Shown: one piece after another, positions 1-64,000 of the stretch
How positions within the stretch are numbered: position 1 is the first letter of the stretch
Layout: each line of letters begins with the position of its first letter
Assembly: GCF_900107995.1 (NCBI RefSeq)
Contig: NZ_FNUM01000002.1
Span: 456,283-520,282, forward strand
Origin: Alcanivorax sp. DSM 26293
GTDB lineage: Bacteria; Pseudomonadota; Gammaproteobacteria; Pseudomonadales; Alcanivoracaceae
Direction: 5' to 3'
DNA length: 64,000 bases
Made by a program: the position numbers and the translations under genes
The notes under the pieces: generated by a model
Databases searched by the model: none
Seen by the model: only the letters and a program-made list of their open reading frames with translations
What the model was told of the DNA's origin: nothing

Positions 1-921
1 AGACAGCGCCCCTTTGGGGCCGGGTTCCCGTCCTCGCACATACCCGTAAAGCCGGGAGCGGCGCTGGCAGAAATCACCGCGCGCAATGGCTGGCAAATAA
101 TGCTCGTTGAGAAGATGGCCCGGTCGATCAGCAAGGCAGTAAACGGTCCCGGCGGTACTGTCCAGATGCGAGAGAATGCCGATCTGCGCCAGATAATCGC
201 GGCCGTTGGCAAAGTGCTCCACATAGGGCACGGGATGTCCTGCCGCCAGGGTCAGTTGCGGATCAATTTCCAGACTGTCAGCCACGCCGCCGATGCAATA
301 GATTTCCAGCTTCTTGACCAGTTCCCGGGCACTGGGGTGGCGGAGCAGTTTACGAACGATATAGCTGGCCACAATGGTGCCCTGAGAGTGGCAGAGCAGT
401 ACCACCTGATCGTTGTGTTCCAGTGCTTCCACGAGGATATTCAGTGCCGGGCGGGACAACTTGCCATCCTTGCGCAACGTCCGCGCAGTGATGGATTCCG
501 CCACATCGCGAATCAGCCCCCAGGTGGGAGTATGAATCAGGTGGACCGGACGTCGGAAAATACGCGCGATCTCGCTGGCATTGAGCAATGCCACCGGTCC
601 CGCTGTGCCCATGCCATTGATAAAGAACCAGCGTGAAGAACGGGCTTCAGCGGTAGCTCTCGGAGGATGACACACCAGGGTACCCTGGCTGATGGATTCG
701 CGCGTGGCAGGCACCAACAACTGTAGTAGCGAGAATACCGCTTCACCGCGGCTGGTATAAGACGACCAGGCCAGTTCCGAGCGGATACCCGGCTCGCGGC
801 CAACAGGCAGCACCATGCGCGGGATATCCGCCGCATGGGTCAGGCTGAGGCGCAAATCGCGGCGTATGGCAGATCGGTTGTCTACCAGACGGCGAAGCCA
901 TTGTCGGGGACGATGCAACAT
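1..921 (-). CDS. Alpha/beta-hydrolase-like protein, 3' end cut by window
   Basis: An open minus-strand frame runs without a stop from about 1060 to the left edge, so the C-terminus is missing. The translation contains the motif LLCHSQGTIVASY at about 375-415. This is a nucleophile elbow (His-Ser-Gln-Gly) like that of serine esterases and lipases, preceded by a Rossmann-like segment around LIHTPTWGLIRDVA. No signal peptide or lipobox is evident. The first ATG in the open frame is at 921. The frame stays open upstream to a stop near 1068 but contains no other ATG, and I see no strong ribosome binding site, so the start is uncertain. The substrate is unknown. The enclosed plus-strand frame at 100-636 is a shadow. 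Confidence 0.6.
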   Translation of the reverse strand, partial: MLHRPRQWLRRLVDNRSAIRRDLRLSLTHAADIPRMVLPVGREPGIRSELAWSSYTSRGEAVFSLLQLLVPATRESISQGTLVCHPPRATAEARSSRWFFINGMGTAGPVALLNASEIARIFRRPVHLIHTPTWGLIRDVAESITARTLRKDGKLSRPALNILVEALEHNDQVVLLCHSQGTIVASYIVRKLLRHPSARELVKKLEIYCIGGVADSLEIDPQLTLAAGHPVPYVEHFANGRDYLAQIGILSHLDSTAGTVYCLADRPGHLLNEHYLPAIARGDFCQRRSRLYGYVRGREPGPKGALS

Positions 922-1131
922 GGGAAAGCCCTGATAAAAGGGTGGCGGCAAACTCGCCCTACTACGAAAGTTCCCCCTTACAGTACGTCGAAATGCGGTC
1001 TTTTGCCAGCAGCAAAAGTGGCCAAAACAGAAAATCAAACTGAGCCAAATCAGCAGCTTATTTGATCAACCTTGTGTAGAACCCGAACTTTGCACGGCAA
1101 ACGATGACAGGAATTTAAACCCGCCCGAGCG

Positions 1132-1169
1132 AAAAAAACAGGCCTGACGCGCGCAACACGACAGGCCTG
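1132..1169 (-). terminator. Rho-independent terminator after the MaoC-type gene
   Basis: The 8-bp palindrome CAGGCCTG occurs at 1139-1146 and again at 1162-1169, giving a stem with a 15-nt loop. On the minus strand it is followed directly by seven T residues (1132-1138). It lies about 40 bp past the stop of the gene at 1211. Confidence 0.85.
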
Positions 1170-1210
1170 ACCAGGAGAGGGGGATACGACTATTGGAAGG
1201 GATTTTTCGG

Positions 1211-1672
1211 TCAGACGAAGTACATCAACAACCATTCTGCAATGAGTGCGGGTTTGTCTTCGCCTTCAATCTCAACGGTAAAGGAAAAAGTCAGCAACCA
1301 CTGGCCATCGCGTTTTTCTTTCGCATCCAGCAGGGTCGCCACGGCACGAACCCGCTTCCCCTCTTTTACCGGAGCCATGAACCGCAGCTTGTCGAAGCCA
1401 TAGTTCATTGCCATTTTCATGCCCTTGGGCATAAGAAAATCGTCGATGGACGCTTGCAGGTAAGGCAGCAGGGACAGGGTCAGATAACCATGGGCAATGG
1501 TGGTGCCAAACGGGGTGTTCTTTGCCTGTTCAGGATCCACATGAATAAACTGATGATCCAGAGTCGCATCGGCGAAAGCGTTAATTCTGTCCTGATCGAT
1601 CTGAAACCAATCAGACGCGCCCAATTCCTTTCCTACGTATTCGGTCAGCGAGGCAACCTCAACCACTTTCAT
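1211..1672 (-). CDS. MaoC-family (R)-specific enoyl-CoA hydratase-like protein
   Basis: A 153-residue single hot-dog-fold protein of the MaoC/NodN type. These enzymes hydrate trans-2-enoyl-CoA to (R)-3-hydroxyacyl-CoA in the cytoplasm. The hydratase motif is visible as LDHQFIHVD at residues 38-46, where Asp39 and His44 have the Asp-x4-His spacing of the catalytic dyad. The length fits the single-domain group near 150 residues. The gene stands alone, is followed by a strong terminator and precedes nothing co-oriented within 40 bp. It could feed beta-oxidation intermediates into polyester or other lipid routes, but no polymerase gene is nearby, so the physiological substrate is open. Confidence 0.85.
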   Translation of the reverse strand: MKVVEVASLTEYVGKELGASDWFQIDQDRINAFADATLDHQFIHVDPEQAKNTPFGTTIAHGYLTLSLLPYLQASIDDFLMPKGMKMAMNYGFDKLRFMAPVKEGKRVRAVATLLDAKEKRDGQWLLTFSFTVEIEGEDKPALIAEWLLMYFV

Positions 1673-1780
1673 CGTAACGCGCTCCTCAAATGTGTTTTTC
1701 CCGAAGCTTAGCCTTCCTCAGCAAGTCAATACATGACCCTTTCAGATATCAGCCCGATCCGGTCTGGTGCTTTTGGTCAG

Positions 1781-2629
1781 TCAACCGTTGTTGTTATCAA
1801 GAAAAACATTCATTGCATGCGCCACCTCTTTCGGGGCTTCCATATGCAAATGATGTCGGCCCGGCAAGCGCACCACCGTGGCATTCGACAGCCACTCAAG
1901 ACGGTGATCAAACATACCGTTGCCCCCCATCCCCTGCTCGCCAAGAATCAGGCAGACGGGGGCCTGAATGGCACGCACAAACCCCTCCACCTGTTCTTCA
2001 GTGAGCCGCAGCGATGAGGTAAGCCGCAGGCGGCTGTCCGCCCGCCAGGTCCAGCCACCGTCCACCGGCATTAAACCCCGCTCGCTCAGTAATGCGGATG
2101 CATCCCGACTCAAGCCTCCAAAACCCCGGGTGCGAGCCTCGACCGCATCGGCAATCTCCGTGTACACCGGTTTGCGCTTGTCGGCCAGCGCCATCATGTC
2201 ATCCAGTGCCTTGCGCAGGGTTTTGGCCACATCTTCAGCGGGGGTGGTGGGAGGCCCCAGCCCTTCAATCAATACCAACCGGGAGACCCGTTCCGGCAAT
2301 GCCGCGGCAAACAGACAGGCAATCCCGGCTCCCATGGAATGTCCCACCAGAGTGAATCGCTGCCAGCCAAGTTGATCGGCCACAGCCAGCACATCGCGCA
2401 CATGGTCCACCAGGTGCGTCACTACGCCATCCGGACGATGATCAGAATGACCATGGCCGGAGAAATCCAGGGCCACCATGGGACGCTGCCACTGTGTTGC
2501 CAGCGGCATAAAGGACGCGGCGTTATCCAGCCAGCCATGCAGAGCCAACACCGGCTCACCCTGGCCGTCCCAGCTGAGGGCAGCCAGGGTTTGTCCGAAA
2601 ACGTGAAATTTCTTCTCTTTTGCAGCCAT
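1781..2629 (-). CDS. Alpha/beta-fold hydrolase (esterase/lipase-like)
   Basis: A 282-residue protein with the full alpha/beta-hydrolase pattern. The oxyanion segment HGWLDN is at residues 31-36, the nucleophile elbow GHSMGAG has Ser98, and a C-terminal PGRHHLHME can supply the catalytic His. There is no signal peptide, so it is probably cytoplasmic. Its ATG overlaps the TAA of the upstream hydrolase by one base (TAATG), which implies translational coupling, so the two hydrolases form a transcription unit. The exact ester or acyl substrate cannot be read from the sequence. Confidence 0.85.
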   Translation of the reverse strand: MAAKEKKFHVFGQTLAALSWDGQGEPVLALHGWLDNAASFMPLATQWQRPMVALDFSGHGHSDHRPDGVVTHLVDHVRDVLAVADQLGWQRFTLVGHSMGAGIACLFAAALPERVSRLVLIEGLGPPTTPAEDVAKTLRKALDDMMALADKRKPVYTEIADAVEARTRGFGGLSRDASALLSERGLMPVDGGWTWRADSRLRLTSSLRLTEEQVEGFVRAIQAPVCLILGEQGMGGNGMFDHRLEWLSNATVVRLPGRHHLHMEAPKEVAHAMNVFLDNNNG

Positions 2630-3441
2630 TAACTCGCCTCCCCCTGCTGAAGCGTTTGCAGGGTTTCACGGAACAGGGCCAGGGTCTGTTCAGGCTTCTC
2701 CAGTGGATACATGTGCGATCCCTCTGCAATGCGGTGAAGCATGCCGTGACGGCGCACATGCCGCCTGGCACTGTCGAGGAAGGGAGATGGCGATCCCTTG
2801 CCGGTGATAATCGCCCCCGGCACTTTCAGCCTTGGCATACGGGTGGCAGTCGTAGGGGTATGGCGAAAAATATCGACTTCCACCTCCGGGCGAAAACGCA
2901 ATCGCCAACCGCCCTCCCAAGGCTCCAGACCCGCACGCAAATAATCTGCCAGGCAACGGGGATCAAAGGCCCTGAACAGGCCACGCGTGGAAAAGTAACT
3001 TTCCACGGCGTCCCAATTCGGCCAGTAATCCAGGCGGCCCTTGCTTTTGCCCGCCGGGGTTACCCGGTCAATCATGCCGGTCAGCTTGGCCACCTGCATC
3101 AAGGTCCCGTGCCAGCCATTCATCATCGGTGGGTCCAGCATAATCAGCGCGGAAAACCACTCCGGCCGCCGTTGCGCGACCAGATACATCACCACCGAAC
3201 CCAGCGAGTGTCCTGCGCCAACCAACGGCTTGGGCAACGATGCCAGGCTGGCTTCCAACTCCAGGCTCAGACTGTGCCAACCCGTATCCACCGGATACGC
3301 CGGGTTGTGGCCCAGGCGATCGATGATGGTGATATCAAATTCATCCGCCAATGGCGCCAGGAAGGTGTCGTAACTGTGTCCGGGTATACCGTTGGCGTGG
3401 GCGAAGACCAGCGTCTGGCGACCGGCAGAAACTGCTGACAT
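2629..3441 (-). CDS. Alpha/beta-fold hydrolase, first of a coupled pair
   Basis: A 270-residue hydrolase: [11 protein letters not shown] near the N-terminus (oxyanion loop), GHSLGS with nucleophile Ser79, and EGSHMYP near the C-terminus carrying the likely catalytic His. A longer frame begins at 3483, but the ATG at 3441 is preceded at good distance by GGGAGA, so I chose it. It ends in a TAATG overlap with the next hydrolase gene. The two proteins belong to the same fold family but differ clearly in sequence, so they are unlikely to be a recent duplication. It is divergent from xthA, with about 140 bp between the two starts. Confidence 0.83.
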
Positions 3442-3583
3442 GGTGTCTCCCTGGGTTGCGGATCGAATAAAAAGAGACATCATAGCCCCATCTGTTCACC
3501 CTCGACCATGTCCGAAAACGCCACAGCGTTGCCTGCCTTCGCCATCTTTTGTTGGTGTACAATGCCGGCACAAAGGAGGCTCC

Positions 3584-4399
3584 ATGACCCTGATTTCATT
3601 CAACATCAATGGTATTCGCGCCCGTCTGCACCAATTGCAGGCCGTCATCGATAAATATCAGCCGGCCGTTATCGGCCTGCAGGAAACCAAGGTCCATGAC
3701 CCGGAATTTCCCGAACAGGCTGTCCGCGACATGGGTTACCACCCTTACTATTTCGGGCAGAAAGGCCATTATGGCGTGGCACTGATAACCCGTGAGCCTC
3801 TTGAATCCGTGCAGTACGGCTTCCCCTCCGACGAGGAAGACGCCCAACGTCGTATGATCATCGGCACCCTGCGGCACACCGATGGCTCTGCCATAACGGT
3901 ACTCAATGGTTATTTCCCCCAGGGGGAAAACCGCGAGCACCCGACCAAATTTCCTGCCAAGGAAAAGTTCTACCAGGACTTGCAGCAATACCTGGATAGC
4001 CATCACCAACCCGGCGAGCAGGTGGCGGTGATGGGCGATTTCAATATTTCCTCCACCGATCGGGATATCGGCATCGGCGAGGCCAACCGTAAACGCTGGC
4101 TTCGCGAAGGCAAAACCAGCTTCCTGCCGGAGGAACGGGAATGGTGGCAGCGCCTGATTGACTGGGGTCTGACTGACACTTTCCGGCATCAGAATCCGCA
4201 CACCGATGATATTTTTTCCTGGTTTGATTATCGCTCCCGGGGGTTCGAGCGAGAACCACGCCGGGGCCTGCGCATTGATACGGTGCTGGCCACCGCGCCG
4301 TTGCTGGAAAAACTGGACAGCACCGGCGTTGACTACGAGCTACGCGGCATGGAAAAGCCCTCTGATCACTGCCCGGTCTGGGCACGGTTTCGCGGTTGA
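3584..4399 (+). CDS. xthA: Exodeoxyribonuclease III (AP endonuclease)
   Basis: A 271-residue exonuclease III family enzyme. It cuts abasic DNA and degrades 3' ends in base excision repair. Catalytic motifs of the EEP superfamily are all present: FNINGIRAR at the N-terminus, GLQETK with the metal-binding Glu, MGDFNIS with the Asp/Asn pair, and PSDHCPVWA with the Asp-His dyad at the C-terminus. The ATG at 3584 follows a strong AAAGGAGG site at 3572-3579. The open frame upstream of it (from 3392) is not used. A TACAAT at 3558-3563 could be a -10 box, but I see no matching -35. The next gene begins three bases after the stop, so they are probably co-transcribed. Confidence 0.95.
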
Positions 4400-4402
4400 A
4401 CC

Positions 4403-5428
4403 ATGAAAATCAAATTGTACCCGGAAAAGCTCAAGCTCAATCTGGATACCCTCGGTTTTATCATCGACCTGTTCATGATCGGTCTGGTGATACTCAACCT
4501 CGGGCTGATCCTATTTGACTGGCTTTTCCAGGTTCCCCCTGTCCAGGAATTCCTGGCCGGGATGACGCCAGGGTTTCATGCTTTCTACCGGGACACGATT
4601 CACAGCAACGTCCTGTTCTACGACCTCTGTTTCGTGGCCGTCTACCTGACGGAGTTCGTGATCCGCTGGATCGTCGCCATTGCCAGGGGCACCTACCACC
4701 GCTGGTTTTTCTATCCCTTTGCCCACTGGTACGACCTGCTTGGTTGTATCCCGGTGGGCAGCTTCCGCTGGTTGCGGATCCTGAGGGTGGTTGGCCTGCT
4801 CATGCGCTTGCAGCGCATGGGAATCATCGACCTCTCGCAAACCTGGCTGGGCCAGACCATTCTCAAGTACTACAACATTGTGGTGGAGGAGATTTCTGAC
4901 CGGGTAGTGATCAATGTCCTGAGCGGCGCGCAACGGGAAATTGGGGGTGGCAGCCCCCTGCTTCATCGCATTGAGTCCCAGGTGCTGGCCCCACGCCAGG
5001 ACAAACTGGTCAGTTTCATCGCCACGCGCATCGCCGATGCTACCCAGAAAAGCCACGGCCAGTACCGGGATCAACTGGCGGAATATTTCGCGCATCTTAC
5101 CGACGAATCACTGACACGCACCCAGGCGGGCAAGCGGTTGGCGGCCATACCGGTCGCCGGGCCCCGCGCCATCGCACTGCTTGGCGAAGCCGTCCGGGAA
5201 ACCGGTACCGCCTTTGTGGACCAGCTGGTCGACGACCTGGCCTCACCGGCCAACCGGCAACAACTGGAGCAACTGCTGCATGACCTGATCGGCGCCGCCA
5301 AGGGCGAAGGGGAGCAGCTGGATCAATTGATCCGCGATACCCTGATGGATGTGCTGGAGCAGGTAAAAGCCCAGATAGCCGTGCAACAATGGAAGCTGGA
5401 AGAGCAAGACGGCCCCGAAAAAAGTTGA
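4403..5428 (+). CDS. Voltage-sensor-like membrane protein without an evident pore
   Basis: A 341-residue protein. The N-terminal about 145 residues hold four hydrophobic segments (about 17-42, 70-92, 103-118 and 121-140). The last one, FRWLRILRVVGLLMRLQRM, has Arg at roughly every third residue, like the S4 segment of voltage-sensor domains. No S5-pore-S6 region with a selectivity filter follows. Instead there are about 200 soluble, largely helical residues. It starts three bases after the xthA stop. Ion-channel voltage-sensor families are the best structural comparison. A conducting role is inference and may be wrong, because voltage-sensor domains also serve as proton channels or regulatory modules. 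Confidence 0.6.
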   Translation: MKIKLYPEKLKLNLDTLGFIIDLFMIGLVILNLGLILFDWLFQVPPVQEFLAGMTPGFHAFYRDTIHSNVLFYDLCFVAVYLTEFVIRWIVAIARGTYHRWFFYPFAHWYDLLGCIPVGSFRWLRILRVVGLLMRLQRMGIIDLSQTWLGQTILKYYNIVVEEISDRVVINVLSGAQREIGGGSPLLHRIESQVLAPRQDKLVSFIATRIADATQKSHGQYRDQLAEYFAHLTDESLTRTQAGKRLAAIPVAGPRAIALLGEAVRETGTAFVDQLVDDLASPANRQQLEQLLHDLIGAAKGEGEQLDQLIRDTLMDVLEQVKAQIAVQQWKLEEQDGPEKS

Positions 5429-5479
5429 TACCATCGTCTAGGACTAAAGTCTCAGCGGCTACGCCAACCGGATCACAGC

Positions 5480-5983
5480 ATGAGCACCAACACCGAATCC
5501 AGCGACGACAATCTGCAACTGCCTCGCTCCCGCATTCTGCTTGTGGATGATACCCCGCAGAATCTGGTCGCTTTGGAAGTTGTGCTGGAAGACATGGACT
5601 GCGATCTGGACAGTGTCACCAGTGGCAATGCCGCCCTGGCCAAGCTGCTCAAGCACGATTACGCCCTGGTTCTGCTGGACGTACAAATGCCGGAAATGGA
5701 CGGTTTTGAGGTGGCAGATATCATGCGCTCTCACCAGCGTACCCAGACTGTGCCGATCATTTTTGTGACTGCCATCTCGAAAGAAACACGCTTTGTGCAG
5801 CAAGGTTATCGCAGTGGTGCCGTAGACTATCTGTTCAAGCCCATCGATCCTCAACTGTTGCAAAGCAAGGTCAGCTTTTTCCTCAGCCTTGACCAACAGA
5901 AGAAGCGGCTGGAAGCGAAACTGGCCCAGGCCCGTCGCTCGGAAGCCGAGATGAAAGCGCTTTACGGCGAGCCGCCCGAGTAA
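5480..5983 (+). CDS. Single-domain response regulator with C-terminal coiled coil
   Basis: A 167-residue protein. The receiver domain covers about residues 17-140, with acidic pair Asp23-Asp24, phospho-acceptor Asp67 in LLDVQMPEMDG, switch Thr97 and conserved Lys120 in FKPID. The last about 30 residues (QQKKRLEAKLAQARRSEAEM) form a charged helix likely to be a coiled coil. No output domain is present, so it probably acts by protein-protein contact, as CheY-like or DivK-like regulators do. The gene lies 43 bp upstream of a Ser/Thr kinase on the same strand, which suggests a shared pathway. No histidine kinase is encoded nearby. Confidence 0.9.
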   Translation: MSTNTESSDDNLQLPRSRILLVDDTPQNLVALEVVLEDMDCDLDSVTSGNAALAKLLKHDYALVLLDVQMPEMDGFEVADIMRSHQRTQTVPIIFVTAISKETRFVQQGYRSGAVDYLFKPIDPQLLQSKVSFFLSLDQQKKRLEAKLAQARRSEAEMKALYGEPPE

Positions 5984-6026
5984 ACGGGCCCCACAACAAA
6001 CGGTCAGGACGACCCGAAAAAACAGC

Positions 6027-7241
6027 ATGGCCATCAGACTTCCCGGATACCGCATTACCGAGCGCCTTGGCAAGGGCGGAATGGCCCATGTGTTTCTGGC
6101 AACACAGCATTCCTTCGAACGCCAGGTTGCCATCAAGATTCTCTCCCCCTCCCTTGCCCTGGAGCCGAGTTTTGCCGAGCGCTTCATGCAGGAAGCCCGC
6201 ACCGTTGCCAGCCTTAATCACCCGCATATCGTGCCGGTTTACGATGTGGGCGAACACGAGGGCTATTATTATCTGAGCATGGAGTACGTCACCGGGGGCA
6301 GCCTGAAACAGCGCATCCGGGACGGGCTGGAGCCCCGGCAGGCTGAGACGGTTCTCCGTCAGTTGGCCGGCGCACTGGACTATGCCGGCCAGCACGGTTT
6401 TATTCACCGGGATGTGAAGCCGGACAATGTGATGTTCCGGGCCGACGGCTCTGCCCTGTTGATGGATTTCGGTATCGCCGCAAACATCCTTCGTGATACC
6501 TCCGTCACCGGCAGCACCAGCGTCATGGGCACGCCCAAATACATGAGCCCGGAGCAGCATCGCCGCCAGCCTTTGACACCACAATCCGATCTTTACTCTC
6601 TGGGCTGCGTATTCTACGAAATGCTCACTGGCAAGCCGCCCTACACGGGGGATGATGCCAGCGCCATGGCCCAGGCCCATCAGCGCGAGCCCATTCCCCT
6701 GCTACCGGTCAAACTCCGCCACTATCAGCCGTTACTCCGCCAGTTACTGGCCAAGTCGCCCGCGGACCGACCACAAAGTGGCACCGCCATTACCGAGCTG
6801 CTCGATAATCTGGAGTCACCGGAACATTACACCCGGGAACGGGCCCGCTACCGGCCACAGGAAACGGGCATCAACGGTGCCCTGGCGCCTCGCCTGCGAC
6901 TCAAGGAAACCAAGGCGGGAATGAGCTGGAGAGGCAATCTCTACCAGTACGACATCTATCTGGTTGCCGACGACTTCGAGCAATTCCAGTCTCATTTCCC
7001 GGTACTGCGCTCCGCCCTTCAGGACTGGCATCAACAAAGAGGCTCACGCTGCAAGAGCGTCACGATCAAAGCGACCCTGCACCCCTGGATCAGCGGCCGG
7101 GTAAAACAGTATCTCAAGGAACTTCGCCAGTCCGATGATCTGGCGTTCCTGGGCCGCCTGCCAATGCAGCTAAACCTGGTGGCTGCCGATGGCCAACCCA
7201 TCGAGAGGCTGGCCTGGGAGCCGGAATCCGAATCGGGTTAG
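6027..7241 (+). CDS. Hanks-type serine/threonine protein kinase
   Basis: A 404-residue kinase. The N-terminal catalytic domain (about 8-270) has the glycine loop GKGGMAHV at 15-22, Lys37 in VAIK, catalytic HRDVKPDN (Asp129), DFG at 147-149 and the SPE triplet at 174-176, so it should be active. The C-terminal about 130 residues (from about 280) form a domain I do not recognise. There is no transmembrane helix and no PASTA domain, so it is predicted to be cytoplasmic. It follows a single-domain response regulator by 43 bp. Paired receiver and Hanks-kinase genes suggest a signalling branch that joins the two phospho-systems, but no target is visible. Confidence 0.88.
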   Translation: MAIRLPGYRITERLGKGGMAHVFLATQHSFERQVAIKILSPSLALEPSFAERFMQEARTVASLNHPHIVPVYDVGEHEGYYYLSMEYVTGGSLKQRIRDGLEPRQAETVLRQLAGALDYAGQHGFIHRDVKPDNVMFRADGSALLMDFGIAANILRDTSVTGSTSVMGTPKYMSPEQHRRQPLTPQSDLYSLGCVFYEMLTGKPPYTGDDASAMAQAHQREPIPLLPVKLRHYQPLLRQLLAKSPADRPQSGTAITELLDNLESPEHYTRERARYRPQETGINGALAPRLRLKETKAGMSWRGNLYQYDIYLVADDFEQFQSHFPVLRSALQDWHQQRGSRCKSVTIKATLHPWISGRVKQYLKELRQSDDLAFLGRLPMQLNLVAADGQPIERLAWEPESESG

Positions 7242-7325
7242 CACACCTCATGAATCCTTGCCGCACAAGGCGCTGTAAGCTTCGTCGCTGACGGGTCAGG
7301 GAATAACGGACAATACTGCGGACAT

Positions 7326-7353
7326 AAAAAAAGCACCAACACGGGTTGGTGCT
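7326..7353 (-). terminator. Rho-independent terminator, minus strand
   Basis: The perfect 9-bp stem AGCACCAAC (7332-7340) and GTTGGTGCT (7345-7353) is followed on the minus strand by seven T residues (7326-7332). It lies about 195 bp past the sixA stop, unusually far for a simple operon end. It may instead end a short untranslated transcript. Confidence 0.85.
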
Positions 7354-7547
7354 CTAGGATCTGCCTAAGTTGATGCGACGCAAGGAGACATCGCATTCCC
7401 CCCCTTAGGTGGTTCCGATGACACCCTTCAGGAGTCTGCCATGCGTTCCGGTGCCATCAGGGTCAGACTAGGACAATCACAACGGGCCTGACCAGCGGAT
7501 TACGGCGAACGGTAGAGAGTGTGTTATCAGGGGTAGCGTTTGGCGGA
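7354..7547 (-). other. Gene-free stretch between sixA and its terminator; possible small RNA
   Basis: No convincing reading frame is present. On the minus strand the stretch contains the 6-bp stem ATGCGA/TCGCAT at about 7371-7395, a run of G residues, several GGA triplets and then the strong terminator at 7326-7353. This is the layout of an intergenic small RNA or a long sixA 3' UTR with a processed end. I find no clear promoter, so it is only a candidate. Confidence 0.3.
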
Positions 7548-8024
7548 TCAGCGGCCAGCCACCGCCTCTCCCGGGCTACGCAGCCACAACAGTCGGGCAC
7601 CCCCTGCGGCAGCCACGTCCACATCCAGGCTGGCGACCGTTCCCACATTGAAACCAATACGCTCTGCGGAACCGGTCCAGCTTGCCGTCAGCTGCGCCAC
7701 TAACGGCATATGACTGACCAGCGCGGTATTCTCCGCGGGGGGATTCGCAAGCAGCCAATCGAACAGCTCTCCGGGGTGGGCATCCGGAACCAACTGCTCA
7801 CAGGTGACTCGTGGCAGATCACCATAGACCTGCTGGATACAGTCAGCCGTCTGCTGGGCCCGCACATAAGGACTGGCAATCAGCGCTGAAACGGTAATGC
7901 CGCTGCTGCGCATCTGCTGCCAATGCGCCAGCAAGGCTGCCCTGCCGGTTTCGGTCAATGGCCGCTCAGCATCGGTGGGGGCCTGGGAAACAGCCTGGCC
8001 ATGTCGGCTGAGATACAACCTCAC
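7548..8024 (-). CDS. sixA: Phosphohistidine phosphatase SixA
   Basis: A 158-residue protein of the histidine phosphatase (phosphoglycerate-mutase-like) superfamily. The RHG signature is at the very N-terminus (MRLYLSRHGQA, His8), SPYVRAQQTA holds the phosphate-binding Arg, and LVSHMPLVA carries the second catalytic His. The length is that of SixA, which removes phosphate from His residues of HPt domains or PTS proteins. Its ATG overlaps the gpsA TGA by four bases (ATGA), so it is translationally coupled to gpsA. The same neighbourhood is familiar in Pseudomonas-type genomes. Confidence 0.88.
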   Translation of the reverse strand: MRLYLSRHGQAVSQAPTDAERPLTETGRAALLAHWQQMRSSGITVSALIASPYVRAQQTADCIQQVYGDLPRVTCEQLVPDAHPGELFDWLLANPPAENTALVSHMPLVAQLTASWTGSAERIGFNVGTVASLDVDVAAAGGARLLWLRSPGEAVAGR

Positions 8025-9052
8025 AACCCGGGTCCCGCCAGTTGGAACTCCACATCGTGCTTGTATTCCCCACTCATCAGCTGCTGGATTACCAGTTCCA
8101 GTGGCTGGCCATGGTAGACGATCTGGTAGAGCGCCGTGGCCAACGGCATGTAGACCCCCAGCTCGGCGGCCTTGTCCGCCACCAGTTTGATGGTATTGAT
8201 ACCCTCTGCGGTCTGGCCAAGGCTTTCTATCGCCTCTTCCAGGGTCTTGCCCTGCCCCAGCTGGAACCCCACCTGATAGTTGCGGGACAGGGAGGAGCTA
8301 CAGGTGGCAATCAAATCCCCCACCCCTGAAAGACCCAGGAACGTCATCGGGTTGGCACCCAGCTCCACAGCAAAACGGCTCATTTCCGCCAGGGCGCGGG
8401 TAATCATGAAGCTGCGGCTGTTTTCACCGACGCCGATGGCCGCAGCCATGCCGGACGCCACTGCATAAATATTCTTTAACGCGCCACCAAGCTCCACGCC
8501 GTAGATATCCGGGTTGTCATAAACCCGAAAGTAATCGCAGCTGAGGGCTGTCTGCACCACTTGGCAAAGCGTCTCATCCGGGCTTGCCACCACGGTACCA
8601 CTGAACTTCTGCTCCACGATTTCCTTTGCCAGATTGGGACCACTGAGAGCACCGATTCGCGCGTGGGGCCACTCCTGCTGAAGCACTTCGCTCATCAGCA
8701 GAAAACCTTCTGCATATATGCCTTTGGTACAACTGATGGCCAGGGTATCGGCGGGGACCCACTCTTTCGCTTGACGCAAAACCTCAACGAACGCCTTGCT
8801 GGGGATCGCCACAAACACCAGAGAGGCCTGGTGCAAGGCCTCTTCCAGGCTATCAGTGGCGTTCACTCCGGCGGGCAGTTCTGCGCCGGGCAGATAACGG
8901 CTGTTCTCGCGGTCCATATTGATCGCGGCAGCGGTTTCCGGGTCTCGCACCCAGATATTCACTCGATGACCGTTGGCGGCCAGGATACTGGCCATGGCGG
9001 TGCCAAAGCTGCCACCGCCGAGAATTGTTGCGTTATGTCTTTCCTGCTCCAT
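8021..9052 (-). CDS. gpsA: Glycerol-3-phosphate dehydrogenase [NAD(P)+]
   Basis: A 343-residue GpsA. It makes sn-glycerol 3-phosphate from dihydroxyacetone phosphate for phospholipid synthesis. The N-terminus has the dinucleotide-binding loop ILGGGSFGTAMA, and the middle has the substrate-site Lys in ALKNIYAVASGMA. The open frame continues upstream to 9430, but that extension is the translation of an intergenic hairpin array. I place the start at 9052 because the NAD loop then lies about 12 residues in, as in the family. The ribosome binding site is weak. sixA overlaps the end by four bases. Confidence 0.93.
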   Translation of the reverse strand: MEQERHNATILGGGSFGTAMASILAANGHRVNIWVRDPETAAAINMDRENSRYLPGAELPAGVNATDSLEEALHQASLVFVAIPSKAFVEVLRQAKEWVPADTLAISCTKGIYAEGFLLMSEVLQQEWPHARIGALSGPNLAKEIVEQKFSGTVVASPDETLCQVVQTALSCDYFRVYDNPDIYGVELGGALKNIYAVASGMAAAIGVGENSRSFMITRALAEMSRFAVELGANPMTFLGLSGVGDLIATCSSSLSRNYQVGFQLGQGKTLEEAIESLGQTAEGINTIKLVADKAAELGVYMPLATALYQIVYHGQPLELVIQQLMSGEYKHDVEFQLAGPGL

Positions 9053-9129
9053 ACGGAACGCCTTGTATAGCAGCTTTTGAGGCATCATAAGCGCCCATCG
9101 AAGCAGAGACAACGGAAGCCTCATCAAGC

Positions 9130-9417
9130 CTGGATCGAAACCACCTGTAGGAACGCAGCGCAGCGGAGTAATGCACGGAGTGCAGCCCGAAGGGTGAGCG
9201 AAGCGAATAACGCCTCTTGAGGCGCGAACCTCGCGCCAGCGAGGAAATCGCCGCAGGCGATCAAGCCTGTCAGAGCTCAACATGTGCCAATAGAAAGGAC
9301 AAGGCAAAGATACCGCTGTCCTCGCTACGCTCGGTTCGCGCCTCACCAAGCGAAGCGAAGGAACGCCTGCAAGGCAGCCCCGAAGGGGTGAGCGAAGCGA
9401 ATAGTCAGCGCTCCTAA
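9130..9417. repeat. Array of short hairpins between htpG and gpsA
   Basis: This gene-free stretch is a chain of tiny palindromes: GCACggaGTGC, CCCgaaGGG, CCTCttGAGG, GCGCgaacctcGCGC, ATCGCCgcaGGCGAT, GCCTgcaAGGC and CCCCgaaGGGG. A direct repeat of about 28-30 bp, beginning GCAGCCC and ending GAGCGAAGCGAATA, is found at 9182-9209 and 9374-9403. TTGAGGCGCGAA near 9216 and TTCGCGCCTCACC near 9331 resemble the REP-like palindromes at 46.5 kb. It may be a decayed REP cluster, and it would fold into many small hairpins in RNA. It sits in the 5' leader of gpsA and the 3' region of htpG. Confidence 0.7.
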
Positions 9418-9426
9418 AGGGGGCTA

Positions 9427-11274
9427 TCACAACGCTCTGACAAGAAGCTCCTGCAGGCGTCGTGCGGTGGCCGCCGGGTCCTTGGGCAACTGCCCTTCCG
9501 CCAGCATGGCCTGGTCCAGCAGCAGTGCGGCCAGATCGTCAAACCGTTCGCCCTCTTCCATCCCTGCCAACGCCTGCAACAGACCGTGATCCAGATTCAC
9601 CTCCAGCACCGGCTTGTTTTCCGGTACCGGCTGACCGGCAGCTTCCAGCATGCGGCGCATTTGCGGCCCCAGCTGATCTTCGGCCAACACCAGACATGCG
9701 GGGGAATCCACCAGGCGTGAGGTGGCGCGGACCGCTTCTACCCGTTCAGCCAGGGTGGATCCCAGGCGGGCAATCAACGGATTATCGTTATCCGCTTTTT
9801 CCTCCTGATCCCCCAGATCCAGCTCGCCACGGGCCGCATTGACCAGCTTCACGTCCTGATAGCTGTCCAGGTAGCTGACCATCCACTCATCCACCGGGTC
9901 GCTGAGTAACAACACCTCAATGCCCTTCTTGCGGAATACTTCCAGGTGCGGACTGTTTTCCGCCGCGGATGGACTGTCGGCAAGCAGATAATAGATCTTG
10001 TCCTGATCCGCGGGTTTGTTCTCAAGATACTGATCCAGTGAGGTGGCCGCCTTGCCTGGCTGTTTGCTACTGGCAAACCGCAACAGCGCAGCGATCGCCT
10101 GCTGATTGTCCCGGTCTTCGCCAATGCCTTCCTTGATAACCTGACCAAACTGGGACCAGAAGGTGGCGTATTTTTCCTCGTCCTTACCCAGTTTCTTGAG
10201 CATCTGCAGCACCCGCTTGGTCAGGGCGGCACGGATTTTCTGTACCGGACCATAGTCCTGCAGCAACTCCCGGCTCACGTTCAGAGGCAGGTTTGGCGCG
10301 TCAATGACCCCTTTGATAAAACGCAGATACTGCGGCAGGAACTGCTCCGCATCATCCATGATGAAAACGCGTTGCACATAGAGCTTAAGGCCACGATTGG
10401 CATCGCGGTGGTAAAGATCAAAAGGCGCCCGGGCAGGGATATAAAGCAGACTGGTGTATTCCAGCTTGCCCTCGACCTTGTTGTGGCTCCAGCTCAGGGC
10501 ATCCTGAAAATCATGGCTGATATGCTTGTAGAAATTCTGGTACTCCTCATCACTGATCTCCTGACGAGGGCGCTGCCACAGGGCCGTGGCCGAATTGAGA
10601 GTCTCGGTTTTCTCCTCTTCCCCATCATCGCCCGGGGTAACAAGCGTGATCGGAAATGCCACATGATCCGAATACTGGTGAACCACCTGGCGAACCTTGA
10701 AATCATCCAGAAACTCACGGGCATCCTTGCGTAGATGCAGAATCACCGCCGTACCCTGCTCGGCCCGCTCAATGGTCTCTACGGTAAACTCGCCCTGGCC
10801 ATCGCTTTCCCAGCGCACACCCGCTGACGCATCGGTACCGGCCTTACGGCTTTCTACGGTTACCCGATCGGCCACAATGAAGGCGGAGTAGAAACCCACA
10901 CCAAACTGACCGATGAGCTGGGCGTCTTTCTTCTGATCACCACTGAGCGAGGCCAGGAATTTTTCGGTGCCGGAACGGGCGATCGTGCCCAGGTTCTCGA
11001 TCACTTCCTCCTGGTTCATGCCAATACCGTTATCGGCAATGGTCAGGGTGCTCGCCGCCTTGTCTATCCGCAGGCTGATGGCAGGGTCACTCCCGGACTC
11101 GAGCAGGGACGGCTCATCCAATGCCTTGAAACGCAATTTGTCGCAAGCATCCGAGGCATTGGAGATCAGTTCGCGAAGAAAAATTTCCCGGTTGCTGTAC
11201 AGGGAATGAATCATCAGGTGTAACAGGCGGGAGACTTCTGCCTGAAAACCATGGGTTTGTTTTTCTACGGACAC
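9427..11274 (-). CDS. htpG: Chaperone protein HtpG (Hsp90)
   Basis: A 615-residue bacterial Hsp90, near the family length of about 625. The N-terminal GHKL ATPase domain shows IFLRELISNASDACDKLRF, DNGIGMN and GQFGVGFYSAFIVAD. The middle domain contains LNVSRELLQ, followed by the C-terminal dimerisation domain. It assists folding and remodelling of cytoplasmic clients together with DnaK. A sigma-32-type promoter lies just upstream, so heat induction is expected. There is no close co-oriented neighbour downstream: the next gene, gpsA, begins 375 bp away across a hairpin array. Confidence 0.97.
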   Translation of the reverse strand: MSVEKQTHGFQAEVSRLLHLMIHSLYSNREIFLRELISNASDACDKLRFKALDEPSLLESGSDPAISLRIDKAASTLTIADNGIGMNQEEVIENLGTIARSGTEKFLASLSGDQKKDAQLIGQFGVGFYSAFIVADRVTVESRKAGTDASAGVRWESDGQGEFTVETIERAEQGTAVILHLRKDAREFLDDFKVRQVVHQYSDHVAFPITLVTPGDDGEEEKTETLNSATALWQRPRQEISDEEYQNFYKHISHDFQDALSWSHNKVEGKLEYTSLLYIPARAPFDLYHRDANRGLKLYVQRVFIMDDAEQFLPQYLRFIKGVIDAPNLPLNVSRELLQDYGPVQKIRAALTKRVLQMLKKLGKDEEKYATFWSQFGQVIKEGIGEDRDNQQAIAALLRFASSKQPGKAATSLDQYLENKPADQDKIYYLLADSPSAAENSPHLEVFRKKGIEVLLLSDPVDEWMVSYLDSYQDVKLVNAARGELDLGDQEEKADNDNPLIARLGSTLAERVEAVRATSRLVDSPACLVLAEDQLGPQMRRMLEAAGQPVPENKPVLEVNLDHGLLQALAGMEEGERFDDLAALLLDQAMLAEGQLPKDPAATARRLQELLVRAL

Positions 11275-11310
11275 GGCTGACTCCTATGGGCATTAATCAC
11301 CCGGGAGTAA

Positions 11311-11335
11311 TAGGGGCAGCCGGACTTTTTTCAAG
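11311..11335 (-). promoter_or_regulatory. Sigma-32 (heat-shock) promoter of htpG
   Basis: Read on the minus strand: CTTGAA (11330-11335), a 13-bp spacer, then CCCCTA (11311-11316). This matches the RpoH consensus CTTGAA-N13-CCCCAT in sequence and spacing. It is 37 bp upstream of the htpG ATG. Confidence 0.8.
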
Positions 11336-11396
11336 GGCCAGGGAGACTCTGAGTAACGCCTTGCAAGCTCGGTCTTTCAGAGGCGCCCTGGGAAGG

Positions 11397-12299
11397 TCAT
11401 CGTTTGATCTGCTGGGCCAGGGCCGACTGCAAATCCGGAAAGCGGAACACGAAACCCTGCTGCTCCAGACGACGGGGATAGACCCGCTGCCCACCCAGCA
11501 GGATGTCTGACTGCTCACCCAACCCGGTACGCAAGGCGATTGACGGGACGCGCAAAAAAGCAGGACGCTTCACGGCACTGGCCAGCGAGCGATGAAACTC
11601 GCGCTGGGTGACAGGGCCAGGCGCAGTCGCGTTGAACACGCCATCGATCCCCGGGGTCTCTACCGCCCGGACCAGAATCGCGACCATGTCATCAATATGG
11701 ATCCAGCTCAGCCATTGGCTACCGTCGCCGAGCATGGCGCCAAGGCCAAGGCGGTAAACCGGCAGCAGCTTGCCCAGCATGCCGCCATCACGCCCCAGCA
11801 CAATGCCGGTGCGCACCAGACAAAGCCGAACACCCTGCCGGGAAACCGGTCGCGCCGATTGCTCCCAGGCATCGCAAAGCAGGTATCCGAAGTCACGCTT
11901 GCGGGCAGAGCTGTCTTCGGTCAGTTCCGCATTGCCCGCATCACCATAAAAACCCACCGCCGAGCCGGATACCATGACTGCCGGCTTGCGCTGCAACCGG
12001 GACACCAGGCTGACCAGCTGCTGGGTGACACCGATACGGGAATCGAACAGCACCTTTTTGCGACGCTCCGTCCAGCGACCGGCAAACAGGCTTTCCCCGG
12101 CCAGGTTGATGATACCGTCAATGGCATCATCATCGGCAATGTCGTCCAGGCTCGACACGATACGGGTTTCCTCCGGGAGCACCTTGGCTGCCCGGCGCGG
12201 GCGCCGACTGAGCACAACCAGTTCGTGCCCATGGGCCGCCAGGCGCCGGCACAAATGCTGGCCGATAAAACCACTGCCTCCGGTTATCAGTATCTTCAA
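11397..12299 (-). CDS. TIGR01777-family NAD-dependent epimerase/dehydratase-like protein
   Basis: A 300-residue atypical short-chain dehydrogenase of the SDR39U1 (YfcH) type. The nucleotide loop ITGGSGFIGQHLCRRL is at residues 4-19, INLAGESLFAGRW lies in the middle, and the C-terminal DUF1731-like part ends in VYPRRLEQQGFVFRFPDLQSAL, all typical of TIGR01777. The biochemical reaction of this family is not established. Some members affect cell division or chlorophyll metabolism in other lineages. Its ATG overlaps the end of the upstream membrane-protein gene by four bases, so the two are coupled. Confidence 0.88.
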   Translation of the reverse strand: MKILITGGSGFIGQHLCRRLAAHGHELVVLSRRPRRAAKVLPEETRIVSSLDDIADDDAIDGIINLAGESLFAGRWTERRKKVLFDSRIGVTQQLVSLVSRLQRKPAVMVSGSAVGFYGDAGNAELTEDSSARKRDFGYLLCDAWEQSARPVSRQGVRLCLVRTGIVLGRDGGMLGKLLPVYRLGLGAMLGDGSQWLSWIHIDDMVAILVRAVETPGIDGVFNATAPGPVTQREFHRSLASAVKRPAFLRVPSIALRTGLGEQSDILLGGQRVYPRRLEQQGFVFRFPDLQSALAQQIKR

Positions 12300-13918
12300 C
12301 GTATCGCCTCAACTTTTTGAATGCTGTTCATGTCATAGAAGTATTCGATGTTGCCTGCTCCCATCGCCACACTCAAGGTCAAATGATCCTCGCTCACCGC
12401 TTGCAGGATGCCTGTCCGTGTAGCGACCCCGGCGGCAGTAATAGTCACGGATTTGCCGACCAGGGCACGCAATTCCCTGAGCTTGGCGGAAATGGCCTCT
12501 TCCGGCTGCTGCTCCTGCTGCAACCGCTCAGGCTGGACTGGCGCTGCCTCATTGTCAGGGGCAATGACCACCTCACTGTCAGTGTCCGACTCCGAGATCA
12601 GATCAATCCGCTGTCCATTGGACAAGGTCACGGATTTGAGCTCTTCGTCTGACACACTACGCTCCACATTGCCGCTGCCAACATTCATGACGAGCCACAG
12701 ACGATTACCGCTGACCCGTCGTAGTACGCCATCAAGCTGTCGACCACTTTGGGTTTCCAGCAGCACTTTCTTGTCCACATAAGCAATCAGCTCCGGGAAA
12801 GTTTTTTCCACCGGCGGCTGCGCCTTTGGCTGTTCTGGTGCCGCTTTCTCGAAGGTGGGGGTGACCAGCGTGGCGCCACCCTCTGACGGTGGTGTAATCA
12901 CCCGTGTTTCCATCGAGCCCGGCACCACTGCCCAGCCAACCTCGCTTTTCTCCAGGCGGACATGCCGTTGCTCCACCGCACCATTGGTCAACACCACCCG
13001 GGCCATTACCTGACCACTGGCCTCGGCACGCCTCAGCTGGACATGCTCAGCCTTGACGGATTCCAGCAGCCCCTCCGGGAACTGGGTCACCAGATACTCT
13101 TCGGCCACATGGGCCAGGGTATCATCGTGATCGAAGTGCAGATCAACCTCCCCATTACGATAACGAAGGTGGTTGGAATACGCCGTGAAGTCGCCGACCA
13201 GGTAGCTTTTGAAACTGTCCGGCATGACAAGGACCATGGACCCGGAAAGCTGGCCGGTATCCAGCGGGGCCAGGGCCAGTTCCAGACGGTAGCCCCCGGA
13301 AAAGATACGGGTTTCCGGGTAATCCTGGCCATCTGGCTTCCAGGAAAGATGCACTACCGGCGCCTCTTCATCGGACGGGTTCACCAACAATGAACGGCGC
13401 TCGGTAATGTCTTGGGGATTCCAGCCCAGCAGAATGCGCACTTCCAACTCGGGAAGAAAGCCTTCCCCCTGACTGGCGGTCAGCACGCCATCAATCAATG
13501 CCACCCGATCATAGCGAAACCGTTGACCGTGCAGGCGCCCCGAGAGGGCTTTGCCCTGCCCCTCTACCACCAGCAACGCCGCTTTCTCGGAGGTCACGAA
13601 AGAAGTACTGGACGCCATATTATCGCCCCGCAACACCTGGCCAGCCTGGCCCGCCAGATTCTGCCGGGTAGACGGCTCCAACAGGGTTTGTCCGGTTGCC
13701 AGGAACAAGGCAACGCCAACCGCGGCCGTCAGCAGCGACGCAACACGGCCCAGCGCCCACCACCGGTACTCTTCCCAGTGCTGCTGTACCTGCCCCAGGC
13801 TTGCCAGTGGCACCAGAAAAAACAGGGCGCTATGCCCCCGACTGGCGGCCTCGTGCATCAGTCCCAGGGTGCTGATGATAAAGCCACTTACCCCAATAAT
13901 GATCAGCAGTTCTGCCAT
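12296..13918 (-). CDS. Unrecognised membrane protein with duplicated C-terminal beta-type domain
   Basis: A 540-residue protein I do not recognise. Residues about 2-25 and 45-75 are hydrophobic and probably membrane-spanning (LLIIIGVSGFIISTLGLMH and LGRVASLLTAAVGVALFLATG). A long polar region follows with no known motif. The C-terminal third has two similar segments: LIAYVDKKVLLETQSGRQLDGVLRRVSGNRLWL, then LRALVGKSVTITAAGVATRTGILQAVSEDHLTL. Each continues into a matching pattern with a G-G-N-x-E motif (SGNVERSVS and AGNIEYFYD). This looks like a tandem small beta-barrel (Sm-like) repeat. The gene overlaps the epimerase gene by four bases. Location is inferred as inner membrane with a large soluble part. 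Confidence 0.6.
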   Translation of the reverse strand: MAELLIIIGVSGFIISTLGLMHEAASRGHSALFFLVPLASLGQVQQHWEEYRWWALGRVASLLTAAVGVALFLATGQTLLEPSTRQNLAGQAGQVLRGDNMASSTSFVTSEKAALLVVEGQGKALSGRLHGQRFRYDRVALIDGVLTASQGEGFLPELEVRILLGWNPQDITERRSLLVNPSDEEAPVVHLSWKPDGQDYPETRIFSGGYRLELALAPLDTGQLSGSMVLVMPDSFKSYLVGDFTAYSNHLRYRNGEVDLHFDHDDTLAHVAEEYLVTQFPEGLLESVKAEHVQLRRAEASGQVMARVVLTNGAVEQRHVRLEKSEVGWAVVPGSMETRVITPPSEGGATLVTPTFEKAAPEQPKAQPPVEKTFPELIAYVDKKVLLETQSGRQLDGVLRRVSGNRLWLVMNVGSGNVERSVSDEELKSVTLSNGQRIDLISESDTDSEVVIAPDNEAAPVQPERLQQEQQPEEAISAKLRELRALVGKSVTITAAGVATRTGILQAVSEDHLTLSVAMGAGNIEYFYDMNSIQKVEAIR

Positions 13919-14216
13919 CTTCTTATTCTCTCAGCGGATGATTCCTCAACGGAGCGTTGAGCAGGCTTCTTGAAGCATGTTTGCCGCACTAACCTTCAGA
14001 CCAGAGTCTGCCGGTTACAGACATAGCGTTGGCCCGTTGGCTCCACTTTACAAAGCCGCGCCCGGGCATTCCAGCACTTAAGTGACTGATTTTGCTATCC
14101 GGCAGCCAGGTATGATCTCCATCACATTCGGCATTGTCTGCAGCGGCCGGGGCAACGCCCCCGGCGCCGTCGGGCGCGCCTGCCACCACCACTCATCATC
14201 GGAAATAAAAAAAAAC
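13919..14216. other. Gene-free stretch upstream of a divergent gene pair
   Basis: No supported gene. A short inverted repeat CTCAACggagcGTTGAG lies at about 13944-13961, upstream of the minus-strand membrane-protein gene. A GC-rich palindromic patch lies near 14145-14180. A 67-codon minus-strand frame (13989-14192) has no recognisable features. Confidence 0.4.
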
Positions 14217-14245
14217 TTGTAAGGCAGAAAATCAGCAGATATATA
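14217..14245 (+). promoter_or_regulatory. Sigma-70 promoter of the PA3496-family gene
   Basis: TTGTAA (14217-14222), a 17-bp spacer and TATATA (14240-14245), preceded by an A-rich tract (14205-14215) that could act as an UP element. The predicted leader before the ATG at 14333 is about 80 nt and contains a GGAGG ribosome site. Confidence 0.75.
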
Positions 14246-14332
14246 GGCGCTGAGGACGTTAGGAAACCGGTACTCCGGGCCTGACTAGCCGATTAACAGG
14301 TTGTTTGAGGAGGTCAGACACAGGAGGCCACC

Positions 14333-14569
14333 ATGAGTAACCGTCGTAATGAGCAAGACCTTGATTCGGAAGATCTGCTGATGAACGAAGATTTCGATAT
14401 TCTGGATGACGACATGGACGATGAGGAGCAGGAAGAGCGCAGCGCGCGCTCCAGGGCTTTCAACATGGACATGCGCCATCGCATCGAAGATCGCCTGGAG
14501 GAGCGGCGCCTGAAAAAGGAACTCAATGAATACGAGTTCTTTAATCTGGACGACGACGTACTCCACTAA
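14333..14569 (+). CDS. PA3496-family small acidic protein
   Basis: A 78-residue, very acidic protein (MSNRRNEQDLDSEDLLMNEDFDILDDDMDDEEQEE and onward), with a basic helical centre (MDMRHRIEDRLEERRLKKEL) and an acidic end EYEFFNLDDDVLH. The sequence pattern matches the PA3496 family of putative regulatory proteins in Pseudomonas and relatives. Its molecular role is not known to me. The start is fixed by CAGGAGGCCACC immediately upstream. It has its own promoter and a bidirectional terminator just after the stop, so it is monocistronic, facing sucD. Confidence 0.8.
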   Translation: MSNRRNEQDLDSEDLLMNEDFDILDDDMDDEEQEERSARSRAFNMDMRHRIEDRLEERRLKKELNEYEFFNLDDDVLH

Positions 14570-14570
14570 C

Positions 14571-14598
14571 AAAAAGGCCGGCAAATGCCGGCCTTTTT
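14571..14598. terminator. Bidirectional rho-independent terminator
   Basis: AAAAAGGCCGGCA, a 2-nt loop and TGCCGGCCTTTTT form a perfect stem with an A-run on one side and a T-run on the other. It serves the convergent PA3496-family gene and sucD. Confidence 0.93.
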
Positions 14599-14617
14599 GT
14601 CGATGCGGGGGGGCGAT

Positions 14618-15493
14618 TTACCAGCCCGTCGCTTCTTTGACAGCCTTGCCGATTTCCGCAGGGTTCCGCACAGTTGTCACTCCGGCCGCTTCCAGAGCAG
14701 CAAACTTCTCGTCCGCAGTCCCCTTGCCGCCAGCAATGATGGCGCCAGCATGCCCCATGCGCTTACCCGGAGGCGCCGTCACACCGGCAATGTAGCTGAC
14801 TACCGGCTTGGTCACGTGCTCCTTGATATAGGCTGCCGCTTCATCTTCTGCAGTGCCCCCGATCTCACCGACCATGACAATGGCTTCGGTCTGGGGATCG
14901 TTCTGGAACAGTTCCAGGGCATCGATAAAGGTGGTGCCGGGAATCGGGTCGCCGCCAATACCGATGCAGGTAGACTGACCAAAACCCAGCTTGGTGGTCT
15001 GGTTGACCGCCTCATAGGTCAGGGTGCCAGAGCGGGATACGATACCCACCTTGCCCGGCTGGTGAATGTGACCGGGCATGATACCGATCTTGCACTCACC
15101 GGGAGTGATCACACCTGGGCAGTTGGGGCCGATCAGGCGTACGCCGCCCTTGCGAGTGATGTATTCCTTCACGTACAGCATATCCAGCGCAGGAATGCCC
15201 TCGGTAATACAGACGATCAGCTCCACCCCTGCATCGGCAGCTTCCAGAATGGAGTCCTTACAGAACGGTGCCGGCACATAGATCACACTGGCAGTGGCGC
15301 CAGTTTCGGCAACCGCTTCAGCCACGGTGTTGAACACTGGCAGGCCCAGGTGAGTCTGGCCGCCCTTGCCCGGAGTCACACCGCCAACCATCTTGGTACC
15401 GTATTCGATGGCCTGCTCGGAATGAAAGGTGCCCTGGCTGCCGGTGAAACCCTGGCAGATGACTTTGGTGTTCTTGTCGATCAGTACGCTCAT
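14618..15493 (-). CDS. sucD: Succinyl-CoA synthetase, alpha subunit
   Basis: A 291-residue ADP/GDP-forming succinate-CoA ligase alpha subunit. The CoA-binding domain is N-terminal ([21 protein letters not shown]). The phosphorylated active-site His lies in [18 protein letters not shown] near residue 246, and the C-terminus [11 protein letters not shown] is typical. With SucC it converts succinyl-CoA to succinate with nucleotide phosphorylation in the TCA cycle. Its ATG overlaps the sucC stop by four bases, so the subunits are translationally coupled. It is the last gene of the suc unit and is followed by a strong terminator. Confidence 0.97.
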
Positions 15494-16659
15494 GCGGCAC
15501 CTCCCACTGCTTTCACTACCTGCTCGGCAGCGTCGTCAAAACTTTGCGCGGCGATGATGTTCATGCCACTTTCTGCCAGCTTCTGGGAGCCCAGCTCCGC
15601 ATTGTTACCTTCCAGGCGAACCACCACGGGTACGGTCACACCCACTTCCTCCACGGCTCCGATAATACCCTCGGCGATCAGATCGCAGCGAACGATACCA
15701 CCGAAGATGTTTACCAGAACGCCTTTTACCTGATCATCGGAGAGGATGATTTTGAAGGCTTCGGTGACCCGCTCCTTGGTGGCGCCACCGCCCACATCCA
15801 GAAAGTTGGCCGGCGCACCGCCTTTGAGCTTGACCAGATCCATGGTGCCCATGGCCAGGCCGGCACCGTTGACCATGCAGCCGATGTTGCCGTCCAGGGC
15901 CACGTAGTTGAGATCCCACTCTGCAGCACGGCGCTCACGCTCGTCTTCCTGGCTGGGGTCTTCCAGGGCCTTGATGTCCGGGTGGCGGTACAGTGCTGAG
16001 CCATCCACGTTGATCTTGGCATCCAGGCAATGCAGATCGCCCTGGTCCGTGATCACCAGGGGGTTCACCTCAATCAATGCCAGATCCTTGTCTTCAAACA
16101 GCTTGGCCAGGCCCACAAAGATTTTGGCGAACTGGCCGACCTGCTTGCCCTCAAGGCCGAGTTTGAAAGCGATCTCACGGGCCTGGTAGGGCTGTGCACC
16201 CACCAGCGGATCCACCTCTGCTTTGAGGATCTTTTCCGGGGTCTCTTCCGCAACGGTTTCGATATCCACGCCACCTTCTGTGGAGGCCATGAACACGACT
16301 CGTCGGGAGGCACGGTCAAACACCGCGCTCAGATAGAGTTCCTTGGCGATATCCGTGCAGGTTTCCACCAGAATCTTGGACACCGGCTGACCGTGTTCAT
16401 CGGTCTGGAACGTGACCAGGTTTTTGCCCAGCCATTGCTTGGCAAACTCCGCCGCTTCTTCCGGACTGTTGACCAGCTTCACGCCCCCGGCTTTGCCCCG
16501 GCCACCCGCGTGCACCTGGGCTTTTACCACCCACTTGTCACCACCAATTTCTCTGGTTTTGGCTGCGACCTCTTCAGGAGTATCGCAGGCGAAACCGGTA
16601 GAAACTGGCAGACCATAATCAGCAAAAAGCTGCTTTGACTGATATTCATGGAGATTCAT
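15490..16659 (-). CDS. sucC: Succinyl-CoA synthetase, beta subunit
   Basis: A 389-residue ATP-grasp beta subunit of succinate-CoA ligase, of the usual length (388-389 residues). It begins [19 protein letters not shown], typical of SucC. The ATP-grasp domain shows [20 protein letters not shown] and ALIEVNPLV, and the ligase domain shows FLDVGGGAT and [11 protein letters not shown]. It is partnered with SucD through a four-base stop/start overlap. It lies 73 bp downstream of lpd in the same direction, so it is probably read from the long sucA transcript. Confidence 0.97.
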
Positions 16660-16732
16660 GCCAATACTTCCATATCAATGAATGAGTGGCGCCCGTGTCC
16701 GGACGCCGTCACTTCGCGACCGTTCTGCGGCG

Positions 16733-18175
<1,443 letters not shown>

Positions 18176-18188
18176 CTATTCCTTCAAT

Positions 18189-18257
18189 CGCTGGCACGCT
18201 TCACGCAACACGCTGGCACGCCCTTAGCGTGGTTGCGTGCCGACGTGATGCGTGCAG
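18189..18257. repeat. Heptad-periodic inverted repeat (element 1), sucB-lpd gap
   Basis: The left arm is built of units ending CACG: TGGCACG (18192-18198), CTTCACG (18199-18205), CAACACG (18206-18212), one extra base, then TGGCACG (18214-18220). The right arm (18227-18257) carries the complement CGTGNNN, with spacings of 7-8 bp. Only about 6 nt separate the arms. The three bases before each CACG vary. The element lies inside the sucA-sucB-lpd-sucC-sucD unit, so a full terminator here would cut off lpd and sucCD. Confidence 0.75.
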
Positions 18258-18265
18258 GCATACAT

Positions 18266-19525
18266 TCAGATATCCAGCAGCAAACGCGCCGGATCTTCGA
18301 TAAAGTTTTTCACTGCCACCAGGAACTGCACCGCTTCCTTGCCATCAATCAAGCGGTGATCGTAGGACAGCGCCAGGTACATCATCGGCAGGATTTCCAC
18401 CTTGCCGTCCACGGCCATGGGACGTTCCTGGATTTTGTGCATACCGAGGATGGCGGTCTGCGGCGGGTTGAGAATGGGCGTGGAAATCAGTGACCCGAAC
18501 ACCCCGCCATTGGAAATGGTGAAGGTGCCACCGGTCATTTCCTCAATGGAGAGCTTGCCCTTCTGGGCCTTCTGACCGAACTCGATGATCTGTGATTCCA
18601 CTTCTGCCAGACCACGCTGGTCCGCATCGCGAATCACCGGCACCACCAGCCCGCGCTCGGTGGACACCGCCACACCCACGTCGTAGTAACCGTGGTACAC
18701 GATATCCTCACCGTCGATAGAGGCATTCACCGCCGGGAAACGCTTCAGCGCTTCCACACAGGCACGGGTAAAGAAGCCCATGAAGCCCAGACGCACGTTG
18801 TGGGCCTTTTCGAATTCCGGCTGGTAATGCTTGCGCATATCCATGATCGGCTTCATGTTGACCTCGTTGAAGGTGGTCAACATGGCGGAGTTCTGCTGGG
18901 CAGACACCAGACGCTCGGCGATACGCTTGCGCAGGCGGGTCATCGGTACCCGACGCTCTTCGCGCTCGCCCGGCGTTGCCGGCACATCCACGGTAGCGGG
19001 CTGCTGCGGAGCCGGCTGGCTGGCCCGCTTCTCTTCCTTGGCGCTGATGGTTTTTTCCACATCCGCCTTGGTAATACGGCCACCCTTGCCAGTACCCGTT
19101 ACCTGTTCCGCGGCCACGCCGTGCTCGGTCATCAACTTGCGGGCAGCCGGACCCGCCTGGTCCGACGCGCTGTCATCATCACTGGCAGACTCACTGGCTT
19201 TCGCCGGTGCTTCTGCCGGTTCCTCTTTCTCTTCTTCCGCCGGTGCCGAATCGGCCTTGTCACCGGACGGCGCAGCACCACCGCTGGCGCCCTCTTCGAA
19301 ATGACCCAGCACCTGCTGGCTCTCAACCGTGTCGCCTTCACCGGCGAGAATCTTGCTGACTACACCGTCAGCCGGTGCCACTACTTCCAGCACCACCTTG
19401 TCGGTTTCAATATCCACCAGCAGCTCATCACGCTTGACCGCTTCACCTTCCTGCTTGTGCCAGGTGGCTACGGTGCCGTCCGCTACTGATTCGGGAAACT
19501 GCGGTGCTTTGATATCAGTCGCCAT
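18266..19525 (-). CDS. sucB: 2-oxoglutarate dehydrogenase E2 (dihydrolipoyl succinyltransferase)
   Basis: A 419-residue E2 subunit. The N-terminal lipoyl domain has Lys43 in ETDKVVLEV. An Ala/Glu/Ser-rich linker (about 85-125) follows, then the peripheral-subunit-binding domain ([12 protein letters not shown]) and the C-terminal acyltransferase domain with [13 protein letters not shown] (catalytic HxxxDG). One lipoyl domain is normal for SucB. It transfers succinyl from the SucA-bound intermediate to CoA. It starts 13 bp after sucA in the same direction. The heptad element lies just past its stop. Confidence 0.97.
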
Positions 19526-19538
19526 GCCTAATCCTTAT

Positions 19539-22373
19539 TTACTTGATCTCGAAGGCGTCCTGGACCAGACGCTGCTGTTGTTCCACATGAAGGGCCATGG
19601 ACCCGGCCGCCGGCGCGGCAGCCATATCCCGACCTGCGTAATGCACCCGCAGGTCTCCGACCTCACGGGCCACCCGATACATATGGTGTTGCGAGCAATA
19701 CCAGGCGCCCTGGTTCATGGGTTCTTCCTGACACCACACCAGGGTTTCCAGATTGGGGTATCCCTCCAGCACTTGCTGAAGACGCTGTTCCGGGAACGGG
19801 TAAAGCTGCTCGACACGAATCAGCGCAGTGTCGTTCAAATCATCACTGTCCCGCTTTTCCAGCAGGTCGTAGTACACCTTGCCAGAGCACATCACTACCC
19901 GTTTCACCTTGTCACGATCCAGCTCCGCAGGATCATCCAGCACGGTACGGAAAATACCGTCGGCCAGCTCTTCCAGTGTGGAGATGGCTTTCTTGTGCCG
20001 CAGCAAACTCTTCGGGCTCATGATCACCAGCGGCTTGCGCAACGGGCGGACTGCCTGACGGCGCAGCAGGTGGTAAATCTGGGCCGGGGTGCTGGGCACG
20101 CATACCTGCATGTTGTGCTCTGCGCACAGCTGCAGGAAACGTTCCAGTCGAGCGGAGGAATGCTCCGGCCCCTGCCCTTCGTAGCCATGGGGCAACAGCA
20201 TGGTGAGACCACACAGGCGGCCCCACTTTGCTTCCCCGGAGGAGATGAACTGGTCGATCACCACCTGGGCACCATTGGCGAAATCGCCGAATTGCGCCTC
20301 CCAGATCACCAGGGTCTTGGGGGTGGTGGTGGAATAGCCGTACTCGTAACCAAGCACCGCTTCTTCCGACAACAAGGAATCATAAATGTCGAAGCGCGGC
20401 TGCTCGTCATAGAGATGCTGCAGCGGCACATACTGCTCACCGTCTTTCTGGTTATGCAGAACCGCATGACGGTGGGAGAAGGTCCCGCGGCCGGAATCCT
20501 GGCCGGTGATACGGACATTAAAGCCCTGATCAATCAAGGTGGCATAGGCCAGGGTTTCCCCATAGCCCCAGTTCAGCGGCAAGGCCCCGGCCGTCATCTT
20601 GCGTCGGTCTTCAAGGATCTTCTTGACCTGACGCTGAACCACAAAGCCTTCCGGCGGCGTTTCCAGACGGGTAGCCAGATCCTGCAGTTTTTTCAGCGGA
20701 TAGCTGGTATCCCAGTCATCTTCCACCTGATGACCGATATACGGTGACCAGTCCACAAACAGTGACTTGTTCGGCTCGCGTACAAGCGATTTCACCACAT
20801 GGTCGCCCGCGTCCAGCATGTTGCGATAATCGTCAGCCGTTTTCTGCGCAGCCTGTTCACTGACTACGCCCTCTCTGACCAGACGTTCCGCGTACAGGGT
20901 ACGGGTGGTCGGGTGAGACTTGATCTTCTTGTACATCAACGGCTGGGTGGAAGACGGCTCATCCGCCTCGTTATGACCAAGCCGGCGATAACAGATCAGG
21001 TCGATAACCACATCCTTCTTGAACTGCATGCGGTAGTCCACGGCCAGCTGGGTAACGAAGTACACGGCTTCCGGGTCGTCCGCATTGACGTGGAAGATCG
21101 GCGCCTGAACCATCTTCGCCACGTCGGTGCAGTATTCGGTGGAACGGGCATCCTCACGTCGGCTGGTGGTGAAACCGACCTGATTGTTGATGATCACATG
21201 CAGGGTCCCGCCGGTCTTGAAGCCGCGGGTCTGTGACATCTGGAAGGTTTCCATGACCACACCCTGGCCGGCGAAAGCCGCGTCACCATGCAGCAAGATC
21301 GGCACCACCTGCTCGCCTTCAAAATCCTCACGGCGGTCCTGACGGGCCCGTACCGAGCCCTCCACCACCGGAGACACGATTTCCAGGTGAGACGGGTTGA
21401 AGGCCATGGCCAGGTGCACTTCGCCACCGGAAGTCTGCACGTTGGAGGAAAACCCCTGGTGATACTTCACATCACCGGAACCGGTTTCAATAAAGCTCTT
21501 GCCGTCAAATTCCTCGAACAGATCCTTGGGGCTCTTGCCCAGGGTGTTGACCAGCACGTTCAGGCGGCCCCGGTGGGCCATACCGATGACCAGTTCCTTG
21601 GCCCCGTAGCTGCCGACCCGCTGGATGATTTCATCCATCAGCGGAATCAGGGATTCACCGCCTTCCAGCCCAAAACGTTTGGTGCCTGGGTACTTGCTGC
21701 CCAGGTATTTTTCCAGGCCTTCCGCGGCGGAGAGACGTTCGAGGATATGCTTTTTGACGTCTTCGCCGTATTCCGGATGGCTGCGCACCCCTTCCATACG
21801 CTGTTGCAACCAGCGTTTTTCCGCAGTGTTGACGATATGCATATATTCGGCACCGACACTGGAACAATAGGTGCCTTGCAAGCAGTCAACAATTTCACGG
21901 AGGGTGGCTTCCGGTTTGCCGATAAACAGGTTACCGGTCTGGAATACGGTATCCAGGTCCGCGGGACTTAACCCGTGGTGTGACAACTCCAGATCCGGTA
22001 CCGCTTCACGCTCCATAATCCCCAGCGGATCCAGCTTGGCCACCTGATGGCCCCGGTTGCGGTACGCCGCAATCAGGTGCAGCACACGCACCTGGCGCCG
22101 CTCGTGCTCAGTGCTGACAGCACTGGCGCCAAACTTTTGCACACGGGAGCGATTCTTGGCTTGTAGCAGGAAATATTCGCGAACAGCCGCATGGGGCACG
22201 TCGGACTCGACGGCGGCATCAACACTGGGGAGTTTTTCGAAGTAGACGCGCCAGTCTTCCGGCACAGAATTGGGGTCAGTCAGATAGGATTCGTACAGTT
22301 CGTCGACATAGGCGGCGTTGGCTCCTCCAATGTGGGAGGACTGCCATTGGCGCTGCATGGAACTGTCTTGCAT
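19539..22373 (-). CDS. sucA: 2-oxoglutarate dehydrogenase E1
   Basis: A 944-residue thiamine-diphosphate-dependent E1o, close to the usual 930-945 residues. It starts MQDSSMQRQWQSSHIGGANAAYVDELY. Its motifs include GMAHRGRLNVLVN, GDVKYHQGFSSN, HGDAAFAGQGVVMETFQMS and GQDSGRGTFSHRHAVLHNQ. It decarboxylates 2-oxoglutarate and reductively succinylates the SucB lipoyl group. It is first in the suc unit. About 380 bp separate it from sdhB, including an sdh terminator, so it probably has its own promoter, which I cannot place firmly. Confidence 0.97.
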   Translation of the reverse strand: MQDSSMQRQWQSSHIGGANAAYVDELYESYLTDPNSVPEDWRVYFEKLPSVDAAVESDVPHAAVREYFLLQAKNRSRVQKFGASAVSTEHERRQVRVLHLIAAYRNRGHQVAKLDPLGIMEREAVPDLELSHHGLSPADLDTVFQTGNLFIGKPEATLREIVDCLQGTYCSSVGAEYMHIVNTAEKRWLQQRMEGVRSHPEYGEDVKKHILERLSAAEGLEKYLGSKYPGTKRFGLEGGESLIPLMDEIIQRVGSYGAKELVIGMAHRGRLNVLVNTLGKSPKDLFEEFDGKSFIETGSGDVKYHQGFSSNVQTSGGEVHLAMAFNPSHLEIVSPVVEGSVRARQDRREDFEGEQVVPILLHGDAAFAGQGVVMETFQMSQTRGFKTGGTLHVIINNQVGFTTSRREDARSTEYCTDVAKMVQAPIFHVNADDPEAVYFVTQLAVDYRMQFKKDVVIDLICYRRLGHNEADEPSSTQPLMYKKIKSHPTTRTLYAERLVREGVVSEQAAQKTADDYRNMLDAGDHVVKSLVREPNKSLFVDWSPYIGHQVEDDWDTSYPLKKLQDLATRLETPPEGFVVQRQVKKILEDRRKMTAGALPLNWGYGETLAYATLIDQGFNVRITGQDSGRGTFSHRHAVLHNQKDGEQYVPLQHLYDEQPRFDIYDSLLSEEAVLGYEYGYSTTTPKTLVIWEAQFGDFANGAQVVIDQFISSGEAKWGRLCGLTMLLPHGYEGQGPEHSSARLERFLQLCAEHNMQVCVPSTPAQIYHLLRRQAVRPLRKPLVIMSPKSLLRHKKAISTLEELADGIFRTVLDDPAELDRDKVKRVVMCSGKVYYDLLEKRDSDDLNDTALIRVEQLYPFPEQRLQQVLEGYPNLETLVWCQEEPMNQGAWYCSQHHMYRVAREVGDLRVHYAGRDMAAAPAAGSMALHVEQQQRLVQDAFEIK

Positions 22374-22720
22374 GTCAGCTCGTTCCTTCAGCGGGAGGTG
22401 TCACACTCTGTGGTAACTGGTGTCACTGCGACCACAGGGGGGCGACCCTGTTCCCGTACGCTTTGTATTGTCCGGGACAGCGCCTTTTAAGCCCTGCCCC
22501 ACCCATGAGATGCAACAAAACCACCCATCTTCACCGGGTTGGTGAGAGTGAGTGTTATGCCACGTCTCGACGAGGGATTACCTCGAACCGACGTCTAGTG
22601 TAGCCCTTTTATTTCGCTTTTGTTAGACGCCGTCTTGATAAAATAAGGTAACACTTTTTATGCCTGTCACTGCATTGGCGAAACGTCGAATAGACAGCGG
22701 TATTGCTCAACACCAGAAAC
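22374..22720 (-). other. Leader and promoter region of sucA
   Basis: No gene is supported in this gap. On the minus strand a TACACT hexamer near 22597-22602 follows an A/T-rich stretch and could be a -10 box, but no good -35 sits 16-18 bp away. The resulting leader would exceed 200 nt. It includes small inverted repeats, such as one around GGCTTAAAAGGCG near 22480, and could hold regulation of the suc genes. The ribosome site GGAACGAG lies next to the sucA ATG. Confidence 0.35.
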
Positions 22721-22744
22721 AAAAAAGGCGGCCACATGGCCGCC
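22721..22744 (-). terminator. Rho-independent terminator after sdhB
   Basis: GGCGGCCA (22727-22734) and TGGCCGCC (22737-22744) pair around a 2-nt loop. On the minus strand they are followed by six T residues. The terminator lies 13 bp past the sdhB stop and separates the sdh and suc units, at least in part. Confidence 0.9.
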
Positions 22745-22757
22745 TCCTTCGTTCGGG

Positions 22758-23474
22758 TCAGATGCCCCGTTCCAGTAGCATGGAACGGATATGGCCAATG
22801 GCCCGGGTCGGGTTGAGCCCTTTCGGACACACGCTGACACAGTTCATGATGCCATGGCAACGGAACAGGCTGAACGGGTCGTCCAGTTTGCTCAATCGCT
22901 CTTCAGTGGCCGTATCGCGGCTGTCCGCCAGGAAGCGGTAGCTCTGCAACAGGGCCGCCGGACCCAGGAACTTGTCCGGGTTCCACCAGAAGCTCGGACA
23001 GCTGGTAGAGCAGCAGGCGCACAGGATGCACTCATACAGGCCATCCAGCTTGGCACGATCTTCCGGAGTCTGCAGGCGCTCAATGGCCGGTGCCGGGGTG
23101 CTGTTCTGCAGGAACGGCTGCACCTTTTCGTACTGGTTGTAGAACATGCCCATGTCTACGACCAGGTCACGGATCACCGGCAGGCCGGGCAAGGGACGCA
23201 GGATCAGCGGCTTCTTGCCTTCCAGGACACCCGGCGCCACCTGGGACAGCGGCGTAATACAGGCCAGGCCGTTCTTGCCGTTCATGTTCATACCATCGGA
23301 ACCACACACGCCTTCACGGCAGGAGCGACGGTAGGACATGGATTCGTCCTGCTCTTTCACCAGAGCCAGGATATCCAGCACCATGAGGTCTTTACCCTGG
23401 GTATCGACCTCATACTCCTTCATGGTCGGCTCGCGGTCCGTTTCCGGATTGTAGCGATAGATACTGACTTTCAT
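22758..23474 (-). CDS. sdhB: Succinate dehydrogenase iron-sulfur subunit
   Basis: A 238-residue subunit, standard length for complex II. The [2Fe-2S] ligands lie in SCREGVCGSDGMNMNGKNGLAC, and the [4Fe-4S] and [3Fe-4S] ligands in ECILCACCSTSCPSFW and FRCHGIMNCVSVCPKGLNP. It carries electrons from the SdhA flavin to the ubiquinone site formed with SdhCD. It is the last gene of sdhCDAB, 12 bp after sdhA. Confidence 0.97.
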   Translation of the reverse strand: MKVSIYRYNPETDREPTMKEYEVDTQGKDLMVLDILALVKEQDESMSYRRSCREGVCGSDGMNMNGKNGLACITPLSQVAPGVLEGKKPLILRPLPGLPVIRDLVVDMGMFYNQYEKVQPFLQNSTPAPAIERLQTPEDRAKLDGLYECILCACCSTSCPSFWWNPDKFLGPAALLQSYRFLADSRDTATEERLSKLDDPFSLFRCHGIMNCVSVCPKGLNPTRAIGHIRSMLLERGI

Positions 23475-23486
23475 CGTTAGCTCCCC

Positions 23487-25262
23487 TTAGTAGGTCCGCG
23501 CCTTGGGCTGGAAGGTGTCAACGGTCTTCGGCTTGAAATTCACCTCGCGCTTACCCAGCTTCTTGGCAGTGGGGTCGAAGATGGAATGGCACAGCCAGTT
23601 CTCATCATCACGATCCGGGTAGTCGTAGCGGGAATGCGCGCCACGGCTTTCGGTACGGCCTTCTGCAGCGATGGCAGTGGCTTCCGCCACCTCGAGCAGA
23701 TTGTCCAGCTCCAGCGCTTCGATACGCGCGGTGTTGAACGGCTTGCTCTTGTCATCCAGATGCGCCTTGGAAATCCGCTCACGCAGATCCGCCAGTTTGG
23801 CCACACCTTCCGCCATCAGGTCACCCTTACGGAACACCCCGAAGTGATTCTGCATCACGCTCTGCAGCTCTTTGCGCAGGGCAGAAACAGATTCTCCACC
23901 GCTGGACTCATCCCAGCGACGCACACGGGACAGAGCCTGTTCGATATCAGAATCGGAAGGCTCATACTGGGTCATACCCTGACGCAGCTGGTCTTCGATA
24001 AAGAGACCGGCCGCACGACCGAATACCACCAGGTCCAGCAGCGAATTGCCACCCAGACGGTTGGCACCATGTACAGATACGCAGGCTACCTCGCCCACCG
24101 CGAAGAGACCGTTAACAAACTGGTCTTCGCCCTCATGGCCACCGGACAACTTGATCGCCTGACCGTGAACATTGGTGGGAATGCCGCCCATCATGTAGTG
24201 ACAAGTGGGAACAACCGGAATCGGCTCTTTCACCGGGTCGGTCTGGGCAAAGGTAATAGCCAGTTCACAGATGCCCGGCAGGCGGCTGTGCAGCACTTCC
24301 TCACCCAGGTGATCCAGCTTCAGGAACACGTGATCGCCATTGGGGCCGGCACCACGCCCATCCAGGATTTCCATCATCATGGAGCGGGCCACAACGTCAC
24401 GGGATGCCAGGTCTTTGGCGTTCGGCGCATAACGCTCCATGAAGCGCTCGCCGTCCTTGTTGATCAGGTAGCCACCCTCGCCCCGGCAACCCTCGGTCAC
24501 CAGCACACCGGCACCGGCAATGCCGGTGGGATGGAACTGCCACATTTCAATGTCCTGAACCGGCAGACCCGCACGCAGGGCCATGCCAACGCCGTCGCCG
24601 GTGTTGATCAGGGCATTGGTGGTGGAGGCGTAGATACGACCGGAGCCCCCGGTGGCAAAGACGGTAGCCTTGGCCTTGAAGAACACGGTTTCGCCGGATT
24701 CGATGTCGATGGCGATCACGCCACAGACATTGCCATCAGCGTCTTTTACCAGCTCGGCGGCGTACCACTCGTTATAGAACTGGGTGCCGTTTTTCAGGTT
24801 TTGCTGGTACAGGGTGTGCAGCAGCGCGTGGCCGGTACGGTCAGCGGCCGCACAGGTACGGGCCGCCTGGCCACCCTCACCGAAGTTCTTGGACTGACCA
24901 CCGAAAGGACGCTGGTAAATACGGCCTTCTTCGGTACGGGAGAACGGCAGACCCATGTGGTCCAGCTCGAATACCGCTTCCGGGCCCACATTACACATGT
25001 ATTCGATAGCGTCCTGGTCACCGATGTAGTCGGAGCCCTTGACGGTATCGTACATGTGCCAGCGCCAATCATCGTTGGGATCGGCAGACGCGATCGCACA
25101 GGTAATGCCGCCCTGGGCGGAAACGGTGTGCGAACGGGTCGGGAAAACTTTGGAAATCAGCGCGGTCTTGAAACCGGACTGGGCCATCTGCAGTGAGGCG
25201 CGCATACCGGCACCACCACCACCTACGACGATAGCGTCAAACGTAATAGTGCGAATGGACAT
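23487..25262 (-). CDS. sdhA: Succinate dehydrogenase flavoprotein subunit
   Basis: A 591-residue flavoprotein. The FAD loop is [19 protein letters not shown]. The covalent flavin attachment site [10 protein letters not shown] carries the linking His. Substrate-binding and catalytic regions include [18 protein letters not shown] and [20 protein letters not shown]. It oxidises succinate to fumarate on the cytoplasmic face of the inner membrane. It starts three bases after sdhD, with ribosome site GAGGGG just upstream, so the operon is tightly packed. Confidence 0.97.
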
Positions 25263-25265
25263 GGA

Positions 25266-25637
25266 TTACGCCCCTCCCCAGATCAGAACCAGACCCCACA
25301 GCAGGTACACCACCAGAGCCAGTGCAATTGCGAGCTGGGCAATCAGGCGAACGCCAGTGGCGGCTTTACCGAAGGTCAAGCTGGTCAGGTAGTCGGTGGT
25401 TACGCCCCACAGACCTACCCAGGTGTGTGCTGCAACAGAAACTACCAGCAGGGTGTTGGCAATCTGCATGCAGACAGAGCCCATCAGGGCTTTCCAGCTG
25501 CCATAGTCCAGATCGCCGGCAACCATCAGGTAGCCGAGCATGCCGATCAGGTAGACCCCGATGATCACGGCGGATACACGTTGAATGAGCCAGTCATACA
25601 GGCCGTTACGGCCCAGGCTCGTCACACTGGTTACCAT
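25266..25637 (-). CDS. sdhD: Succinate dehydrogenase membrane anchor subunit
   Basis: A 123-residue membrane anchor with three hydrophobic helices (about 20-43, 56-80 and 93-120). The N-terminal DWLIQRVSAVIIG and the helix-II His in AAHTWVGLWGVTTDYL match SdhD, where they contribute to quinone and heme b binding. It overlaps the end of sdhC by seven bases and is followed by sdhA after three bases. Confidence 0.93.
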   Translation of the reverse strand: MVTSVTSLGRNGLYDWLIQRVSAVIIGVYLIGMLGYLMVAGDLDYGSWKALMGSVCMQIANTLLVVSVAAHTWVGLWGVTTDYLTSLTFGKAATGVRLIAQLAIALALVVYLLWGLVLIWGGA

Positions 25638-26005
25638 ATCCAGCCTCCTACCAGCAGAATCAGTACTACAGAAATGATGAATACCAGCTTGGCACCACGT
25701 CGGCCGCCTTCCAGGCTCTCACCCACGCCAGCGTCCATAACGAGGTGGCGAATACCTGCCACCAGGTGATACAGCAGTACTGCCAGAATGGCCCATACCA
25801 CCAGCTTCACCAGCGGGGAGGTCATCAGTTCTTTCAGGTCCGCAAAGCTCTCGGGAGACGCCAGGGAGCGATCCAGCATCCACAGCAGAATCGGCAACGC
25901 CAGGAAAATGGCAACGCCGGTTACACGGTGGGTGATAGATGCTATAGCCGTGACCGGGAACTTGATCGTGCTCAGATCGAGGTTAACGGGTCGCTTATCG
26001 TTCAC
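25631..26005 (-). CDS. sdhC: Succinate dehydrogenase cytochrome b556 subunit
   Basis: A 124-residue anchor with three membrane helices. The SdhC signature SITHRVTGVAIF sits near residue 25, and the heme-ligand region LLYHLVAGIRHLVMD near residue 85. The frame opens with GTG at 26005, preceded only by a modest GTAGGC, so a non-ATG start and low initiation rate are possible. It is first in sdhCDAB, with a promoter about 150 bp upstream and gltA divergent. Confidence 0.94.
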   Translation of the reverse strand: MNDKRPVNLDLSTIKFPVTAIASITHRVTGVAIFLALPILLWMLDRSLASPESFADLKELMTSPLVKLVVWAILAVLLYHLVAGIRHLVMDAGVGESLEGGRRGAKLVFIISVVLILLVGGWIW

Positions 26006-26160
26006 GGTAGCCTACTTATAGCCGGGCCCCAGGTTGGGGCGGTTGTCGGGAACTTTGGCAAAGTTGTTGAGATCAAAACGTGAAGTCTGATCTTAACAAC
26101 CTCGCCCGGGCCGGGGTGGGCCCGCACAAAACCCCCAGTCAGAGGTTTCTGCCGGGCGGC

Positions 26161-26189
26161 AGTATATCGCCGCGCCCTGAGCAAAACAA
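26161..26189 (-). promoter_or_regulatory. Sigma-70 promoter of sdhCDAB
   Basis: On the minus strand: TTGTTT (26184-26189), 17-bp spacer, TATACT (26161-26166). The predicted start of transcription near 26153 gives a leader of about 150 nt before sdhC, long enough for small-RNA or other post-transcriptional control. The segment 26090-26160 is GC-rich with palindromic patches. Confidence 0.75.
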
Positions 26190-26373
26190 ACGCCGAGCAC
26201 CTTAAACAGGCGATTAAGACAAAGTATCTTTCTCCTAACGCCTTGATTTACAATGCCGCACCGGATGTGAGCGCCACGAAAAGAGCCTGCACCACCCTGA
26301 TGCAAAACGGGTTTATGGCCGTAACAAGCTGTTTACCCTACAAAAGTCTGACTCACCGGTTCCCGGGTTCGCG

Positions 26374-26402
26374 TTGACAAAGGTGTGTCAAAACTTTACC
26401 TT
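26374..26402 (+). promoter_or_regulatory. Sigma-70 promoter of gltA
   Basis: The perfect -35 box TTGACA (26374-26379), 17-bp spacer and TACCTT (26397-26402) lie about 70 bp before the gltA ATG. With the sdh promoter this makes the 465-bp gap a divergent TCA control region. No other gene is seen in it. Confidence 0.65.
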
Positions 26403-26470
26403 CCCCCGCGCTTTGGAGGACCTTCCTTGCCTTGAGGAACGTTCCCTCGTCCGCCAATGGAGAGATTCCC

Positions 26471-27754
26471 ATGACCGAGAAGAAAGCCACTCTCAAGGTA
26501 GATGGTAAGGACCTGGACCTGCCTATCTACTCCCCCACCCTGGGCCGCGACGTTATCGACGTGTCCAAACTGGTAGCCAATGGTGTCTTTACCTTCGACC
26601 CGGGCTTTACCTCCACCGCTTCCTGTGAATCCAAGATCACCTTTATTGATGGTGAAGTGGGTAAGCTGCTGCACCGCGGCTACTCCATCGAGGAACTGGC
26701 TGGTAAGTCCGACTACCTGGAAGTGTGCTACACCCTGCTCTACGGCGAGTTGCCGACAGCTGAGCAGAAAGAGCAATTTGTCAGCACCGTTAAGAACCAC
26801 ACCATGGTGCATGAGCAGATTCGCAATTTCTTCAACGGTTTCCGCCGCGATGCTCACCCCATGGCCATCATGTGTGGCGTAGTGGGCGCCCTGTCCGCTT
26901 TCTACCACGACTCTCTGGACATCAATAATCCCGAGCACCGTGAAATCACCGCATACCGCCTGATCGCCAAGATGCCCACCATCGCGGCCATGTGCTACAA
27001 GTACGCGCTGGGCCAGCCCTTCATGTACCCGCGCAACGACCTGGGTTACGCAGAGAACTTCCTGCACATGATGTTCGGCAACCCCTGCGAAGAATCCAAG
27101 ATCAGCCCGACCCTGGCCAAGGCCATGGATCGCATCTTCATCCTGCACGCTGATCACGAGCAGAACGCCTCTACCTCTACCGTGCGTCTGGCTGGTTCCT
27201 CCGGTGCCAACCCGTTCGCCTGTATCGCTGCCGGCATTTCTGCCCTGTGGGGCCCGGCACACGGTGGCGCCAACGAAGCCGTGCTGAACATGCTGGATGA
27301 AATCGGCTCCCTGGATAACATCGACACCTACATCGCCAAGGCCAAGGACAAGAACGATCCGTTCAAGCTGATGGGCTTCGGTCACCGCGTCTACAAGAAC
27401 TACGACCCGCGTGCCACGGTAATGCGCGAGTCCTGCCACGAAGTGCTGGCCGAACTCGGTGTCAACGACCCGCAGCTGGAACTGGCCATGAAGCTGGAAG
27501 AGATCGCTCTGAGCGACCCCTACTTCAAAGAGAAGAAATTGTTCCCGAACGTGGATTTCTACTCCGGCATCATCCTCAAGGCGATCGGTATTCCGACCTC
27601 CATGTTCACCGTGATCTTCGCCCTGTCCCGCACCGTGGGCTGGATCGCACACTGGAACGAAATGATCTCCAACCCGTACAAGATTGGCCGTCCGCGTCAG
27701 CTGTACACCGGCGAGACCGAACGCGAGTTCGTACCGGTCAACGAGCGCAAATAA
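26471..27754 (+). CDS. gltA: Citrate synthase
   Basis: A 427-residue type II (hexameric, NADH-sensitive group) citrate synthase. It begins [20 protein letters not shown]. The catalytic residues are in [30 protein letters not shown] and [12 protein letters not shown] (His, His, Asp). The frame is open from 26432, but the ATG at 26471 gives the expected N-terminus. It condenses acetyl-CoA and oxaloacetate. It is divergent from sdhCDAB, as in many gammaproteobacteria, and followed by a strong terminator. Confidence 0.97.
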
Positions 27755-27773
27755 GCGCCCGTTATCGCCAGAC

Positions 27774-27802
27774 AAAAAAACCGCCTCCGGGCGGTTTTTT
27801 TT
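27774..27802 (+). terminator. Rho-independent terminator of gltA
   Basis: ACCGCC/GGGCGGT stem with a short loop, a run of seven A residues before it and eight T residues after it (27795-27802). It begins 20 bp past the gltA stop. Confidence 0.95.
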
Positions 27803-27819
27803 GTGCCGGAAGAAAAGCA

Positions 27820-27906
27820 GTTACGAGTTGAATGTTGCGAGCCACGAACCCCAAACCCCTCTCGTGACTCCGCCTTTCGCTCCTCGAAACTCGCTTCTCG
27901 CTCACC
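27820..27906. repeat. Heptad-periodic inverted repeat (element 2), after gltA
   Basis: Left arm units in steps of exactly 7 bp: GTTACGA (27820), GTTGAAT (27827), GTTGCGA (27834), GCCACGA (27841), ACCCCAA (27848). The right arm (27861-27906), read on the other strand, gives GAAGCGA, GTTTCGA, GGAGCGA and related units, so the shared form is GNNNCGA. It lies between the gltA terminator and the following co-oriented gene. The unit and the terminal ACCCCAA are shared with the element at 33741. Confidence 0.8.
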
Positions 27907-28017
27907 AGCCAACACAGACTTCACCGCGCTGATTACACGCTATTACCGCCCTGCATTTGCGTGGTTGCCCCGTGCATGCAAGCATCAGCTTTCCGTTAAT
28001 TGATCTTCCGGATTCCA

Positions 28018-29130
28018 ATGATAAAAAACATCGCACTGCTGATTCTCGTCATTCTGGTTGGCTATCTGTTGTTCTGGCCGGTATCCATTGACCCTGTTGC
28101 CTGGCAAGCCCCCGAAGCGCCAGCACTGGAAGGCCCCTACGCCAGCAACTCCGCCCTGGCAAAAAGCCGCTCTCTGGCAGTGGATGAAGGTGTCGGCCCG
28201 GAAGACGTGGCCATTGATGACGACGGCTTTCTCTACGTTGGCTATGTGGACGGGCGCATCGTCCGGTTTGACCCGGATGGCAGCAACCCGGACCTGATAG
28301 CCGACACCAAGGGGCGTCCGCTGGGTCTGGATTTCGACCCCCAGGGCAATCTGATCGTGGCCGACGGCTACAAGGGCCTGCTCAGCATCAGCCCCTCCGG
28401 CGCCATTGCCGCCCTGTCACAACGGGCCAATGGTGTGGATTACCGGTTCACCGACGATGTGGACGCGGACAGCAATGGGGTCATCTACTTTACCGATGCA
28501 TCCAGCAAATTCGGTCCCGCCCTGCACGCCCGCGACGATATTCTCGAACACGGCGGTCATGGCCGCCTGCTACGTTATGACCCGGCGACAGAGAAAGCCG
28601 AAGTCCTGCTGGATGGCCTGCAATTCGCCAACGGCGTTGCACTGTCCCAGGACGAGGACTTTGTCCTGGTCAATGAAACCGGGAGTTACCGGATCGTCCG
28701 CTACTGGCTGAAAGGCGACAAAGCCGGCAGCCATGATGTGTTCTTCGACAACCTGCCCGGGATTCCCGACGGCGTCTCCGCCAACGGCAATGGCACCTTC
28801 TGGGTGGCCCTGTTCAGCCCGCGCAATGCCATGCTGGACGCCATGTCCGACAAGCCCCAGCTGCGCAAGGTGGCCTTCCGACTGCCATCCTTCCTCCAGC
28901 CCCAGCCTGCCCACCACGGCTTCGTTCTGGGCCTGAACGAACAGGGTGACGTCACGCACAACTTGCAGGACACCAGCGCCGACGCCTTCGCCCCCATCAC
29001 CAGCGTGGAGCAACACGGCAATACCCTGTACCTGGGCAGCCTCACCGCCCCCCGCTTTGCCGCCTATCCACTCCCGGCCAATGACCCCGCCACCGTAACG
29101 GAGCAGGACACCCGCAATGTCACAGATTAA
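28018..29130 (+). CDS. SMP-30/strictosidine synthase-like beta-propeller protein
   Basis: A 370-residue protein with an N-terminal hydrophobic anchor (IALLILVILVGYLLFWPV) and then a six-bladed beta-propeller of the strictosidine synthase / SMP-30 (APMAP-like) group. Recognisable parts are GPEDVAIDDDGFLYVGYVDGRI, RPLGLDFDPQGNLIVADGYKGL, TDDVDADSNGVIYFTDAS, QFANGVALSQDEDFVLVNET and PGIPDGVSANGNGTFWV. Members are lactonases or esterases. This one is likely membrane-anchored and periplasmic. I use the ATG at 28018. A TTG at 28000 is an alternative. The 3' end overlaps the next gene by 14 bp. Confidence 0.82.
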   Translation: MIKNIALLILVILVGYLLFWPVSIDPVAWQAPEAPALEGPYASNSALAKSRSLAVDEGVGPEDVAIDDDGFLYVGYVDGRIVRFDPDGSNPDLIADTKGRPLGLDFDPQGNLIVADGYKGLLSISPSGAIAALSQRANGVDYRFTDDVDADSNGVIYFTDASSKFGPALHARDDILEHGGHGRLLRYDPATEKAEVLLDGLQFANGVALSQDEDFVLVNETGSYRIVRYWLKGDKAGSHDVFFDNLPGIPDGVSANGNGTFWVALFSPRNAMLDAMSDKPQLRKVAFRLPSFLQPQPAHHGFVLGLNEQGDVTHNLQDTSADAFAPITSVEQHGNTLYLGSLTAPRFAAYPLPANDPATVTEQDTRNVTD

Positions 29131-29995
29131 CGCCGCTTTTATCGGGCTCGGCACCATGGGCTATCCCATGGCCGGCCACCTGGCCGAGGCCGGGCTGTCC
29201 GTGACCGTCTACAACCGAACCGCCAGCCGCGCCCGACAGTGGGCCCGGGATTTCCGTGGCCGCACCGCGGATACGCCAGCAGAAGCCGCCGCGGGCGCTG
29301 CCATGGTGTTTGTCTGCGTGGGCAATGACGATGATCTGCGCCAGGTCACCCAGGGACCTGACGGCGTGCTGAAAACGCTCAGCGAACGCGCCCTGCTGGT
29401 GGATCACACCACCGCCAGCGCCGCCGTGGCCCGGGAGCTGGACGCCGCCTGCCGGGATCGCCAGGCAGACTTTATCGATGCACCAGTGTCAGGCGGCCAG
29501 CAGGGGGCCGAAAACGGCCAGCTATCGATCATGTGTGGCGGCGACGATGCGGCCTATCAGCGCGCGGTTCCCGTGCTGAACCACTATGCCAAAGCGGTCA
29601 ATCTGATGGGCCCGGCGGGCAGTGGGCAGCTCACCAAGATGGTCAACCAGATCTGCGTGGCAGGCCTGGTAGAAGCCCTCGCCGAAGGCGTCGCCTTTGC
29701 CCGGAATGCCGGACTGGATGCCGGCAAAGTCTTCGAGACCATTCAGCATGGCGCCGCCGGCTCCTGGCAAATGACCCACCGCCACCAGACCATGATCGAC
29801 GACCAGTACGAACATGGTTTCGCGGTGGACTGGATGCGCAAGGATCTGGATATCTGCCTGGCAGAAGCTGCCCGCAACGGCACCCTCTTGCCGGTGACGG
29901 CCCAGGTCAATGATTTCTATCGGGAGATCCAGGCCATGGGTGGCGGACGCTGGGATACCTCCGCCCTGCTGCGCCGTCTGCAAAAATCCGAGTAG
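29117..29995 (+). CDS. 3-hydroxyisobutyrate dehydrogenase-family oxidoreductase
   Basis: A 292-residue beta-hydroxyacid dehydrogenase. The N-terminus has the dinucleotide motif FIGLGTMGYPMAGHL. The substrate-binding signature is DAPVSGGQQGAENGQLSIMCGG, and the catalytic Lys is in GSGQLTKMVNQI. The family includes 3-hydroxyisobutyrate dehydrogenase, tartronate semialdehyde reductase and glyoxylate/succinic semialdehyde reductases. The exact substrate cannot be told from the sequence. It overlaps the upstream lactonase-like gene by 14 bp in another frame, so the two are co-translated and may act on the same lactone/hydroxyacid route. Confidence 0.87.
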   Translation: MSQINAAFIGLGTMGYPMAGHLAEAGLSVTVYNRTASRARQWARDFRGRTADTPAEAAAGAAMVFVCVGNDDDLRQVTQGPDGVLKTLSERALLVDHTTASAAVARELDAACRDRQADFIDAPVSGGQQGAENGQLSIMCGGDDAAYQRAVPVLNHYAKAVNLMGPAGSGQLTKMVNQICVAGLVEALAEGVAFARNAGLDAGKVFETIQHGAAGSWQMTHRHQTMIDDQYEHGFAVDWMRKDLDICLAEAARNGTLLPVTAQVNDFYREIQAMGGGRWDTSALLRRLQKSE

Positions 29996-30005
29996 CCCGC
30001 CACCG

Positions 30006-30037
30006 CCGTTGTTGCCTTTTCACCAAGGCAACAACGG
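30006..30037. terminator. Hairpin between convergent genes
   Basis: The 13-bp perfect stem CCGTTGTTGCCTT / AAGGCAACAACGG has a 6-nt loop and lies between the dehydrogenase and amidohydrolase genes. There is no long T-run on either side, so termination strength is uncertain. Confidence 0.6.
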
Positions 30038-30052
30038 AACATTTCATGCCCC

Positions 30053-31072
30053 TCAATCACGCCGATATTGCGCACCTTTTTCGGGCACAAGCGCAGCAGC
30101 ATTGCCGCTTGCCAGTTGCTCCGCCACTTTTTGGGGCAAGGCATCCAGCAGCGGTTGGTAGTCATCCATCAGCCGTTTCATGCTGTCGAAGTGCCCCACC
30201 AGGTCCGAACCGAGGACAAAACGGTCCGGATAATCCCGGATCAGTTCAACCCATTCCGATGCGGGTTTGTCGTTCTTCAATAAATAGTGATCCTTGACGC
30301 TCCAGGAGAGATCCACATAAAAATGTGCATAACGGCTCAGTAAGGCCCGCAGGATTGGCACCAGGGTCTCCAGGGGCGCCTGTCGCTCTTCCACCCCACC
30401 ACTGGTACCCGCATGGGCCAGCACAAAGCGGGTCTGCGGGTTGGCGGACAACGCCGCCTCCAGCTCTTCCAGGAAAATCGGCGTCTCTTCCCGCAGCGAT
30501 GTCAGATTACTGTGCAGCAACACCGGCAGATCGTAGCGGGCCGCCAGCTTGTAAACCCGCATCAGAGCCGGGTGGTTGGCCCTGGGGGTTTCGCCTTCGG
30601 TCAACGCCGTCAGCTGATCATGACGAGTCAGGATTTCGCCAATGCCGAACCACAATCCCGGATAGCGCTGTATCAGCGCCTCAATCTGATCCGCGGCATT
30701 CATGTCCGTGGGGTTAACGCCGCTGACAAAAGGTTTGAGCCGCTTCTGCTGTGACTCTGGCAAGGCAAGAACCGCCTGCGCCACAATGTCATCGGTGGCG
30801 CTGTAGTAATACAGCGGCGCTTCATCCCCCAGGTAATAGCGGGGTTTGCGGGGCGCCTCCGCCTGCCACTTCTTCATCACCGGCAAACCGAACAGCCAGG
30901 CCGTCTCCACCCCGGCCTGATCCATCGCCGCCAGCATGGCCTCGCTGCCCTCACTGTCCTGCATGAAATCCACGTAGTGCAGGTGCGCATCTGTCAGCGT
31001 CCTGGCCTGAAGCCCGGGACTGCCCAGCAGTATCAGCAATACCCATATCGACAACCTTGTCTTTCCCATCAC
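30053..31072 (-). CDS. Exported amidohydrolase-2 family protein
   Basis: A 339-residue protein with an N-terminal signal peptide (RLSIWVLLILLGSPGLQA, cleavage after LQA), so probably periplasmic. The mature part is a TIM-barrel metal hydrolase of the amidohydrolase-2 group: DAHLHYVD (metal HxH), GIGEIL, LLHSNLTS, VLAHAGTSGG and RFVLGSDLVGHF with the last Asp. Family members act as decarboxylases, lactonases or hydrolases. I cannot assign a substrate. A second ATG one codon in may be the real start. It converges on the dehydrogenase gene and is divergent from the Xre gene. Confidence 0.8.
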   Translation of the reverse strand: MMGKTRLSIWVLLILLGSPGLQARTLTDAHLHYVDFMQDSEGSEAMLAAMDQAGVETAWLFGLPVMKKWQAEAPRKPRYYLGDEAPLYYYSATDDIVAQAVLALPESQQKRLKPFVSGVNPTDMNAADQIEALIQRYPGLWFGIGEILTRHDQLTALTEGETPRANHPALMRVYKLAARYDLPVLLHSNLTSLREETPIFLEELEAALSANPQTRFVLAHAGTSGGVEERQAPLETLVPILRALLSRYAHFYVDLSWSVKDHYLLKNDKPASEWVELIRDYPDRFVLGSDLVGHFDSMKRLMDDYQPLLDALPQKVAEQLASGNAAALVPEKGAQYRRD

Positions 31073-31230
31073 AATGCCCTGTCTGTCATCTCGCTGTCAG
31101 GGACCGGGAAACCCGGCTCAAGTTCTGACCATTCTCATAAACTGCGACCCGGATCTCTCTGTATATCCACATATAGACAACAAATGAAAAAAGGGCCATT
31201 ATTGAACCATGAGTTAGGTCAGGAGGCGTT

Positions 31231-31638
31231 ATGGAAGCAGCCAGACAACAGACAACGCTGGCAGTGAACGACGGTGCGCGCCATGCAGCACTGCGCGCAG
31301 TTCTCAAACTGCTGGAGCACTGGCAGTGCAGCGAGAAGGAAAAGATGGCACTGCTTGGCGTGGGTCGCTCCACCCTGCACAAGTACCAGAGTCAGCCGGA
31401 CAGTGCCCGGGTGGGCAACGACCTGCTGGAGCGCCTCAGCTACTTGCTGAACATCCATCAGGCGCTGCGCACCTTGTTTGGCAACCGGGAAAACGTCTAT
31501 GGCTTCGTTCGCATGGCCAACCACAACCCGTTCTTCAACGGGGCCACCCCCATGGACATCATGAGCAACGGCCGCGTGGCCAGTCTCTACGAAGTGCACC
31601 GTCAACTGGACAGTCTGCGGGGCGGGCAATGGGGGTGA
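31231..31638 (+). CDS. Xre/MbcA/ParS-type antitoxin (DUF2384)
   Basis: A 135-residue antitoxin. The N-terminal helix-turn-helix (about residues 20-60, LLGVGRSTLHKYQ) should bind the operon promoter. The C-terminal DUF2384 domain (GNRENVYGFVRMANHNPFFNGATPMDIM) is the toxin-binding, MbcA-like part. The ribosome site GGAGG is seven bases before the ATG. It is followed by a RES toxin with overlapping frames, the standard order for this class. Autoregulation of the pair is expected but not shown. Confidence 0.92.
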   Translation: MEAARQQTTLAVNDGARHAALRAVLKLLEHWQCSEKEKMALLGVGRSTLHKYQSQPDSARVGNDLLERLSYLLNIHQALRTLFGNRENVYGFVRMANHNPFFNGATPMDIMSNGRVASLYEVHRQLDSLRGGQWG

Positions 31639-32336
31639 GCGACACAGAGATCCACGCCCTGCCCCGACAAGCCTTCCCATCCCAGGCGGCTTACCGGCTG
31701 GTCAACGGCAAATACCCGCCCATTGCCATCTTTGATGATGTGGCGGACCAGGCTGACTTCGATGCGCTCTTTGCCGTGCAGGCCCTGACCAACCCGCGCC
31801 TGCAGAACGAAGTGGGCGACCTGAACCGGGTACCCGCCGCAGAGCGTCCCTGGGGCATTCCCGGCTGCAACTATGCCCTGGGCCCCTTTGTCCACGTAAA
31901 CCCGGCCGGCTCCCGGTTTTCCGATGGTGCCTACGGTGTTTTCTACTGCGCAGACCGCATGGCCACCGCCATTGCCGAAACCCGGTACCATCAGCAACGC
32001 TATTTTCAGCGAGTAGAGGGCCTGAAATACGATCGCATTGTCATGCGGGGCCTCAAGATCCACTTCTCGGCCACCCTGTGCGATATCACCCCGGCCAGCC
32101 GCTATCCACAGTGGCATGACCCGGACCACTACCAGGCCCCACAACAGCTCGGCCAGCAGCTTTACCAGCTACGCGAAACCGGCCTTCACTACGAATCCGT
32201 CCGTGCTCCAGGCAGCCACTGTTACGCCCTGCTCACCCCCCAACCGATCGAAGCCATCACTCCCAGCGCCCACTATGAATACATCTGGGATGGCGAGAAA
32301 ATTGCCCACACGCTGACCATTCGCCGCTTGAGCTGA
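31629..32336 (+). CDS. RES-domain toxin (NAD+-degrading type)
   Basis: A 235-residue RES-domain protein. Conserved stretches include AYRLVNGKYPP (Arg), GSRFSDGAYGVFYCADRMATAIAETRYH (Tyr and Glu of the active site) and HYESVRAPGSHCYALL. RES toxins of the MbcT/Res type break down NAD+ and stop growth when freed of their Xre antitoxin. The start is either ATG 31629 or GTG 31635, both inside the antitoxin gene (overlap 10 or 4 bases), so translation is coupled. The frame is intact. The open frame upstream (from 31326) is a shadow of the antitoxin gene. Confidence 0.93.
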   Translation: MGVSDTEIHALPRQAFPSQAAYRLVNGKYPPIAIFDDVADQADFDALFAVQALTNPRLQNEVGDLNRVPAAERPWGIPGCNYALGPFVHVNPAGSRFSDGAYGVFYCADRMATAIAETRYHQQRYFQRVEGLKYDRIVMRGLKIHFSATLCDITPASRYPQWHDPDHYQAPQQLGQQLYQLRETGLHYESVRAPGSHCYALLTPQPIEAITPSAHYEYIWDGEKIAHTLTIRRLS

Positions 32337-32394
32337 CCACACCGCCGAGCCTATGCTCTAACAGGCTATTCAGAGTCGCTCTCGGAGGAATGCC

Positions 32395-33150
32395 ATGCCG
32401 CTGCGTGCCATCTGCCTGGATCTCGCTGGCGTACTTTATCAGGGCCCGCGCCTGCTCCCCGGCGCCCTGAACGCCCTTGAACGGCTGCGCGCCACCGGTT
32501 TGCCCCTGCGCTTTGTCACCAACACCTCCCAACGCAACCGCAGCCAAATTCTCAGCGACCTGGCCAGCTTGAATCTGGTTGTGAACGCGTCAGAACTGTT
32601 TACCGCCCCGCAAGCAGCCCACGACTACCTGACCCGCCATCAGCTCACGCCCTACTGCCTGTTTCATCCGAACCTGAAAGAGGAATTTTCCGATCTGGAA
32701 GGCAAGCCACCCAATGCAGTGCTACTCGGTGATGCCGGCAGAAAATTCAATTATGAGCATCTGGACCAGGCGTTTCGCTTGCTGCAGGACGGCGCACCGC
32801 TGATAGCCATCGGCGAGAACCGTTATTACCAGCTGGATGACGGCCTGCATCTGGATGCGGGCCCTTTTGTCAGGGCATTGGAGTATGCCGCCGACTGCCG
32901 GGCCATCATCACCGGCAAACCCTCCCCCGCCTTTTTCGAACAGGTGCTGGCCGACCTGGCTACAAGGCCGGAAGACACCCTGATGGTCGGAGACGATGTC
33001 CATGGAGACGTGGAAGGTGCCCTGAACAGCGGCATGCAGGCCTGCCTGGTGCAAACCGGGAAATATCGCCATGGGGATGAAAACAGGATTGCCGGCACAT
33101 TCCGGCTGGAAGCGGATATCGATGCCCTGTCACGATCCATAACACGTTGA
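32395..33150 (+). CDS. HAD-superfamily phosphatase, TIGR01458/LHPP-like
   Basis: A 251-residue HAD hydrolase. Motif I is ICLDLAGVLYQGPRLLPGA: the nucleophile Asp is present, but the usual second Asp of DxD is Ala, as LHPP/HDHD2 proteins have a small residue there. Motif II is FVTNTSQRN, the Lys is in ITGKPSPAFFE, and motif IV is MVGDDVHGDVEGALNSGMQACLV. The type IIA cap lies in between. Substrates of this group may be phospholysine, phosphohistidine or pyrophosphate. The gene stands alone, 58 bp after the RES toxin. Confidence 0.87.
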   Translation: MPLRAICLDLAGVLYQGPRLLPGALNALERLRATGLPLRFVTNTSQRNRSQILSDLASLNLVVNASELFTAPQAAHDYLTRHQLTPYCLFHPNLKEEFSDLEGKPPNAVLLGDAGRKFNYEHLDQAFRLLQDGAPLIAIGENRYYQLDDGLHLDAGPFVRALEYAADCRAIITGKPSPAFFEQVLADLATRPEDTLMVGDDVHGDVEGALNSGMQACLVQTGKYRHGDENRIAGTFRLEADIDALSRSITR

Positions 33151-33349
33151 TCCAGCGCATCCTCGTAGACAGGTTTGGCGTGGACACTTCCATCAAGGCT
33201 CCCCACCTCAGGCCGACACGCCCATCAAGAGAGCAAACTGACCCGGGCGGAAAAACGGAGCTGGGGAACGGGAAAGTGCACCGCGGAGCGCTTGAACCAA
33301 TACGCATCAAGCCAAGGCAAACGGTCACACCAATCGGCTTTCCAGCAAT

Positions 33350-33381
33350 AAAAAAGCCCCACTCTTTCGAGCAGGGCTTTT
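33350..33381 (-). terminator. Rho-independent terminator of the tRNA-Ala/tRNA-Glu unit
   Basis: AAAAGCCC (33352-33359) pairs with GGGCTTTT (33374-33381). On the minus strand the stem is followed by six T residues. It starts just beyond the 3' end of tRNA-Glu. Confidence 0.9.
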
Positions 33382-33386
33382 CTATA

Positions 33387-33462
33387 TGGCGTCCCCTAGG
33401 GGAGTCGAACCCCTGTTACCGCCGTGAAAGGGCGGTGTCCTGGGCCACTAGACGAAGGGGAC
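33387..33462 (-). tRNA. tRNA-Glu (anticodon TTC)
   Basis: 76 nt read on the minus strand, starting GTCCCCTTCGTCTAGTGG. The anticodon stem-loop is CCGCCCTTTCACGGCGG, with TTC in the loop. The T-arm is AGGGGTTCGACTCCCCT and the acceptor end is GGGGACG followed by an encoded CCA. Five bases separate it from tRNA-Ala. It is the second transcript product of the unit. Confidence 0.97.
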
Positions 33463-33467
33463 GTATT

Positions 33468-33543
33468 TGGTGGAGCCAGGCGGGATCGAACCGCCGACCT
33501 CAACACTGCCAGTGTTGCGCTCTCCCAGCTGAGCTATGGCCCC
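33468..33543 (-). tRNA. tRNA-Ala (anticodon GGC)
   Basis: 76 nt read on the minus strand, starting GGGGCCATAGCTCAGCTGG, with anticodon arm AACACTGGCAGTGTT (GGC), T-arm GGCGGTTCGATCCCGCC and encoded CCA. It is co-transcribed with tRNA-Glu. The pair next to gltX is a familiar gammaproteobacterial arrangement. Confidence 0.97.
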
Positions 33544-33587
33544 AAATACATCAATCAAGACAAGGTGCGTCCCGGTTGGTGCGGCGT

Positions 33588-33615
33588 ATTCTACCCAGCA
33601 CCCCTACTCTGTCAA
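33588..33615 (-). promoter_or_regulatory. Strong sigma-70 promoter of the tRNA pair
   Basis: Minus strand: TTGACA (33610-33615), 16-bp spacer, TAGAAT (33588-33593), then a GC-rich discriminator (ACGCCGC), as in stringently controlled stable-RNA promoters. The 5' leader to tRNA-Ala is about 40 nt. Confidence 0.88.
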
Positions 33616-33708
33616 GCGTAGACCTGTGGTTTTTTTCAGAATGAAGTCCATTTGACTACATCCTGAACAAGCTGCTGAAAAACTGGGCGAAAATCCACAG
33701 CCTCTGCC

Positions 33709-33860
33709 GTAGGAGCGTCGCTGGCGGCGCGATAACCCCGGTTTCGAGTTGCGAGAAGCCAGTTTCGAAAGACAAACCCCAAATCCCGGGAAAGCCCGAT
33801 GATTTTCGATTCTCGTCACTCGTTACTCGCAACTGGTCTTATCGCGCCGCCAGCGACTCA
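33709..33860. repeat. REPIN-like palindrome pair enclosing a heptad element
   Basis: GTAGGAGCGTCGCTGGCGGCGCGATAA (33709-33735) and, inverted, TTATCGCGCCGCCAGCGACTCA (33839-33860) form matching ends of about 20 bp. They share the GTAGGAGCG start with REP elements at 50.5 kb. The space between the two ends is filled by a heptad-periodic inverted repeat (33741-33838). The pair lies between the tRNA promoter and the gltX stop. Confidence 0.75.
33741..33838. repeat. Heptad-periodic inverted repeat (element 3), nested in a REP pair
   Basis: The left arm in exact 7-bp steps: GTTTCGA (33741), GTTGCGA (33748), GAAGCCA (33755), GTTTCGA (33762), AAGACAA (33769), ACCCCAA (33776). The right arm, read on the other strand from about 33836, gives GTTGCGA, GTAACGA, GTGACGA, GAATCGA. 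The form is GNNNCGA, the same as element 2 near 27.8 kb, and the last left unit ACCCCAA is identical. Confidence 0.8.
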
Positions 33861-33864
33861 GGCC

Positions 33865-35349
33865 TCAGCCTACCGGCAAATCCCGGTAGGCCTTCTCCAG
33901 CTTCTTCATCTGTTTCTTGGACACCCCGCCCAGCACCTCGATGGCGTTACGCAGACGGGCCCGGCTCAGGTCGGCGCCGATGATTTCCATGGAGTCCACC
34001 ACCGAGAAGCTGGCGCTGGTGCCGGCAATGGCGACAAAGGCCGGAAACAGGAAGTCCTTGATCTTCACGTCCAGGGCATCGGCAATGGCCTTGGCATCCG
34101 CAAACAGACCGTCACGGTTCCAGTCATTGCGCGCCTCGTAGGCCCACAGCAGGTACTGGAGCCACACTTTCATATCCTCGCCACCGTACTGCTTGTGCTC
34201 GAAGCTGGCTTCGCTGATCGCCGGCATGCCGTTGAAACAGAATGCCGCCTTGTCCGCCACGTCCGACAGGGTTTCCACTCGCTGGCGCAAATGGGGAATG
34301 ATCTTCATGGCGTAATCGCGGTTGTAGGCCCAATCGAGCAAGGTATCCAGAAACTGCTCATCACTCTGCTCACGCAGCCATTGGCCATTCAGCCAGCTCA
34401 GCTTTTCCACATCAAAAACGGGGCCACCCAGGGAGACCCGGTTGATATCGAAAGCGTCCTGCATCTGCGCCAGGGTGAACTTCTCGCTCTCATCCGGCAT
34501 GGACCAGCCCATCCGGCCCAGGTAATTCACCAGCGCCTCCGGCAGGTAGCCCATACGCTGGTAGAACAGGATGCTGGTGGGGTTCTTGCGCTTGCTGAGC
34601 TTGGACTTGTCCGGGTTGCGCAGCAGCGGCATATGGCAAAGTACCGGCATCTCCCAGCCGAAATATTCGTAGAGCAACTTGTGCTTGGGTGCGGAGTTCA
34701 GCCATTCCTCACCACGGATCACATGGGTGATCTCCATCAGGTGATCATCCACGATATTGGCCAGGTGGTAGGTGGGCATGCCGTCGGACTTGAGCAGGAT
34801 CTGGGCATCCACCAGCGCCCAATCCAGCTCCACGGTACCGCGCAGCATGTCCTGGATTTCGCAGCGGCCATCGGTGGGCACGCGCATGCGAATCACGTAG
34901 GGCGCCCCGTCCGCCTCCCGCTTTGCCTGTTCTTCCGCCGGCAGTTCCAGATCCATCGGCTTCAGCGCGCGGTTCTCGCCCTGCTCTTTCAGTGCCGCAC
35001 GGAGGCTGTCCAGCTCTTCACTGGTGCGATAGCACTTGAAGGCATGGCCTTTCTCGATCAGCGCCTCGGCATACTCCCGATACATATGCTTGCGTTCACT
35101 CTGCCGGTACGGGCCATGGGGGCCACCCACATCCGGGCCTTCATCCCAGCTCAGCCCCAGCCATTTGAGCGAATCCAGAATCATCTGCTCGGACTGATCG
35201 GTGGAACGGGTCTGGTCCGTATCTTCAATACGCAGAATAAACTGACCACCGTGCTGGTGGGCAAAACAGCGATTGAACAGGGCAATATAGGCGGTGCCTA
35301 CATGGGGGTCACCGGTGGGTGACGGCGCTACGCGAGTACGGACGGTCAT
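33865..35349 (-). CDS. gltX: Glutamyl-tRNA synthetase
   Basis: A 494-residue class I synthetase. The HIGH-like motif is in [21 protein letters not shown] near the N-terminus, and the [11 protein letters not shown] stretch (KMSKS motif equivalent) is near residue 250. [13 protein letters not shown] lies in the active site. It charges tRNA-Glu. It is followed on the same strand by a REP pair and then the tRNA-Ala/tRNA-Glu genes. A TATAAT at about 35381-35386 on the minus strand could be its -10 box, with a poor -35. Confidence 0.97.
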
Positions 35350-35512
35350 GCTGACTCCAATAATGCAAACTGGCGCGGATTATACCTGTCAAAACAGGAA
35401 GCTTATAGACACGGGCCGGCGGCTTTCTGCTAAGGTTGAACGCGACTCATGCTTTCGCCCGCCGGGCCACCGGCGGGCTTGACCCACTCGACAGGACGTA
35501 AAGGAAAAGACC

Positions 35513-36088
35513 ATGCGTATTCCCTTTCAACACTCCCTGCTGGTAGCCATGATTGCCGGTGCCACCCTGCTCCAGGGCTGCTCTGACAATAAAGAGGAAG
35601 CAAAAACCGATACCCCGGCTGCGGAAGCACCCGCCATGGACAATGCCGGTGAAAGCGCCAAAGAAAGCAGCAAAGAGAGCGCCCAAGAAAGCACCGAAGA
35701 AACGGCAAGCAACAACGGCATAACCCGTAGCGCGGCACCGGAAGGGGCCAGCGCCACCATTCTCAGCCCTGCAGATGGTGCCACCGTGACCAGCCCGGTT
35801 ACCGTGGAGTTCGGCCTGGAAGGCATGGAGGTGGTACCCGCCGGCACCCAGCAGGAGCATGCCGGCCACCACCACCTGCTGATCGACCTGGATCAGGAGT
35901 CCATGCCTGCCATGGACTTCCCGCTGCCGGCCAACGACAACGTGGTGCACTTCGGCAAGGGCCAGACCCAGACCGAACTGGAACTGGAGCCGGGCACACA
36001 CACCCTGCAATTGCTGCTGGGAGACCACATGCATGTGCCCCATGAACCGCCGGTAATGTCCGAAAAGATCACCATTACGGTGGAGTAA
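35513..36088 (+). CDS. DUF4399-containing lipoprotein
   Basis: A 191-residue protein with a lipoprotein signal peptide (LLVAMIAGATLLQGC, lipobox LLQGC, Cys23). A Glu/Ser/Ala-rich spacer of about 45 residues (AKESSKESAQESTEET) follows. The C-terminal about 120 residues resemble DUF4399 (TILSPADGATVTSPVTVEFGLEGMEV, HHHLLIDLD, HTLQLLLGDHMHVPHEPPVMSEKITITV). The His-rich patches could bind a metal, which is inference. The leader carries a perfect 8-bp hairpin CCCGCCGGgccaCCGGCGGG at 35458-35477, close to the ribosome site AAAGGAAA. It is convergent with ynfA. Confidence 0.82.
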   Translation: MRIPFQHSLLVAMIAGATLLQGCSDNKEEAKTDTPAAEAPAMDNAGESAKESSKESAQESTEETASNNGITRSAAPEGASATILSPADGATVTSPVTVEFGLEGMEVVPAGTQQEHAGHHHLLIDLDQESMPAMDFPLPANDNVVHFGKGQTQTELELEPGTHTLQLLLGDHMHVPHEPPVMSEKITITVE

Positions 36089-36095
36089 GCATTAA

Positions 36096-36168
36096 ACGCC
36101 GGACGTCGGACGCCAGAAGGGCTTGTCTTTCAGCGTCAAACGTCCGGCATCAAGCCTCTGGCATCACC
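36096..36168. repeat. Heptad-periodic inverted repeat (element 4), between convergent genes
   Basis: Left arm units ACGCCGG (36096), ACGTCGG (36103), ACGCCAG (36110). The right arm on the opposite strand reads GATGCCA, GAGGCTT, GATGCCG, GACGTTT, GACGCTG. GCCGGACGT (left) pairs with ACGTCCGGC (right). The left arm begins eight bases after the DUF4399 gene stop, and the right arm runs into the ynfA stop codon at 36164-36166. It could act as a bidirectional terminator, although it lacks T-runs. Confidence 0.7.
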
Positions 36169-36499
36169 CCATCTGCCGAGGCGCAAACATGATGATCGCC
36201 ATCCCCGTCAGCGCCACCAGCGACCCGACAATATCCCAGCCCGTGGGACGAATACCGTCCACGCCCCACAACCAGAGAATGGCCACAAAAATATACACGC
36301 CGCCGTAGGCCGCATAGACCCGCCCCGCCGCCGTGGGATGCAAAGACAACAGCCAGGCAAAGGCCGCCAGGCTCAGTGCAGCAGGCACCAACAACCAGGC
36401 AGACTTCCCCTCACGCAACCATAGATAAGGCAGGTAGCAGCCCACGATCTCGGCGACCGCCGTGATCAGAAACAGCCCCAGAATTTTCAATTCCGGCAA
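36164..36499 (-). CDS. ynfA: YnfA/UPF0060-family membrane protein
   Basis: A 111-residue protein with four hydrophobic helices, similar in topology to small multidrug resistance transporters. The family-specific parts are [48 protein letters not shown] and a [17 protein letters not shown] ending. Its cellular role is unproven, and efflux has been suggested for some members. It is convergent with the DUF4399 lipoprotein gene. The stop codon is covered by the right arm of a heptad repeat. Confidence 0.92.
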
Positions 36500-36687
36500 G
36501 ACAACCTCCCGGTATAGGCTCGAATCAATACGCAGACACTGGCATGCTCAGTACAGCACACGCTGACGGGACAATCACCCATCCCGGGGACCAATCGGTC
36601 TGCCAGAAAAGTCAGGCCGACGCGATGCGGTTCTGCCCGCACCATTTTCCTTTCCCTGAGCGCTTTGCGGTGCGCCGGACCGGCGAC

Positions 36688-37536
36688 TTATCGCAGCAGC
36701 AAATGGGGCACCGTGGCATGCTTGATCATCTTGCTGGTGGTGCTACCCACAAAGAACTCGCGGATACGGGAATGCCCGTAGGCGCCCATGACCACCATAT
36801 CGATATGGTTGTCTTGCTGGTACTGGTGCAAGGAAGGCTCCACGTCCCCTTCCAACTGCGCCACTTCCACCTCGTGACCGGATTGCTCCAGGGTGTCACG
36901 GGCCCAGGCCAGATCCTCCCCCAGCTGTTTGTCCTTGCCCACCGCCACCAGGTGACATGGCAGGCCCAGGAACAGCGGACTGGCGGCCAGCATTTTCACT
37001 CCTTCACGGCAGGTCGGGCTGCCATCGAAGGCCAGCATCACCTTGCGTGGCTCAGTGAAATCCGAGGGCACCACCATAATCGGCTTGTGCATGGTGCGAA
37101 TCACTTGCTCCACATGGTCGCCCACCTGCTCTGCCTCACCGGTGTGCTCTTCACCCAGTTTGCCAATCACCAGAATGCGGGTCTGCTCCTGCATGCCGGC
37201 CAGAGTTTCTACCAGGCCGCCGTGGCGCTGTCGCTGTTTGGGCTCAACCACCCCTTTTTCGATGGCACGGGCAGCAGCGGCTTCCAGCATCAGCTTGCCC
37301 TGCTCCAGGGCCAGCTTGTTCCGTTTGGCATCCAGCTCGGAGAGCTCGGTGAGCAGGGCTTCGCGACCGCCCAGCAGCAGGTTGCCGCTAAGATCACTTT
37401 CCACCGGATAGCGGGAGTGATCCAGCACATGCAGCAGGGTCAAGGGGGCATTCAACCGCTGCACCGCCCACACCGCATAGTCGCACACCCGAGCCGCGGC
37501 CGGAGAACCATCAATACAGGCAATAACATCACTCAT
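36688..37536 (-). CDS. Tandem universal stress protein
   Basis: A 282-residue protein made of two Usp domains (about 1-140 and 150-282). The second contains the ATP-binding pattern GAYGHSRIREFFVGSTTSKMI. The first has a degenerate version (IGKLGEEHTGEAEQVGDHVEQVI), so only one domain may bind nucleotide. It follows a SulP transporter gene by 21 bp on the same strand, so they are probably one operon. SulP-UspA pairs are common and suggest that the stress protein controls or accompanies the transporter. The region 36500-36687 downstream has no gene or clear terminator. Confidence 0.88.
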   Translation of the reverse strand: MSDVIACIDGSPAAARVCDYAVWAVQRLNAPLTLLHVLDHSRYPVESDLSGNLLLGGREALLTELSELDAKRNKLALEQGKLMLEAAAARAIEKGVVEPKQRQRHGGLVETLAGMQEQTRILVIGKLGEEHTGEAEQVGDHVEQVIRTMHKPIMVVPSDFTEPRKVMLAFDGSPTCREGVKMLAASPLFLGLPCHLVAVGKDKQLGEDLAWARDTLEQSGHEVEVAQLEGDVEPSLHQYQQDNHIDMVVMGAYGHSRIREFFVGSTTSKMIKHATVPHLLLR

Positions 37537-37557
37537 TGTTTTCTCCTTGGCAGGGGA

Positions 37558-39042
37558 CTAGTGGCCGCCCATGAGTTTTTCGACCGCCTCAGGCTTGTCG
37601 TGCACGGCAAATTTATCCACCAGGGTGGCGCTGGCCTCGTTCAGACCGATCAATTCCACCTCGGTCCCTTCACGACGGAATTTGATGATCACCTTGTCCA
37701 GCGCTCCGATGGCGGTGATATCCCAGAAGTGGGAACGGTGCACATCAATAGTCACTTTATCCAGAGCTTCCTTGAAATCAAAGGAAGCGATGAACTGATC
37801 CGCAGAGGTGAAAAATACCTGCCCCAGGACCTCGTAGCGGCGGTGGCTGCTGTTAGTTTCATCAAGATCCGAGCGCACATAGAAAACGCGCCCCACCTTG
37901 TTTGCATAGAACAGCGCACTCAGTACCACCCCGATGCCAACACCAATGGCCAGGTTATGGGTCGCCACGGTGGCCGACACCGTAGCCAGCATCACCACGG
38001 TGCTGCTCGCCGGATGCTTGGCCATGTTGGTAATGGACTCCCAGCTGAAGGTACCAATGGACACCATGATCATCACCGCCACCAGCGCGGCCATGGGAAT
38101 CTGGGACACCCATTCACCCAGGAACACCACCAGCACCAGCAGGAAGCAACCGGCAAACAAGGTGGACAGGCGCTTGCGGCCACCGGATTTCACGTTGATC
38201 ACGGACTGGCCGATCATCGCACACCCGGCCATGCCCCCCAGGAACCCGGAGAAAATGTTGGCCACGCCCTGCCCTTTGCATTCGCGGTTCTTGTCGCTAT
38301 CGGTATCGGTCAGATCATCCACGATGGTTGCCGTCATCATGGATTCCAGCAGACCTACCACGGCGAGGGCCAGAGAGTACGGCAGAATGATTTTCAGGGT
38401 TTCCAGGTTAAGCGGGATATCCGGCAACAGGAATACGGGCAGACTGTCCGGCAGATCACCCTTGTCACCGACGGTGGGCACATCCAGACCCAGATACATG
38501 GCAATCCCGGTCATCACGACAATACAGATCAGGGGTGATGGTACTGCGGTGGTCAGCAGCGGCAGCAGGTAAATGATCGCCAGGCCGGCGACCACCATGG
38601 CATACACATGCCAGGTTACCCCGACCAGCTCCGGCAACTGCGCCATGAAAATCAGGATAGCCAGGGCATTCACAAAGCCGGTGACCACGGAGCGGGAGAC
38701 AAAGCGCATGAGATTGCCAAGCTGCAGAAAGCCCGCAACAATCTGCAGCATCCCGGTCAACACCGTCGCCGCCAGCAAATACTGCAGGCCATGGTCTTTG
38801 ACCAGCGTCACCATCACCAGCGCCATGGCCCCGGTTGCCGCCGAAATCATCCCCGGGCGGCCGCCGACAAACGCAATGACAACGGCGATACAGAAAGATG
38901 CATACAACCCCACCTTGGGGTCCACACCGGCAATGATGGAGAAGGCAATCGCCTCCGGAATCAGGGCCAGGGCCACAACGGAACCCGCCAGTAAATCACC
39001 ACGGATATTACTGAACCATTCCTGCTGAATAGATCGAAGCAT
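37558..39042 (-). CDS. SulP-family inorganic anion transporter with STAS domain
   Basis: A 494-residue permease. The membrane core starts with [38 protein letters not shown], the SulP N-terminus, and continues through 10-12 helices. The cytoplasmic STAS domain occupies about the last 110 residues ([42 protein letters not shown]). Substrates in the family are sulfate, bicarbonate or other anions. The sequence alone does not decide. I use the ATG at 39042, which gives the expected N-terminus. The open frame upstream to 39129 is not supported. It shares an operon with the Usp gene. Confidence 0.9.
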
Positions 39043-39326
39043 GAAGAACAATCCTGTTTTGCAAATACGACAGACAAGGATGCTGCTCAAGGGCAACAGA
39101 ACACGGGATGACATGGCGCAGGGCACCATACGGCAAAGCCGGAGACGGGCTGTCTACTAGGGCGGACTCAGCCGGGAGAGGATCATGAACAGTCTCGAGT
39201 GGTTCGGAAAGGCGCTGAGTCTAGCAGAGCCGGCAGGCCTTTGACAGGCAACGCCGCCGCCCGCCCTACGCCGCAGCGCCGCAACATGCGACAATAGTTG
39301 ACCCAATACCCGTGTTATCGTCTTGC

Positions 39327-40325
39327 ATGAATGATTCCTTGATCCAAACAGCCCCGTCGCTTCAGCCTGATCGGCGCCTGTCCGTCGCCCCGATGATGGA
39401 CTGGACCACCCGCGACTACCGGTTTCTGGCCCGGCTGATTACCCGCCACACCCTGCTCTACACCGAAATGGTGGTGGCCCAGGCGATTCTGCGCGGGGAC
39501 CGTGAGCGGTTTCTGGCATTCAATGACGAAGAGCACCCGGTGGCGCTTCAACTGGGCGGCAGCGAACCGCAGGATCTGGCGGAAGCCGCACAAATTGCCG
39601 AACAATACGGTTACGACGAGATCAACCTCAATGTTGGCTGCCCGTCGGACCGGGTGCAGCAGGGCAAGATCGGCGCCATTCTGATGGCCGAGCCGGAACT
39701 GGTGGGCCAGTGCGTGGAAGCCATGCAGGCGGCGGTCCGCGTTCCAGTGACGGTGAAGACCCGCATCGGCATCGATGACCAGGATGATTACGACTTTCTC
39801 TACCGGTTTGTTACCCGCATGGAGCAGGCCGGCTGCACCAGTCTCACCATCCATGCCCGCAAGGCCATCCTCTCCGGGCTGTCCCCAAAGGAAAACCGGG
39901 AGATTCCGCCGCTGATCTATCAGCGGGCCTACGCCATCAAGCAGGCCTTCCCCCATATGGAAATCATTCTCAACGGTGGCGTGAAGACTCTGGACGAAGT
40001 GCATGCGCACATGGGCGACGTGGATGGGGTGATGATTGGTCGCGAGGCCTACCAAAATCCCTATTTTCTCGCCGATGCGGATCGCATCGTGTTTGCCGAC
40101 GATCACCCCGTGCCCAGCCGCCGGGACATCGCCGAGCAATTTCTCCCCTATGTAGAACGTCGCTACGCGCTGGGTCATGCCCCCAAACATTCCCTGCGTC
40201 ATATCCTTAACCTGTTCCAGGGCGAACCCGGCGCCCGCCGTTTTCGCCGTCACCTGAGCGAAAACATGCACAAGCCCGGCACCACCCCGCAAGTGCTCAT
40301 GGACGCTTTGGCACAACTGCCTTAG
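39327..40325 (+). CDS. dusA: tRNA-dihydrouridine(20/20a) synthase
   Basis: A 332-residue flavin-dependent dihydrouridine synthase, length typical of DusA. It opens with RRLSVAPMMDWTTRDYRFLARLITRHTLLYTEMV. The catalytic Cys lies in INLNVGCPSDRVQQG, RNA-binding Lys/His residues are in TVKTRIGID and LTIHARKAILSGLSPKENREIPPL, and FMN phosphate contacts are in LNGGV and VMIGREAYQNP. It reduces uridines in the tRNA D-loop. The start at 39327 is preferred. An ATG five codons earlier is possible. It is divergent from the SulP gene. Confidence 0.95.
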   Translation: MNDSLIQTAPSLQPDRRLSVAPMMDWTTRDYRFLARLITRHTLLYTEMVVAQAILRGDRERFLAFNDEEHPVALQLGGSEPQDLAEAAQIAEQYGYDEINLNVGCPSDRVQQGKIGAILMAEPELVGQCVEAMQAAVRVPVTVKTRIGIDDQDDYDFLYRFVTRMEQAGCTSLTIHARKAILSGLSPKENREIPPLIYQRAYAIKQAFPHMEIILNGGVKTLDEVHAHMGDVDGVMIGREAYQNPYFLADADRIVFADDHPVPSRRDIAEQFLPYVERRYALGHAPKHSLRHILNLFQGEPGARRFRRHLSENMHKPGTTPQVLMDALAQLP

Positions 40326-40359
40326 GCTGTAATGAACCCGCAATTCTTAGCAAGAATCG

Positions 40360-40526
40360 TGGTTGAGTTACAAGTTGAAAGTTCAAAGTTGAAAAGCGCG
40401 TGAAAGCCCATCAGTAAGGGAAATGTCCTGCCCGCGCTCACTCCCCAGGTAAAGCGCGGCCAACATCGTAGTCGGTTGGTACGATCCGTCGCCGCGTTTC
40501 AACTTTGAACTTTCAACTTGCAACTC
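40360..40526. repeat. Heptad-periodic inverted repeat (element 5), between dusA and tal
   Basis: The clearest of the set. Left arm: GTTACAA (40367), GTTGAAA (40374), GTTCAAA (40381), GTTGAAA (40388), then AGCGCG. Right arm read on the other strand from 40524: GTTGCAA, GTTGAAA, GTTCAAA, GTTGAAA, then CGCGGC. Arms of about 30 bp match almost perfectly, separated by about 100 nt that contain further small hairpins (CGCGCTcactccccaggtaAAGCGCG and ATCGTagtcggttggtACGAT). No gene fits inside it. Confidence 0.88.
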
Positions 40527-40625
40527 TCTTCACCCACATCGGGACATGATTACTGCAAGCTAACACCATACTGTCATGGCAACGCCTTAACGTGCCCCAC
40601 CATGACACTGAAAGGAACGGATACC

Positions 40626-41576
40626 GTGAACAAACGCGAACAGCTAGCCCAATGGACCTCTCTGGTGGCCGATACCGGTGATCTGGACATGATCGCCGAA
40701 CTGGCACCGGAAGATGCCACCACCAACCCCTCCCTGCTGCTGGCAGCAGCACGAGACGAACGTTACCGGCCATTGCTGCAACAGGCAGCCGATCTGTGTC
40801 GCACACTGGGCCATGGCGGGGAGATGGACTGGCTGACCGACTGCTATGCCTGCCTGGCCGGCCAGGCCATCCTGGAGCGGATTCCCGGCCGTGTTTCCAG
40901 TGAGGTGGATGCGCGCTTGTCCTTTGATACCCGCGCCACGGTGGAAAAGGCCCGTCGTCTGATGGCCATCTACCGGGAACTGGACGTGGACCCATCCCGC
41001 ATCCTGATCAAGACCGCCGCCACCTGGGAAGGCATCCGCGCCGTGGAAGTCCTCGAGGAGGAAGGCACCCGCTGTAATGTGACGCTGGTCTTCAACCAGG
41101 CTCAGGGTCTGGCTGCGGCAGAAGCCGGCGCTACCCTGATCTCCCCCTTCGTGGGCCGCATCTTCGACTGGCACCGTAAACAGGGCATGGAGATTGCCAC
41201 CCCGGATGACGACCCGGGAGTCCAGTCCGTGCGCCAGATCTATCGCACCTTCAAGGCCCGGGGTCTGGAAACCATCGTCATGGGCGCCAGCTTCCGCAAT
41301 GCCGGCCAGATCGAAGCTCTGGCCGGTTGCGACAAGCTCACCATCAGCCCGGCCCTGCTCAGGGAACTGGCTGCCGATACCGGGAGTCTGACCCGGGTAC
41401 TGGATGCGGAACTGGTGGCCCCGGAGGACGACTGGCAGGCCGTTACCGAGGCCGCGTTCCGCTGGCAACTCAATGACGATGCCATGGCCAGCGACCTGCT
41501 TGCCGATGGCATCCGCCGCTTCGCCAACGACCAGTTGGCGCTGGAAGCGCTATTGCAGGAGGAAGGTGTAATTTGA
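40626..41576 (+). CDS. tal: Transaldolase
   Basis: A 316-residue class I transaldolase, near the 317 residues of E. coli TalB. It transfers a dihydroxyacetone unit between sugar phosphates in the pentose phosphate pathway. The Schiff-base Lys lies in RILIKTAATWEGIRA. Other signatures are PEDATTNPSLLL and CNVTLVFNQAQ. I choose the GTG at 40626: AAGGAA stands upstream at proper distance, whereas the in-frame ATG at 40602 lacks a ribosome site. Its stop overlaps the TerB-like start (TTGA). Confidence 0.94.
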   Translation: MNKREQLAQWTSLVADTGDLDMIAELAPEDATTNPSLLLAAARDERYRPLLQQAADLCRTLGHGGEMDWLTDCYACLAGQAILERIPGRVSSEVDARLSFDTRATVEKARRLMAIYRELDVDPSRILIKTAATWEGIRAVEVLEEEGTRCNVTLVFNQAQGLAAAEAGATLISPFVGRIFDWHRKQGMEIATPDDDPGVQSVRQIYRTFKARGLETIVMGASFRNAGQIEALAGCDKLTISPALLRELAADTGSLTRVLDAELVAPEDDWQAVTEAAFRWQLNDDAMASDLLADGIRRFANDQLALEALLQEEGVI

Positions 41577-42010
41577 ATTGGCTTAACCGACTCTTTCGCC
41601 CCGACCAGCCCCAGCAACAGACAAACGAGCACGACCTGCACCGGGCGGCTGCTGCCCTGCTTCTGGAAGTGGCCCGTACTGACGGCACCGTGGCACCGGA
41701 AGAATCACAACGTCTGATTCAGGCAGTAAAGACGCACTGGCATCTGGACCCCCAGGAAATGGATGACATCCTCAGCGAACTGGAAACCCGTGTGGACCAG
41801 GCCACTGACCTGTTCGAATTCACCCGTCCCCTCCGAGACCACTGGGGACCGGAGCCCAGGGTCACACTGATTGAGGAAATGTGGGCCATGGCCGCCGCTG
41901 ACGGCCATGTGGATGTCCACGAAGAACACCTGATCCGACGGGTCAGTGACCTGCTGTATGTGTCCCATGGGGACTATATAAGAGCAAAGATGAAGGCGGT
42001 TAATAATTAA
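41573..42010 (+). CDS. TerB-family protein
   Basis: A 145-residue all-helical TerB-like protein: EHDLHRAAAALLLEVARTDGTVAPEESQRL and IEEMWAMAAADGHVDVHEEHLIRRVSDLL carry the paired acidic metal-binding segments (DGTVAPEE, DGHVDVHEE) of the family. The role of stand-alone TerB proteins is not settled. The likely start is TTG at 41573, because a strong AGGAGGAAGG lies before it and it overlaps the tal stop by four bases. The last three codons are formed by the first units of a heptad repeat (element 6), so the C-terminus VNN may have been made by the repeat. Confidence 0.85.
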   Translation: MNWLNRLFRPDQPQQQTNEHDLHRAAAALLLEVARTDGTVAPEESQRLIQAVKTHWHLDPQEMDDILSELETRVDQATDLFEFTRPLRDHWGPEPRVTLIEEMWAMAAADGHVDVHEEHLIRRVSDLLYVSHGDYIRAKMKAVNN

Positions 42011-42179
42011 TAGTTAATAATGAATAACTAATAACTCGCGACTCAGCTTTATCTTTTTTAAACGCAAGAGGCCGCGCCCAACCTATGGGCGCGGCCTCTT
42101 GCGTTTGAACCAATATCGCTGCTGCTCGCGCAACTATTAATTATTCATTATTAACTATTAATTGCACTATTAATTGCCT
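42000..42179. repeat. Heptad-periodic inverted repeat (element 6) between convergent genes
   Basis: Left arm in 7-bp steps: TTAATAA (42000), TTAATAG (42007), TTAATAA (42014), TGAATAA (42021), CTAATAA (42028), CTCGCGA (42035). Right arm (about 42131-42178) on the other strand: TTAATAG, then five bases, TTAATAG, TTAATAA, TGAATAA, TTAATAG. It is very A/T-rich in a GC-rich genome. The left arm begins inside the TerB-like gene and supplies its stop codon. The right arm ends next to the mlaA stop. A 20-bp terminator-like hairpin lies in the middle. Confidence 0.85.
42061..42105. terminator. Perfect 20-bp hairpin between tal-TerB and mlaA
   Basis: AACGCAAGAGGCCGCGCCCA (42061-42080), a 5-nt loop ACCTA, and its exact complement at 42086-42105. 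T residues precede it (42052-42059) but neither side has a full T-run. It is likely a bidirectional end signal for the convergent genes. Confidence 0.75.
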
Positions 42180-42977
42180 TCACCACCCCTCGTCCTCCGG
42201 CTCCGAATCCCGCTGTTCTATGTCCGGGAAACGCAGGGACGGTGCATCACCGGATTCGAAGCGGCGACGTTGTAGGTAAGCATTGCGCAGGAAGGTGTAG
42301 CGGTCGCCGACGATATTGCGCTCCAGATCCAGCAGGTCGGCGCGCAAGTCCACCACGTACAACGCCGTGACGCTGTAGCGGGTCAGGTCATGCTGGATGT
42401 AGTGCCTGGGGCGCATGTAGTCCTCCGGGAAAATCGCTGCCGCATCGCGGACAGTGGATGGCCCCCAGAACGGGAGCACCAGATAGTTGCCCTCCGGGAT
42501 CCCCCAGCGGGCAAAGGTCAGTCCCAGATCGGTATTGTGCTTTTCCAGGTCCACCTTGCTGGCCACATCAAACAAGCCGGCGATACCCAGAGTGCTGTTG
42601 ACCGCGAAACGACCAAAGTTGTGACCGGCATGCCCCCAGCGCCACTGCAGCACACTGTTGAGACTGCTGCGAAAATCCCGCAGGTTCTCAAAAAAGCGGG
42701 TTACCGTGTCATCGAACCAGCCCGGCGTCGCCTTGCGATAGCCCTTGGCCGCAGGCTTGAGGGCATACTTGTCGAGTGCTTCGTTGAAGGCAAAGATCTT
42801 GCGGTTGATGTCTTCCCAGGGGTCGTCATCCTTGGCCTGACTGCTCTGGGGCGCATCAAACGCAGTGGACGCGTCTCCCCAGTCTTCCTCTTCCGCCATC
42901 ACGGTACAGGAAATGCTCAGCAATATGGTCAGCAGTAAATAACGCACGGTCACCCCGGTATGTCGTCGACGCTGCAT
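42180..42977 (-). CDS. mlaA: MlaA-family outer-membrane phospholipid-retention protein
   Basis: A protein of about 265 residues of the MlaA/VacJ family. In complex with a porin it moves mislocated phospholipids from the outer membrane to the periplasmic MlaC. Family markers are WEDINRKIFAFNEALDKYALKPAAKGYRKATP, VLQWRWGHAGHNFGRFAVNSTLGIAGLFDVA and YLVLPFWGPSTVRDA. The signal peptide is RYLLLTILLSISCTVMA. A Cys is present (LSISC), but the lipobox is poor, so it may be cleaved by signal peptidase I. A TATAAT (42976-42981, minus strand) overlaps the ATG I list. If it is the -10 box, translation begins at the GTG near 42947-42953. Confidence 0.88.
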   Translation of the reverse strand: MQRRRHTGVTVRYLLLTILLSISCTVMAEEEDWGDASTAFDAPQSSQAKDDDPWEDINRKIFAFNEALDKYALKPAAKGYRKATPGWFDDTVTRFFENLRDFRSSLNSVLQWRWGHAGHNFGRFAVNSTLGIAGLFDVASKVDLEKHNTDLGLTFARWGIPEGNYLVLPFWGPSTVRDAAAIFPEDYMRPRHYIQHDLTRYSVTALYVVDLRADLLDLERNIVGDRYTFLRNAYLQRRRFESGDAPSLRFPDIEQRDSEPEDEGW

Positions 42978-43090
42978 TATAGCCAGCCCGTCGCATGCCC
43001 GAACAGGGCCACGAACCGAACGGTCCGGCTTCCTGGCGGATTTTACAGCGAGAGCGGGTGAACAGATCGGACCCACAGCCTGAAGCGGCA

Positions 43091-43861
43091 TCAGCAGCTC
43101 TTCAGACTGGCACCGACCAGGATGTCCCGCTGGTGCATTTGCAGCAGGATATCCCGGGCAAACTCGGCCAGTTTCTCCACATCCGCAAATTGCAGTTCTT
43201 CCGCCAATTGGCCAACCACCTGAAAACCGGTGCTGTTCGGGTTCTCCTCGATCAATTGCAACAACCGGGCGGTAGGTGCATTGATTTCCATAAAGCGAAC
43301 CTGATCATCACGATCCCGGTAGACCAGCAGCCAGAGCGGCTGTGGCAATGGGGTCTGCGGCTGAAAGTCCACGCAAATTTCGTGGACCGGGTACTGATAG
43401 CTGAGCACCACATGCAAGGGGCTTAGCTGGGGGATGGCACGAAGCAGGTCCCCCTCGGGATGAAATCCGGTTTTGGGAAAGACCTCGGTGGACGCATCCA
43501 GCACCAACTCCATCCATTCGTAATGTGCCAGCTCCAGCAGGAAAGGCGGATCTCCCTCTTCCCTGCCCTGACCGGATGCCAGAAAGCTGACAAATTCCTG
43601 GGGAATTTCGAGAAAATACGGTGTCTGACAGGCGTGCTGGTCAAAGAAGGCCCGCACTAACCGATGCCAGCGTTCCGCATCCAGCAGGGAATGCAGCACC
43701 GGGAAGCCCTGGCTGATAAACCCGTTAACGTTGTTGAAAAACAGGTTGCGGTAAATCGCCAGGCGGCGCTCTTCAATTCCGTCTGGCGCAGAGTGCGTCT
43801 GCGGGTTACGCAAGTGCGCCGCAAAGTGACGTTGCAGGGCCTGGAAATCTGTCTGACTCAT
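43091..43861 (-). CDS. hvfC: HvfC-like partner protein of MNIO enzyme (DUF2063)
   Basis: A 256-residue protein. The N-terminal DUF2063 part reads FQALQRHFAAHLRNPQTHSAPDGIEERRLAIYRNLFFNNVNGFISQGFPVL, followed by a winged-helix-like C-terminal half. In bufferin and methanobactin-type clusters such proteins present the precursor peptide to the MNIO (DUF692) enzyme. Its ATG overlaps the hvfB stop by four bases, so the pair is translationally coupled. mlaA follows after a 113-bp gap and is a separate unit. Confidence 0.9.
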   Translation of the reverse strand: MSQTDFQALQRHFAAHLRNPQTHSAPDGIEERRLAIYRNLFFNNVNGFISQGFPVLHSLLDAERWHRLVRAFFDQHACQTPYFLEIPQEFVSFLASGQGREEGDPPFLLELAHYEWMELVLDASTEVFPKTGFHPEGDLLRAIPQLSPLHVVLSYQYPVHEICVDFQPQTPLPQPLWLLVYRDRDDQVRFMEINAPTARLLQLIEENPNSTGFQVVGQLAEELQFADVEKLAEFARDILLQMHQRDILVGASLKSC

Positions 43862-44715
43862 CCCAGCTTCCGAGTCGCTGAATACGGTTGATGCTGATAT
43901 TGGCGGATCTGCCCGAGCTCCCCAAACAGCACATCGTTACCGGGAAAGTTGAAGTCCCGCTCCAGCAAGGTGGGTAGTACACCAAATTCCTGATAGGCAT
44001 GCTCAAGCAGTTGCCAGACCGGATCAATGACCGCGCTGCCGTGGGTATCCACTTTCAGATCTTCCGCTTCATCAAAGTGACCGGCGATATGCAGGTAGCA
44101 AATACGCTCGCCGGGCAAGGCACTGATAAATTCACGGGGATCATAGCCATGATTGATGCTGTTCACGTAGGCGTTGTTCACATCCAGCAACAGCTGGCAA
44201 TCTGCCTCTTCCAGCACCGCATTAACGAAGTCGATTTCCGACATTTCGGAACCGGGCGCAGCATAGTAGCTGACGTGTTCGATACCGATGGGTTGTTCGA
44301 GAAAATCCTGCACCTGCCGGACCCGGTCTGCCACGTAGTGAACGGCCTCTTCGGTAAAGGGAATCGGCATCAAATCGTAAAGGTGACCGTGGTCACTGCA
44401 ATAACTCAAGTGCTCGGTATAACGACGAATGTTGTGTTCCTTGAGGAACCCTTTCACCGCTTTCAGCAATTCAAAATCCAGCGGCTCAGGCCCACCCAAT
44501 GACAGGCTCAAACCGTGGGTAACAAAGGGGAAACGTTCGGTGAAGGCACGGAAATCCTTCGCCAGACGCCCACCCATGGGGATCCAGTTCTCCGGTGCAA
44601 CTTCCATAAAATCGAAAGGGGCACTTTCCGGGGAATCCAGGGTCGGGGAAAGCGGGCCCATGAGGGCCCGCCGAAGACCCAGGCCCACTCCGGACACTGG
44701 TGTCTCAGGTTTCAT
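43858..44715 (-). CDS. hvfB: HvfB, multinuclear iron oxidase (MNIO, DUF692)
   Basis: A 285-residue DUF692/MNIO enzyme with a TIM-barrel fold. The iron ligands lie in conserved segments FVTHGLSLSLGGPEPLD, YTEHLSYCSDHGHLYD, IGIEHVSYYAAPGSEMSE, LLLDVNNAYVNSINHG and CYLHIAGH. MNIOs of this group oxidise Cys residues of a partner peptide into oxazolone-thioamide or thiooxazole groups. Its likely substrate is the product of the preceding gene, which carries six EGxCG motifs and ends 17 bp upstream. Confidence 0.95.
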   Translation of the reverse strand: MKPETPVSGVGLGLRRALMGPLSPTLDSPESAPFDFMEVAPENWIPMGGRLAKDFRAFTERFPFVTHGLSLSLGGPEPLDFELLKAVKGFLKEHNIRRYTEHLSYCSDHGHLYDLMPIPFTEEAVHYVADRVRQVQDFLEQPIGIEHVSYYAAPGSEMSEIDFVNAVLEEADCQLLLDVNNAYVNSINHGYDPREFISALPGERICYLHIAGHFDEAEDLKVDTHGSAVIDPVWQLLEHAYQEFGVLPTLLERDFNFPGNDVLFGELGQIRQYQHQPYSATRKLG

Positions 44716-44732
44716 ACGTTGGCTCCTGCCTG

Positions 44733-45029
44733 TTAGGCATCACCACCGCACTTGCCTTCACCACATTTACCTTCACCTTTTTTGTCATCGGCGCCGCATG
44801 TGCCTTCACCGCTTTTCTCACCACAGCTGCCTTCGCCTTTCTTGTCACCGCACTTGCCTTCGCCACACTTGCCTTCAGCGTGGTCACCAGCCAGTTGGTA
44901 ACCGGCTTGCAGGTCGGAAGCGGCAAAGGGGTTTTCAGCAGCAGTAGCAACCGGCACGGAAAGCGCGGAAGCAACAACAGCGGCACCAACAGTGGCGGCC
45001 AGGGGGTTCAGTTTGCTCAACTTAGCCAT
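44733..45029 (-). CDS. hvfA: HvfA/bufferin-type precursor peptide with six EGxCG motifs
   Basis: A 98-residue exported peptide. The signal segment is ATVGAAVVASALSVPVATAAEN, cleavage near ATA-AEN. The mature part holds six Cys, each in EG[KST]CG (EGKCG, EGKCG, EGSCG, EGTCG, EGKCG, EGKCG), spaced by Lys/Asp/Glu-rich linkers. There is no other Cys. This is the pattern of HvfA-type bufferins, whose Cys are modified by MNIO enzymes to bind copper. The codon-level repeats of GGC/GAA/TGC triplets also make the gene internally repetitive at DNA level. It is followed by hvfB and hvfC; no DoxX-like gene is seen. Confidence 0.93.
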   Translation of the reverse strand: MAKLSKLNPLAATVGAAVVASALSVPVATAAENPFAASDLQAGYQLAGDHAEGKCGEGKCGDKKGEGSCGEKSGEGTCGADDKKGEGKCGEGKCGGDA

Positions 45030-45122
45030 GTTCAGTCTCCATCCATCATTATTGAGGTTGTATCCGAAACCGCACTCTGCGGCTCAGGCAAACCACGTTT
45101 GTTTGCGTAGCGCCTGTCTCAG

Positions 45123-45158
45123 ACAATATAGAGATGAAGCCGTGAGGTAAACGTTACA
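45123..45158 (-). promoter_or_regulatory. Candidate promoter of the hvfABC operon
   Basis: Minus strand: TTTACC (45146-45151), 17-bp spacer, TATTGT (45123-45128), a fair sigma-70 match. It overlaps TGTAACG (45152-45158), which resembles -35 elements of ECF sigma factors that control bufferin operons elsewhere. I cannot tell which is used. The leader to the ATG is about 85 nt. Confidence 0.45.
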
Positions 45159-45167
45159 GGCAGCATG

Positions 45168-45189
45168 AAAAAAAGCCGCAAAATGCGGC
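45168..45189 (-). terminator. Rho-independent terminator after the KAS III gene
   Basis: GCCGCA (45175-45180) and TGCGGC (45184-45189) form the stem. Seven T residues follow on the minus strand (45168-45174). It lies 33 bp beyond the stop at 45222, and the hvf promoter starts 10 bp further on. Confidence 0.9.
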
Positions 45190-45221
45190 CTTCGTGAAGC
45201 AAACGTGAAACCCGGACGCAG

Positions 45222-46352
45222 TTACTTGATTCGGTTCACAATCACGCTACCGATGGAGTAACCGGCCCCAAAGGAACAGATCACGCCTTTGGTATCCACC
45301 GGCAGATCCGCGTTGTACTTATGGAAGGCAATGATGGAACCGGCGGAACTGGTGTTGGCATAGTCATCCAGAATCACCGGGGCTTCCTCACGGGAAGCCG
45401 GGCGTCCCAGGACCCGTTTGGAAATCAGTTCATTCATGCTCAGGTTGGCCTGGTGCAGCCACATCCGGCTGAGGGCCTCCACCGGCACCCCGGTATCAGA
45501 TAGATGCGAGGCAATCTGCTCGGCCACCATGGGGCAGACTTCCTTGAAAACGCGGCGCCCTTCCTGGCGGAACAGCTTGTCGCGAGCGCCAATGCCGCTT
45601 TCATCCGCACGGTTCAGAAAACCGAAATTGTTGCGGATATTATTGGAAAACTTGGTCTGCAACCGGGTGCCCAGCACTTCCCACTGGTTGTCGGAGGTGG
45701 CGTCTTCCTTGCGCTCCAGAATCACCGCGGTGGCCACGTCACCAAAAATGAAATGGCAGTCGCGATCTTCCCAGGCCAGGTGACCGGAACAGATTTCCGG
45801 ATTGACCATCAGCACCCGACGGGCGCTGCCATTACGGATGGCATCCACACCGGCCTGAATCCCGAAGGTGGCGCTGGAACAGGCCACATTCATGTCATAG
45901 CCCCAGCCGTGCTCCATGCCCAGGGCCGCCTGGACTTCCACGGCCATGGCCGGATACGGGCGCTGCATGTTGGAACAGGCCACCAGGACAGCATCCAGAT
46001 CGTCCGCGGTCAGGTTGGCATGTTCCAGGGCCTGCCTGGCCGCTTTGACAGCAATTTCCGCCTGAATGGATACCTCATCGTCAGATCGCTCGGCGATGCG
46101 GGGAGCCATCCGGTCCGGATCAAGAATCCCGCTCTTGTCGATGACAAAGCGCTGCTTGATACCGGAGGCCTTTTCGATAAAGGCGCTGTCTGAAGGACCC
46201 AGGGCATCCACTTCGCCGGCCTCGATGGCCTCGGCGTTACGCGCATTGAACCGCTTCACATACTCGTTGAAGGATTCCACCAATTCATCGTTGGTGATGG
46301 TCTGCTCCGGGGTCCACAGGCCGGTGCCACTGATTACTACAGAATAGCTCAC
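45222..46352 (-). CDS. Beta-ketoacyl-ACP synthase III-like protein (PA3286 type)
   Basis: A 376-residue thiolase-fold condensing enzyme. The catalytic triad is Cys158 in DMNVACSSATF, His in MWLHQANLSMN and Asn in YANTSSAGS. The longer N-terminus (TITNDELVESFNEYVKRFNARNAEAIEAGEVDAL) marks the KAS III subgroup that P. aeruginosa uses to draw octanoyl-CoA from beta-oxidation into fatty-acid synthesis. By analogy it could recycle medium-chain acyl-CoA here, which would suit an alkane or lipid user, but that is inference. It has its own terminator. Confidence 0.87.
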   Translation of the reverse strand: MSYSVVISGTGLWTPEQTITNDELVESFNEYVKRFNARNAEAIEAGEVDALGPSDSAFIEKASGIKQRFVIDKSGILDPDRMAPRIAERSDDEVSIQAEIAVKAARQALEHANLTADDLDAVLVACSNMQRPYPAMAVEVQAALGMEHGWGYDMNVACSSATFGIQAGVDAIRNGSARRVLMVNPEICSGHLAWEDRDCHFIFGDVATAVILERKEDATSDNQWEVLGTRLQTKFSNNIRNNFGFLNRADESGIGARDKLFRQEGRRVFKEVCPMVAEQIASHLSDTGVPVEALSRMWLHQANLSMNELISKRVLGRPASREEAPVILDDYANTSSAGSIIAFHKYNADLPVDTKGVICSFGAGYSIGSVIVNRIK

Positions 46353-46486
46353 AAGCGAGTCCTCGCACTCGAACGGGGTAAAGGGCCCCGTTCCACAAAT
46401 GGGATAATGGGTCGATTATCCGGATTCGGAGTGGCCAGCGCAAAGGGCGTGGGTGGATAGTTGTTATGCTTGTTACGGAGTCAATG

Positions 46487-46595
46487 CAGGAGCGCCGCTT
46501 GAGGCGCGAATCGGGCGTAACGTTCTTCTGTGCCTGATCGTCTTCCGTGTGTTTCCTCGCACGCGAGGTTCGCGCCTAAAGCGGCGCTCCTACAG
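46487..46595. repeat. REPIN-like inverted palindrome pair
   Basis: CAGGAGCGCCGCTTGAGGCGCGAA (46487-46510) and, inverted, TTCGCGCCTAAAGCGGCGCTCCTACAG (46569-46595) match over about 24 bp. Each end is itself a palindrome (GCCGCTTgagGCGC-like). It lies between the KAS III gene and hrpA. The core GGAGCG(C/G)CGC recurs at 50.5 kb. Confidence 0.85.
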
Positions 46596-46619
46596 CGGCT
46601 TCGTAGAGGGGTTGACTGA

Positions 46620-49600
46620 TCAGCAGAGTTCCCACTGCTTGTTGAGACGCTTGGCAGAGACCGGGACCCGGGTGCCAAGCTGTTGTGCAAAAAGGCTCAC
46701 CCGGTATTCCTGCAACATCCAGAAATACTCTTGCAGAGGCGTCGGCTGCTGCCACAGGGGCATACCCGCAGCACGAGTGGCGTATTGCTTGTCAAAGGCC
46801 TCCAGCTCTGCGGTCAGGGTGCGGTCCTTGCCAATCTGGCCACCCAGTTTGTCCAGACGGTGGCTGATAGCCTCCAGATAGCGCGGGTATTCCATCAACC
46901 AGGGGCAGGGCACCTGCAGCAGGAAATCGTCGCGGAACAAGTTGCCCAGTTGTTGCTTAAGGTCCCGGTGGGCATGGGCCCAGGCCAGCGGGAAGTTTTT
47001 TTCCAGCTTGCCCATCAGCTGCCGATAATCGGCGAACAGCTTGCCGAAAGCGCTCAATTGCTGGCCTGCCCAGGGCACGAAATCCCCCCGATGGGCATCC
47101 AGACGGGCCCGGAAGGCAGCCTCATCGCGTACCGGCTCGTCCAGCCGGAAATGCTCTGCCAGCAGACGCAGTACCGCATGATCCAGTGCCTGGCGGGCCA
47201 TGGCGCCCTTCTCGCCCTTGAGCTTCTGAAAACCGGGCATCTGTGAGGCCTGTTTGCGCAGGTCACGCAGCTGGATACTGAGTTTGAAGCCCAACAGCCG
47301 TGCCGTACCCCACTGATGGTTCCAGCGGGCCTCATCCACATCATCACGGTAGCGAAGCTCCACCGCGTCGCCATCATCTTCCAGGGCGGGATAGCGGCGC
47401 ACCACCATGCCACCCAGATCCTGTTCGTGGGTGTCCGGCAGGCGACCGAACAGCCAATCCTGCCCTCGCGGTACTGGTTCCTGTGCCGCCGGTTCCGGCA
47501 GGTTAGCGGTGACACCAGCCAGTTTGTCACGGACTTCGTCCAGGTGGCGTCCCTGGGCCAGCACTTTCCGGTTACCGTCCACCCGGTCCACCACCTGGAT
47601 AAACATGCGCAGATGGTCGGGCAGCGTGGCATCCTGCCACTCTTCCCGTTCGATCCGCACACCGGTCATTCGTTGCAATTCACGGGTCATGGCCGACAGT
47701 AACGGCTCCTGGGGATCCAGGGTATCCAGAAGCGCGCCGACAAAGTCCGGCACGGGAACAAAATGACGGCGGCGGGCCTTGGGTAACGCACGGATCAGGG
47801 CTTCCAGTTTTTCCCGCAGCAACCCGGGGACCAGCCAGTCCAGCCGTGTGTCCGGCACTTGATTGAGGACCGCGAGCGGGACAATCAACGTGACGCCGTC
47901 GCGCTCCCCGGTGGGATCGAAGCTGTATTCCAGCGGCAGGCTGATGCCATCCAGGCGCAGCTGATCCGGGAACTGGTCGCTGCCCAGATCCGGGCTCCGT
48001 GACAACAGGAAATCCCGCGGCATCAGCAGTGCTTCTTTCTGGGCCGGCGAGGCCTTTTTGTTATACCAGCTCATCAGCCCGGCCAGGCTGGTCACGTCCT
48101 GCGGCAACCGCTCATCGTAAAAGGCCACCCGGGCCTCCTCGTCCACCAGGATATCGCGCCGGCGCAACTTGTGTTCCATCTCCTCGAGGGTTTCGAATTG
48201 CTCCCGGTTGGCCTTCACGAAGGGCGGCTCCCGGTGCAACTCTCCCATCACCAGCCCTTCGCGAATCATCAATTCGCGGGCTTCCTGGGGATGAATGGGC
48301 GCATAGTTGACCCGCCGACCGCTGGCCAGAATCAGGCCGAACAGGTTCACCTGCTCCTTGGCCATGGCACACCCCCGCTTCTTCGACCAGTGGGGCTCGA
48401 AATACTGGCGTTTGACCAGGTGAGCGGCGGCAGCTTCCACCCATTCCGGCTCAATTCGCGCCACAGTACGGGCAAACAACCGACTGGTTTCCACTTGCTC
48501 CGCCGCCATCAGCCAGCGGGCCTTGGTTTTCGACAGGGACGAGCCCGGCCAGATCAGCGGCTTGCGATTACGGGTGGACAGCCACTCCCCCTCGTCCGTG
48601 CGCTGCATGACGTTGGCCAGCAACCCGGGCAACAGGGCCTGATGCAGGGGCCCGTAGGCACCGTCGGCCAGCCCCTGCTCGTTCATGGCCGGCGGGTTCA
48701 GCTCCCAGCCCTGCTCCTTGCACAGCAACAGCAGCTGGCGGTGGGTATCTCGCCACTCGCGCATGCGAGTGGGCGACAGGAAGGTTTTCTTCAGCAGCTT
48801 CTCATACTGGTTGCGGCTGAGGGACTCCCGTTGGTTCTCCGCCCATTGCCACAACTTGACGAAAAACAGGAAATCCGAGTCCTTGTCGGTGAACGGCTGA
48901 TGGGCCTGATCCGCCTGCTGCTGCTTGTCATGGGGCCGATCGCGGGGGTCCTGGGCGGCCAGAGCGGACACGATGATCAGCGCTTCGCGCAGCACCTTCT
49001 GCCGGGACGCCGCCACCAGTATCCGCCCCAGGGTCGGGTCCAGCGGAAAGCGGGCCAACTGCCGGCCCAGGGGGGTAAGGGTCTGTTTCGGCGTCAGCGC
49101 GCCCAGCTCATCCAGCAGCCGGTAACCGTCACGGATCAGGCGCCCGTCCGGCGGCTCAATGAAGGGAAAATCCTCCACCCGGCCCAGTTTCAGGTCGGCC
49201 ATCTGCAGAATCACCGCTGCCAGGTTGGTGCGCTGAATCTCCGGGTCGGTGAAAGCGGGACGATTGAGGAAGTCGTCTTCCTCGTACAGCCGAAAACAGA
49301 TACCCGGCATGATCCGCCCGCTGCGCCCGGCCCGCTGATTGGCGCTGGCCTGACTGACCGGCTCCACCGGCAGCCGCTGCACCTTGGAGTGCACGCTGTA
49401 ACGGCTGATGCGGGCGGTGCCGGCATCGATGACATAACGAATACCCGGCACGGTCAGGGACGTTTCCGCCACATTGGTACTGAGCACCACTCGCCGACCC
49501 CGGTGGGACGCAAAAATGCGGTGTTGCTCCGCCTGGCTCAATCGCGCATAGAGCGGCAGGATTTCCGTGTCTCTCAGTTCGCAGCGCTTCAAGTGATGAT

Positions 49601-50504
49601 GCACATCGCGAATATCCCGCTCGCCGGCCAGAAAAACCAGAACATCCCGTGCTACGGGCAGGCCCTCGCGGCGCTCCTCGCGCTGGATTTCCTGCAGCAC
49701 GTCTTCAATCTGACGCGACAGTTCCTGGCCTTCAGCGGGAGGCCGGTAGCGCATTTCCACCGGGTAGGTCCGCCCGGAAACCTCCAACACCGGAGCCTCA
49801 CCGAAATGCCGGGCAAAACGTTCGTGGTCGATGGTGGCCGAGGTAATGATGAGTTTCAGGTCCGGACGCCTGGGTAACAGCTGCTTGAGATAGCCGAGCA
49901 GAAAGTCGATGTTCAGACTGCGTTCGTGGGCTTCATCGATAATCAGGGTGTCGTACTGGTTGAGAAAGCGATCCTGCTGGATTTCATTGAGCAGCATGCC
50001 ATCGGTGAGCACCTTGATCAGACTGGTCTCGCTGACCTGCTCGGCGAAACGCACCTTGAAGCCAACGGCACTGCCAAGCGGGCTGTTGAGCTCTTCCGCT
50101 ACCCGGCTGGCCACGGCACGGGCCGCCAGCCGCCTTGGCTGGGTGTGACCGATGGTGCCCTCAATGCCCCGCCCCAGCTCCAGGCAGATCTTCGGCAGCT
50201 GGGTGGTCTTGCCGGAGCCGGTTTCCCCGGCAATCACCACCACCTGATGGTCGCGGATCGCTGTCTTGATCTCCTCACGGCTGGCCACCACCGGCAGGTC
50301 CGGCCAGTTCAGTACGGGCTGGGACGCCTGACGTTTTTCCCGATTGGCAATGGAAGCGGCAATGGCCTTGGATACCTTCTCCACGGCCTGGTCATTGCGC
50401 TTGTCAGCAGGCAAGCGAGACAGACCATCGATCCGCTTTTTCAAGCGAAAATGATCCGCTCTGCGAACGTTACCCAGCTGGCTGTAGAGTGGCTTCAAAG
50501 ACAT
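46620..50504 (-). CDS. hrpA: ATP-dependent RNA helicase HrpA
   Basis: A 1294-residue DEAH-box helicase, near the 1300 of E. coli HrpA, so complete. Motif I is VVIAGETGSGKTTQLPKI, motif II is LIIDEAHERSLN, motif III is ITSATID, and motif VI is QRAGRSGR. These are followed by HA2, OB-fold and the long C-terminal DUF3418 region particular to HrpA. It has been linked to mRNA processing and rescue of stalled ribosomes. The ATG at 50504 is used. A TTG-started extension of five codons exists. REPIN-like pairs flank the gene on both sides. Confidence 0.96.
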   Translation of the reverse strand: MSLKPLYSQLGNVRRADHFRLKKRIDGLSRLPADKRNDQAVEKVSKAIAASIANREKRQASQPVLNWPDLPVVASREEIKTAIRDHQVVVIAGETGSGKTTQLPKICLELGRGIEGTIGHTQPRRLAARAVASRVAEELNSPLGSAVGFKVRFAEQVSETSLIKVLTDGMLLNEIQQDRFLNQYDTLIIDEAHERSLNIDFLLGYLKQLLPRRPDLKLIITSATIDHERFARHFGEAPVLEVSGRTYPVEMRYRPPAEGQELSRQIEDVLQEIQREERREGLPVARDVLVFLAGERDIRDVHHHLKRCELRDTEILPLYARLSQAEQHRIFASHRGRRVVLSTNVAETSLTVPGIRYVIDAGTARISRYSVHSKVQRLPVEPVSQASANQRAGRSGRIMPGICFRLYEEDDFLNRPAFTDPEIQRTNLAAVILQMADLKLGRVEDFPFIEPPDGRLIRDGYRLLDELGALTPKQTLTPLGRQLARFPLDPTLGRILVAASRQKVLREALIIVSALAAQDPRDRPHDKQQQADQAHQPFTDKDSDFLFFVKLWQWAENQRESLSRNQYEKLLKKTFLSPTRMREWRDTHRQLLLLCKEQGWELNPPAMNEQGLADGAYGPLHQALLPGLLANVMQRTDEGEWLSTRNRKPLIWPGSSLSKTKARWLMAAEQVETSRLFARTVARIEPEWVEAAAAHLVKRQYFEPHWSKKRGCAMAKEQVNLFGLILASGRRVNYAPIHPQEARELMIREGLVMGELHREPPFVKANREQFETLEEMEHKLRRRDILVDEEARVAFYDERLPQDVTSLAGLMSWYNKKASPAQKEALLMPRDFLLSRSPDLGSDQFPDQLRLDGISLPLEYSFDPTGERDGVTLIVPLAVLNQVPDTRLDWLVPGLLREKLEALIRALPKARRRHFVPVPDFVGALLDTLDPQEPLLSAMTRELQRMTGVRIEREEWQDATLPDHLRMFIQVVDRVDGNRKVLAQGRHLDEVRDKLAGVTANLPEPAAQEPVPRGQDWLFGRLPDTHEQDLGGMVVRRYPALEDDGDAVELRYRDDVDEARWNHQWGTARLLGFKLSIQLRDLRKQASQMPGFQKLKGEKGAMARQALDHAVLRLLAEHFRLDEPVRDEAAFRARLDAHRGDFVPWAGQQLSAFGKLFADYRQLMGKLEKNFPLAWAHAHRDLKQQLGNLFRDDFLLQVPCPWLMEYPRYLEAISHRLDKLGGQIGKDRTLTAELEAFDKQYATRAAGMPLWQQPTPLQEYFWMLQEYRVSLFAQQLGTRVPVSAKRLNKQWELC

Positions 50505-50531
50505 GAAAAATTCAATCAACCATAAAACGTC

Positions 50532-50610
50532 GTAGGAGCGGCGCCCGAGCCGCGGGTCGTACTTGGGAAAACCCTCGCAAGCAGGTTCGCGGCTCGAGCG
50601 CCGCTCCTAC
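50532..50610. repeat. REPIN-like inverted palindrome pair upstream of hrpA
   Basis: GTAGGAGCGGCGCCCGAGCCGCG (50532-50554) and, inverted, TTCGCGGCTCGAGCGCCGCTCCTAC (50586-50610). It is very close to the classic Pseudomonas REP consensus GTAGGAGCGG. The space between the ends is about 30 nt. It lies between hrpA and the M61 peptidase gene. Confidence 0.88.
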
Positions 50611-50636
50611 AGTCACTTCACACTCCAGGGTTTGCG

Positions 50637-52436
50637 CTATTCATTGCCTTGCCAATGCAGCCAGGCCTTGCCCTTCTCGGTTAACCCGCCCTTGGCAATG
50701 GTCAGATACGCGGTACTCGGCTCGGTGGGCGCCACTTTCACGTTGAACTTCATCAGCTCGTCGCGACGGAAAGCATGCACTTCCACCATTTCGCCGGGCA
50801 GGAAGTTGGCCAGCAAATTGTCGATATTGCCCTGTGTGGCCTGCAGGCCATCCACAGCGATGATCACATCCCCGGCGGATAATCCGGCTGCCATGGCCGG
50901 GCCCTGCTCGAAGGCGACAGCAATCTTCGCGCCCATGGGGTCGGCAACCAGCCGCGCGCCCAGATTGGCAATACCCTCCTTGCCCGGCTTGCCACCGTTG
51001 TCACCATGGCTGGCCGCACTGCGCCAGTTCAGCTCTACGCCCCGCTCAGCCAAAAGTTCCGCCAGTGGCAGATCTTCGGTGCTGTAGAGCGCCTGCTCGA
51101 AAAAGTCTGTCATCTCGCAACCGGCCACTTCCTCGGCCAGGGGCTGGATGCCCTGCTCCGGTACGCCTTCGCCGGTCTGGCCGTAACGGGCCCAGAGCAA
51201 TCGCATAAGGTCATCCAGGGACTTCTTCTCGGCGGTCAGATTTCGCAGGGTCAGATCCAGCGCCAGCGCCACCAATGAGCCCTTGGTGTAATAGCTGACG
51301 ATGCCATTGGGAGCGTTTTCGTCCTGCTTGTAGAAGCGGGTCCAGGCATCGAAGCTGGATTCGGTAACGGTCTGCTTGTGACGGCCCTGTCCACGATAGA
51401 CCCGACTGAGCGTTTGCCCGAGAAGCTCCAGATAGCTCTGCGGCGGAATCAGGCCGGTACGGGTCAGCGACAGGTCATCGTAATAACTGGTGATACCCTC
51501 GAAAGCCCACAGCAGTTCCGTGTGCACTTCCCGAGACAGATCAAAGGGCGTGAACGCCGCCGGCTTGATCCGTTTTATATTCCAGGTGTGGAAATATTCG
51601 TGGCTGCACAGGCCCAGATAATTGCGATAGCCATCGCGTACCTTGCCGGGCTCGTCGGTGCGCTTGGGCAGGTCGTCGCGGGCACACATGAGACTGGTGG
51701 AATTACGATGTTCCAGACCGCCGTACCCGTTGCCGGTGACCAACGTCATAAACACATAGCGATCCATGGGCGCCGGTTCGCCAAACATGCGGATATGGTG
51801 TTCGCAGATCGGCTTCAGGTCCCGGCACAGCCGCGCCATATCGGTCTTGTGACGACCGGCCATCACCACCCAGTGCGGTACACCACAGGCTTCGAACTGG
51901 GCATACTCGAAGGGGCCCATTTCCACCGGATGGTCGATCAGGGCATCGTAGTTGTCCACCCGGAAACGGCCAAAACCCAGCTCCGAGCCGGTCAGCCGGG
52001 GCAGCCCGGTAGCCAGGTGCCAGCCCAGGTAGGCGGTACCTTCCGGTGCGTCAATATCCACTTCGCAGGGCTGATCCTCATGCCCCATGGGTGCCAGGAA
52101 TACACAGGTGCCATTGAAATAACCGTGGGTGGTATCCAGGTGGGCGCCACGCACGGACAGGTCCCAGGCGTAAACGTGGTATTGCAGCTGCACCGGACCA
52201 TCGCAAGGTGGCACCTGCCAGGTTTGCTTGTCGATTTTCGCCACGGGCAGCGTCTCACCCTGGCAACTGGCCTCCAGATAGACCAGATGGCGGGCGAAAT
52301 CCCGGATCATGTAGCTGCCGGGAATCCAGGCCGGCAGCGTAAACGCCTGCCCTTCCGGGGTCGGCTTCGCCACGGTCAGCGTCACTTCAAAAAGATGGGC
52401 TTCAGGGCGCAGTGGGCGAATCCGGTATTCGATCAT
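50637..52436 (-). CDS. M61-family (glycyl aminopeptidase-like) metallopeptidase with PDZ domain
   Basis: A 599-residue cytoplasmic peptidase (no signal peptide seen). The N-terminal beta domain (IEYRIRPLRPEAHLFEVTLTV) is typical of M61. The zinc site is HEYFHTWNIKRIKP, with the third ligand Glu downstream in LLWAFEGITSYYDDL. The C-terminal about 90 residues form a PDZ domain (LGARLVADPMGAKIAVAFEQGPAMAAGLSAGDVIIAVDG). M61 enzymes release N-terminal Gly or Ala. The start at 52436 is fixed by AGGAGAAACC just before the ATG. The gene is divergent from the lipase-like hydrolase. Confidence 0.93.
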   Translation of the reverse strand: MIEYRIRPLRPEAHLFEVTLTVAKPTPEGQAFTLPAWIPGSYMIRDFARHLVYLEASCQGETLPVAKIDKQTWQVPPCDGPVQLQYHVYAWDLSVRGAHLDTTHGYFNGTCVFLAPMGHEDQPCEVDIDAPEGTAYLGWHLATGLPRLTGSELGFGRFRVDNYDALIDHPVEMGPFEYAQFEACGVPHWVVMAGRHKTDMARLCRDLKPICEHHIRMFGEPAPMDRYVFMTLVTGNGYGGLEHRNSTSLMCARDDLPKRTDEPGKVRDGYRNYLGLCSHEYFHTWNIKRIKPAAFTPFDLSREVHTELLWAFEGITSYYDDLSLTRTGLIPPQSYLELLGQTLSRVYRGQGRHKQTVTESSFDAWTRFYKQDENAPNGIVSYYTKGSLVALALDLTLRNLTAEKKSLDDLMRLLWARYGQTGEGVPEQGIQPLAEEVAGCEMTDFFEQALYSTEDLPLAELLAERGVELNWRSAASHGDNGGKPGKEGIANLGARLVADPMGAKIAVAFEQGPAMAAGLSAGDVIIAVDGLQATQGNIDNLLANFLPGEMVEVHAFRRDELMKFNVKVAPTEPSTAYLTIAKGGLTEKGKAWLHWQGNE

Positions 52437-52646
52437 GGTTTCTCCTGGAAATCGGGCAGCGTGCAACAGCGTCCGGCATGGTAGTTGCTGCATCACCCTG
52501 TTGCCATAGCTGTTATTATGCCATGGTCCGTGACGGGCTCAGGCAACCTGTCCGACAGGCTGCCGCGGGAACGTTTTCCCTCGCCAGCAACGCCTGCACG
52601 CCACAGGCATCCAACCTGTCCACTGACCGCGCCGCCGGAGAATGTT

Positions 52647-53573
52647 ATGAGCAAGCAGATGCGCTACCTGAATACGGGCGACGGCCATTCCACCGCCATT
52701 CATCACTGGCCCACCGAAGCCGCCACGTCAAAGGGCATTATGGTGTGGCTGCACGGCATGGCGGAGCATGGTGCCCGTTATGAGGCCCTGGCGAAAGCGC
52801 TGAACGACCAGGGCTGGCATCTGTATTGCCCGGACCACCGTGGCCACGGCCTGAGCATCAGCGAGGCTTGCCCGAAAGGCCATATCGGTGATGAAAACGG
52901 CTGGGATTGCCTGGTACAGGATGCGATTGCCGTGATCACCATGGCCCGTGAAACCCACCCGGGGCTTCCCTGCGTGCTTGGCGGCCACAGCATGGGCTCG
53001 TTCATTGCCCTGGCAGCGGCCCAACAGACCGGCGAGAACCTGGCCGGACTGGTGCTCTGTGCCAGCGACTATCACCCGGCAACGTTTTACACCCTGATGG
53101 GGCTGCCCGTGAAACTGGCACGGCGCCGTAATGGCAAGCGCGGTGTCAGCCCCTTGATTCGCAGAATGACGTTTGGCGCCTGGGCCAAACGCGTGCCCGA
53201 CCCCAGCAGTGAGTTCGACTGGCTGAGCAACGACCGGGACCAGGTACAACGTTATCTGGATGATGATCTGTGTGGTTTCGATTGCACCACCGAGTCCTGG
53301 TGCCAGTTGATCGACGGACTACGTCAGATCCACAGCATCCAGCATCTTGCCGAACTCCCCGATGCGTTACCGGTGTTACTGCTAGGCGGTGAGCAGGATC
53401 CCATGAGTGATATGGGCAAGGGCATGATGGCCCTTGAGCAAGTCCTGCATACCATGGAGCAACCCTTGACCGCGCACTTCTGGCCTGACGGACGCCATGA
53501 ACTTCTCAATGATCACTGCCGGGAGCAGGTACTGGATGCATTGCGCCAATGGCTTGATCCCCTGGCGGGGTAG
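52647..53573 (+). CDS. Alpha/beta hydrolase of the monoacylglycerol-lipase/lysophospholipase type
   Basis: A 308-residue serine hydrolase (Hydrolase_4 type). VWLHGMAEHGARYEALAKALNDQGWHLYCPDHRGHGLS is the family signature, with the oxyanion HG. The nucleophile Ser is in LGGHSMGSFIAL, Asp in GGEQDPMSD and His in DGRHELLND. The length and motif match lysophospholipase L2 or monoacylglycerol lipase. It may release fatty acids from membrane or storage lipids, and the fatty acyl chain is not specified by the sequence. I chose the ATG at 52647 preceded by CGGAGAA. The frame open from 52485 is intergenic. A bidirectional terminator follows. Confidence 0.88.
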   Translation: MSKQMRYLNTGDGHSTAIHHWPTEAATSKGIMVWLHGMAEHGARYEALAKALNDQGWHLYCPDHRGHGLSISEACPKGHIGDENGWDCLVQDAIAVITMARETHPGLPCVLGGHSMGSFIALAAAQQTGENLAGLVLCASDYHPATFYTLMGLPVKLARRRNGKRGVSPLIRRMTFGAWAKRVPDPSSEFDWLSNDRDQVQRYLDDDLCGFDCTTESWCQLIDGLRQIHSIQHLAELPDALPVLLLGGEQDPMSDMGKGMMALEQVLHTMEQPLTAHFWPDGRHELLNDHCREQVLDALRQWLDPLAG

Positions 53574-53622
53574 CGATGATGACAGGCGTCAGGTCAGCGC
53601 CATTTCACCGCTAATGGATCAT

Positions 53623-53655
53623 AAAAAAAGCGGGCTTTAACAAGCCCGCTTTTTT
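53623..53655. terminator. Bidirectional rho-independent terminator
   Basis: AGCGGGCTT with a short loop and AAGCCCGCT. Seven A residues precede it and six T residues follow. It lies between the lipase-like gene and the coiled-coil gene, which converge. Confidence 0.95.
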
Positions 53656-53678
53656 GTGTGTAGCTCGTTGCTACACCG

Positions 53679-53966
53679 TTACTTGAACAAATTGTTTTTG
53701 ATGTCCTTGAGGCCATCCAGGGTGCTATCCCAGGTTTTTTCCACGCTGGCCTTCACATCTTCCCAGCGGGCGTTGCTATCGTTACGCAACTCATCAAGCC
53801 GGGCCGCCAGTTCCTGGCGTTTTTCCTTCAGCTCCAGCTTGCGACTTTCCCACTTGTGACGAACGTCTTCACTGGCTTTGTCCGCCTTGACTTGCAACTG
53901 GTCGAATTCATTATCCAGTTCGTTAAGCTTACCTTTAATCTTTTCGATGAAAGCATTGCGATCCAT
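53679..53966 (-). CDS. Small coiled-coil protein
   Basis: A 95-residue, highly charged, helical protein (MDRNAFIEKIKGKLNELDNEFDQLQVKADKASEDVRHKWESRKLELKEKRQELAARLDEL and onward). Heptad hydrophobic residues recur throughout, so it is a long coiled coil. There is no signal peptide or known domain. Similar short proteins are annotated as sll1863-like stress or DUF-type proteins, and the function is unknown. The start is fixed by GGAGATTGTG before the ATG. A GTG one codon earlier is possible. It converges on the lipase-like gene at a bidirectional terminator. Confidence 0.78.
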   Translation of the reverse strand: MDRNAFIEKIKGKLNELDNEFDQLQVKADKASEDVRHKWESRKLELKEKRQELAARLDELRNDSNARWEDVKASVEKTWDSTLDGLKDIKNNLFK

Positions 53967-54074
53967 CACAATCTCCTTTCAATGAATGGGTACCTCTATC
54001 ATGGGGCTGACAAAGGGCTTTTCCATGGCAACTTTGTAAAACATCCCTTTACTTTGTCGCCGTCCCGGCTAAAT

Positions 54075-56159
54075 CTAGCCCTCTTCTTCCTCCAGCGCAG
54101 ACACATAGCCCAGATAACGGTTCTTGATCTGTCTGACATACTTCACCGGCTCGGCGCCCCGCACATAGCCATATCGGGCCTGACGCGCGTATTCCGGCCG
54201 GGAAAGCAGCAACATGGCCTCTTCCACATGGCCGAACCATTTATCCGGATCCTTGCCCAGTCGCTCGGCAAGACGTCGGGCGTCCTCCACATGGCCGTGG
54301 CCGGCATTGTAGGCCGCCAGGGTAAAATACAGTTTCTCTGCCAGGTCGAGACGCGCCGGGAACCGTTGCTCCAGCCAATCCATATAGGCCACCCCTGCGG
54401 CAACCCCATTTTCCGGGCGCGTCAGGTTGCTGTAACCAAACTGACGACCGGTTCTCGGCATTACCTGCAGTAACCCCTGGGCACCGGCAAAAGAGCGCGC
54501 CTTCGGGTTGAAGCGACTTTCCTGGTACATCTGCGAGGTAATCAAGCGCCAGTCCAGTCCATACTTCAGCGCCTCGCTTTTGACCAGGTCATCGTAGGGA
54601 GAAATGGCTTTTCCGGACCCCACACGATACGCCTCGTGGGTGTTAATGGTTTTTTTCTCGCGGAAATAGCGGTTATAGGTAATATTGTAATTCAGCCCAC
54701 GATAATGACGGGCAATATAGCTGTTAAGCTGCTCTTTCAACGCGGTCTGTTCCGGACGCAAGCCCCAGCCAATTTCCTTGGCAGGCTCAAATTCAAACAA
54801 CACCGCAATATCGTCCCGGTAAGTGGACTCCATGGCAGCCAGGTGACTGTCAGCCATAGTCAGGTCGTATTCTCCATTGGCGACGGCATTGATCAGCATC
54901 TCTGTGCTGGCGCCCGGCACCTCCTGAACGATGAAGGGGAAATCACTCTCACGAAGTCGCTGCAGAGTATCGTAATAGGCCGTTTCCGGATTGACCGCCA
55001 CAGTACGACCGGCAAGCTGCCCGATGTTTTCCAGCGGCGACTCATCAGCACGACCGATCAGTTGCTCATTCACCTCCAGATAGCGGTCACTGAACATCCA
55101 GCCCTGGCGCTGACGGTCTTCAGTGATGGTCATGGAAGCCGCAATCACATCTCCCTCCCCGGCTTCCAGCGCGGCAAACATGGCAGACGGACTGTCACGA
55201 ACAACCACACTGACCCTGAGCCGGTGTTTCTTGGCGAAATCATTGATCAGGTCGTAGTCAAACCCCATCAACTCTCCTCGCCACATGAAGTAGCTGGCCG
55301 GGTTGTTGGATGTAATGACACGCAGAACTCCCTGCTCCTGGATTGCCGCCCAATCGCGTTTTTCCTGCTGTTTGACGGACGACATGACCCGCTGGCTGGT
55401 GATGAACTGGTTGATACGATCCAACAGCTCGGTACTGTCCTGCCGCACGGCCCAGGCAATGCGCCGTTTGCGGTTCACCACCGGACCAATTCCCGCAGCA
55501 GAGTCAGGGGTAATCAGGATATCCAGCATATTGCTGTCAATGATGGTGGCACCCAGGTCACCGGACTCCACTCCCTCAACGAGCTCTTCATCGGAAAGGT
55601 CAGCGTCCAGAACATCCACCGAAATATTGTCATGGCGACGGGCGAGTTTTTCGGCCGTCTCCTGGTAAGCCGTCCCTTCCGGGACTGAAATGGTGAGATT
55701 TTTCAGCTTGGTCAGGGCAATGCCTGCCTGATCGGCAGGCACGATCAGTTTTTCCTGAACCGCATTGACGGGGGTCGAAAATGCCAGGTCCTTCTGTCGT
55801 GCCTTGGTCACCGAATAGTTGGTGACGATGATATCGGCAGCGCCGGCGTTGATCAGCTGACCCAGCTCCGCGAAGCTGTCTGCATAAACCCAGCGGGGCT
55901 CCAGCCCCAGGTGCCTGACAAATTCCTCAGCCTGCGCCTGGTACTCTCTGGCGGGAACTCCCTCCCGGGGCAAGCCGGAGGGCTCATCGAAACGCGGGGC
56001 AAGCAGGCGAATAAAGCCGTGTTCCTGCAAGGCAGGTAAGTCGCCGGTTTCTTCATAGTTGTTGAAGGTACTGACGACTTCACCGACCCCCGGTTCCTTT
56101 TCACAACCGGTCAACAGGGAAATCATCAGGCACACTGTCAGGAGAATACTGCGTCGCAT
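54075..56159 (-). CDS. MltF-like lytic transglycosylase with two substrate-binding domains
   Basis: A 694-residue lipoprotein (SILLTVCLMISLLTGC, lipobox LLTGC, Cys19). Two SBP_bac_3 modules (about 45-280 and 285-510) are followed by an SLT transglycosylase domain (about 530-680). The catalytic Glu lies in QMYQESRFNPKA, and FAGAQGLLQVMPRTG and LAAYNAGHGHVEDARRLA are SLT motifs. E. coli MltF has one SBP domain and 518 residues. Here there are two, which I regard as unusual. It cleaves peptidoglycan strands, anchored to the outer membrane. The start at 56159 follows AAAGGGGGG. Confidence 0.88.
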   Translation of the reverse strand: MRRSILLTVCLMISLLTGCEKEPGVGEVVSTFNNYEETGDLPALQEHGFIRLLAPRFDEPSGLPREGVPAREYQAQAEEFVRHLGLEPRWVYADSFAELGQLINAGAADIIVTNYSVTKARQKDLAFSTPVNAVQEKLIVPADQAGIALTKLKNLTISVPEGTAYQETAEKLARRHDNISVDVLDADLSDEELVEGVESGDLGATIIDSNMLDILITPDSAAGIGPVVNRKRRIAWAVRQDSTELLDRINQFITSQRVMSSVKQQEKRDWAAIQEQGVLRVITSNNPASYFMWRGELMGFDYDLINDFAKKHRLRVSVVVRDSPSAMFAALEAGEGDVIAASMTITEDRQRQGWMFSDRYLEVNEQLIGRADESPLENIGQLAGRTVAVNPETAYYDTLQRLRESDFPFIVQEVPGASTEMLINAVANGEYDLTMADSHLAAMESTYRDDIAVLFEFEPAKEIGWGLRPEQTALKEQLNSYIARHYRGLNYNITYNRYFREKKTINTHEAYRVGSGKAISPYDDLVKSEALKYGLDWRLITSQMYQESRFNPKARSFAGAQGLLQVMPRTGRQFGYSNLTRPENGVAAGVAYMDWLEQRFPARLDLAEKLYFTLAAYNAGHGHVEDARRLAERLGKDPDKWFGHVEEAMLLLSRPEYARQARYGYVRGAEPVKYVRQIKNRYLGYVSALEEEEG

Positions 56160-56307
56160 GGAGCCCCCCTTTACTGCTCTGATTGTCATTCTTAACGGCC
56201 AGTAAGGCGCTTACTGACAGGGTAACCATTCAGGACGAAGTAGGCGATTATTTTGTCAATGCTTGCGCCGCGGTCACGTGAAAGCCCGTTTGGAGAAATG
56301 CGCAGAC

Positions 56308-56336
56308 AAAAAAAGGGGCCCGAAGGCCCCTTTTTT
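56308..56336 (-). terminator. Rho-independent terminator of the TSP3-OmpA unit
   Basis: GGGGCC, short loop and GGCCCC. Seven A residues lie before the stem on the plus strand, so T residues follow on the minus strand. T residues also follow on the plus side, so it works both ways. It is 15 bp past the TSP3 gene stop. Confidence 0.92.
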
Positions 56337-56351
56337 CACTCCCGTGAGTAA

Positions 56352-57785
56352 TCAGGGAGTCCCGACACAGACATCGTGTACGCGGAAGGACTTGTTGGCA
56401 TTCACCAGGCCAGCGTAATCCAGCTGAATGGAATCAAACGCCTGGCTGGACGCCGGAGCCGCAATGAATCGCTGATCGGAGTTCGCACCCAGACCCAGCA
56501 GATCCAGATCCAGAAGACCTCCACCAACGGTTGCACTGTCAACCTCTACTCCATCGTTGAAGAAGCGGATGGTGGTGAAGTTGCCGAGCAGTTCCAGATT
56601 TACAAGCTGGGACGTTGGGTCGCTGACCACAAAGCCCACTACGCTGTCAGCAATATCCACGGACGTATCGTTGGCTACTGCAGCCACAAAGCCACCGCCG
56701 TACACCAGTGCCGCGCCAATGTTGATCTGGGCAAAGGTACTGTTGTTGTTGTCGATGCTCAGTTCCGGGCTGTCAACGCTACATCCGAGGCAAACACCCA
56801 GCACACCACCGTTTGCAGTGAAATCCGCATTGGTCAGCGGCTGGTAAGTGGTAGCCGCGGAGCAAGTGAAACCGTCGTCATCACACACGTCACCTTTGCC
56901 GTCGCCATCCGCGTCTGCCTGATCCGCATTCGGAATCATCGGACAGTTATCGTTGACGTCCGGAATGCCATCGCCGTCGGTGTCGGTGGGATCACCGCCG
57001 CCGCCGTCGCAGACATCGCCAATACCATTGCCATCGGAATCAGCCTGATCCGCATTGGCAGTGAACGGGCAGTTATCGGTGTCATTGGGGATGCCATCAC
57101 CATCACGGTCGTCATCGCACACATCGCCGATACCGTCCAGATCCTGATCCGCCTGATCCGTATTCGGGGTGTTCAGACAGTTGTCATTCGGGTCCAGAAT
57201 GGTGTCACCATCGCGATCGTCTTCGCAGGCATCACCGATGCCGTCAGTATCCGTATCCACCTGATCATTGTTCGGGGTGTATACGCAGTTGTCGTTGTTG
57301 TTGTCGATGCCATCGCCATCGGCATCATCATCACAGACATCACCGATACCATCGTTATCAACATCACCCTGCTCAGGATTGAAGATCGTCGGGCAATTAT
57401 CAACGCCGTCATCGATACCGTCGTTGTCCTGATCGTTGTTCATGTCACAGGCATCACCAATACCGTCACCGTCGGTGTCTTCCTGGTTCGGGTTGGCAAC
57501 CAGCGGACAGTTATCGGTGGGGTTGTCTTCACCGTCACCATCACGGTCGTCATCACACACATCACCGATGCCGTCGCCGTCCTGGTCTTCCTGCATGGCG
57601 TTTGCGTTAGCGGGACAGTTGTCCACGTCATCCGGCACACCATCATTGTCCTGGTCGTTATCACGGGTCACAGGGTTGTTGTTCCCACCACTGCTTCCAT
57701 CACCTTCCGCTTCACAGCCTGCCAGTCCCATGCCCAGCAGAGCGGTCAGGAGAATGGCAAACAAGAATTTCATTTGCGAGTTCAT
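56352..57785 (-). CDS. Lipoprotein with thrombospondin type 3 calcium-binding repeats
   Basis: A 477-residue lipoprotein (LLTALLGMGLAGC, lipobox LAGC). The mature N-terminal two-thirds have seven TSP3-like units of the form DxDGDGIxDxxDNCPxxxNxxQxDxDxDGIGDxC, rich in Asp and with Cys pairs. These bind calcium and stiffen extracellular proteins. The C-terminal about 200 residues, a beta-rich domain (ATTYQPLTNADFTANGGVLGVC and onward), are not known to me. The gene starts eleven bases downstream of an OmpA-like gene that also has a TSP3-type Asp-rich segment, so the two probably act together at the cell surface. Confidence 0.85.
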   Translation of the reverse strand: MNSQMKFLFAILLTALLGMGLAGCEAEGDGSSGGNNNPVTRDNDQDNDGVPDDVDNCPANANAMQEDQDGDGIGDVCDDDRDGDGEDNPTDNCPLVANPNQEDTDGDGIGDACDMNNDQDNDGIDDGVDNCPTIFNPEQGDVDNDGIGDVCDDDADGDGIDNNNDNCVYTPNNDQVDTDTDGIGDACEDDRDGDTILDPNDNCLNTPNTDQADQDLDGIGDVCDDDRDGDGIPNDTDNCPFTANADQADSDGNGIGDVCDGGGGDPTDTDGDGIPDVNDNCPMIPNADQADADGDGKGDVCDDDGFTCSAATTYQPLTNADFTANGGVLGVCLGCSVDSPELSIDNNNSTFAQINIGAALVYGGGFVAAVANDTSVDIADSVVGFVVSDPTSQLVNLELLGNFTTIRFFNDGVEVDSATVGGGLLDLDLLGLGANSDQRFIAAPASSQAFDSIQLDYAGLVNANKSFRVHDVCVGTP

Positions 57786-57796
57786 ATCGTTATCCC

Positions 57797-58888
57797 CTAT
57801 TTCTCACTGACGCGGAATTCAACGCGACGGTTCATGGCACGACCAGACTGATTTTCGTTGCTGGCAATGGGCTCCAGTTCACCGTAACCGCGAGCGGTAA
57901 GGCGATCGGCATCAATGCCCTGCTCAATCAGGTATTGGCGTACGGATTTGGCACGCTGGTCAGACAGGTTCTCGTTGTAAGACGCAGAACCGGTGCTGTC
58001 AGTATGGCCGGCAATCTCAACGTTGAAGTTCTGCTGGGCCTGCAGCGCCTTGGCCACACGATTCAGAGAAGGACCTGAGCTTGCGGTAATCTCCGCGGAG
58101 TTCAGTTCGAAATTGATGTTGTTGAAGGTGATGGTCTGGTTGGTGATCATGCAGCCATCAGAATCGACCTTGGCGCCCTGGATGGTATCCGGGCACTTGT
58201 CACGGTCATCCGGCACACCGTCACCGTCGCTGTCCACGAAGGGTTTCTCGACGATTTTTTCCACTTCACGGGTTTCGTAAACGATCTTCTCGACTTCAAC
58301 GACCTTGGTCACGCCAAGCGGCACTTCCAGACCCAGAGAGAAACGCCAGTCGTTGAAACCGCCCTCATCTTCGGACAGGGTGCCAGTGACACCGTCAAAG
58401 TCGTCATACATATAACGCGCTTCCGCGCGCAGTTTCAGGCCGTTATCGAAGATGGGCCCCGTTACTGCACCGATACCAACGTTGGCATGCAGGTCTACGC
58501 CATCGTCATCATCCGGCACCACATCGTTGTAGATCGCCCCGATATTGGCCAATACGAAGGGGGTGAAACCTTCACGGTCACCGAATGCATAGGCCAGACC
58601 CGTGCTGGCGGTGTACTGGTAAAAATCCGTGGCACCATCGACGCCACTATCCAGGCCGTATGCGGCACCTTCAGTCTCCCACCACCAGTGTTCAGACAGT
58701 TCACGGCCGTAAATCAGGCTTGCACCCAATCCCTTGCGAGAGATTTCACGGTCTTCGTCCAAAACCAGATAGCTGGCCATGGGTGCCAGATACTGGCGAG
58801 TAGTGTCTTCTGACTTGTTTTCTGCGAACGCCTGGTTAGCCACGGCCACAGAAAGTGCAAGTGCAGAGAGTCGAATGCATCCTTTCAT
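57797..58888 (-). CDS. OmpA-family outer-membrane protein (OprF-like)
   Basis: A 363-residue protein. A signal peptide (SALALSVAVANQAFA) is followed by an N-terminal 8-stranded beta-barrel of about 180 residues, then a short TSP3-like link (DSDGDGVPDDRDKCPDTIQGAKVDSDGC) and the C-terminal OmpA peptidoglycan-binding domain (FELNSAEITASSG, GHTDSTGSASYNENLSDQRAKSVRQYL, GYGELEPIASN). It anchors the outer membrane to the cell wall. The start at 58888 follows a GAGGGGGG-type ribosome site. It is first in the unit with the TSP3 lipoprotein. The 190-bp gap to the divergent gene has no firm promoter. Confidence 0.93.
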   Translation of the reverse strand: MKGCIRLSALALSVAVANQAFAENKSEDTTRQYLAPMASYLVLDEDREISRKGLGASLIYGRELSEHWWWETEGAAYGLDSGVDGATDFYQYTASTGLAYAFGDREGFTPFVLANIGAIYNDVVPDDDDGVDLHANVGIGAVTGPIFDNGLKLRAEARYMYDDFDGVTGTLSEDEGGFNDWRFSLGLEVPLGVTKVVEVEKIVYETREVEKIVEKPFVDSDGDGVPDDRDKCPDTIQGAKVDSDGCMITNQTITFNNINFELNSAEITASSGPSLNRVAKALQAQQNFNVEIAGHTDSTGSASYNENLSDQRAKSVRQYLIEQGIDADRLTARGYGELEPIASNENQSGRAMNRRVEFRVSEK

Positions 58889-59132
58889 GGTTACCCCCCT
58901 CGGGTATGATTGATCTGTGCAATTATTGAAATAGGATTGCGCGCGCTTTGAAACCATCAACGAGTGCCGTTACGTTGCTTTAATGTTGCCGAATAGTTGC
59001 TGGCAACAGCATTTGTTTCTGAGCGTATCTTTTCGTATCAAAACCAACCAATGAGGACACTTTTAGCGGATTTATGTCCCTTTGGAAACGAAATATGGCA
59101 CCATGGTACAAAATAAAAGGGATTACCTACCC

Positions 59133-61115
59133 ATGCGCAAACCCCGCACCCGCACTTTACTGCTAACCCTCCTGGGGACCGCTATCCTTGGCGCTGCGTT
59201 GCATGCCGCCTGGCCTTTCCTGTTTTACCCCCGCCAGACCCTGTCTTTCGCCTTCCCTGCACAACCGATAACAGCTGAGGGGGCCGTCGCGAAAGCCGGT
59301 ATCGCCGAACGGGACATTACGCCGCCCATCGGCATGCCCAAATTCGGCTATTCCGCCTGGGCCAGGGATGCTGATGGCTTCCGCACGCGTCTCAAGGCCA
59401 GAGCGTTCTATCTGAGTGGTCCGGGGCAGACTCCGCTTGCCATTGTTCAATTGGACCTCGGCTCCGGCTCGCTGGTGCTGCGCCACCGGGTGGCAGAACT
59501 GGTCATGGAACGCACTGATGTGCCCGCCCATGCGCTGACCCTTCTGGTTACCCATACCCACTCGGGCCCCGGCCAGTATCTGGGCAGCGACTTCTATAAC
59601 GTGTTTGGCAGCAATAAACCCGGCTTCGACCCGGCCCTGTTCGAATTTCTCAGCCAGCGAATTGCCGATGCAGTGATCGATGCCTATGAATCCCGGCGCG
59701 AAGCCCGCTTTGCGGTGGGCCAGAGCGACCTGTTCGGCGTTACCCGCAACCGCTCCATGGCGGCCTGGGCCAATAACTTTCCTGATCAGGATCAATCAAC
59801 GGCAGACCCCATGCAGGCAGTCAATCCGACCATGACACTGTTGCGGATTGATCAACGCCAGGGTGATCGTTTCGAGCCCGCCGGAGCACTCAGCCTCTAT
59901 TCCATCCATGGCACTGCCATCCCTCCCTTCACCCGCCCCTATCATGCAGATGTCTGGCACTGGATCAGTGAAGAACTGGAAAGAGAATTCGCCGGTGAAC
60001 ACTCACGATTCATCCACGGGGTTGCCCAGGCCACCCATGCGGACAACAACCCGGCCTGGCAGGCGGATTTACGTGGCGACCTGGAGGCAGAACGTATCGG
60101 CAAGGCATTGGGGAACCATGCCATCCGGCTGTTTCATTCTCTCGAAACCCGGCTCTCCCCCACCCTGACCACCGCCATCGCCAGTCGCCAGCTGGACCTG
60201 CTTGACGACATAGAGGGGGGGCGCTTCGAGCTTTGCGAGCGGGCGATTGCCGGGGCCTCCGTGGCAGGCGCAGCCAACGGCGATGAGGTTTTCCCGGTGT
60301 CTTACCTGCCGTTTCTCGCGGAGAACTGGCCGCGCCGGTTTTTTACCGATAACTGCCAGGGCGTGAAGCAATGGATGTTGTCCAAACTGCAATTGTTATT
60401 ACCTGCCGAGCGCTTCCCCCACCAGGCCCTTTTCCAGATCGTGCGCATCAATCAGCTGGTATTGGTCCCCCTGCCCTGGGAAATCACCCTGGAAAGCGGC
60501 AACCGGATTCGACAGGCGGTAGCCGCTACCCTGCCTGAGGGCCCCGACTGGCAGGTGGAAATTTCCAGCCTGGCCAATGGCTATTTCGGCTATGCCGTGA
60601 CCCCGGAGGAATACGCGCTTCAGTACTACGAGGGCGGGCACACCCTGTATGGCCCCCACACCCTGGATTTCCTGATACAGCAAAGCGTCAGGCTGAGCCG
60701 GGATTTACAACAACAGGGCAACATCGACCAGATTCCGCGCCAACAGACCTTTTCCCTGCTGAGCCGACAGTATTTTCCTGAAATGCTGACAGCGCCGGGC
60801 CCACGTCGCTGGGTAAATGCACCCACGCATCATCAGGGTAACGCCACCACCGGCCCTTACTGGAGCCTGGAATTGTCTGCAGAAGCTGCCAACCGGATGG
60901 CACTGGATCGTCCGCTGCTGGCGATTCACTGCCATGATCACGTGATTACCGATGACAGTGCCGAGCTGCAGCTTCTGCACCTGCGCGATACCGAAAAGGA
61001 AACCGGTCGCTATGAAGTGCGCTGGTACCCCGGCACACAGCCGCCGTCCCGGCCCTGTCGCTTTGCCGTCGGTACCGGCGAGAGGCAACCGCTGTTTTCC
61101 GCGCCCGTGCCCTGA
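59133..61115 (+). CDS. Neutral/alkaline ceramidase-like exported protein
   Basis: A 660-residue protein with an N-terminal hydrophobic segment (TRTLLLTLLGTAILGAALHAAWPFLFY), so probably membrane-anchored or secreted. It has GIAERDITPPIGMPKFGY, LLVTHTHSGPGQY (zinc His pair) and SIHGTAIPP, all typical of the neutral ceramidase family. The segment around the family nucleophile reads VAQATHADNNPAW. The usual GDVSPN Ser looks replaced by Asn, so amidase activity is doubtful. The start is uncertain: ATG 59133 with AAGGGA upstream, or ATG 59103. A weak hairpin follows the stop. Confidence 0.8.
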   Translation: MRKPRTRTLLLTLLGTAILGAALHAAWPFLFYPRQTLSFAFPAQPITAEGAVAKAGIAERDITPPIGMPKFGYSAWARDADGFRTRLKARAFYLSGPGQTPLAIVQLDLGSGSLVLRHRVAELVMERTDVPAHALTLLVTHTHSGPGQYLGSDFYNVFGSNKPGFDPALFEFLSQRIADAVIDAYESRREARFAVGQSDLFGVTRNRSMAAWANNFPDQDQSTADPMQAVNPTMTLLRIDQRQGDRFEPAGALSLYSIHGTAIPPFTRPYHADVWHWISEELEREFAGEHSRFIHGVAQATHADNNPAWQADLRGDLEAERIGKALGNHAIRLFHSLETRLSPTLTTAIASRQLDLLDDIEGGRFELCERAIAGASVAGAANGDEVFPVSYLPFLAENWPRRFFTDNCQGVKQWMLSKLQLLLPAERFPHQALFQIVRINQLVLVPLPWEITLESGNRIRQAVAATLPEGPDWQVEISSLANGYFGYAVTPEEYALQYYEGGHTLYGPHTLDFLIQQSVRLSRDLQQQGNIDQIPRQQTFSLLSRQYFPEMLTAPGPRRWVNAPTHHQGNATTGPYWSLELSAEAANRMALDRPLLAIHCHDHVITDDSAELQLLHLRDTEKETGRYEVRWYPGTQPPSRPCRFAVGTGERQPLFSAPVP

Positions 61116-61284
61116 TCCGTGCCGGAACCGCACGGATTTGCCGGGTTCTGCGAGGCGGCCCTTACTGGCTGACGACACCGTCACAACCCCGAACAGGGTA
61201 ACGCGGTAACGGGTGAGCCAAACCCGCGGCACTGCTACACTGATGCCGTGCCAGACGGCACCGTTTTTCTCCCGGAGATCCGCC

Positions 61285-61893
61285 ATGCGCCCGCTGTTTC
61301 GCTTTCTGTTACCCGCCCTTCTCGTTGCCGGCTGTGCCAGCACCACCCAGGTCACCACCCGCTTTACCGCCGACGAAAGCCACCCTCCTCAGGGCAGATT
61401 GCTGCTGGTGGCCCACACCCCGGAAGGCAACACCCGCGAAACCTGGGAACTGACCTGCAAGGAAATATTTTCAAGTGGTTCGTTGACCATTTTGCTCAGC
61501 CACCAGGAATTACCGCTATGGTACGAAGGCGGAAAAAACCGCATTCTCGACTGGGCGCAAAGCAAAGATGTGCAACGGATTCTGGTGGTGGAACTGACCC
61601 ACTTGTTGATTGATGCCGCGGCGCCGCCCACGGCGGGCAATCGCCTCAACCCCATGGACCAGTCCGCCGGCGAGATGACGCCGACCTGGCAAGTCGGTAT
61701 CGGTGGCGAGCTGGCCCCGGAGGACGTGCCCGAGGCCCTGCGTCAACATGGTGCCGAGCTGATCAACGCCGACGGCAAGCCGCTGTGGACCGGCATCGCG
61801 ACCACCCACGAAGCCAGCAATACCGTTGCCATTGCCAAGAGCCAATGTACGGCCCTGCGCAAAACACTCAAAGAAAACGCGTTAATTCCCTGA
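61285..61893 (+). CDS. Unrecognised lipoprotein
   Basis: A 202-residue lipoprotein: signal peptide RPLFRFLLPALLVAGC, lipobox VAGC, Cys17. I recognise no domain. The mature part is mixed alpha/beta with QGRLLLVAHTPEGNTRETWELTCKEIF in the N-terminal half and LAPEDVPEALRQHGAELINADGKPLW in the C-terminal half. An open frame starts further upstream (61213), but GGAGATCC before the ATG at 61285 and the signal peptide place the start there. It ends 18 bp before the racemase gene, so the two may be co-transcribed. Confidence 0.68.
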   Translation: MRPLFRFLLPALLVAGCASTTQVTTRFTADESHPPQGRLLLVAHTPEGNTRETWELTCKEIFSSGSLTILLSHQELPLWYEGGKNRILDWAQSKDVQRILVVELTHLLIDAAAPPTAGNRLNPMDQSAGEMTPTWQVGIGGELAPEDVPEALRQHGAELINADGKPLWTGIATTHEASNTVAIAKSQCTALRKTLKENALIP

Positions 61894-61911
61894 CAACGGA
61901 AAACCAAGACT

Positions 61912-63054
61912 ATGACTGGCCCACTGAACGGACTGACCTTTATCGAACTGGCCGGCATCGGCCCCGGCCCCTTCTGCGGCATGATGCTCGCGGACATGGG
62001 TGCCACCGTGATTCGCATTGACCGCCCCGGCGGCAACCCCCATGCGGCTATCGGCCATAGCGTGCTGTTCCGCAATCGGCAGAACCTGGCCCTGGACCTG
62101 AAAAGCCCGGAAGGCATCGAAACCGTCCTCAAGCTTTGTGAAACCGCCGACGGCCTGTTCGAAGGCTTCCGGCCGGGCGTGACCGAGCGCCTGGGCATTG
62201 GCCCGGAACAGTGTCTGGCCCGTAATCCGAAACTGGTGTACGGCCGCATGACCGGTTGGGGCCAGACGGGTCCGCTGGCCAAAGCGGCCGGTCACGACAT
62301 GAACTACATCTCCCTGTCCGGTGCCCTCCATGCCATGGGCCGTCAGGGGGAAAAGCCCGCCATTCCGCTGAACCTGGTGGGTGATTTCGGCGGCGGCGGC
62401 ATGATGCTGGCCTTCGGCATGGTCTGTGCCGCCCTGGAAGCCCAGCGCTCCGGCGAAGGCCAGGTGGTCGACAGCTCCATGGTGGAAGGCTCCGCCGCCC
62501 TCATGGCCATGTTCTATGGCCTCAAGGCCCAGGGCATGTTCAGCGAAAACCGCGGCACCCACATGCTCGATTCCGGCGCCCACTTCTATGAAGTCTACGA
62601 AACCGCGGACGACAAATTCGTGTCCATCGGCAGTATCGAACCGCAGTTCTACGCCGAGCTGTGCCGCATCGCAGAGTTGCCCGCCGAGGACTTTGCTCAG
62701 CAAATGAACCCGGCCAAATGGCCGGAACTGAAACAAAAACTGGCGGCGGTCATCAAACTCAAGAGCCGTGATGAATGGACCGCGTTGATGGAAGGTACCG
62801 ACGTGTGCTTTGCACCGGTATTGAGCCTTGAAGAGGCGCCTTCACACCCGCATAACGTGGTAAGAGGTTCCTTTGTCACTGTTGGCAACACCGTACAGCC
62901 GGCCCCGACACCGCGCTTTTCGCGCAGCGCCGCCAGCGATATCAAACCCGCGGCCAGCGCCGGAGCCGACAGCCAGGCGGTACTGCGCCAGGCCGGTTTC
63001 AGTGACGAACAGATCGACAGATTGATCAATAGCGGCGCAGTGAAGCAGGACTGA
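61912..63054 (+). CDS. amacR: Alpha-methylacyl-CoA racemase (CoA-transferase III family)
   Basis: A 380-residue CaiB/BaiF-fold enzyme. MTGPLNGLTFIELAGIGPGPFCGMMLADMGATVIRIDRPGG is the family N-terminus. The racemase catalytic His lies in AAGHDMNYISLSGAL, Asp in NLVGDFGGGGMMLA and Glu in SSMVEGSAALMA. It interconverts (2R)- and (2S)-methylacyl-CoA, needed to oxidise branched fatty acids or sterol side chains. Such an enzyme suits a hydrocarbon degrader. The 18-bp gap after the lipoprotein gene suggests a shared transcript. Other family III transferases have similar N-termini, so the racemase call rests on the catalytic residues. Confidence 0.88.
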   Translation: MTGPLNGLTFIELAGIGPGPFCGMMLADMGATVIRIDRPGGNPHAAIGHSVLFRNRQNLALDLKSPEGIETVLKLCETADGLFEGFRPGVTERLGIGPEQCLARNPKLVYGRMTGWGQTGPLAKAAGHDMNYISLSGALHAMGRQGEKPAIPLNLVGDFGGGGMMLAFGMVCAALEAQRSGEGQVVDSSMVEGSAALMAMFYGLKAQGMFSENRGTHMLDSGAHFYEVYETADDKFVSIGSIEPQFYAELCRIAELPAEDFAQQMNPAKWPELKQKLAAVIKLKSRDEWTALMEGTDVCFAPVLSLEEAPSHPHNVVRGSFVTVGNTVQPAPTPRFSRSAASDIKPAASAGADSQAVLRQAGFSDEQIDRLINSGAVKQD

Positions 63055-63063
63055 CCTGAGCGA

Positions 63064-63149
63064 CTGTTGCAGCCTGGCTTGCAAGGGGAAGGGGTTGATC
63101 AAGTGCGGTGCAACCTGAAACCTTCGCTTTGCAAGCAAAGCTCCAACAG
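63064..63149. repeat. Degenerate REPIN-like pair between racemase and msrA
   Basis: CTGTTGCAGCCTGGCTTGCAAG (63064-63085, first part) is an imperfect inverse of the sequence at 63121-63149, which reads CCTTCGCTTTGCAAGCAAAG and ends GCTCCAACAG. Both have the GGAGC/GCTCC core of REP elements and an internal GCTTGCAAG palindrome. The pair is about 85 bp in total and probably an older copy. Confidence 0.65.
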
Positions 63150-63210
63150 CCAGTTTCAGGCCAGTAGCCCCCGGCCACGTGCCGGGACATTCTTACCCGC
63201 GGAGGACTCC

Positions 63211-63837
63211 ATGAGTGCAGTAATACCCGGAACATCCCTGGCCATTCATCCGGAACGCTTCCCGGATCCGGTGGACGACCTGCCAACGGATGGCATCCGC
63301 AAAGCCATATTGGCGGGGGGGTGCTTCTGGTGTGTGGAAGCAGTTTACCTCAATCTGGACGGCGTATTGGCGGTCACTTCTGGTTATACCGGTGGTCATG
63401 CCTCCCGCGCCAATTATGAGGCGGTCTGCAGCGGCACCACCGGTCACGCGGAAGCGGTGGAAATCGCCTACGACAGCAAGGTGATCAGCTATGGTAAATT
63501 GCTCAAGGTGTTCTTCTCCGTCGCCCACGACCCGACCCAGAAAGATCGCCAGGGCAACGACCGGGGCACCCAGTACCGCTCCGCCATTTTCTATCAGAGT
63601 GCGGAAGAAAAAGCGGTGGCCGGGGCCTATATCCAGCAGCTGGAAAACGCCGGGGCCTTTACCGCTCCCATCGTGACCACACTGGAACCCCTGGAAACTT
63701 TCTACCGGGGCGAGGATTACCACCAGAACTTCGCCAGTCACAACCCGAATCAGGGCTATATCGTTCACGTGGCCAAGCCCAAGGTGGAAAAGCTCATCCA
63801 CGCCTTTCCCGATCTGCTCAAGGGGGACACCCAATGA
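63211..63837 (+). CDS. msrA: Peptide methionine sulfoxide reductase MsrA
   Basis: A 208-residue MsrA with the catalytic Cys in LAGGCFWCVEAVY, TSGYTGGHASRANYEAVCSGTTGHAEAV, and PTQKDRQGNDRGTQYRSAIFY with substrate-binding residues. It reduces the S-form of methionine sulfoxide. The length is standard for the group with a short N-terminal extension. The start at 63211 follows GGAGG. The upstream open frame to 63067 is the REPIN region. It overlaps msrB by four bases. Confidence 0.96.
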   Translation: MSAVIPGTSLAIHPERFPDPVDDLPTDGIRKAILAGGCFWCVEAVYLNLDGVLAVTSGYTGGHASRANYEAVCSGTTGHAEAVEIAYDSKVISYGKLLKVFFSVAHDPTQKDRQGNDRGTQYRSAIFYQSAEEKAVAGAYIQQLENAGAFTAPIVTTLEPLETFYRGEDYHQNFASHNPNQGYIVHVAKPKVEKLIHAFPDLLKGDTQ

Positions 63838-64000
63838 GCGCAACACATTCCGCCAGCGGTCATGATCTGACCCCTCTCAGTGACACGGAAAAACAGCAAC
63901 GCGCGGAAAGCCTCACCGCCGAGGAAAGACGCATTCTCCTCAATCAGGGCACGGAACCTCCCTTCTGCGGCGGCCTGCTCGACAACAAGGAAAATGGCGT
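63834..64000 (+). CDS. msrB: Peptide methionine sulfoxide reductase MsrB, 5' part
   Basis: The first 55 codons are inside the window (MSATHSASGHDLTPLSDTEKQ and onward). They show the MsrB N-terminal PLSDTEKQQRAESLTAEERRILLNQGTEPPFCGGLLDNKENG, with the zinc/structural Cys in PFCGGL. The ATG overlaps the msrA stop (ATGA), so the two are translationally coupled. The catalytic C-terminal domain lies beyond the edge. Confidence 0.93.
   Translation, partial: MSATHSASGHDLTPLSDTEKQQRAESLTAEERRILLNQGTEPPFCGGLLDNKENG

Follow-up and report, generated by a model that had tools for sequence, protein, structure and literature searches.

The inverted repeats with 7-bp units that stand out in a 64,000-nucleotide stretch of the genome of Alcanivorax sp. 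DSM 26293 (the window; contig NZ_FNUM01000002.1, positions 456,283 to 520,282) probably belong to several families of short, dispersed palindromes that are comparable to REPs and BIMEs, are located at the 3′ ends of genes and carry stems made of heptads. Each element consists of two convergent arrays, with a few degenerate heptads apiece, around a core of one of three kinds: a short A-rich/T-rich loop, a GC-rich hairpin like that of a terminator, or a loop of about 100 nt. The elements lie immediately behind genes, most of all where two genes converge, and in RNA they would form 3′-end hairpins serving message termination or protection, bidirectionally where the genes converge. They would spread, and replace one another, through copying between loci, and the perfect 7-mer arrays found in single arms may be products of secondary slippage.

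Six inverted repeats in the window

All six places singled out in an earlier note on this DNA hold inverted repeats with units of approximately 7 bp, as the note had claimed. The set as a whole is confirmed; two of its members are weak, 27820 by folding and 18189 by period. The latter is a hairpin between odhB and lpd (18189..18262, unstranded) with arms of CACGCNN units, in which the CACGC motifs are spaced by 7, 7 and 8 bp and the lag-7 matches stay under 17/28. This stable hairpin with poor heptad spacing may be of a different nature; 8 of 16 congeners have one of the same kind, as judged by eye. The 27820 site is a decayed pair of AGNNNCG heptad arrays (27825..27903, unstranded; arrays 27825-27861 and 27868-27903) with 17/28 lag-7 matches in each arm. 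It is adjoined by an ordinary terminator-like hairpin behind the citrate synthase gene (27774..27812, plus strand), read in the sequence and retained in 7 relatives, these being the ones whose gap could be excised.

The element at 33741, on the 3′ side of gltX, is also built of AGNNNCG heptads. Its left arm (33741..33773, plus strand) falls below the cut of 17/28, and its right arm (33797..33838, read on the minus strand) is strong at 20/28. The element lies inside a REP pair, formed by a GTAG-REP as the left half (33709..33732, plus strand; C10:489991-490014) and a shortened inverted half (33839..33857, minus strand), which in the RNA fold pairs with approximately 33717-33735. At 36096, a hairpin of ACGTCNG-type heptads (36096..36163, unstranded) separates two convergent genes, of which one is ynfA-like and the other lacks a family name; one of its arms reaches 17/28, and its unit is found identically in L041 and in a similar form in the genome G006.

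The two remaining sites are strong by period. Behind dusA, the 40360 element carries AGTTNMA heptads in a left arm (40365..40398, plus strand; 19/28) and a right arm (40493..40526, minus strand; 21/28). The 42000 element has ARTKRAY heptads (AATTAAT-type) in its left (41991..42033, plus strand; 23/28) and right (42135..42182, minus strand; 20/28) arms, and its core is an inner GC-rich hairpin, AAACGCAAGAGGCCGCGCCC..GGGCGCGGCCTCTTGCGTTT, resembling a bidirectional terminator (42060..42106, unstranded). Compared with 200 dinucleotide shuffles, the RNA folds gave z values of -3.8 (18189), -1.4 (27820), -8.1 (33741), -5.6 (36096), -9.0 (40360) and -13.6 (42000). Five of the six sites fold far better than their shuffles, and 27820 does not. 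The sites do not form one known Rfam family, the only matches in the window at gathering scores being two tRNAs.

The 7-bp period and its unit families

The 7-bp period is real, specific to seven and intergenic. A first lag scan covered 383 intergenic regions (66.5 kb) within 744 kb, about one fifth of the genome, and runs with at least 20/28 matches numbered 29 at lag 7, 10 at lag 14 and 3 at lag 21, against none at all other lags from 3 to 20 and averages of 0.0-0.1 in ten shuffles. A second scan, with improved gene calls, 400 kb of a second species and a run cut of at least 19/28, returned 57, 31 and 9 noncoding runs at the same three lags, between 0 and 2 at any of the remaining lags from 4 to 20, and 5 lag-7 runs in coding sequence. 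The proposal of a period shared by both arms, intergenic and beyond shuffled controls is therefore upheld (29 lag-7 runs in the 744 kb against a shuffle mean of 0.0). That the six hairpins are unrelated, alike by chance and over-interpreted by the reader could draw on the weak members, 18189 by period and 27820 by folding; this reading is very improbable and, for the set as a whole, is ruled out by both scans, with 29 runs against none in shuffles and at other lags, and 57 against 0-2. Seven is the dominant step rather than the sole one, since a CACAGAG hairpin with a spacing of approximately 9 bp also occurs in REP doublets (L320-L325), where it fills the same slot.

The heptads fall into a few dispersed families, namely AGNNNCG, ARTKRAY, AGCTNCN and AGTTNMA, plus two rarer ones. 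The claim that each site has its own unit survives only in that no single consensus covers the six; 27820 and 33741 belong to one family (AGNNNCG), and the units recur elsewhere. Nor is the sequence left free, as had been supposed, for most units belong to families found at many other loci and species. With a motif filter of 70%, positions 2, 6 and 7 of AGNNNCG are fixed at 97-98% and positions 3-5 carry 1.4-1.7 bits; under this filter, the positions of the units are sharply fixed or free in the same way at unrelated loci. Units of the AGNNNC type occur in other bacterial families also.

To characterise the arms, pairs were picked by motif alone from 58 arms on the plus strand and 57 on the minus strand, and orthologues from different species were counted separately. 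In all 42 pairs defined in this way the AG-type unit stood in the 5′ arm, and in 41 of the 42 both arms were of one family. When own arms were compared with swapped arms of the same family, there was no excess of complementarity in families A (p=0.65), C (p=0.14) and G (p=0.37), C and G being small (5 and 6 elements), and family B alone showed a better match of own arms (p=0.001). A mechanism that builds heptads and then inverts them, element by element, is therefore disfavoured, as in three of the four families own arms pair no better than swapped ones. An apparent matching excess at free positions, seen earlier, proved to be an artefact of choosing pairs by complementarity, and among motif-chosen arms it was found in family B only. 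The lack of arm-to-arm pairing at the free positions of family A is unexpected if the arms serve purely as an RNA stem.

Placement, dispersal and relation to REPs

In the second scan, arrays were present in 30 of 105 gaps between convergent genes, in 36 of 372 tandem gaps and in 6 of 148 divergent ones (convergent versus divergent, Fisher p=5.6e-8), with a median of 20 bp from the array window to the facing stop codon. A simple annotation signature, namely lag-7 arms of fixed polarity, would cover more than a quarter of the convergent gaps examined (30/105). The cores of the 42000 class look like intrinsic bidirectional terminators, with a GC-rich hairpin between convergent genes, an A-rich lead and a T-rich tail; the long outer heptad stems fall outside the definition of an intrinsic terminator. 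A promoter/terminator scan of 26000-45000 gave 23 terminator-like sites, a count close to the mean of 17.4 (sd 4.8) in shuffles.

The elements share with REPs and BIMEs their dispersal, many copies, intergenic position and proximity to gene 3′ ends. The 160-bp core-2 element around the 42060..42106 hairpin gave 39-44 matches in each of the 13 Alcanivorax genomes (13/13), which corresponds to at least about 20 places per genome rather than 40, because a palindromic copy may be matched on both strands and no more than 20 candidates were evaluated in each genome. The suggestion that the sites are distinct from REPs does not hold. Among the 54 of 66 elements that come from the host genome and G006, 10 of 21 AGNNNCG elements have a REP match at a distance of up to 75 bp, against 0 of 33 from other heptad classes, and some AGNNNCG hairpins are nested within REP doublets. 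No GTAG-tagged stem was seen by eye in the heptad arms themselves. Four Y1_Tnp matches were found in the genome, one of them (C17:7746-7982) between REPs at 7519-7583 and 8123-8185. According to the available parts of PMC3733652, GTAG REPs, REP doublets and BIMEs, associated with RAYT transposases, are dispersed palindromes mostly of convergent and unidirectional gaps, and convergent REPs lie <20 bp from the 3′ end in the species shown. The heptad elements resemble them in these gaps, and those of the AGNNNCG class stand beside or inside REP pairs, but a REP has one stem of 5-13 bp with a GTAG tag, and those parts mention no 7-bp period.

Orthologous sites retain an element yet switch its unit. 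Behind gltX, the units of 13 species come in several variants of three families, and a REP can take their place; the inner core is clearly common to G006, G009, G010 and G012 only, and that of G008 barely exceeds shuffled sequence. One genus thereby provides a natural experiment, in which a single gene end carries one of three unit families or a REP, and this variation makes it possible to test both why the step is seven and what maintains a hairpin at gltX. Copying between loci is clear in one pair among 21 elements compared, 15 of which were nearest an orthologue, and mean identity was 0.70 for orthologues versus 0.69 between elements of different loci and species. The closest match of the 42000 element is its own paralogue at C10:410361 (0.87, against 0.75 for the second closest), and in G006 both loci carry AGTTAAC-type arms. 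Presence/absence sites exist between the host genome and G006, and no target-site duplication, such as a MITE or insertion-sequence remnant would carry, was recognised by eye among the sites listed.

Precedents and the origin of the heptads

Heptamer repeats are over-represented in bacteria and have no settled explanation (quoted in PMC4692102 and PMC4679880). The earlier note knew of no named class, but the heptad hairpins of Alcanivorax have a one-unit precedent in Xanthomonas, where the available text of PMC4692102 describes arrays of GGGAATC or (GGGANTN)n, with 70 convergent pairs in one genome and 75 in another, and a GGGGA(C/T)T heptameric repeat in Nostoc. The common trait is an intergenic tandem unit of 7 bp. 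These systems have one G-rich unit type per genome, able to form G-quadruplexes (PMC4692102), whereas Alcanivorax has several families per genome, switches units between species at one site and arranges the arms around cores or in REP pairs. The host units, AGNNNCG, ARTKRAY, AGCTNCN and AGTTNMA, differ from GGGANTN. TAACTGA repeats of Beggiatoaceae, cyanobacteria and Bacteroidetes are likewise intergenic, taxonomically scattered heptamer arrays, but, in the excerpts of PMC4679880, they have one fixed unit, are direct (one indirect case is reported) and mostly stand just before start codons. Among the titles listed in searches of the open-access literature were those of the papers on Xanthomonas/Nostoc and on Beggiatoaceae, and none concerned heptad hairpins in Alcanivorax; RepRanger (PMC12306157) does not contain the terms looked for.

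It is unlikely that mutation alone made the elements, with 7-nt polymerase slippage building one arm, template switching across the hairpin copying the other, and function unneeded. Mrazek (2007) put forward slippage of this kind (quoted in PMC4679880 and PMC4692102), and template switching can create and mend hairpins (PMC8794818, in the part available). Among perfect arrays of at least four units, 7-mers account for 4 of 5 in the 744 kb of the host (units of 4-12; two are one array split by N) and 5 of 9 at the gltX loci of other genera; 400 kb of G006 held none of any unit size. At gltX in G001, G002 and G007, the loop and the degenerate right arm are alike by eye and the perfect left array differs in each. 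The better match of own arms in family B (p=0.001) also fits this account. Against it, own arms in families A, C and G (the last two with 5 and 6 elements) are no more alike than swapped ones; neutral decay should hit all seven positions equally, while those observed are sharply fixed or free; and the polarity of 42/42 is not predicted.

Polarity and fixed positions instead agree with heptads as DNA sites bound by dimers side by side, one unit each, as by omega/ParB, the families being recognition dialects. A contiguous 7-bp lattice of direct and inverted sites is a known binding mode: in the available text of PMC9499535, WATCACW heptads of pSM19035 parS are bound by this ribbon-helix-helix protein. 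Fixed AG and C/A at a 7-bp step with free positions between, the strict polarity of convergent arrays and the missing matching excess in family A speak for such a lattice. Nevertheless, we consider it improbable, given that placement behind genes is typical of REPs, not operators, and that several dialects per genome would require several proteins or loose recognition. The parS heptads also differ in being plasmid promoter/centromere sites with a single consensus, six per plasmid (PMC9499535).

Within the preferred reading of REP-like families at gene 3′ ends, our best guess is that a factor reading a 7-nt lattice accounts for the seven and for the kept AG and C/A positions. A wider version appears doubtful, namely an unnamed superfamily of convergent heptad arrays across the Gammaproteobacteria, with a dedicated 7-nt-lattice factor at gene 3′ ends, dialects swapped at kept sites and one grammar, which would be AG, three freer letters, C or A and one freer letter, with the AG-type unit in the 5′ arm. 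The heptad pattern recurs in distant relatives of the marine host, and the 5′-arm polarity is 8/8 in three other gammaproteobacterial genomes (G143, G144 and G133). Four consecutive CGAGNNN units occur in 13 of 140 genomes of the class, host included (296 matches); the unit is only moderately special, because its backward-read control was found in 8 of 140 (92 matches, 71 in one genome). An 8-bp version of the pattern occurs in 2 of 140 genomes, where 17 of its 18 matches belong to a single array; read backwards as a control, it occurs in 4 of 140.

The 7-bp period and its placement

The 7-bp period is real. The genome of Alcanivorax sp. DSM 26293 (G000; 3,706,254 bases, 22 contigs) was scanned in a 744-kb sample, about one fifth of the whole, made up of the window, 400 kb of contig C10 and 280 kb of contig C15, by counting, per 28-base window, the bases identical to the base 7 positions on. 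The 383 intergenic regions (66,491 bases) held 29 runs with at least 20/28 matches at lag 7, 10 at lag 14, 3 at lag 21 and 0 at every other lag from 3 to 20, and ten dinucleotide-preserving shuffles gave a mean of 0.0 lag-7 runs. On this sample, the excess over shuffles and other lags thus bears out the intergenic periodicity that the earlier note had described. A second scan, in which an improved gene finder was used, 400 kb from another species (G006) was added and the cut-off was 19/28, returned 57, 31 and 9 noncoding runs at lags 7, 14 and 21, 0-2 at each control lag from 4 to 20, and 5 lag-7 runs in coding DNA.

In these two species, arrays occupy 30 of 105 gaps between convergent genes, 36 of 372 between tandem genes and 6 of 148 between divergent genes (p=5.6e-8 for convergent versus divergent), at a median of 20 bp from the facing stop codon; the array windows, which include some padding, overlap a called gene end by at most 29 bp. 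The same placement habit is reported for REPs (PMC3733652).

Among the six sites of the window, those at 42000 and 40360 have both arms strong by lag-7 matching (fold z-scores -13.6 and -9.0), and 33741 (-8.1) has one strong arm and is flanked on each side by an inverted REP half; the lag-7 signal lies at threshold at 36096 (-5.6) and 27820 (-1.4), and under it at 18189 (-3.8), between odhB and lpd. By eye, the odhB-lpd gaps of 16 congeners hold a CACGC-unit hairpin in eight, a shorter GC-rich hairpin in seven and a diverged hairpin in one (G015), and because of these hairpins 18189 is regarded as a stable, not a mobile, site.

Among 140 Gammaproteobacteria, own genome included, CGAGNNN repeated four times matched in 13 genomes, with a maximum of 136 matches per genome, against 8 for the backward control, which is 7-periodic too; an 8-bp version matched in 2 and its backward control in 4. 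Four genomes chosen for their matches (G143, G144, G133 and G068) have stretches with inverted heptad hairpins whose units are of the AGNNNC type, and G143 also has AT-rich AATKTTR-type units. A lag-7 run stands 3' of gltX in 10 of 79 loci (control lags, 1-3 loci each); five of the ten are from Alcanivorax and two (L100, L107) resemble chance. In Halomonas loci L060, L076 and L078, AGCTGTA-type heptads lie immediately 3' of gltX. Long perfect 7-mer arrays, of 18 units at L076:5184 and 12 units at L023:16654 (C15 of G000), apparently reflect recent slippage.

Unit families, polarity and arm matching

A heptad element is a pair of convergent arrays of degenerate 7-bp units, its two arms, round a core. 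The sequence of these units, thought earlier to be left free, groups in families: among 66 inverted pairs collected by arm complementarity in G006, in own genome and at five gltX loci, 55 have both arms in the same main motif class (A 19, B/D 22, C 8, G 6) and one more pairs E with E, while in the other 10 one or both arms are unassigned. The consensus units are AGNNNCG (A), ARTKRAY (B/D), AGCTNCN (C) and AGTTNMA (G). Positions 2, 6 and 7 of class A are fixed at 97-98% and positions 3-5 stand at 1.4 to 1.7 bits, heptads having been kept for the consensus only at a motif score of at least 70%, a filter that favours fixed positions. ACGTCNG (36096) is a less common unit, and CACGCNN (18189) falls outside the motif classes.

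To avoid selection for complementarity, arms were also picked solely by their motif, which gave 58 on the plus strand and 57 on the minus strand, and neighbouring opposite-strand arms at most 220 bp apart were paired. The AG-type unit lies in the 5' arm in 42 of 42 pairs, the reverse in 0, and the same family occupies both arms in 41, the exception joining B with A; these pairs include orthologous elements of several species and are not all independent. Elsewhere in the Gammaproteobacteria, the polarity held in 8/8 pairs from genome stretches (G143 1, G144 4, G133 3), and five of nine stretch sets (G159, G133, two of G068, G109) gave no pair. Pairs found by complementarity in G159 have the reverse polarity, with a CTCGTAT-type 5' arm.

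As to the proposal that heptads are built and then inverted, own arms align better than swapped same-family arms in class B (46.3 vs 38.1, p=0.001) and show no such advantage in class A (34.1 vs 34.6, p=0.65), in class C (33.2 vs 29.6, p=0.14; five elements, low power) or in class G (47.0 vs 44.4, p=0.37; six elements, low power). The similarity of own and swapped scores in A, C and G argues that arms have a consensus in common; a per-element copy step is unnecessary, and class A shows no sign of one.

Turnover, copying and the link to REPs

The gltX 3' end was compared in 13 Alcanivorax species, with conserved flanks. AGNNNCG is enclosed by a REP pair in own genome and G003 and stands without one in G004 and G011; the commonest unit of the AGTTNMA family is AGTTGAA (G006, G010), AGTTTAA (G008) or AGTTACA (G009); the AGCTNCN family appears as AGCTTCT (G001), AGCTACG (G007) or AGCTTCG (G002); G012 mixes AGCTTCA and AGTTGCA, and G005 has REP and no heptads. 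An inner core is common to G006, G009, G010 and G012 (pairwise identity 0.66-0.96; shuffled core 0.52), with differing arms, and the core of G008 has an identity of 0.56-0.61 to these four. By eye, G001, G002 and G007 have similar right arms and a different perfect array as left arm in each, which looks like slippage. In the same three species (L230, L238 and L233), the element seems by eye to extend into gltX, replacing its last codons relative to the other species.

At the 42000 locus, a similar GC-rich core is found in 11 species with readable sequence, and the arms vary within one family (AATTAAT, AGTTAAC, AGTTGAC and AATTGAT types); G005 is without such an element and the G010 sequence is N. 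At C10:410361 (G007 and G012 left out), the element is retained in ten species and REP takes its place in G003. This own-genome paralogue is the nearest relative of the 42000 element (0.87; next 0.75), and among 21 elements of the two loci the nearest is an orthologue in 15 and an element of the other locus in 6, which indicates that replacement by copying happens. The 160-bp core-2 element, used as a genome query, gave 39-44 matches per genome in 13/13 Alcanivorax genomes and one match, in one of six genomes, in other families; since these counts take in flanking genes, count many palindromic copies once on each strand and rest on 20 scored candidates per genome, they are evidence of dispersal and not copy numbers. 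Presence/absence sites also separate own genome from G006, for example C10:435014 (69 vs 227 bases). Between the gap at C10:303083 of G000 and its G006 counterpart, one holds an AATTGAT heptad element and the other a longer unrelated palindrome (GGTGCACTGAGCC..).

Searched with a strict GTAG-REP pattern, G000 gives 132 matches, against 0 for the reversed control. Own genome and G006 together have 54 elements, and a REP lies within 75 bp of 10/21 AGNNNCG elements and of 0/33 from other classes. Thirteen REP doublets fetched as such (L319-L329, L331, L332; about 150 bp preferred, hence no frequencies) contain, by eye, an AGNNNCG hairpin in three (L319, L327, L332), a CACAGAG hairpin with ~9-bp spacing in six (L320-L325) and neither in four; L333, fetched for heptads, is by eye a further doublet with an AGNNNCG hairpin. 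These varied contents suggest that REP pairs are shells whose inner hairpins are interchangeable. The second inner hairpin, CCACAGAGGGCACAGAGCACACAGAG and its complement, occupies the slot of the heptad hairpins in these six G000 doublets, and a CACAGAG-type hairpin stands likewise at the orthologous 27820 site in L040, L041 and G006. In the region C17:7519-8185 of G000 (L330), a Y1_Tnp (RAYT-like) match is flanked by two REP pairs and is a likely REPtron for the G000 GTAG-REPs.

Possible mechanism and known relatives

Slippage accounts for the perfect arrays, but fails for the fixed positions and the polarity, both of which would follow from a factor that recognises a 7-nt lattice. Omega/ParB of pSM19035 demonstrates that a dimer on every 7-bp unit is feasible (PMC9499535). 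The heptad elements are probably REP/BIME-like dispersed palindromes resident at the 3' ends of genes, and most likely work there as RNA 3' hairpins, a role suggested by placement, folding and the REP habit. The kind is in part known: heptamer over-representation was reportedly described by Mrazek in 2007, as cited in PMC4679880 and PMC4692102. Convergent heptad pairs are described in Xanthomonas (PMC4692102). The open-access literature searched gave no case of several heptad families within one genome, of a strict polarity, of a unit switched at orthologous gene ends or of nesting inside REP pairs. Elsewhere in the window, positions 57069-57350 hold 2.6 copies of a 108-bp tandem repeat (69% matches), which overlaps long ORFs on both strands.
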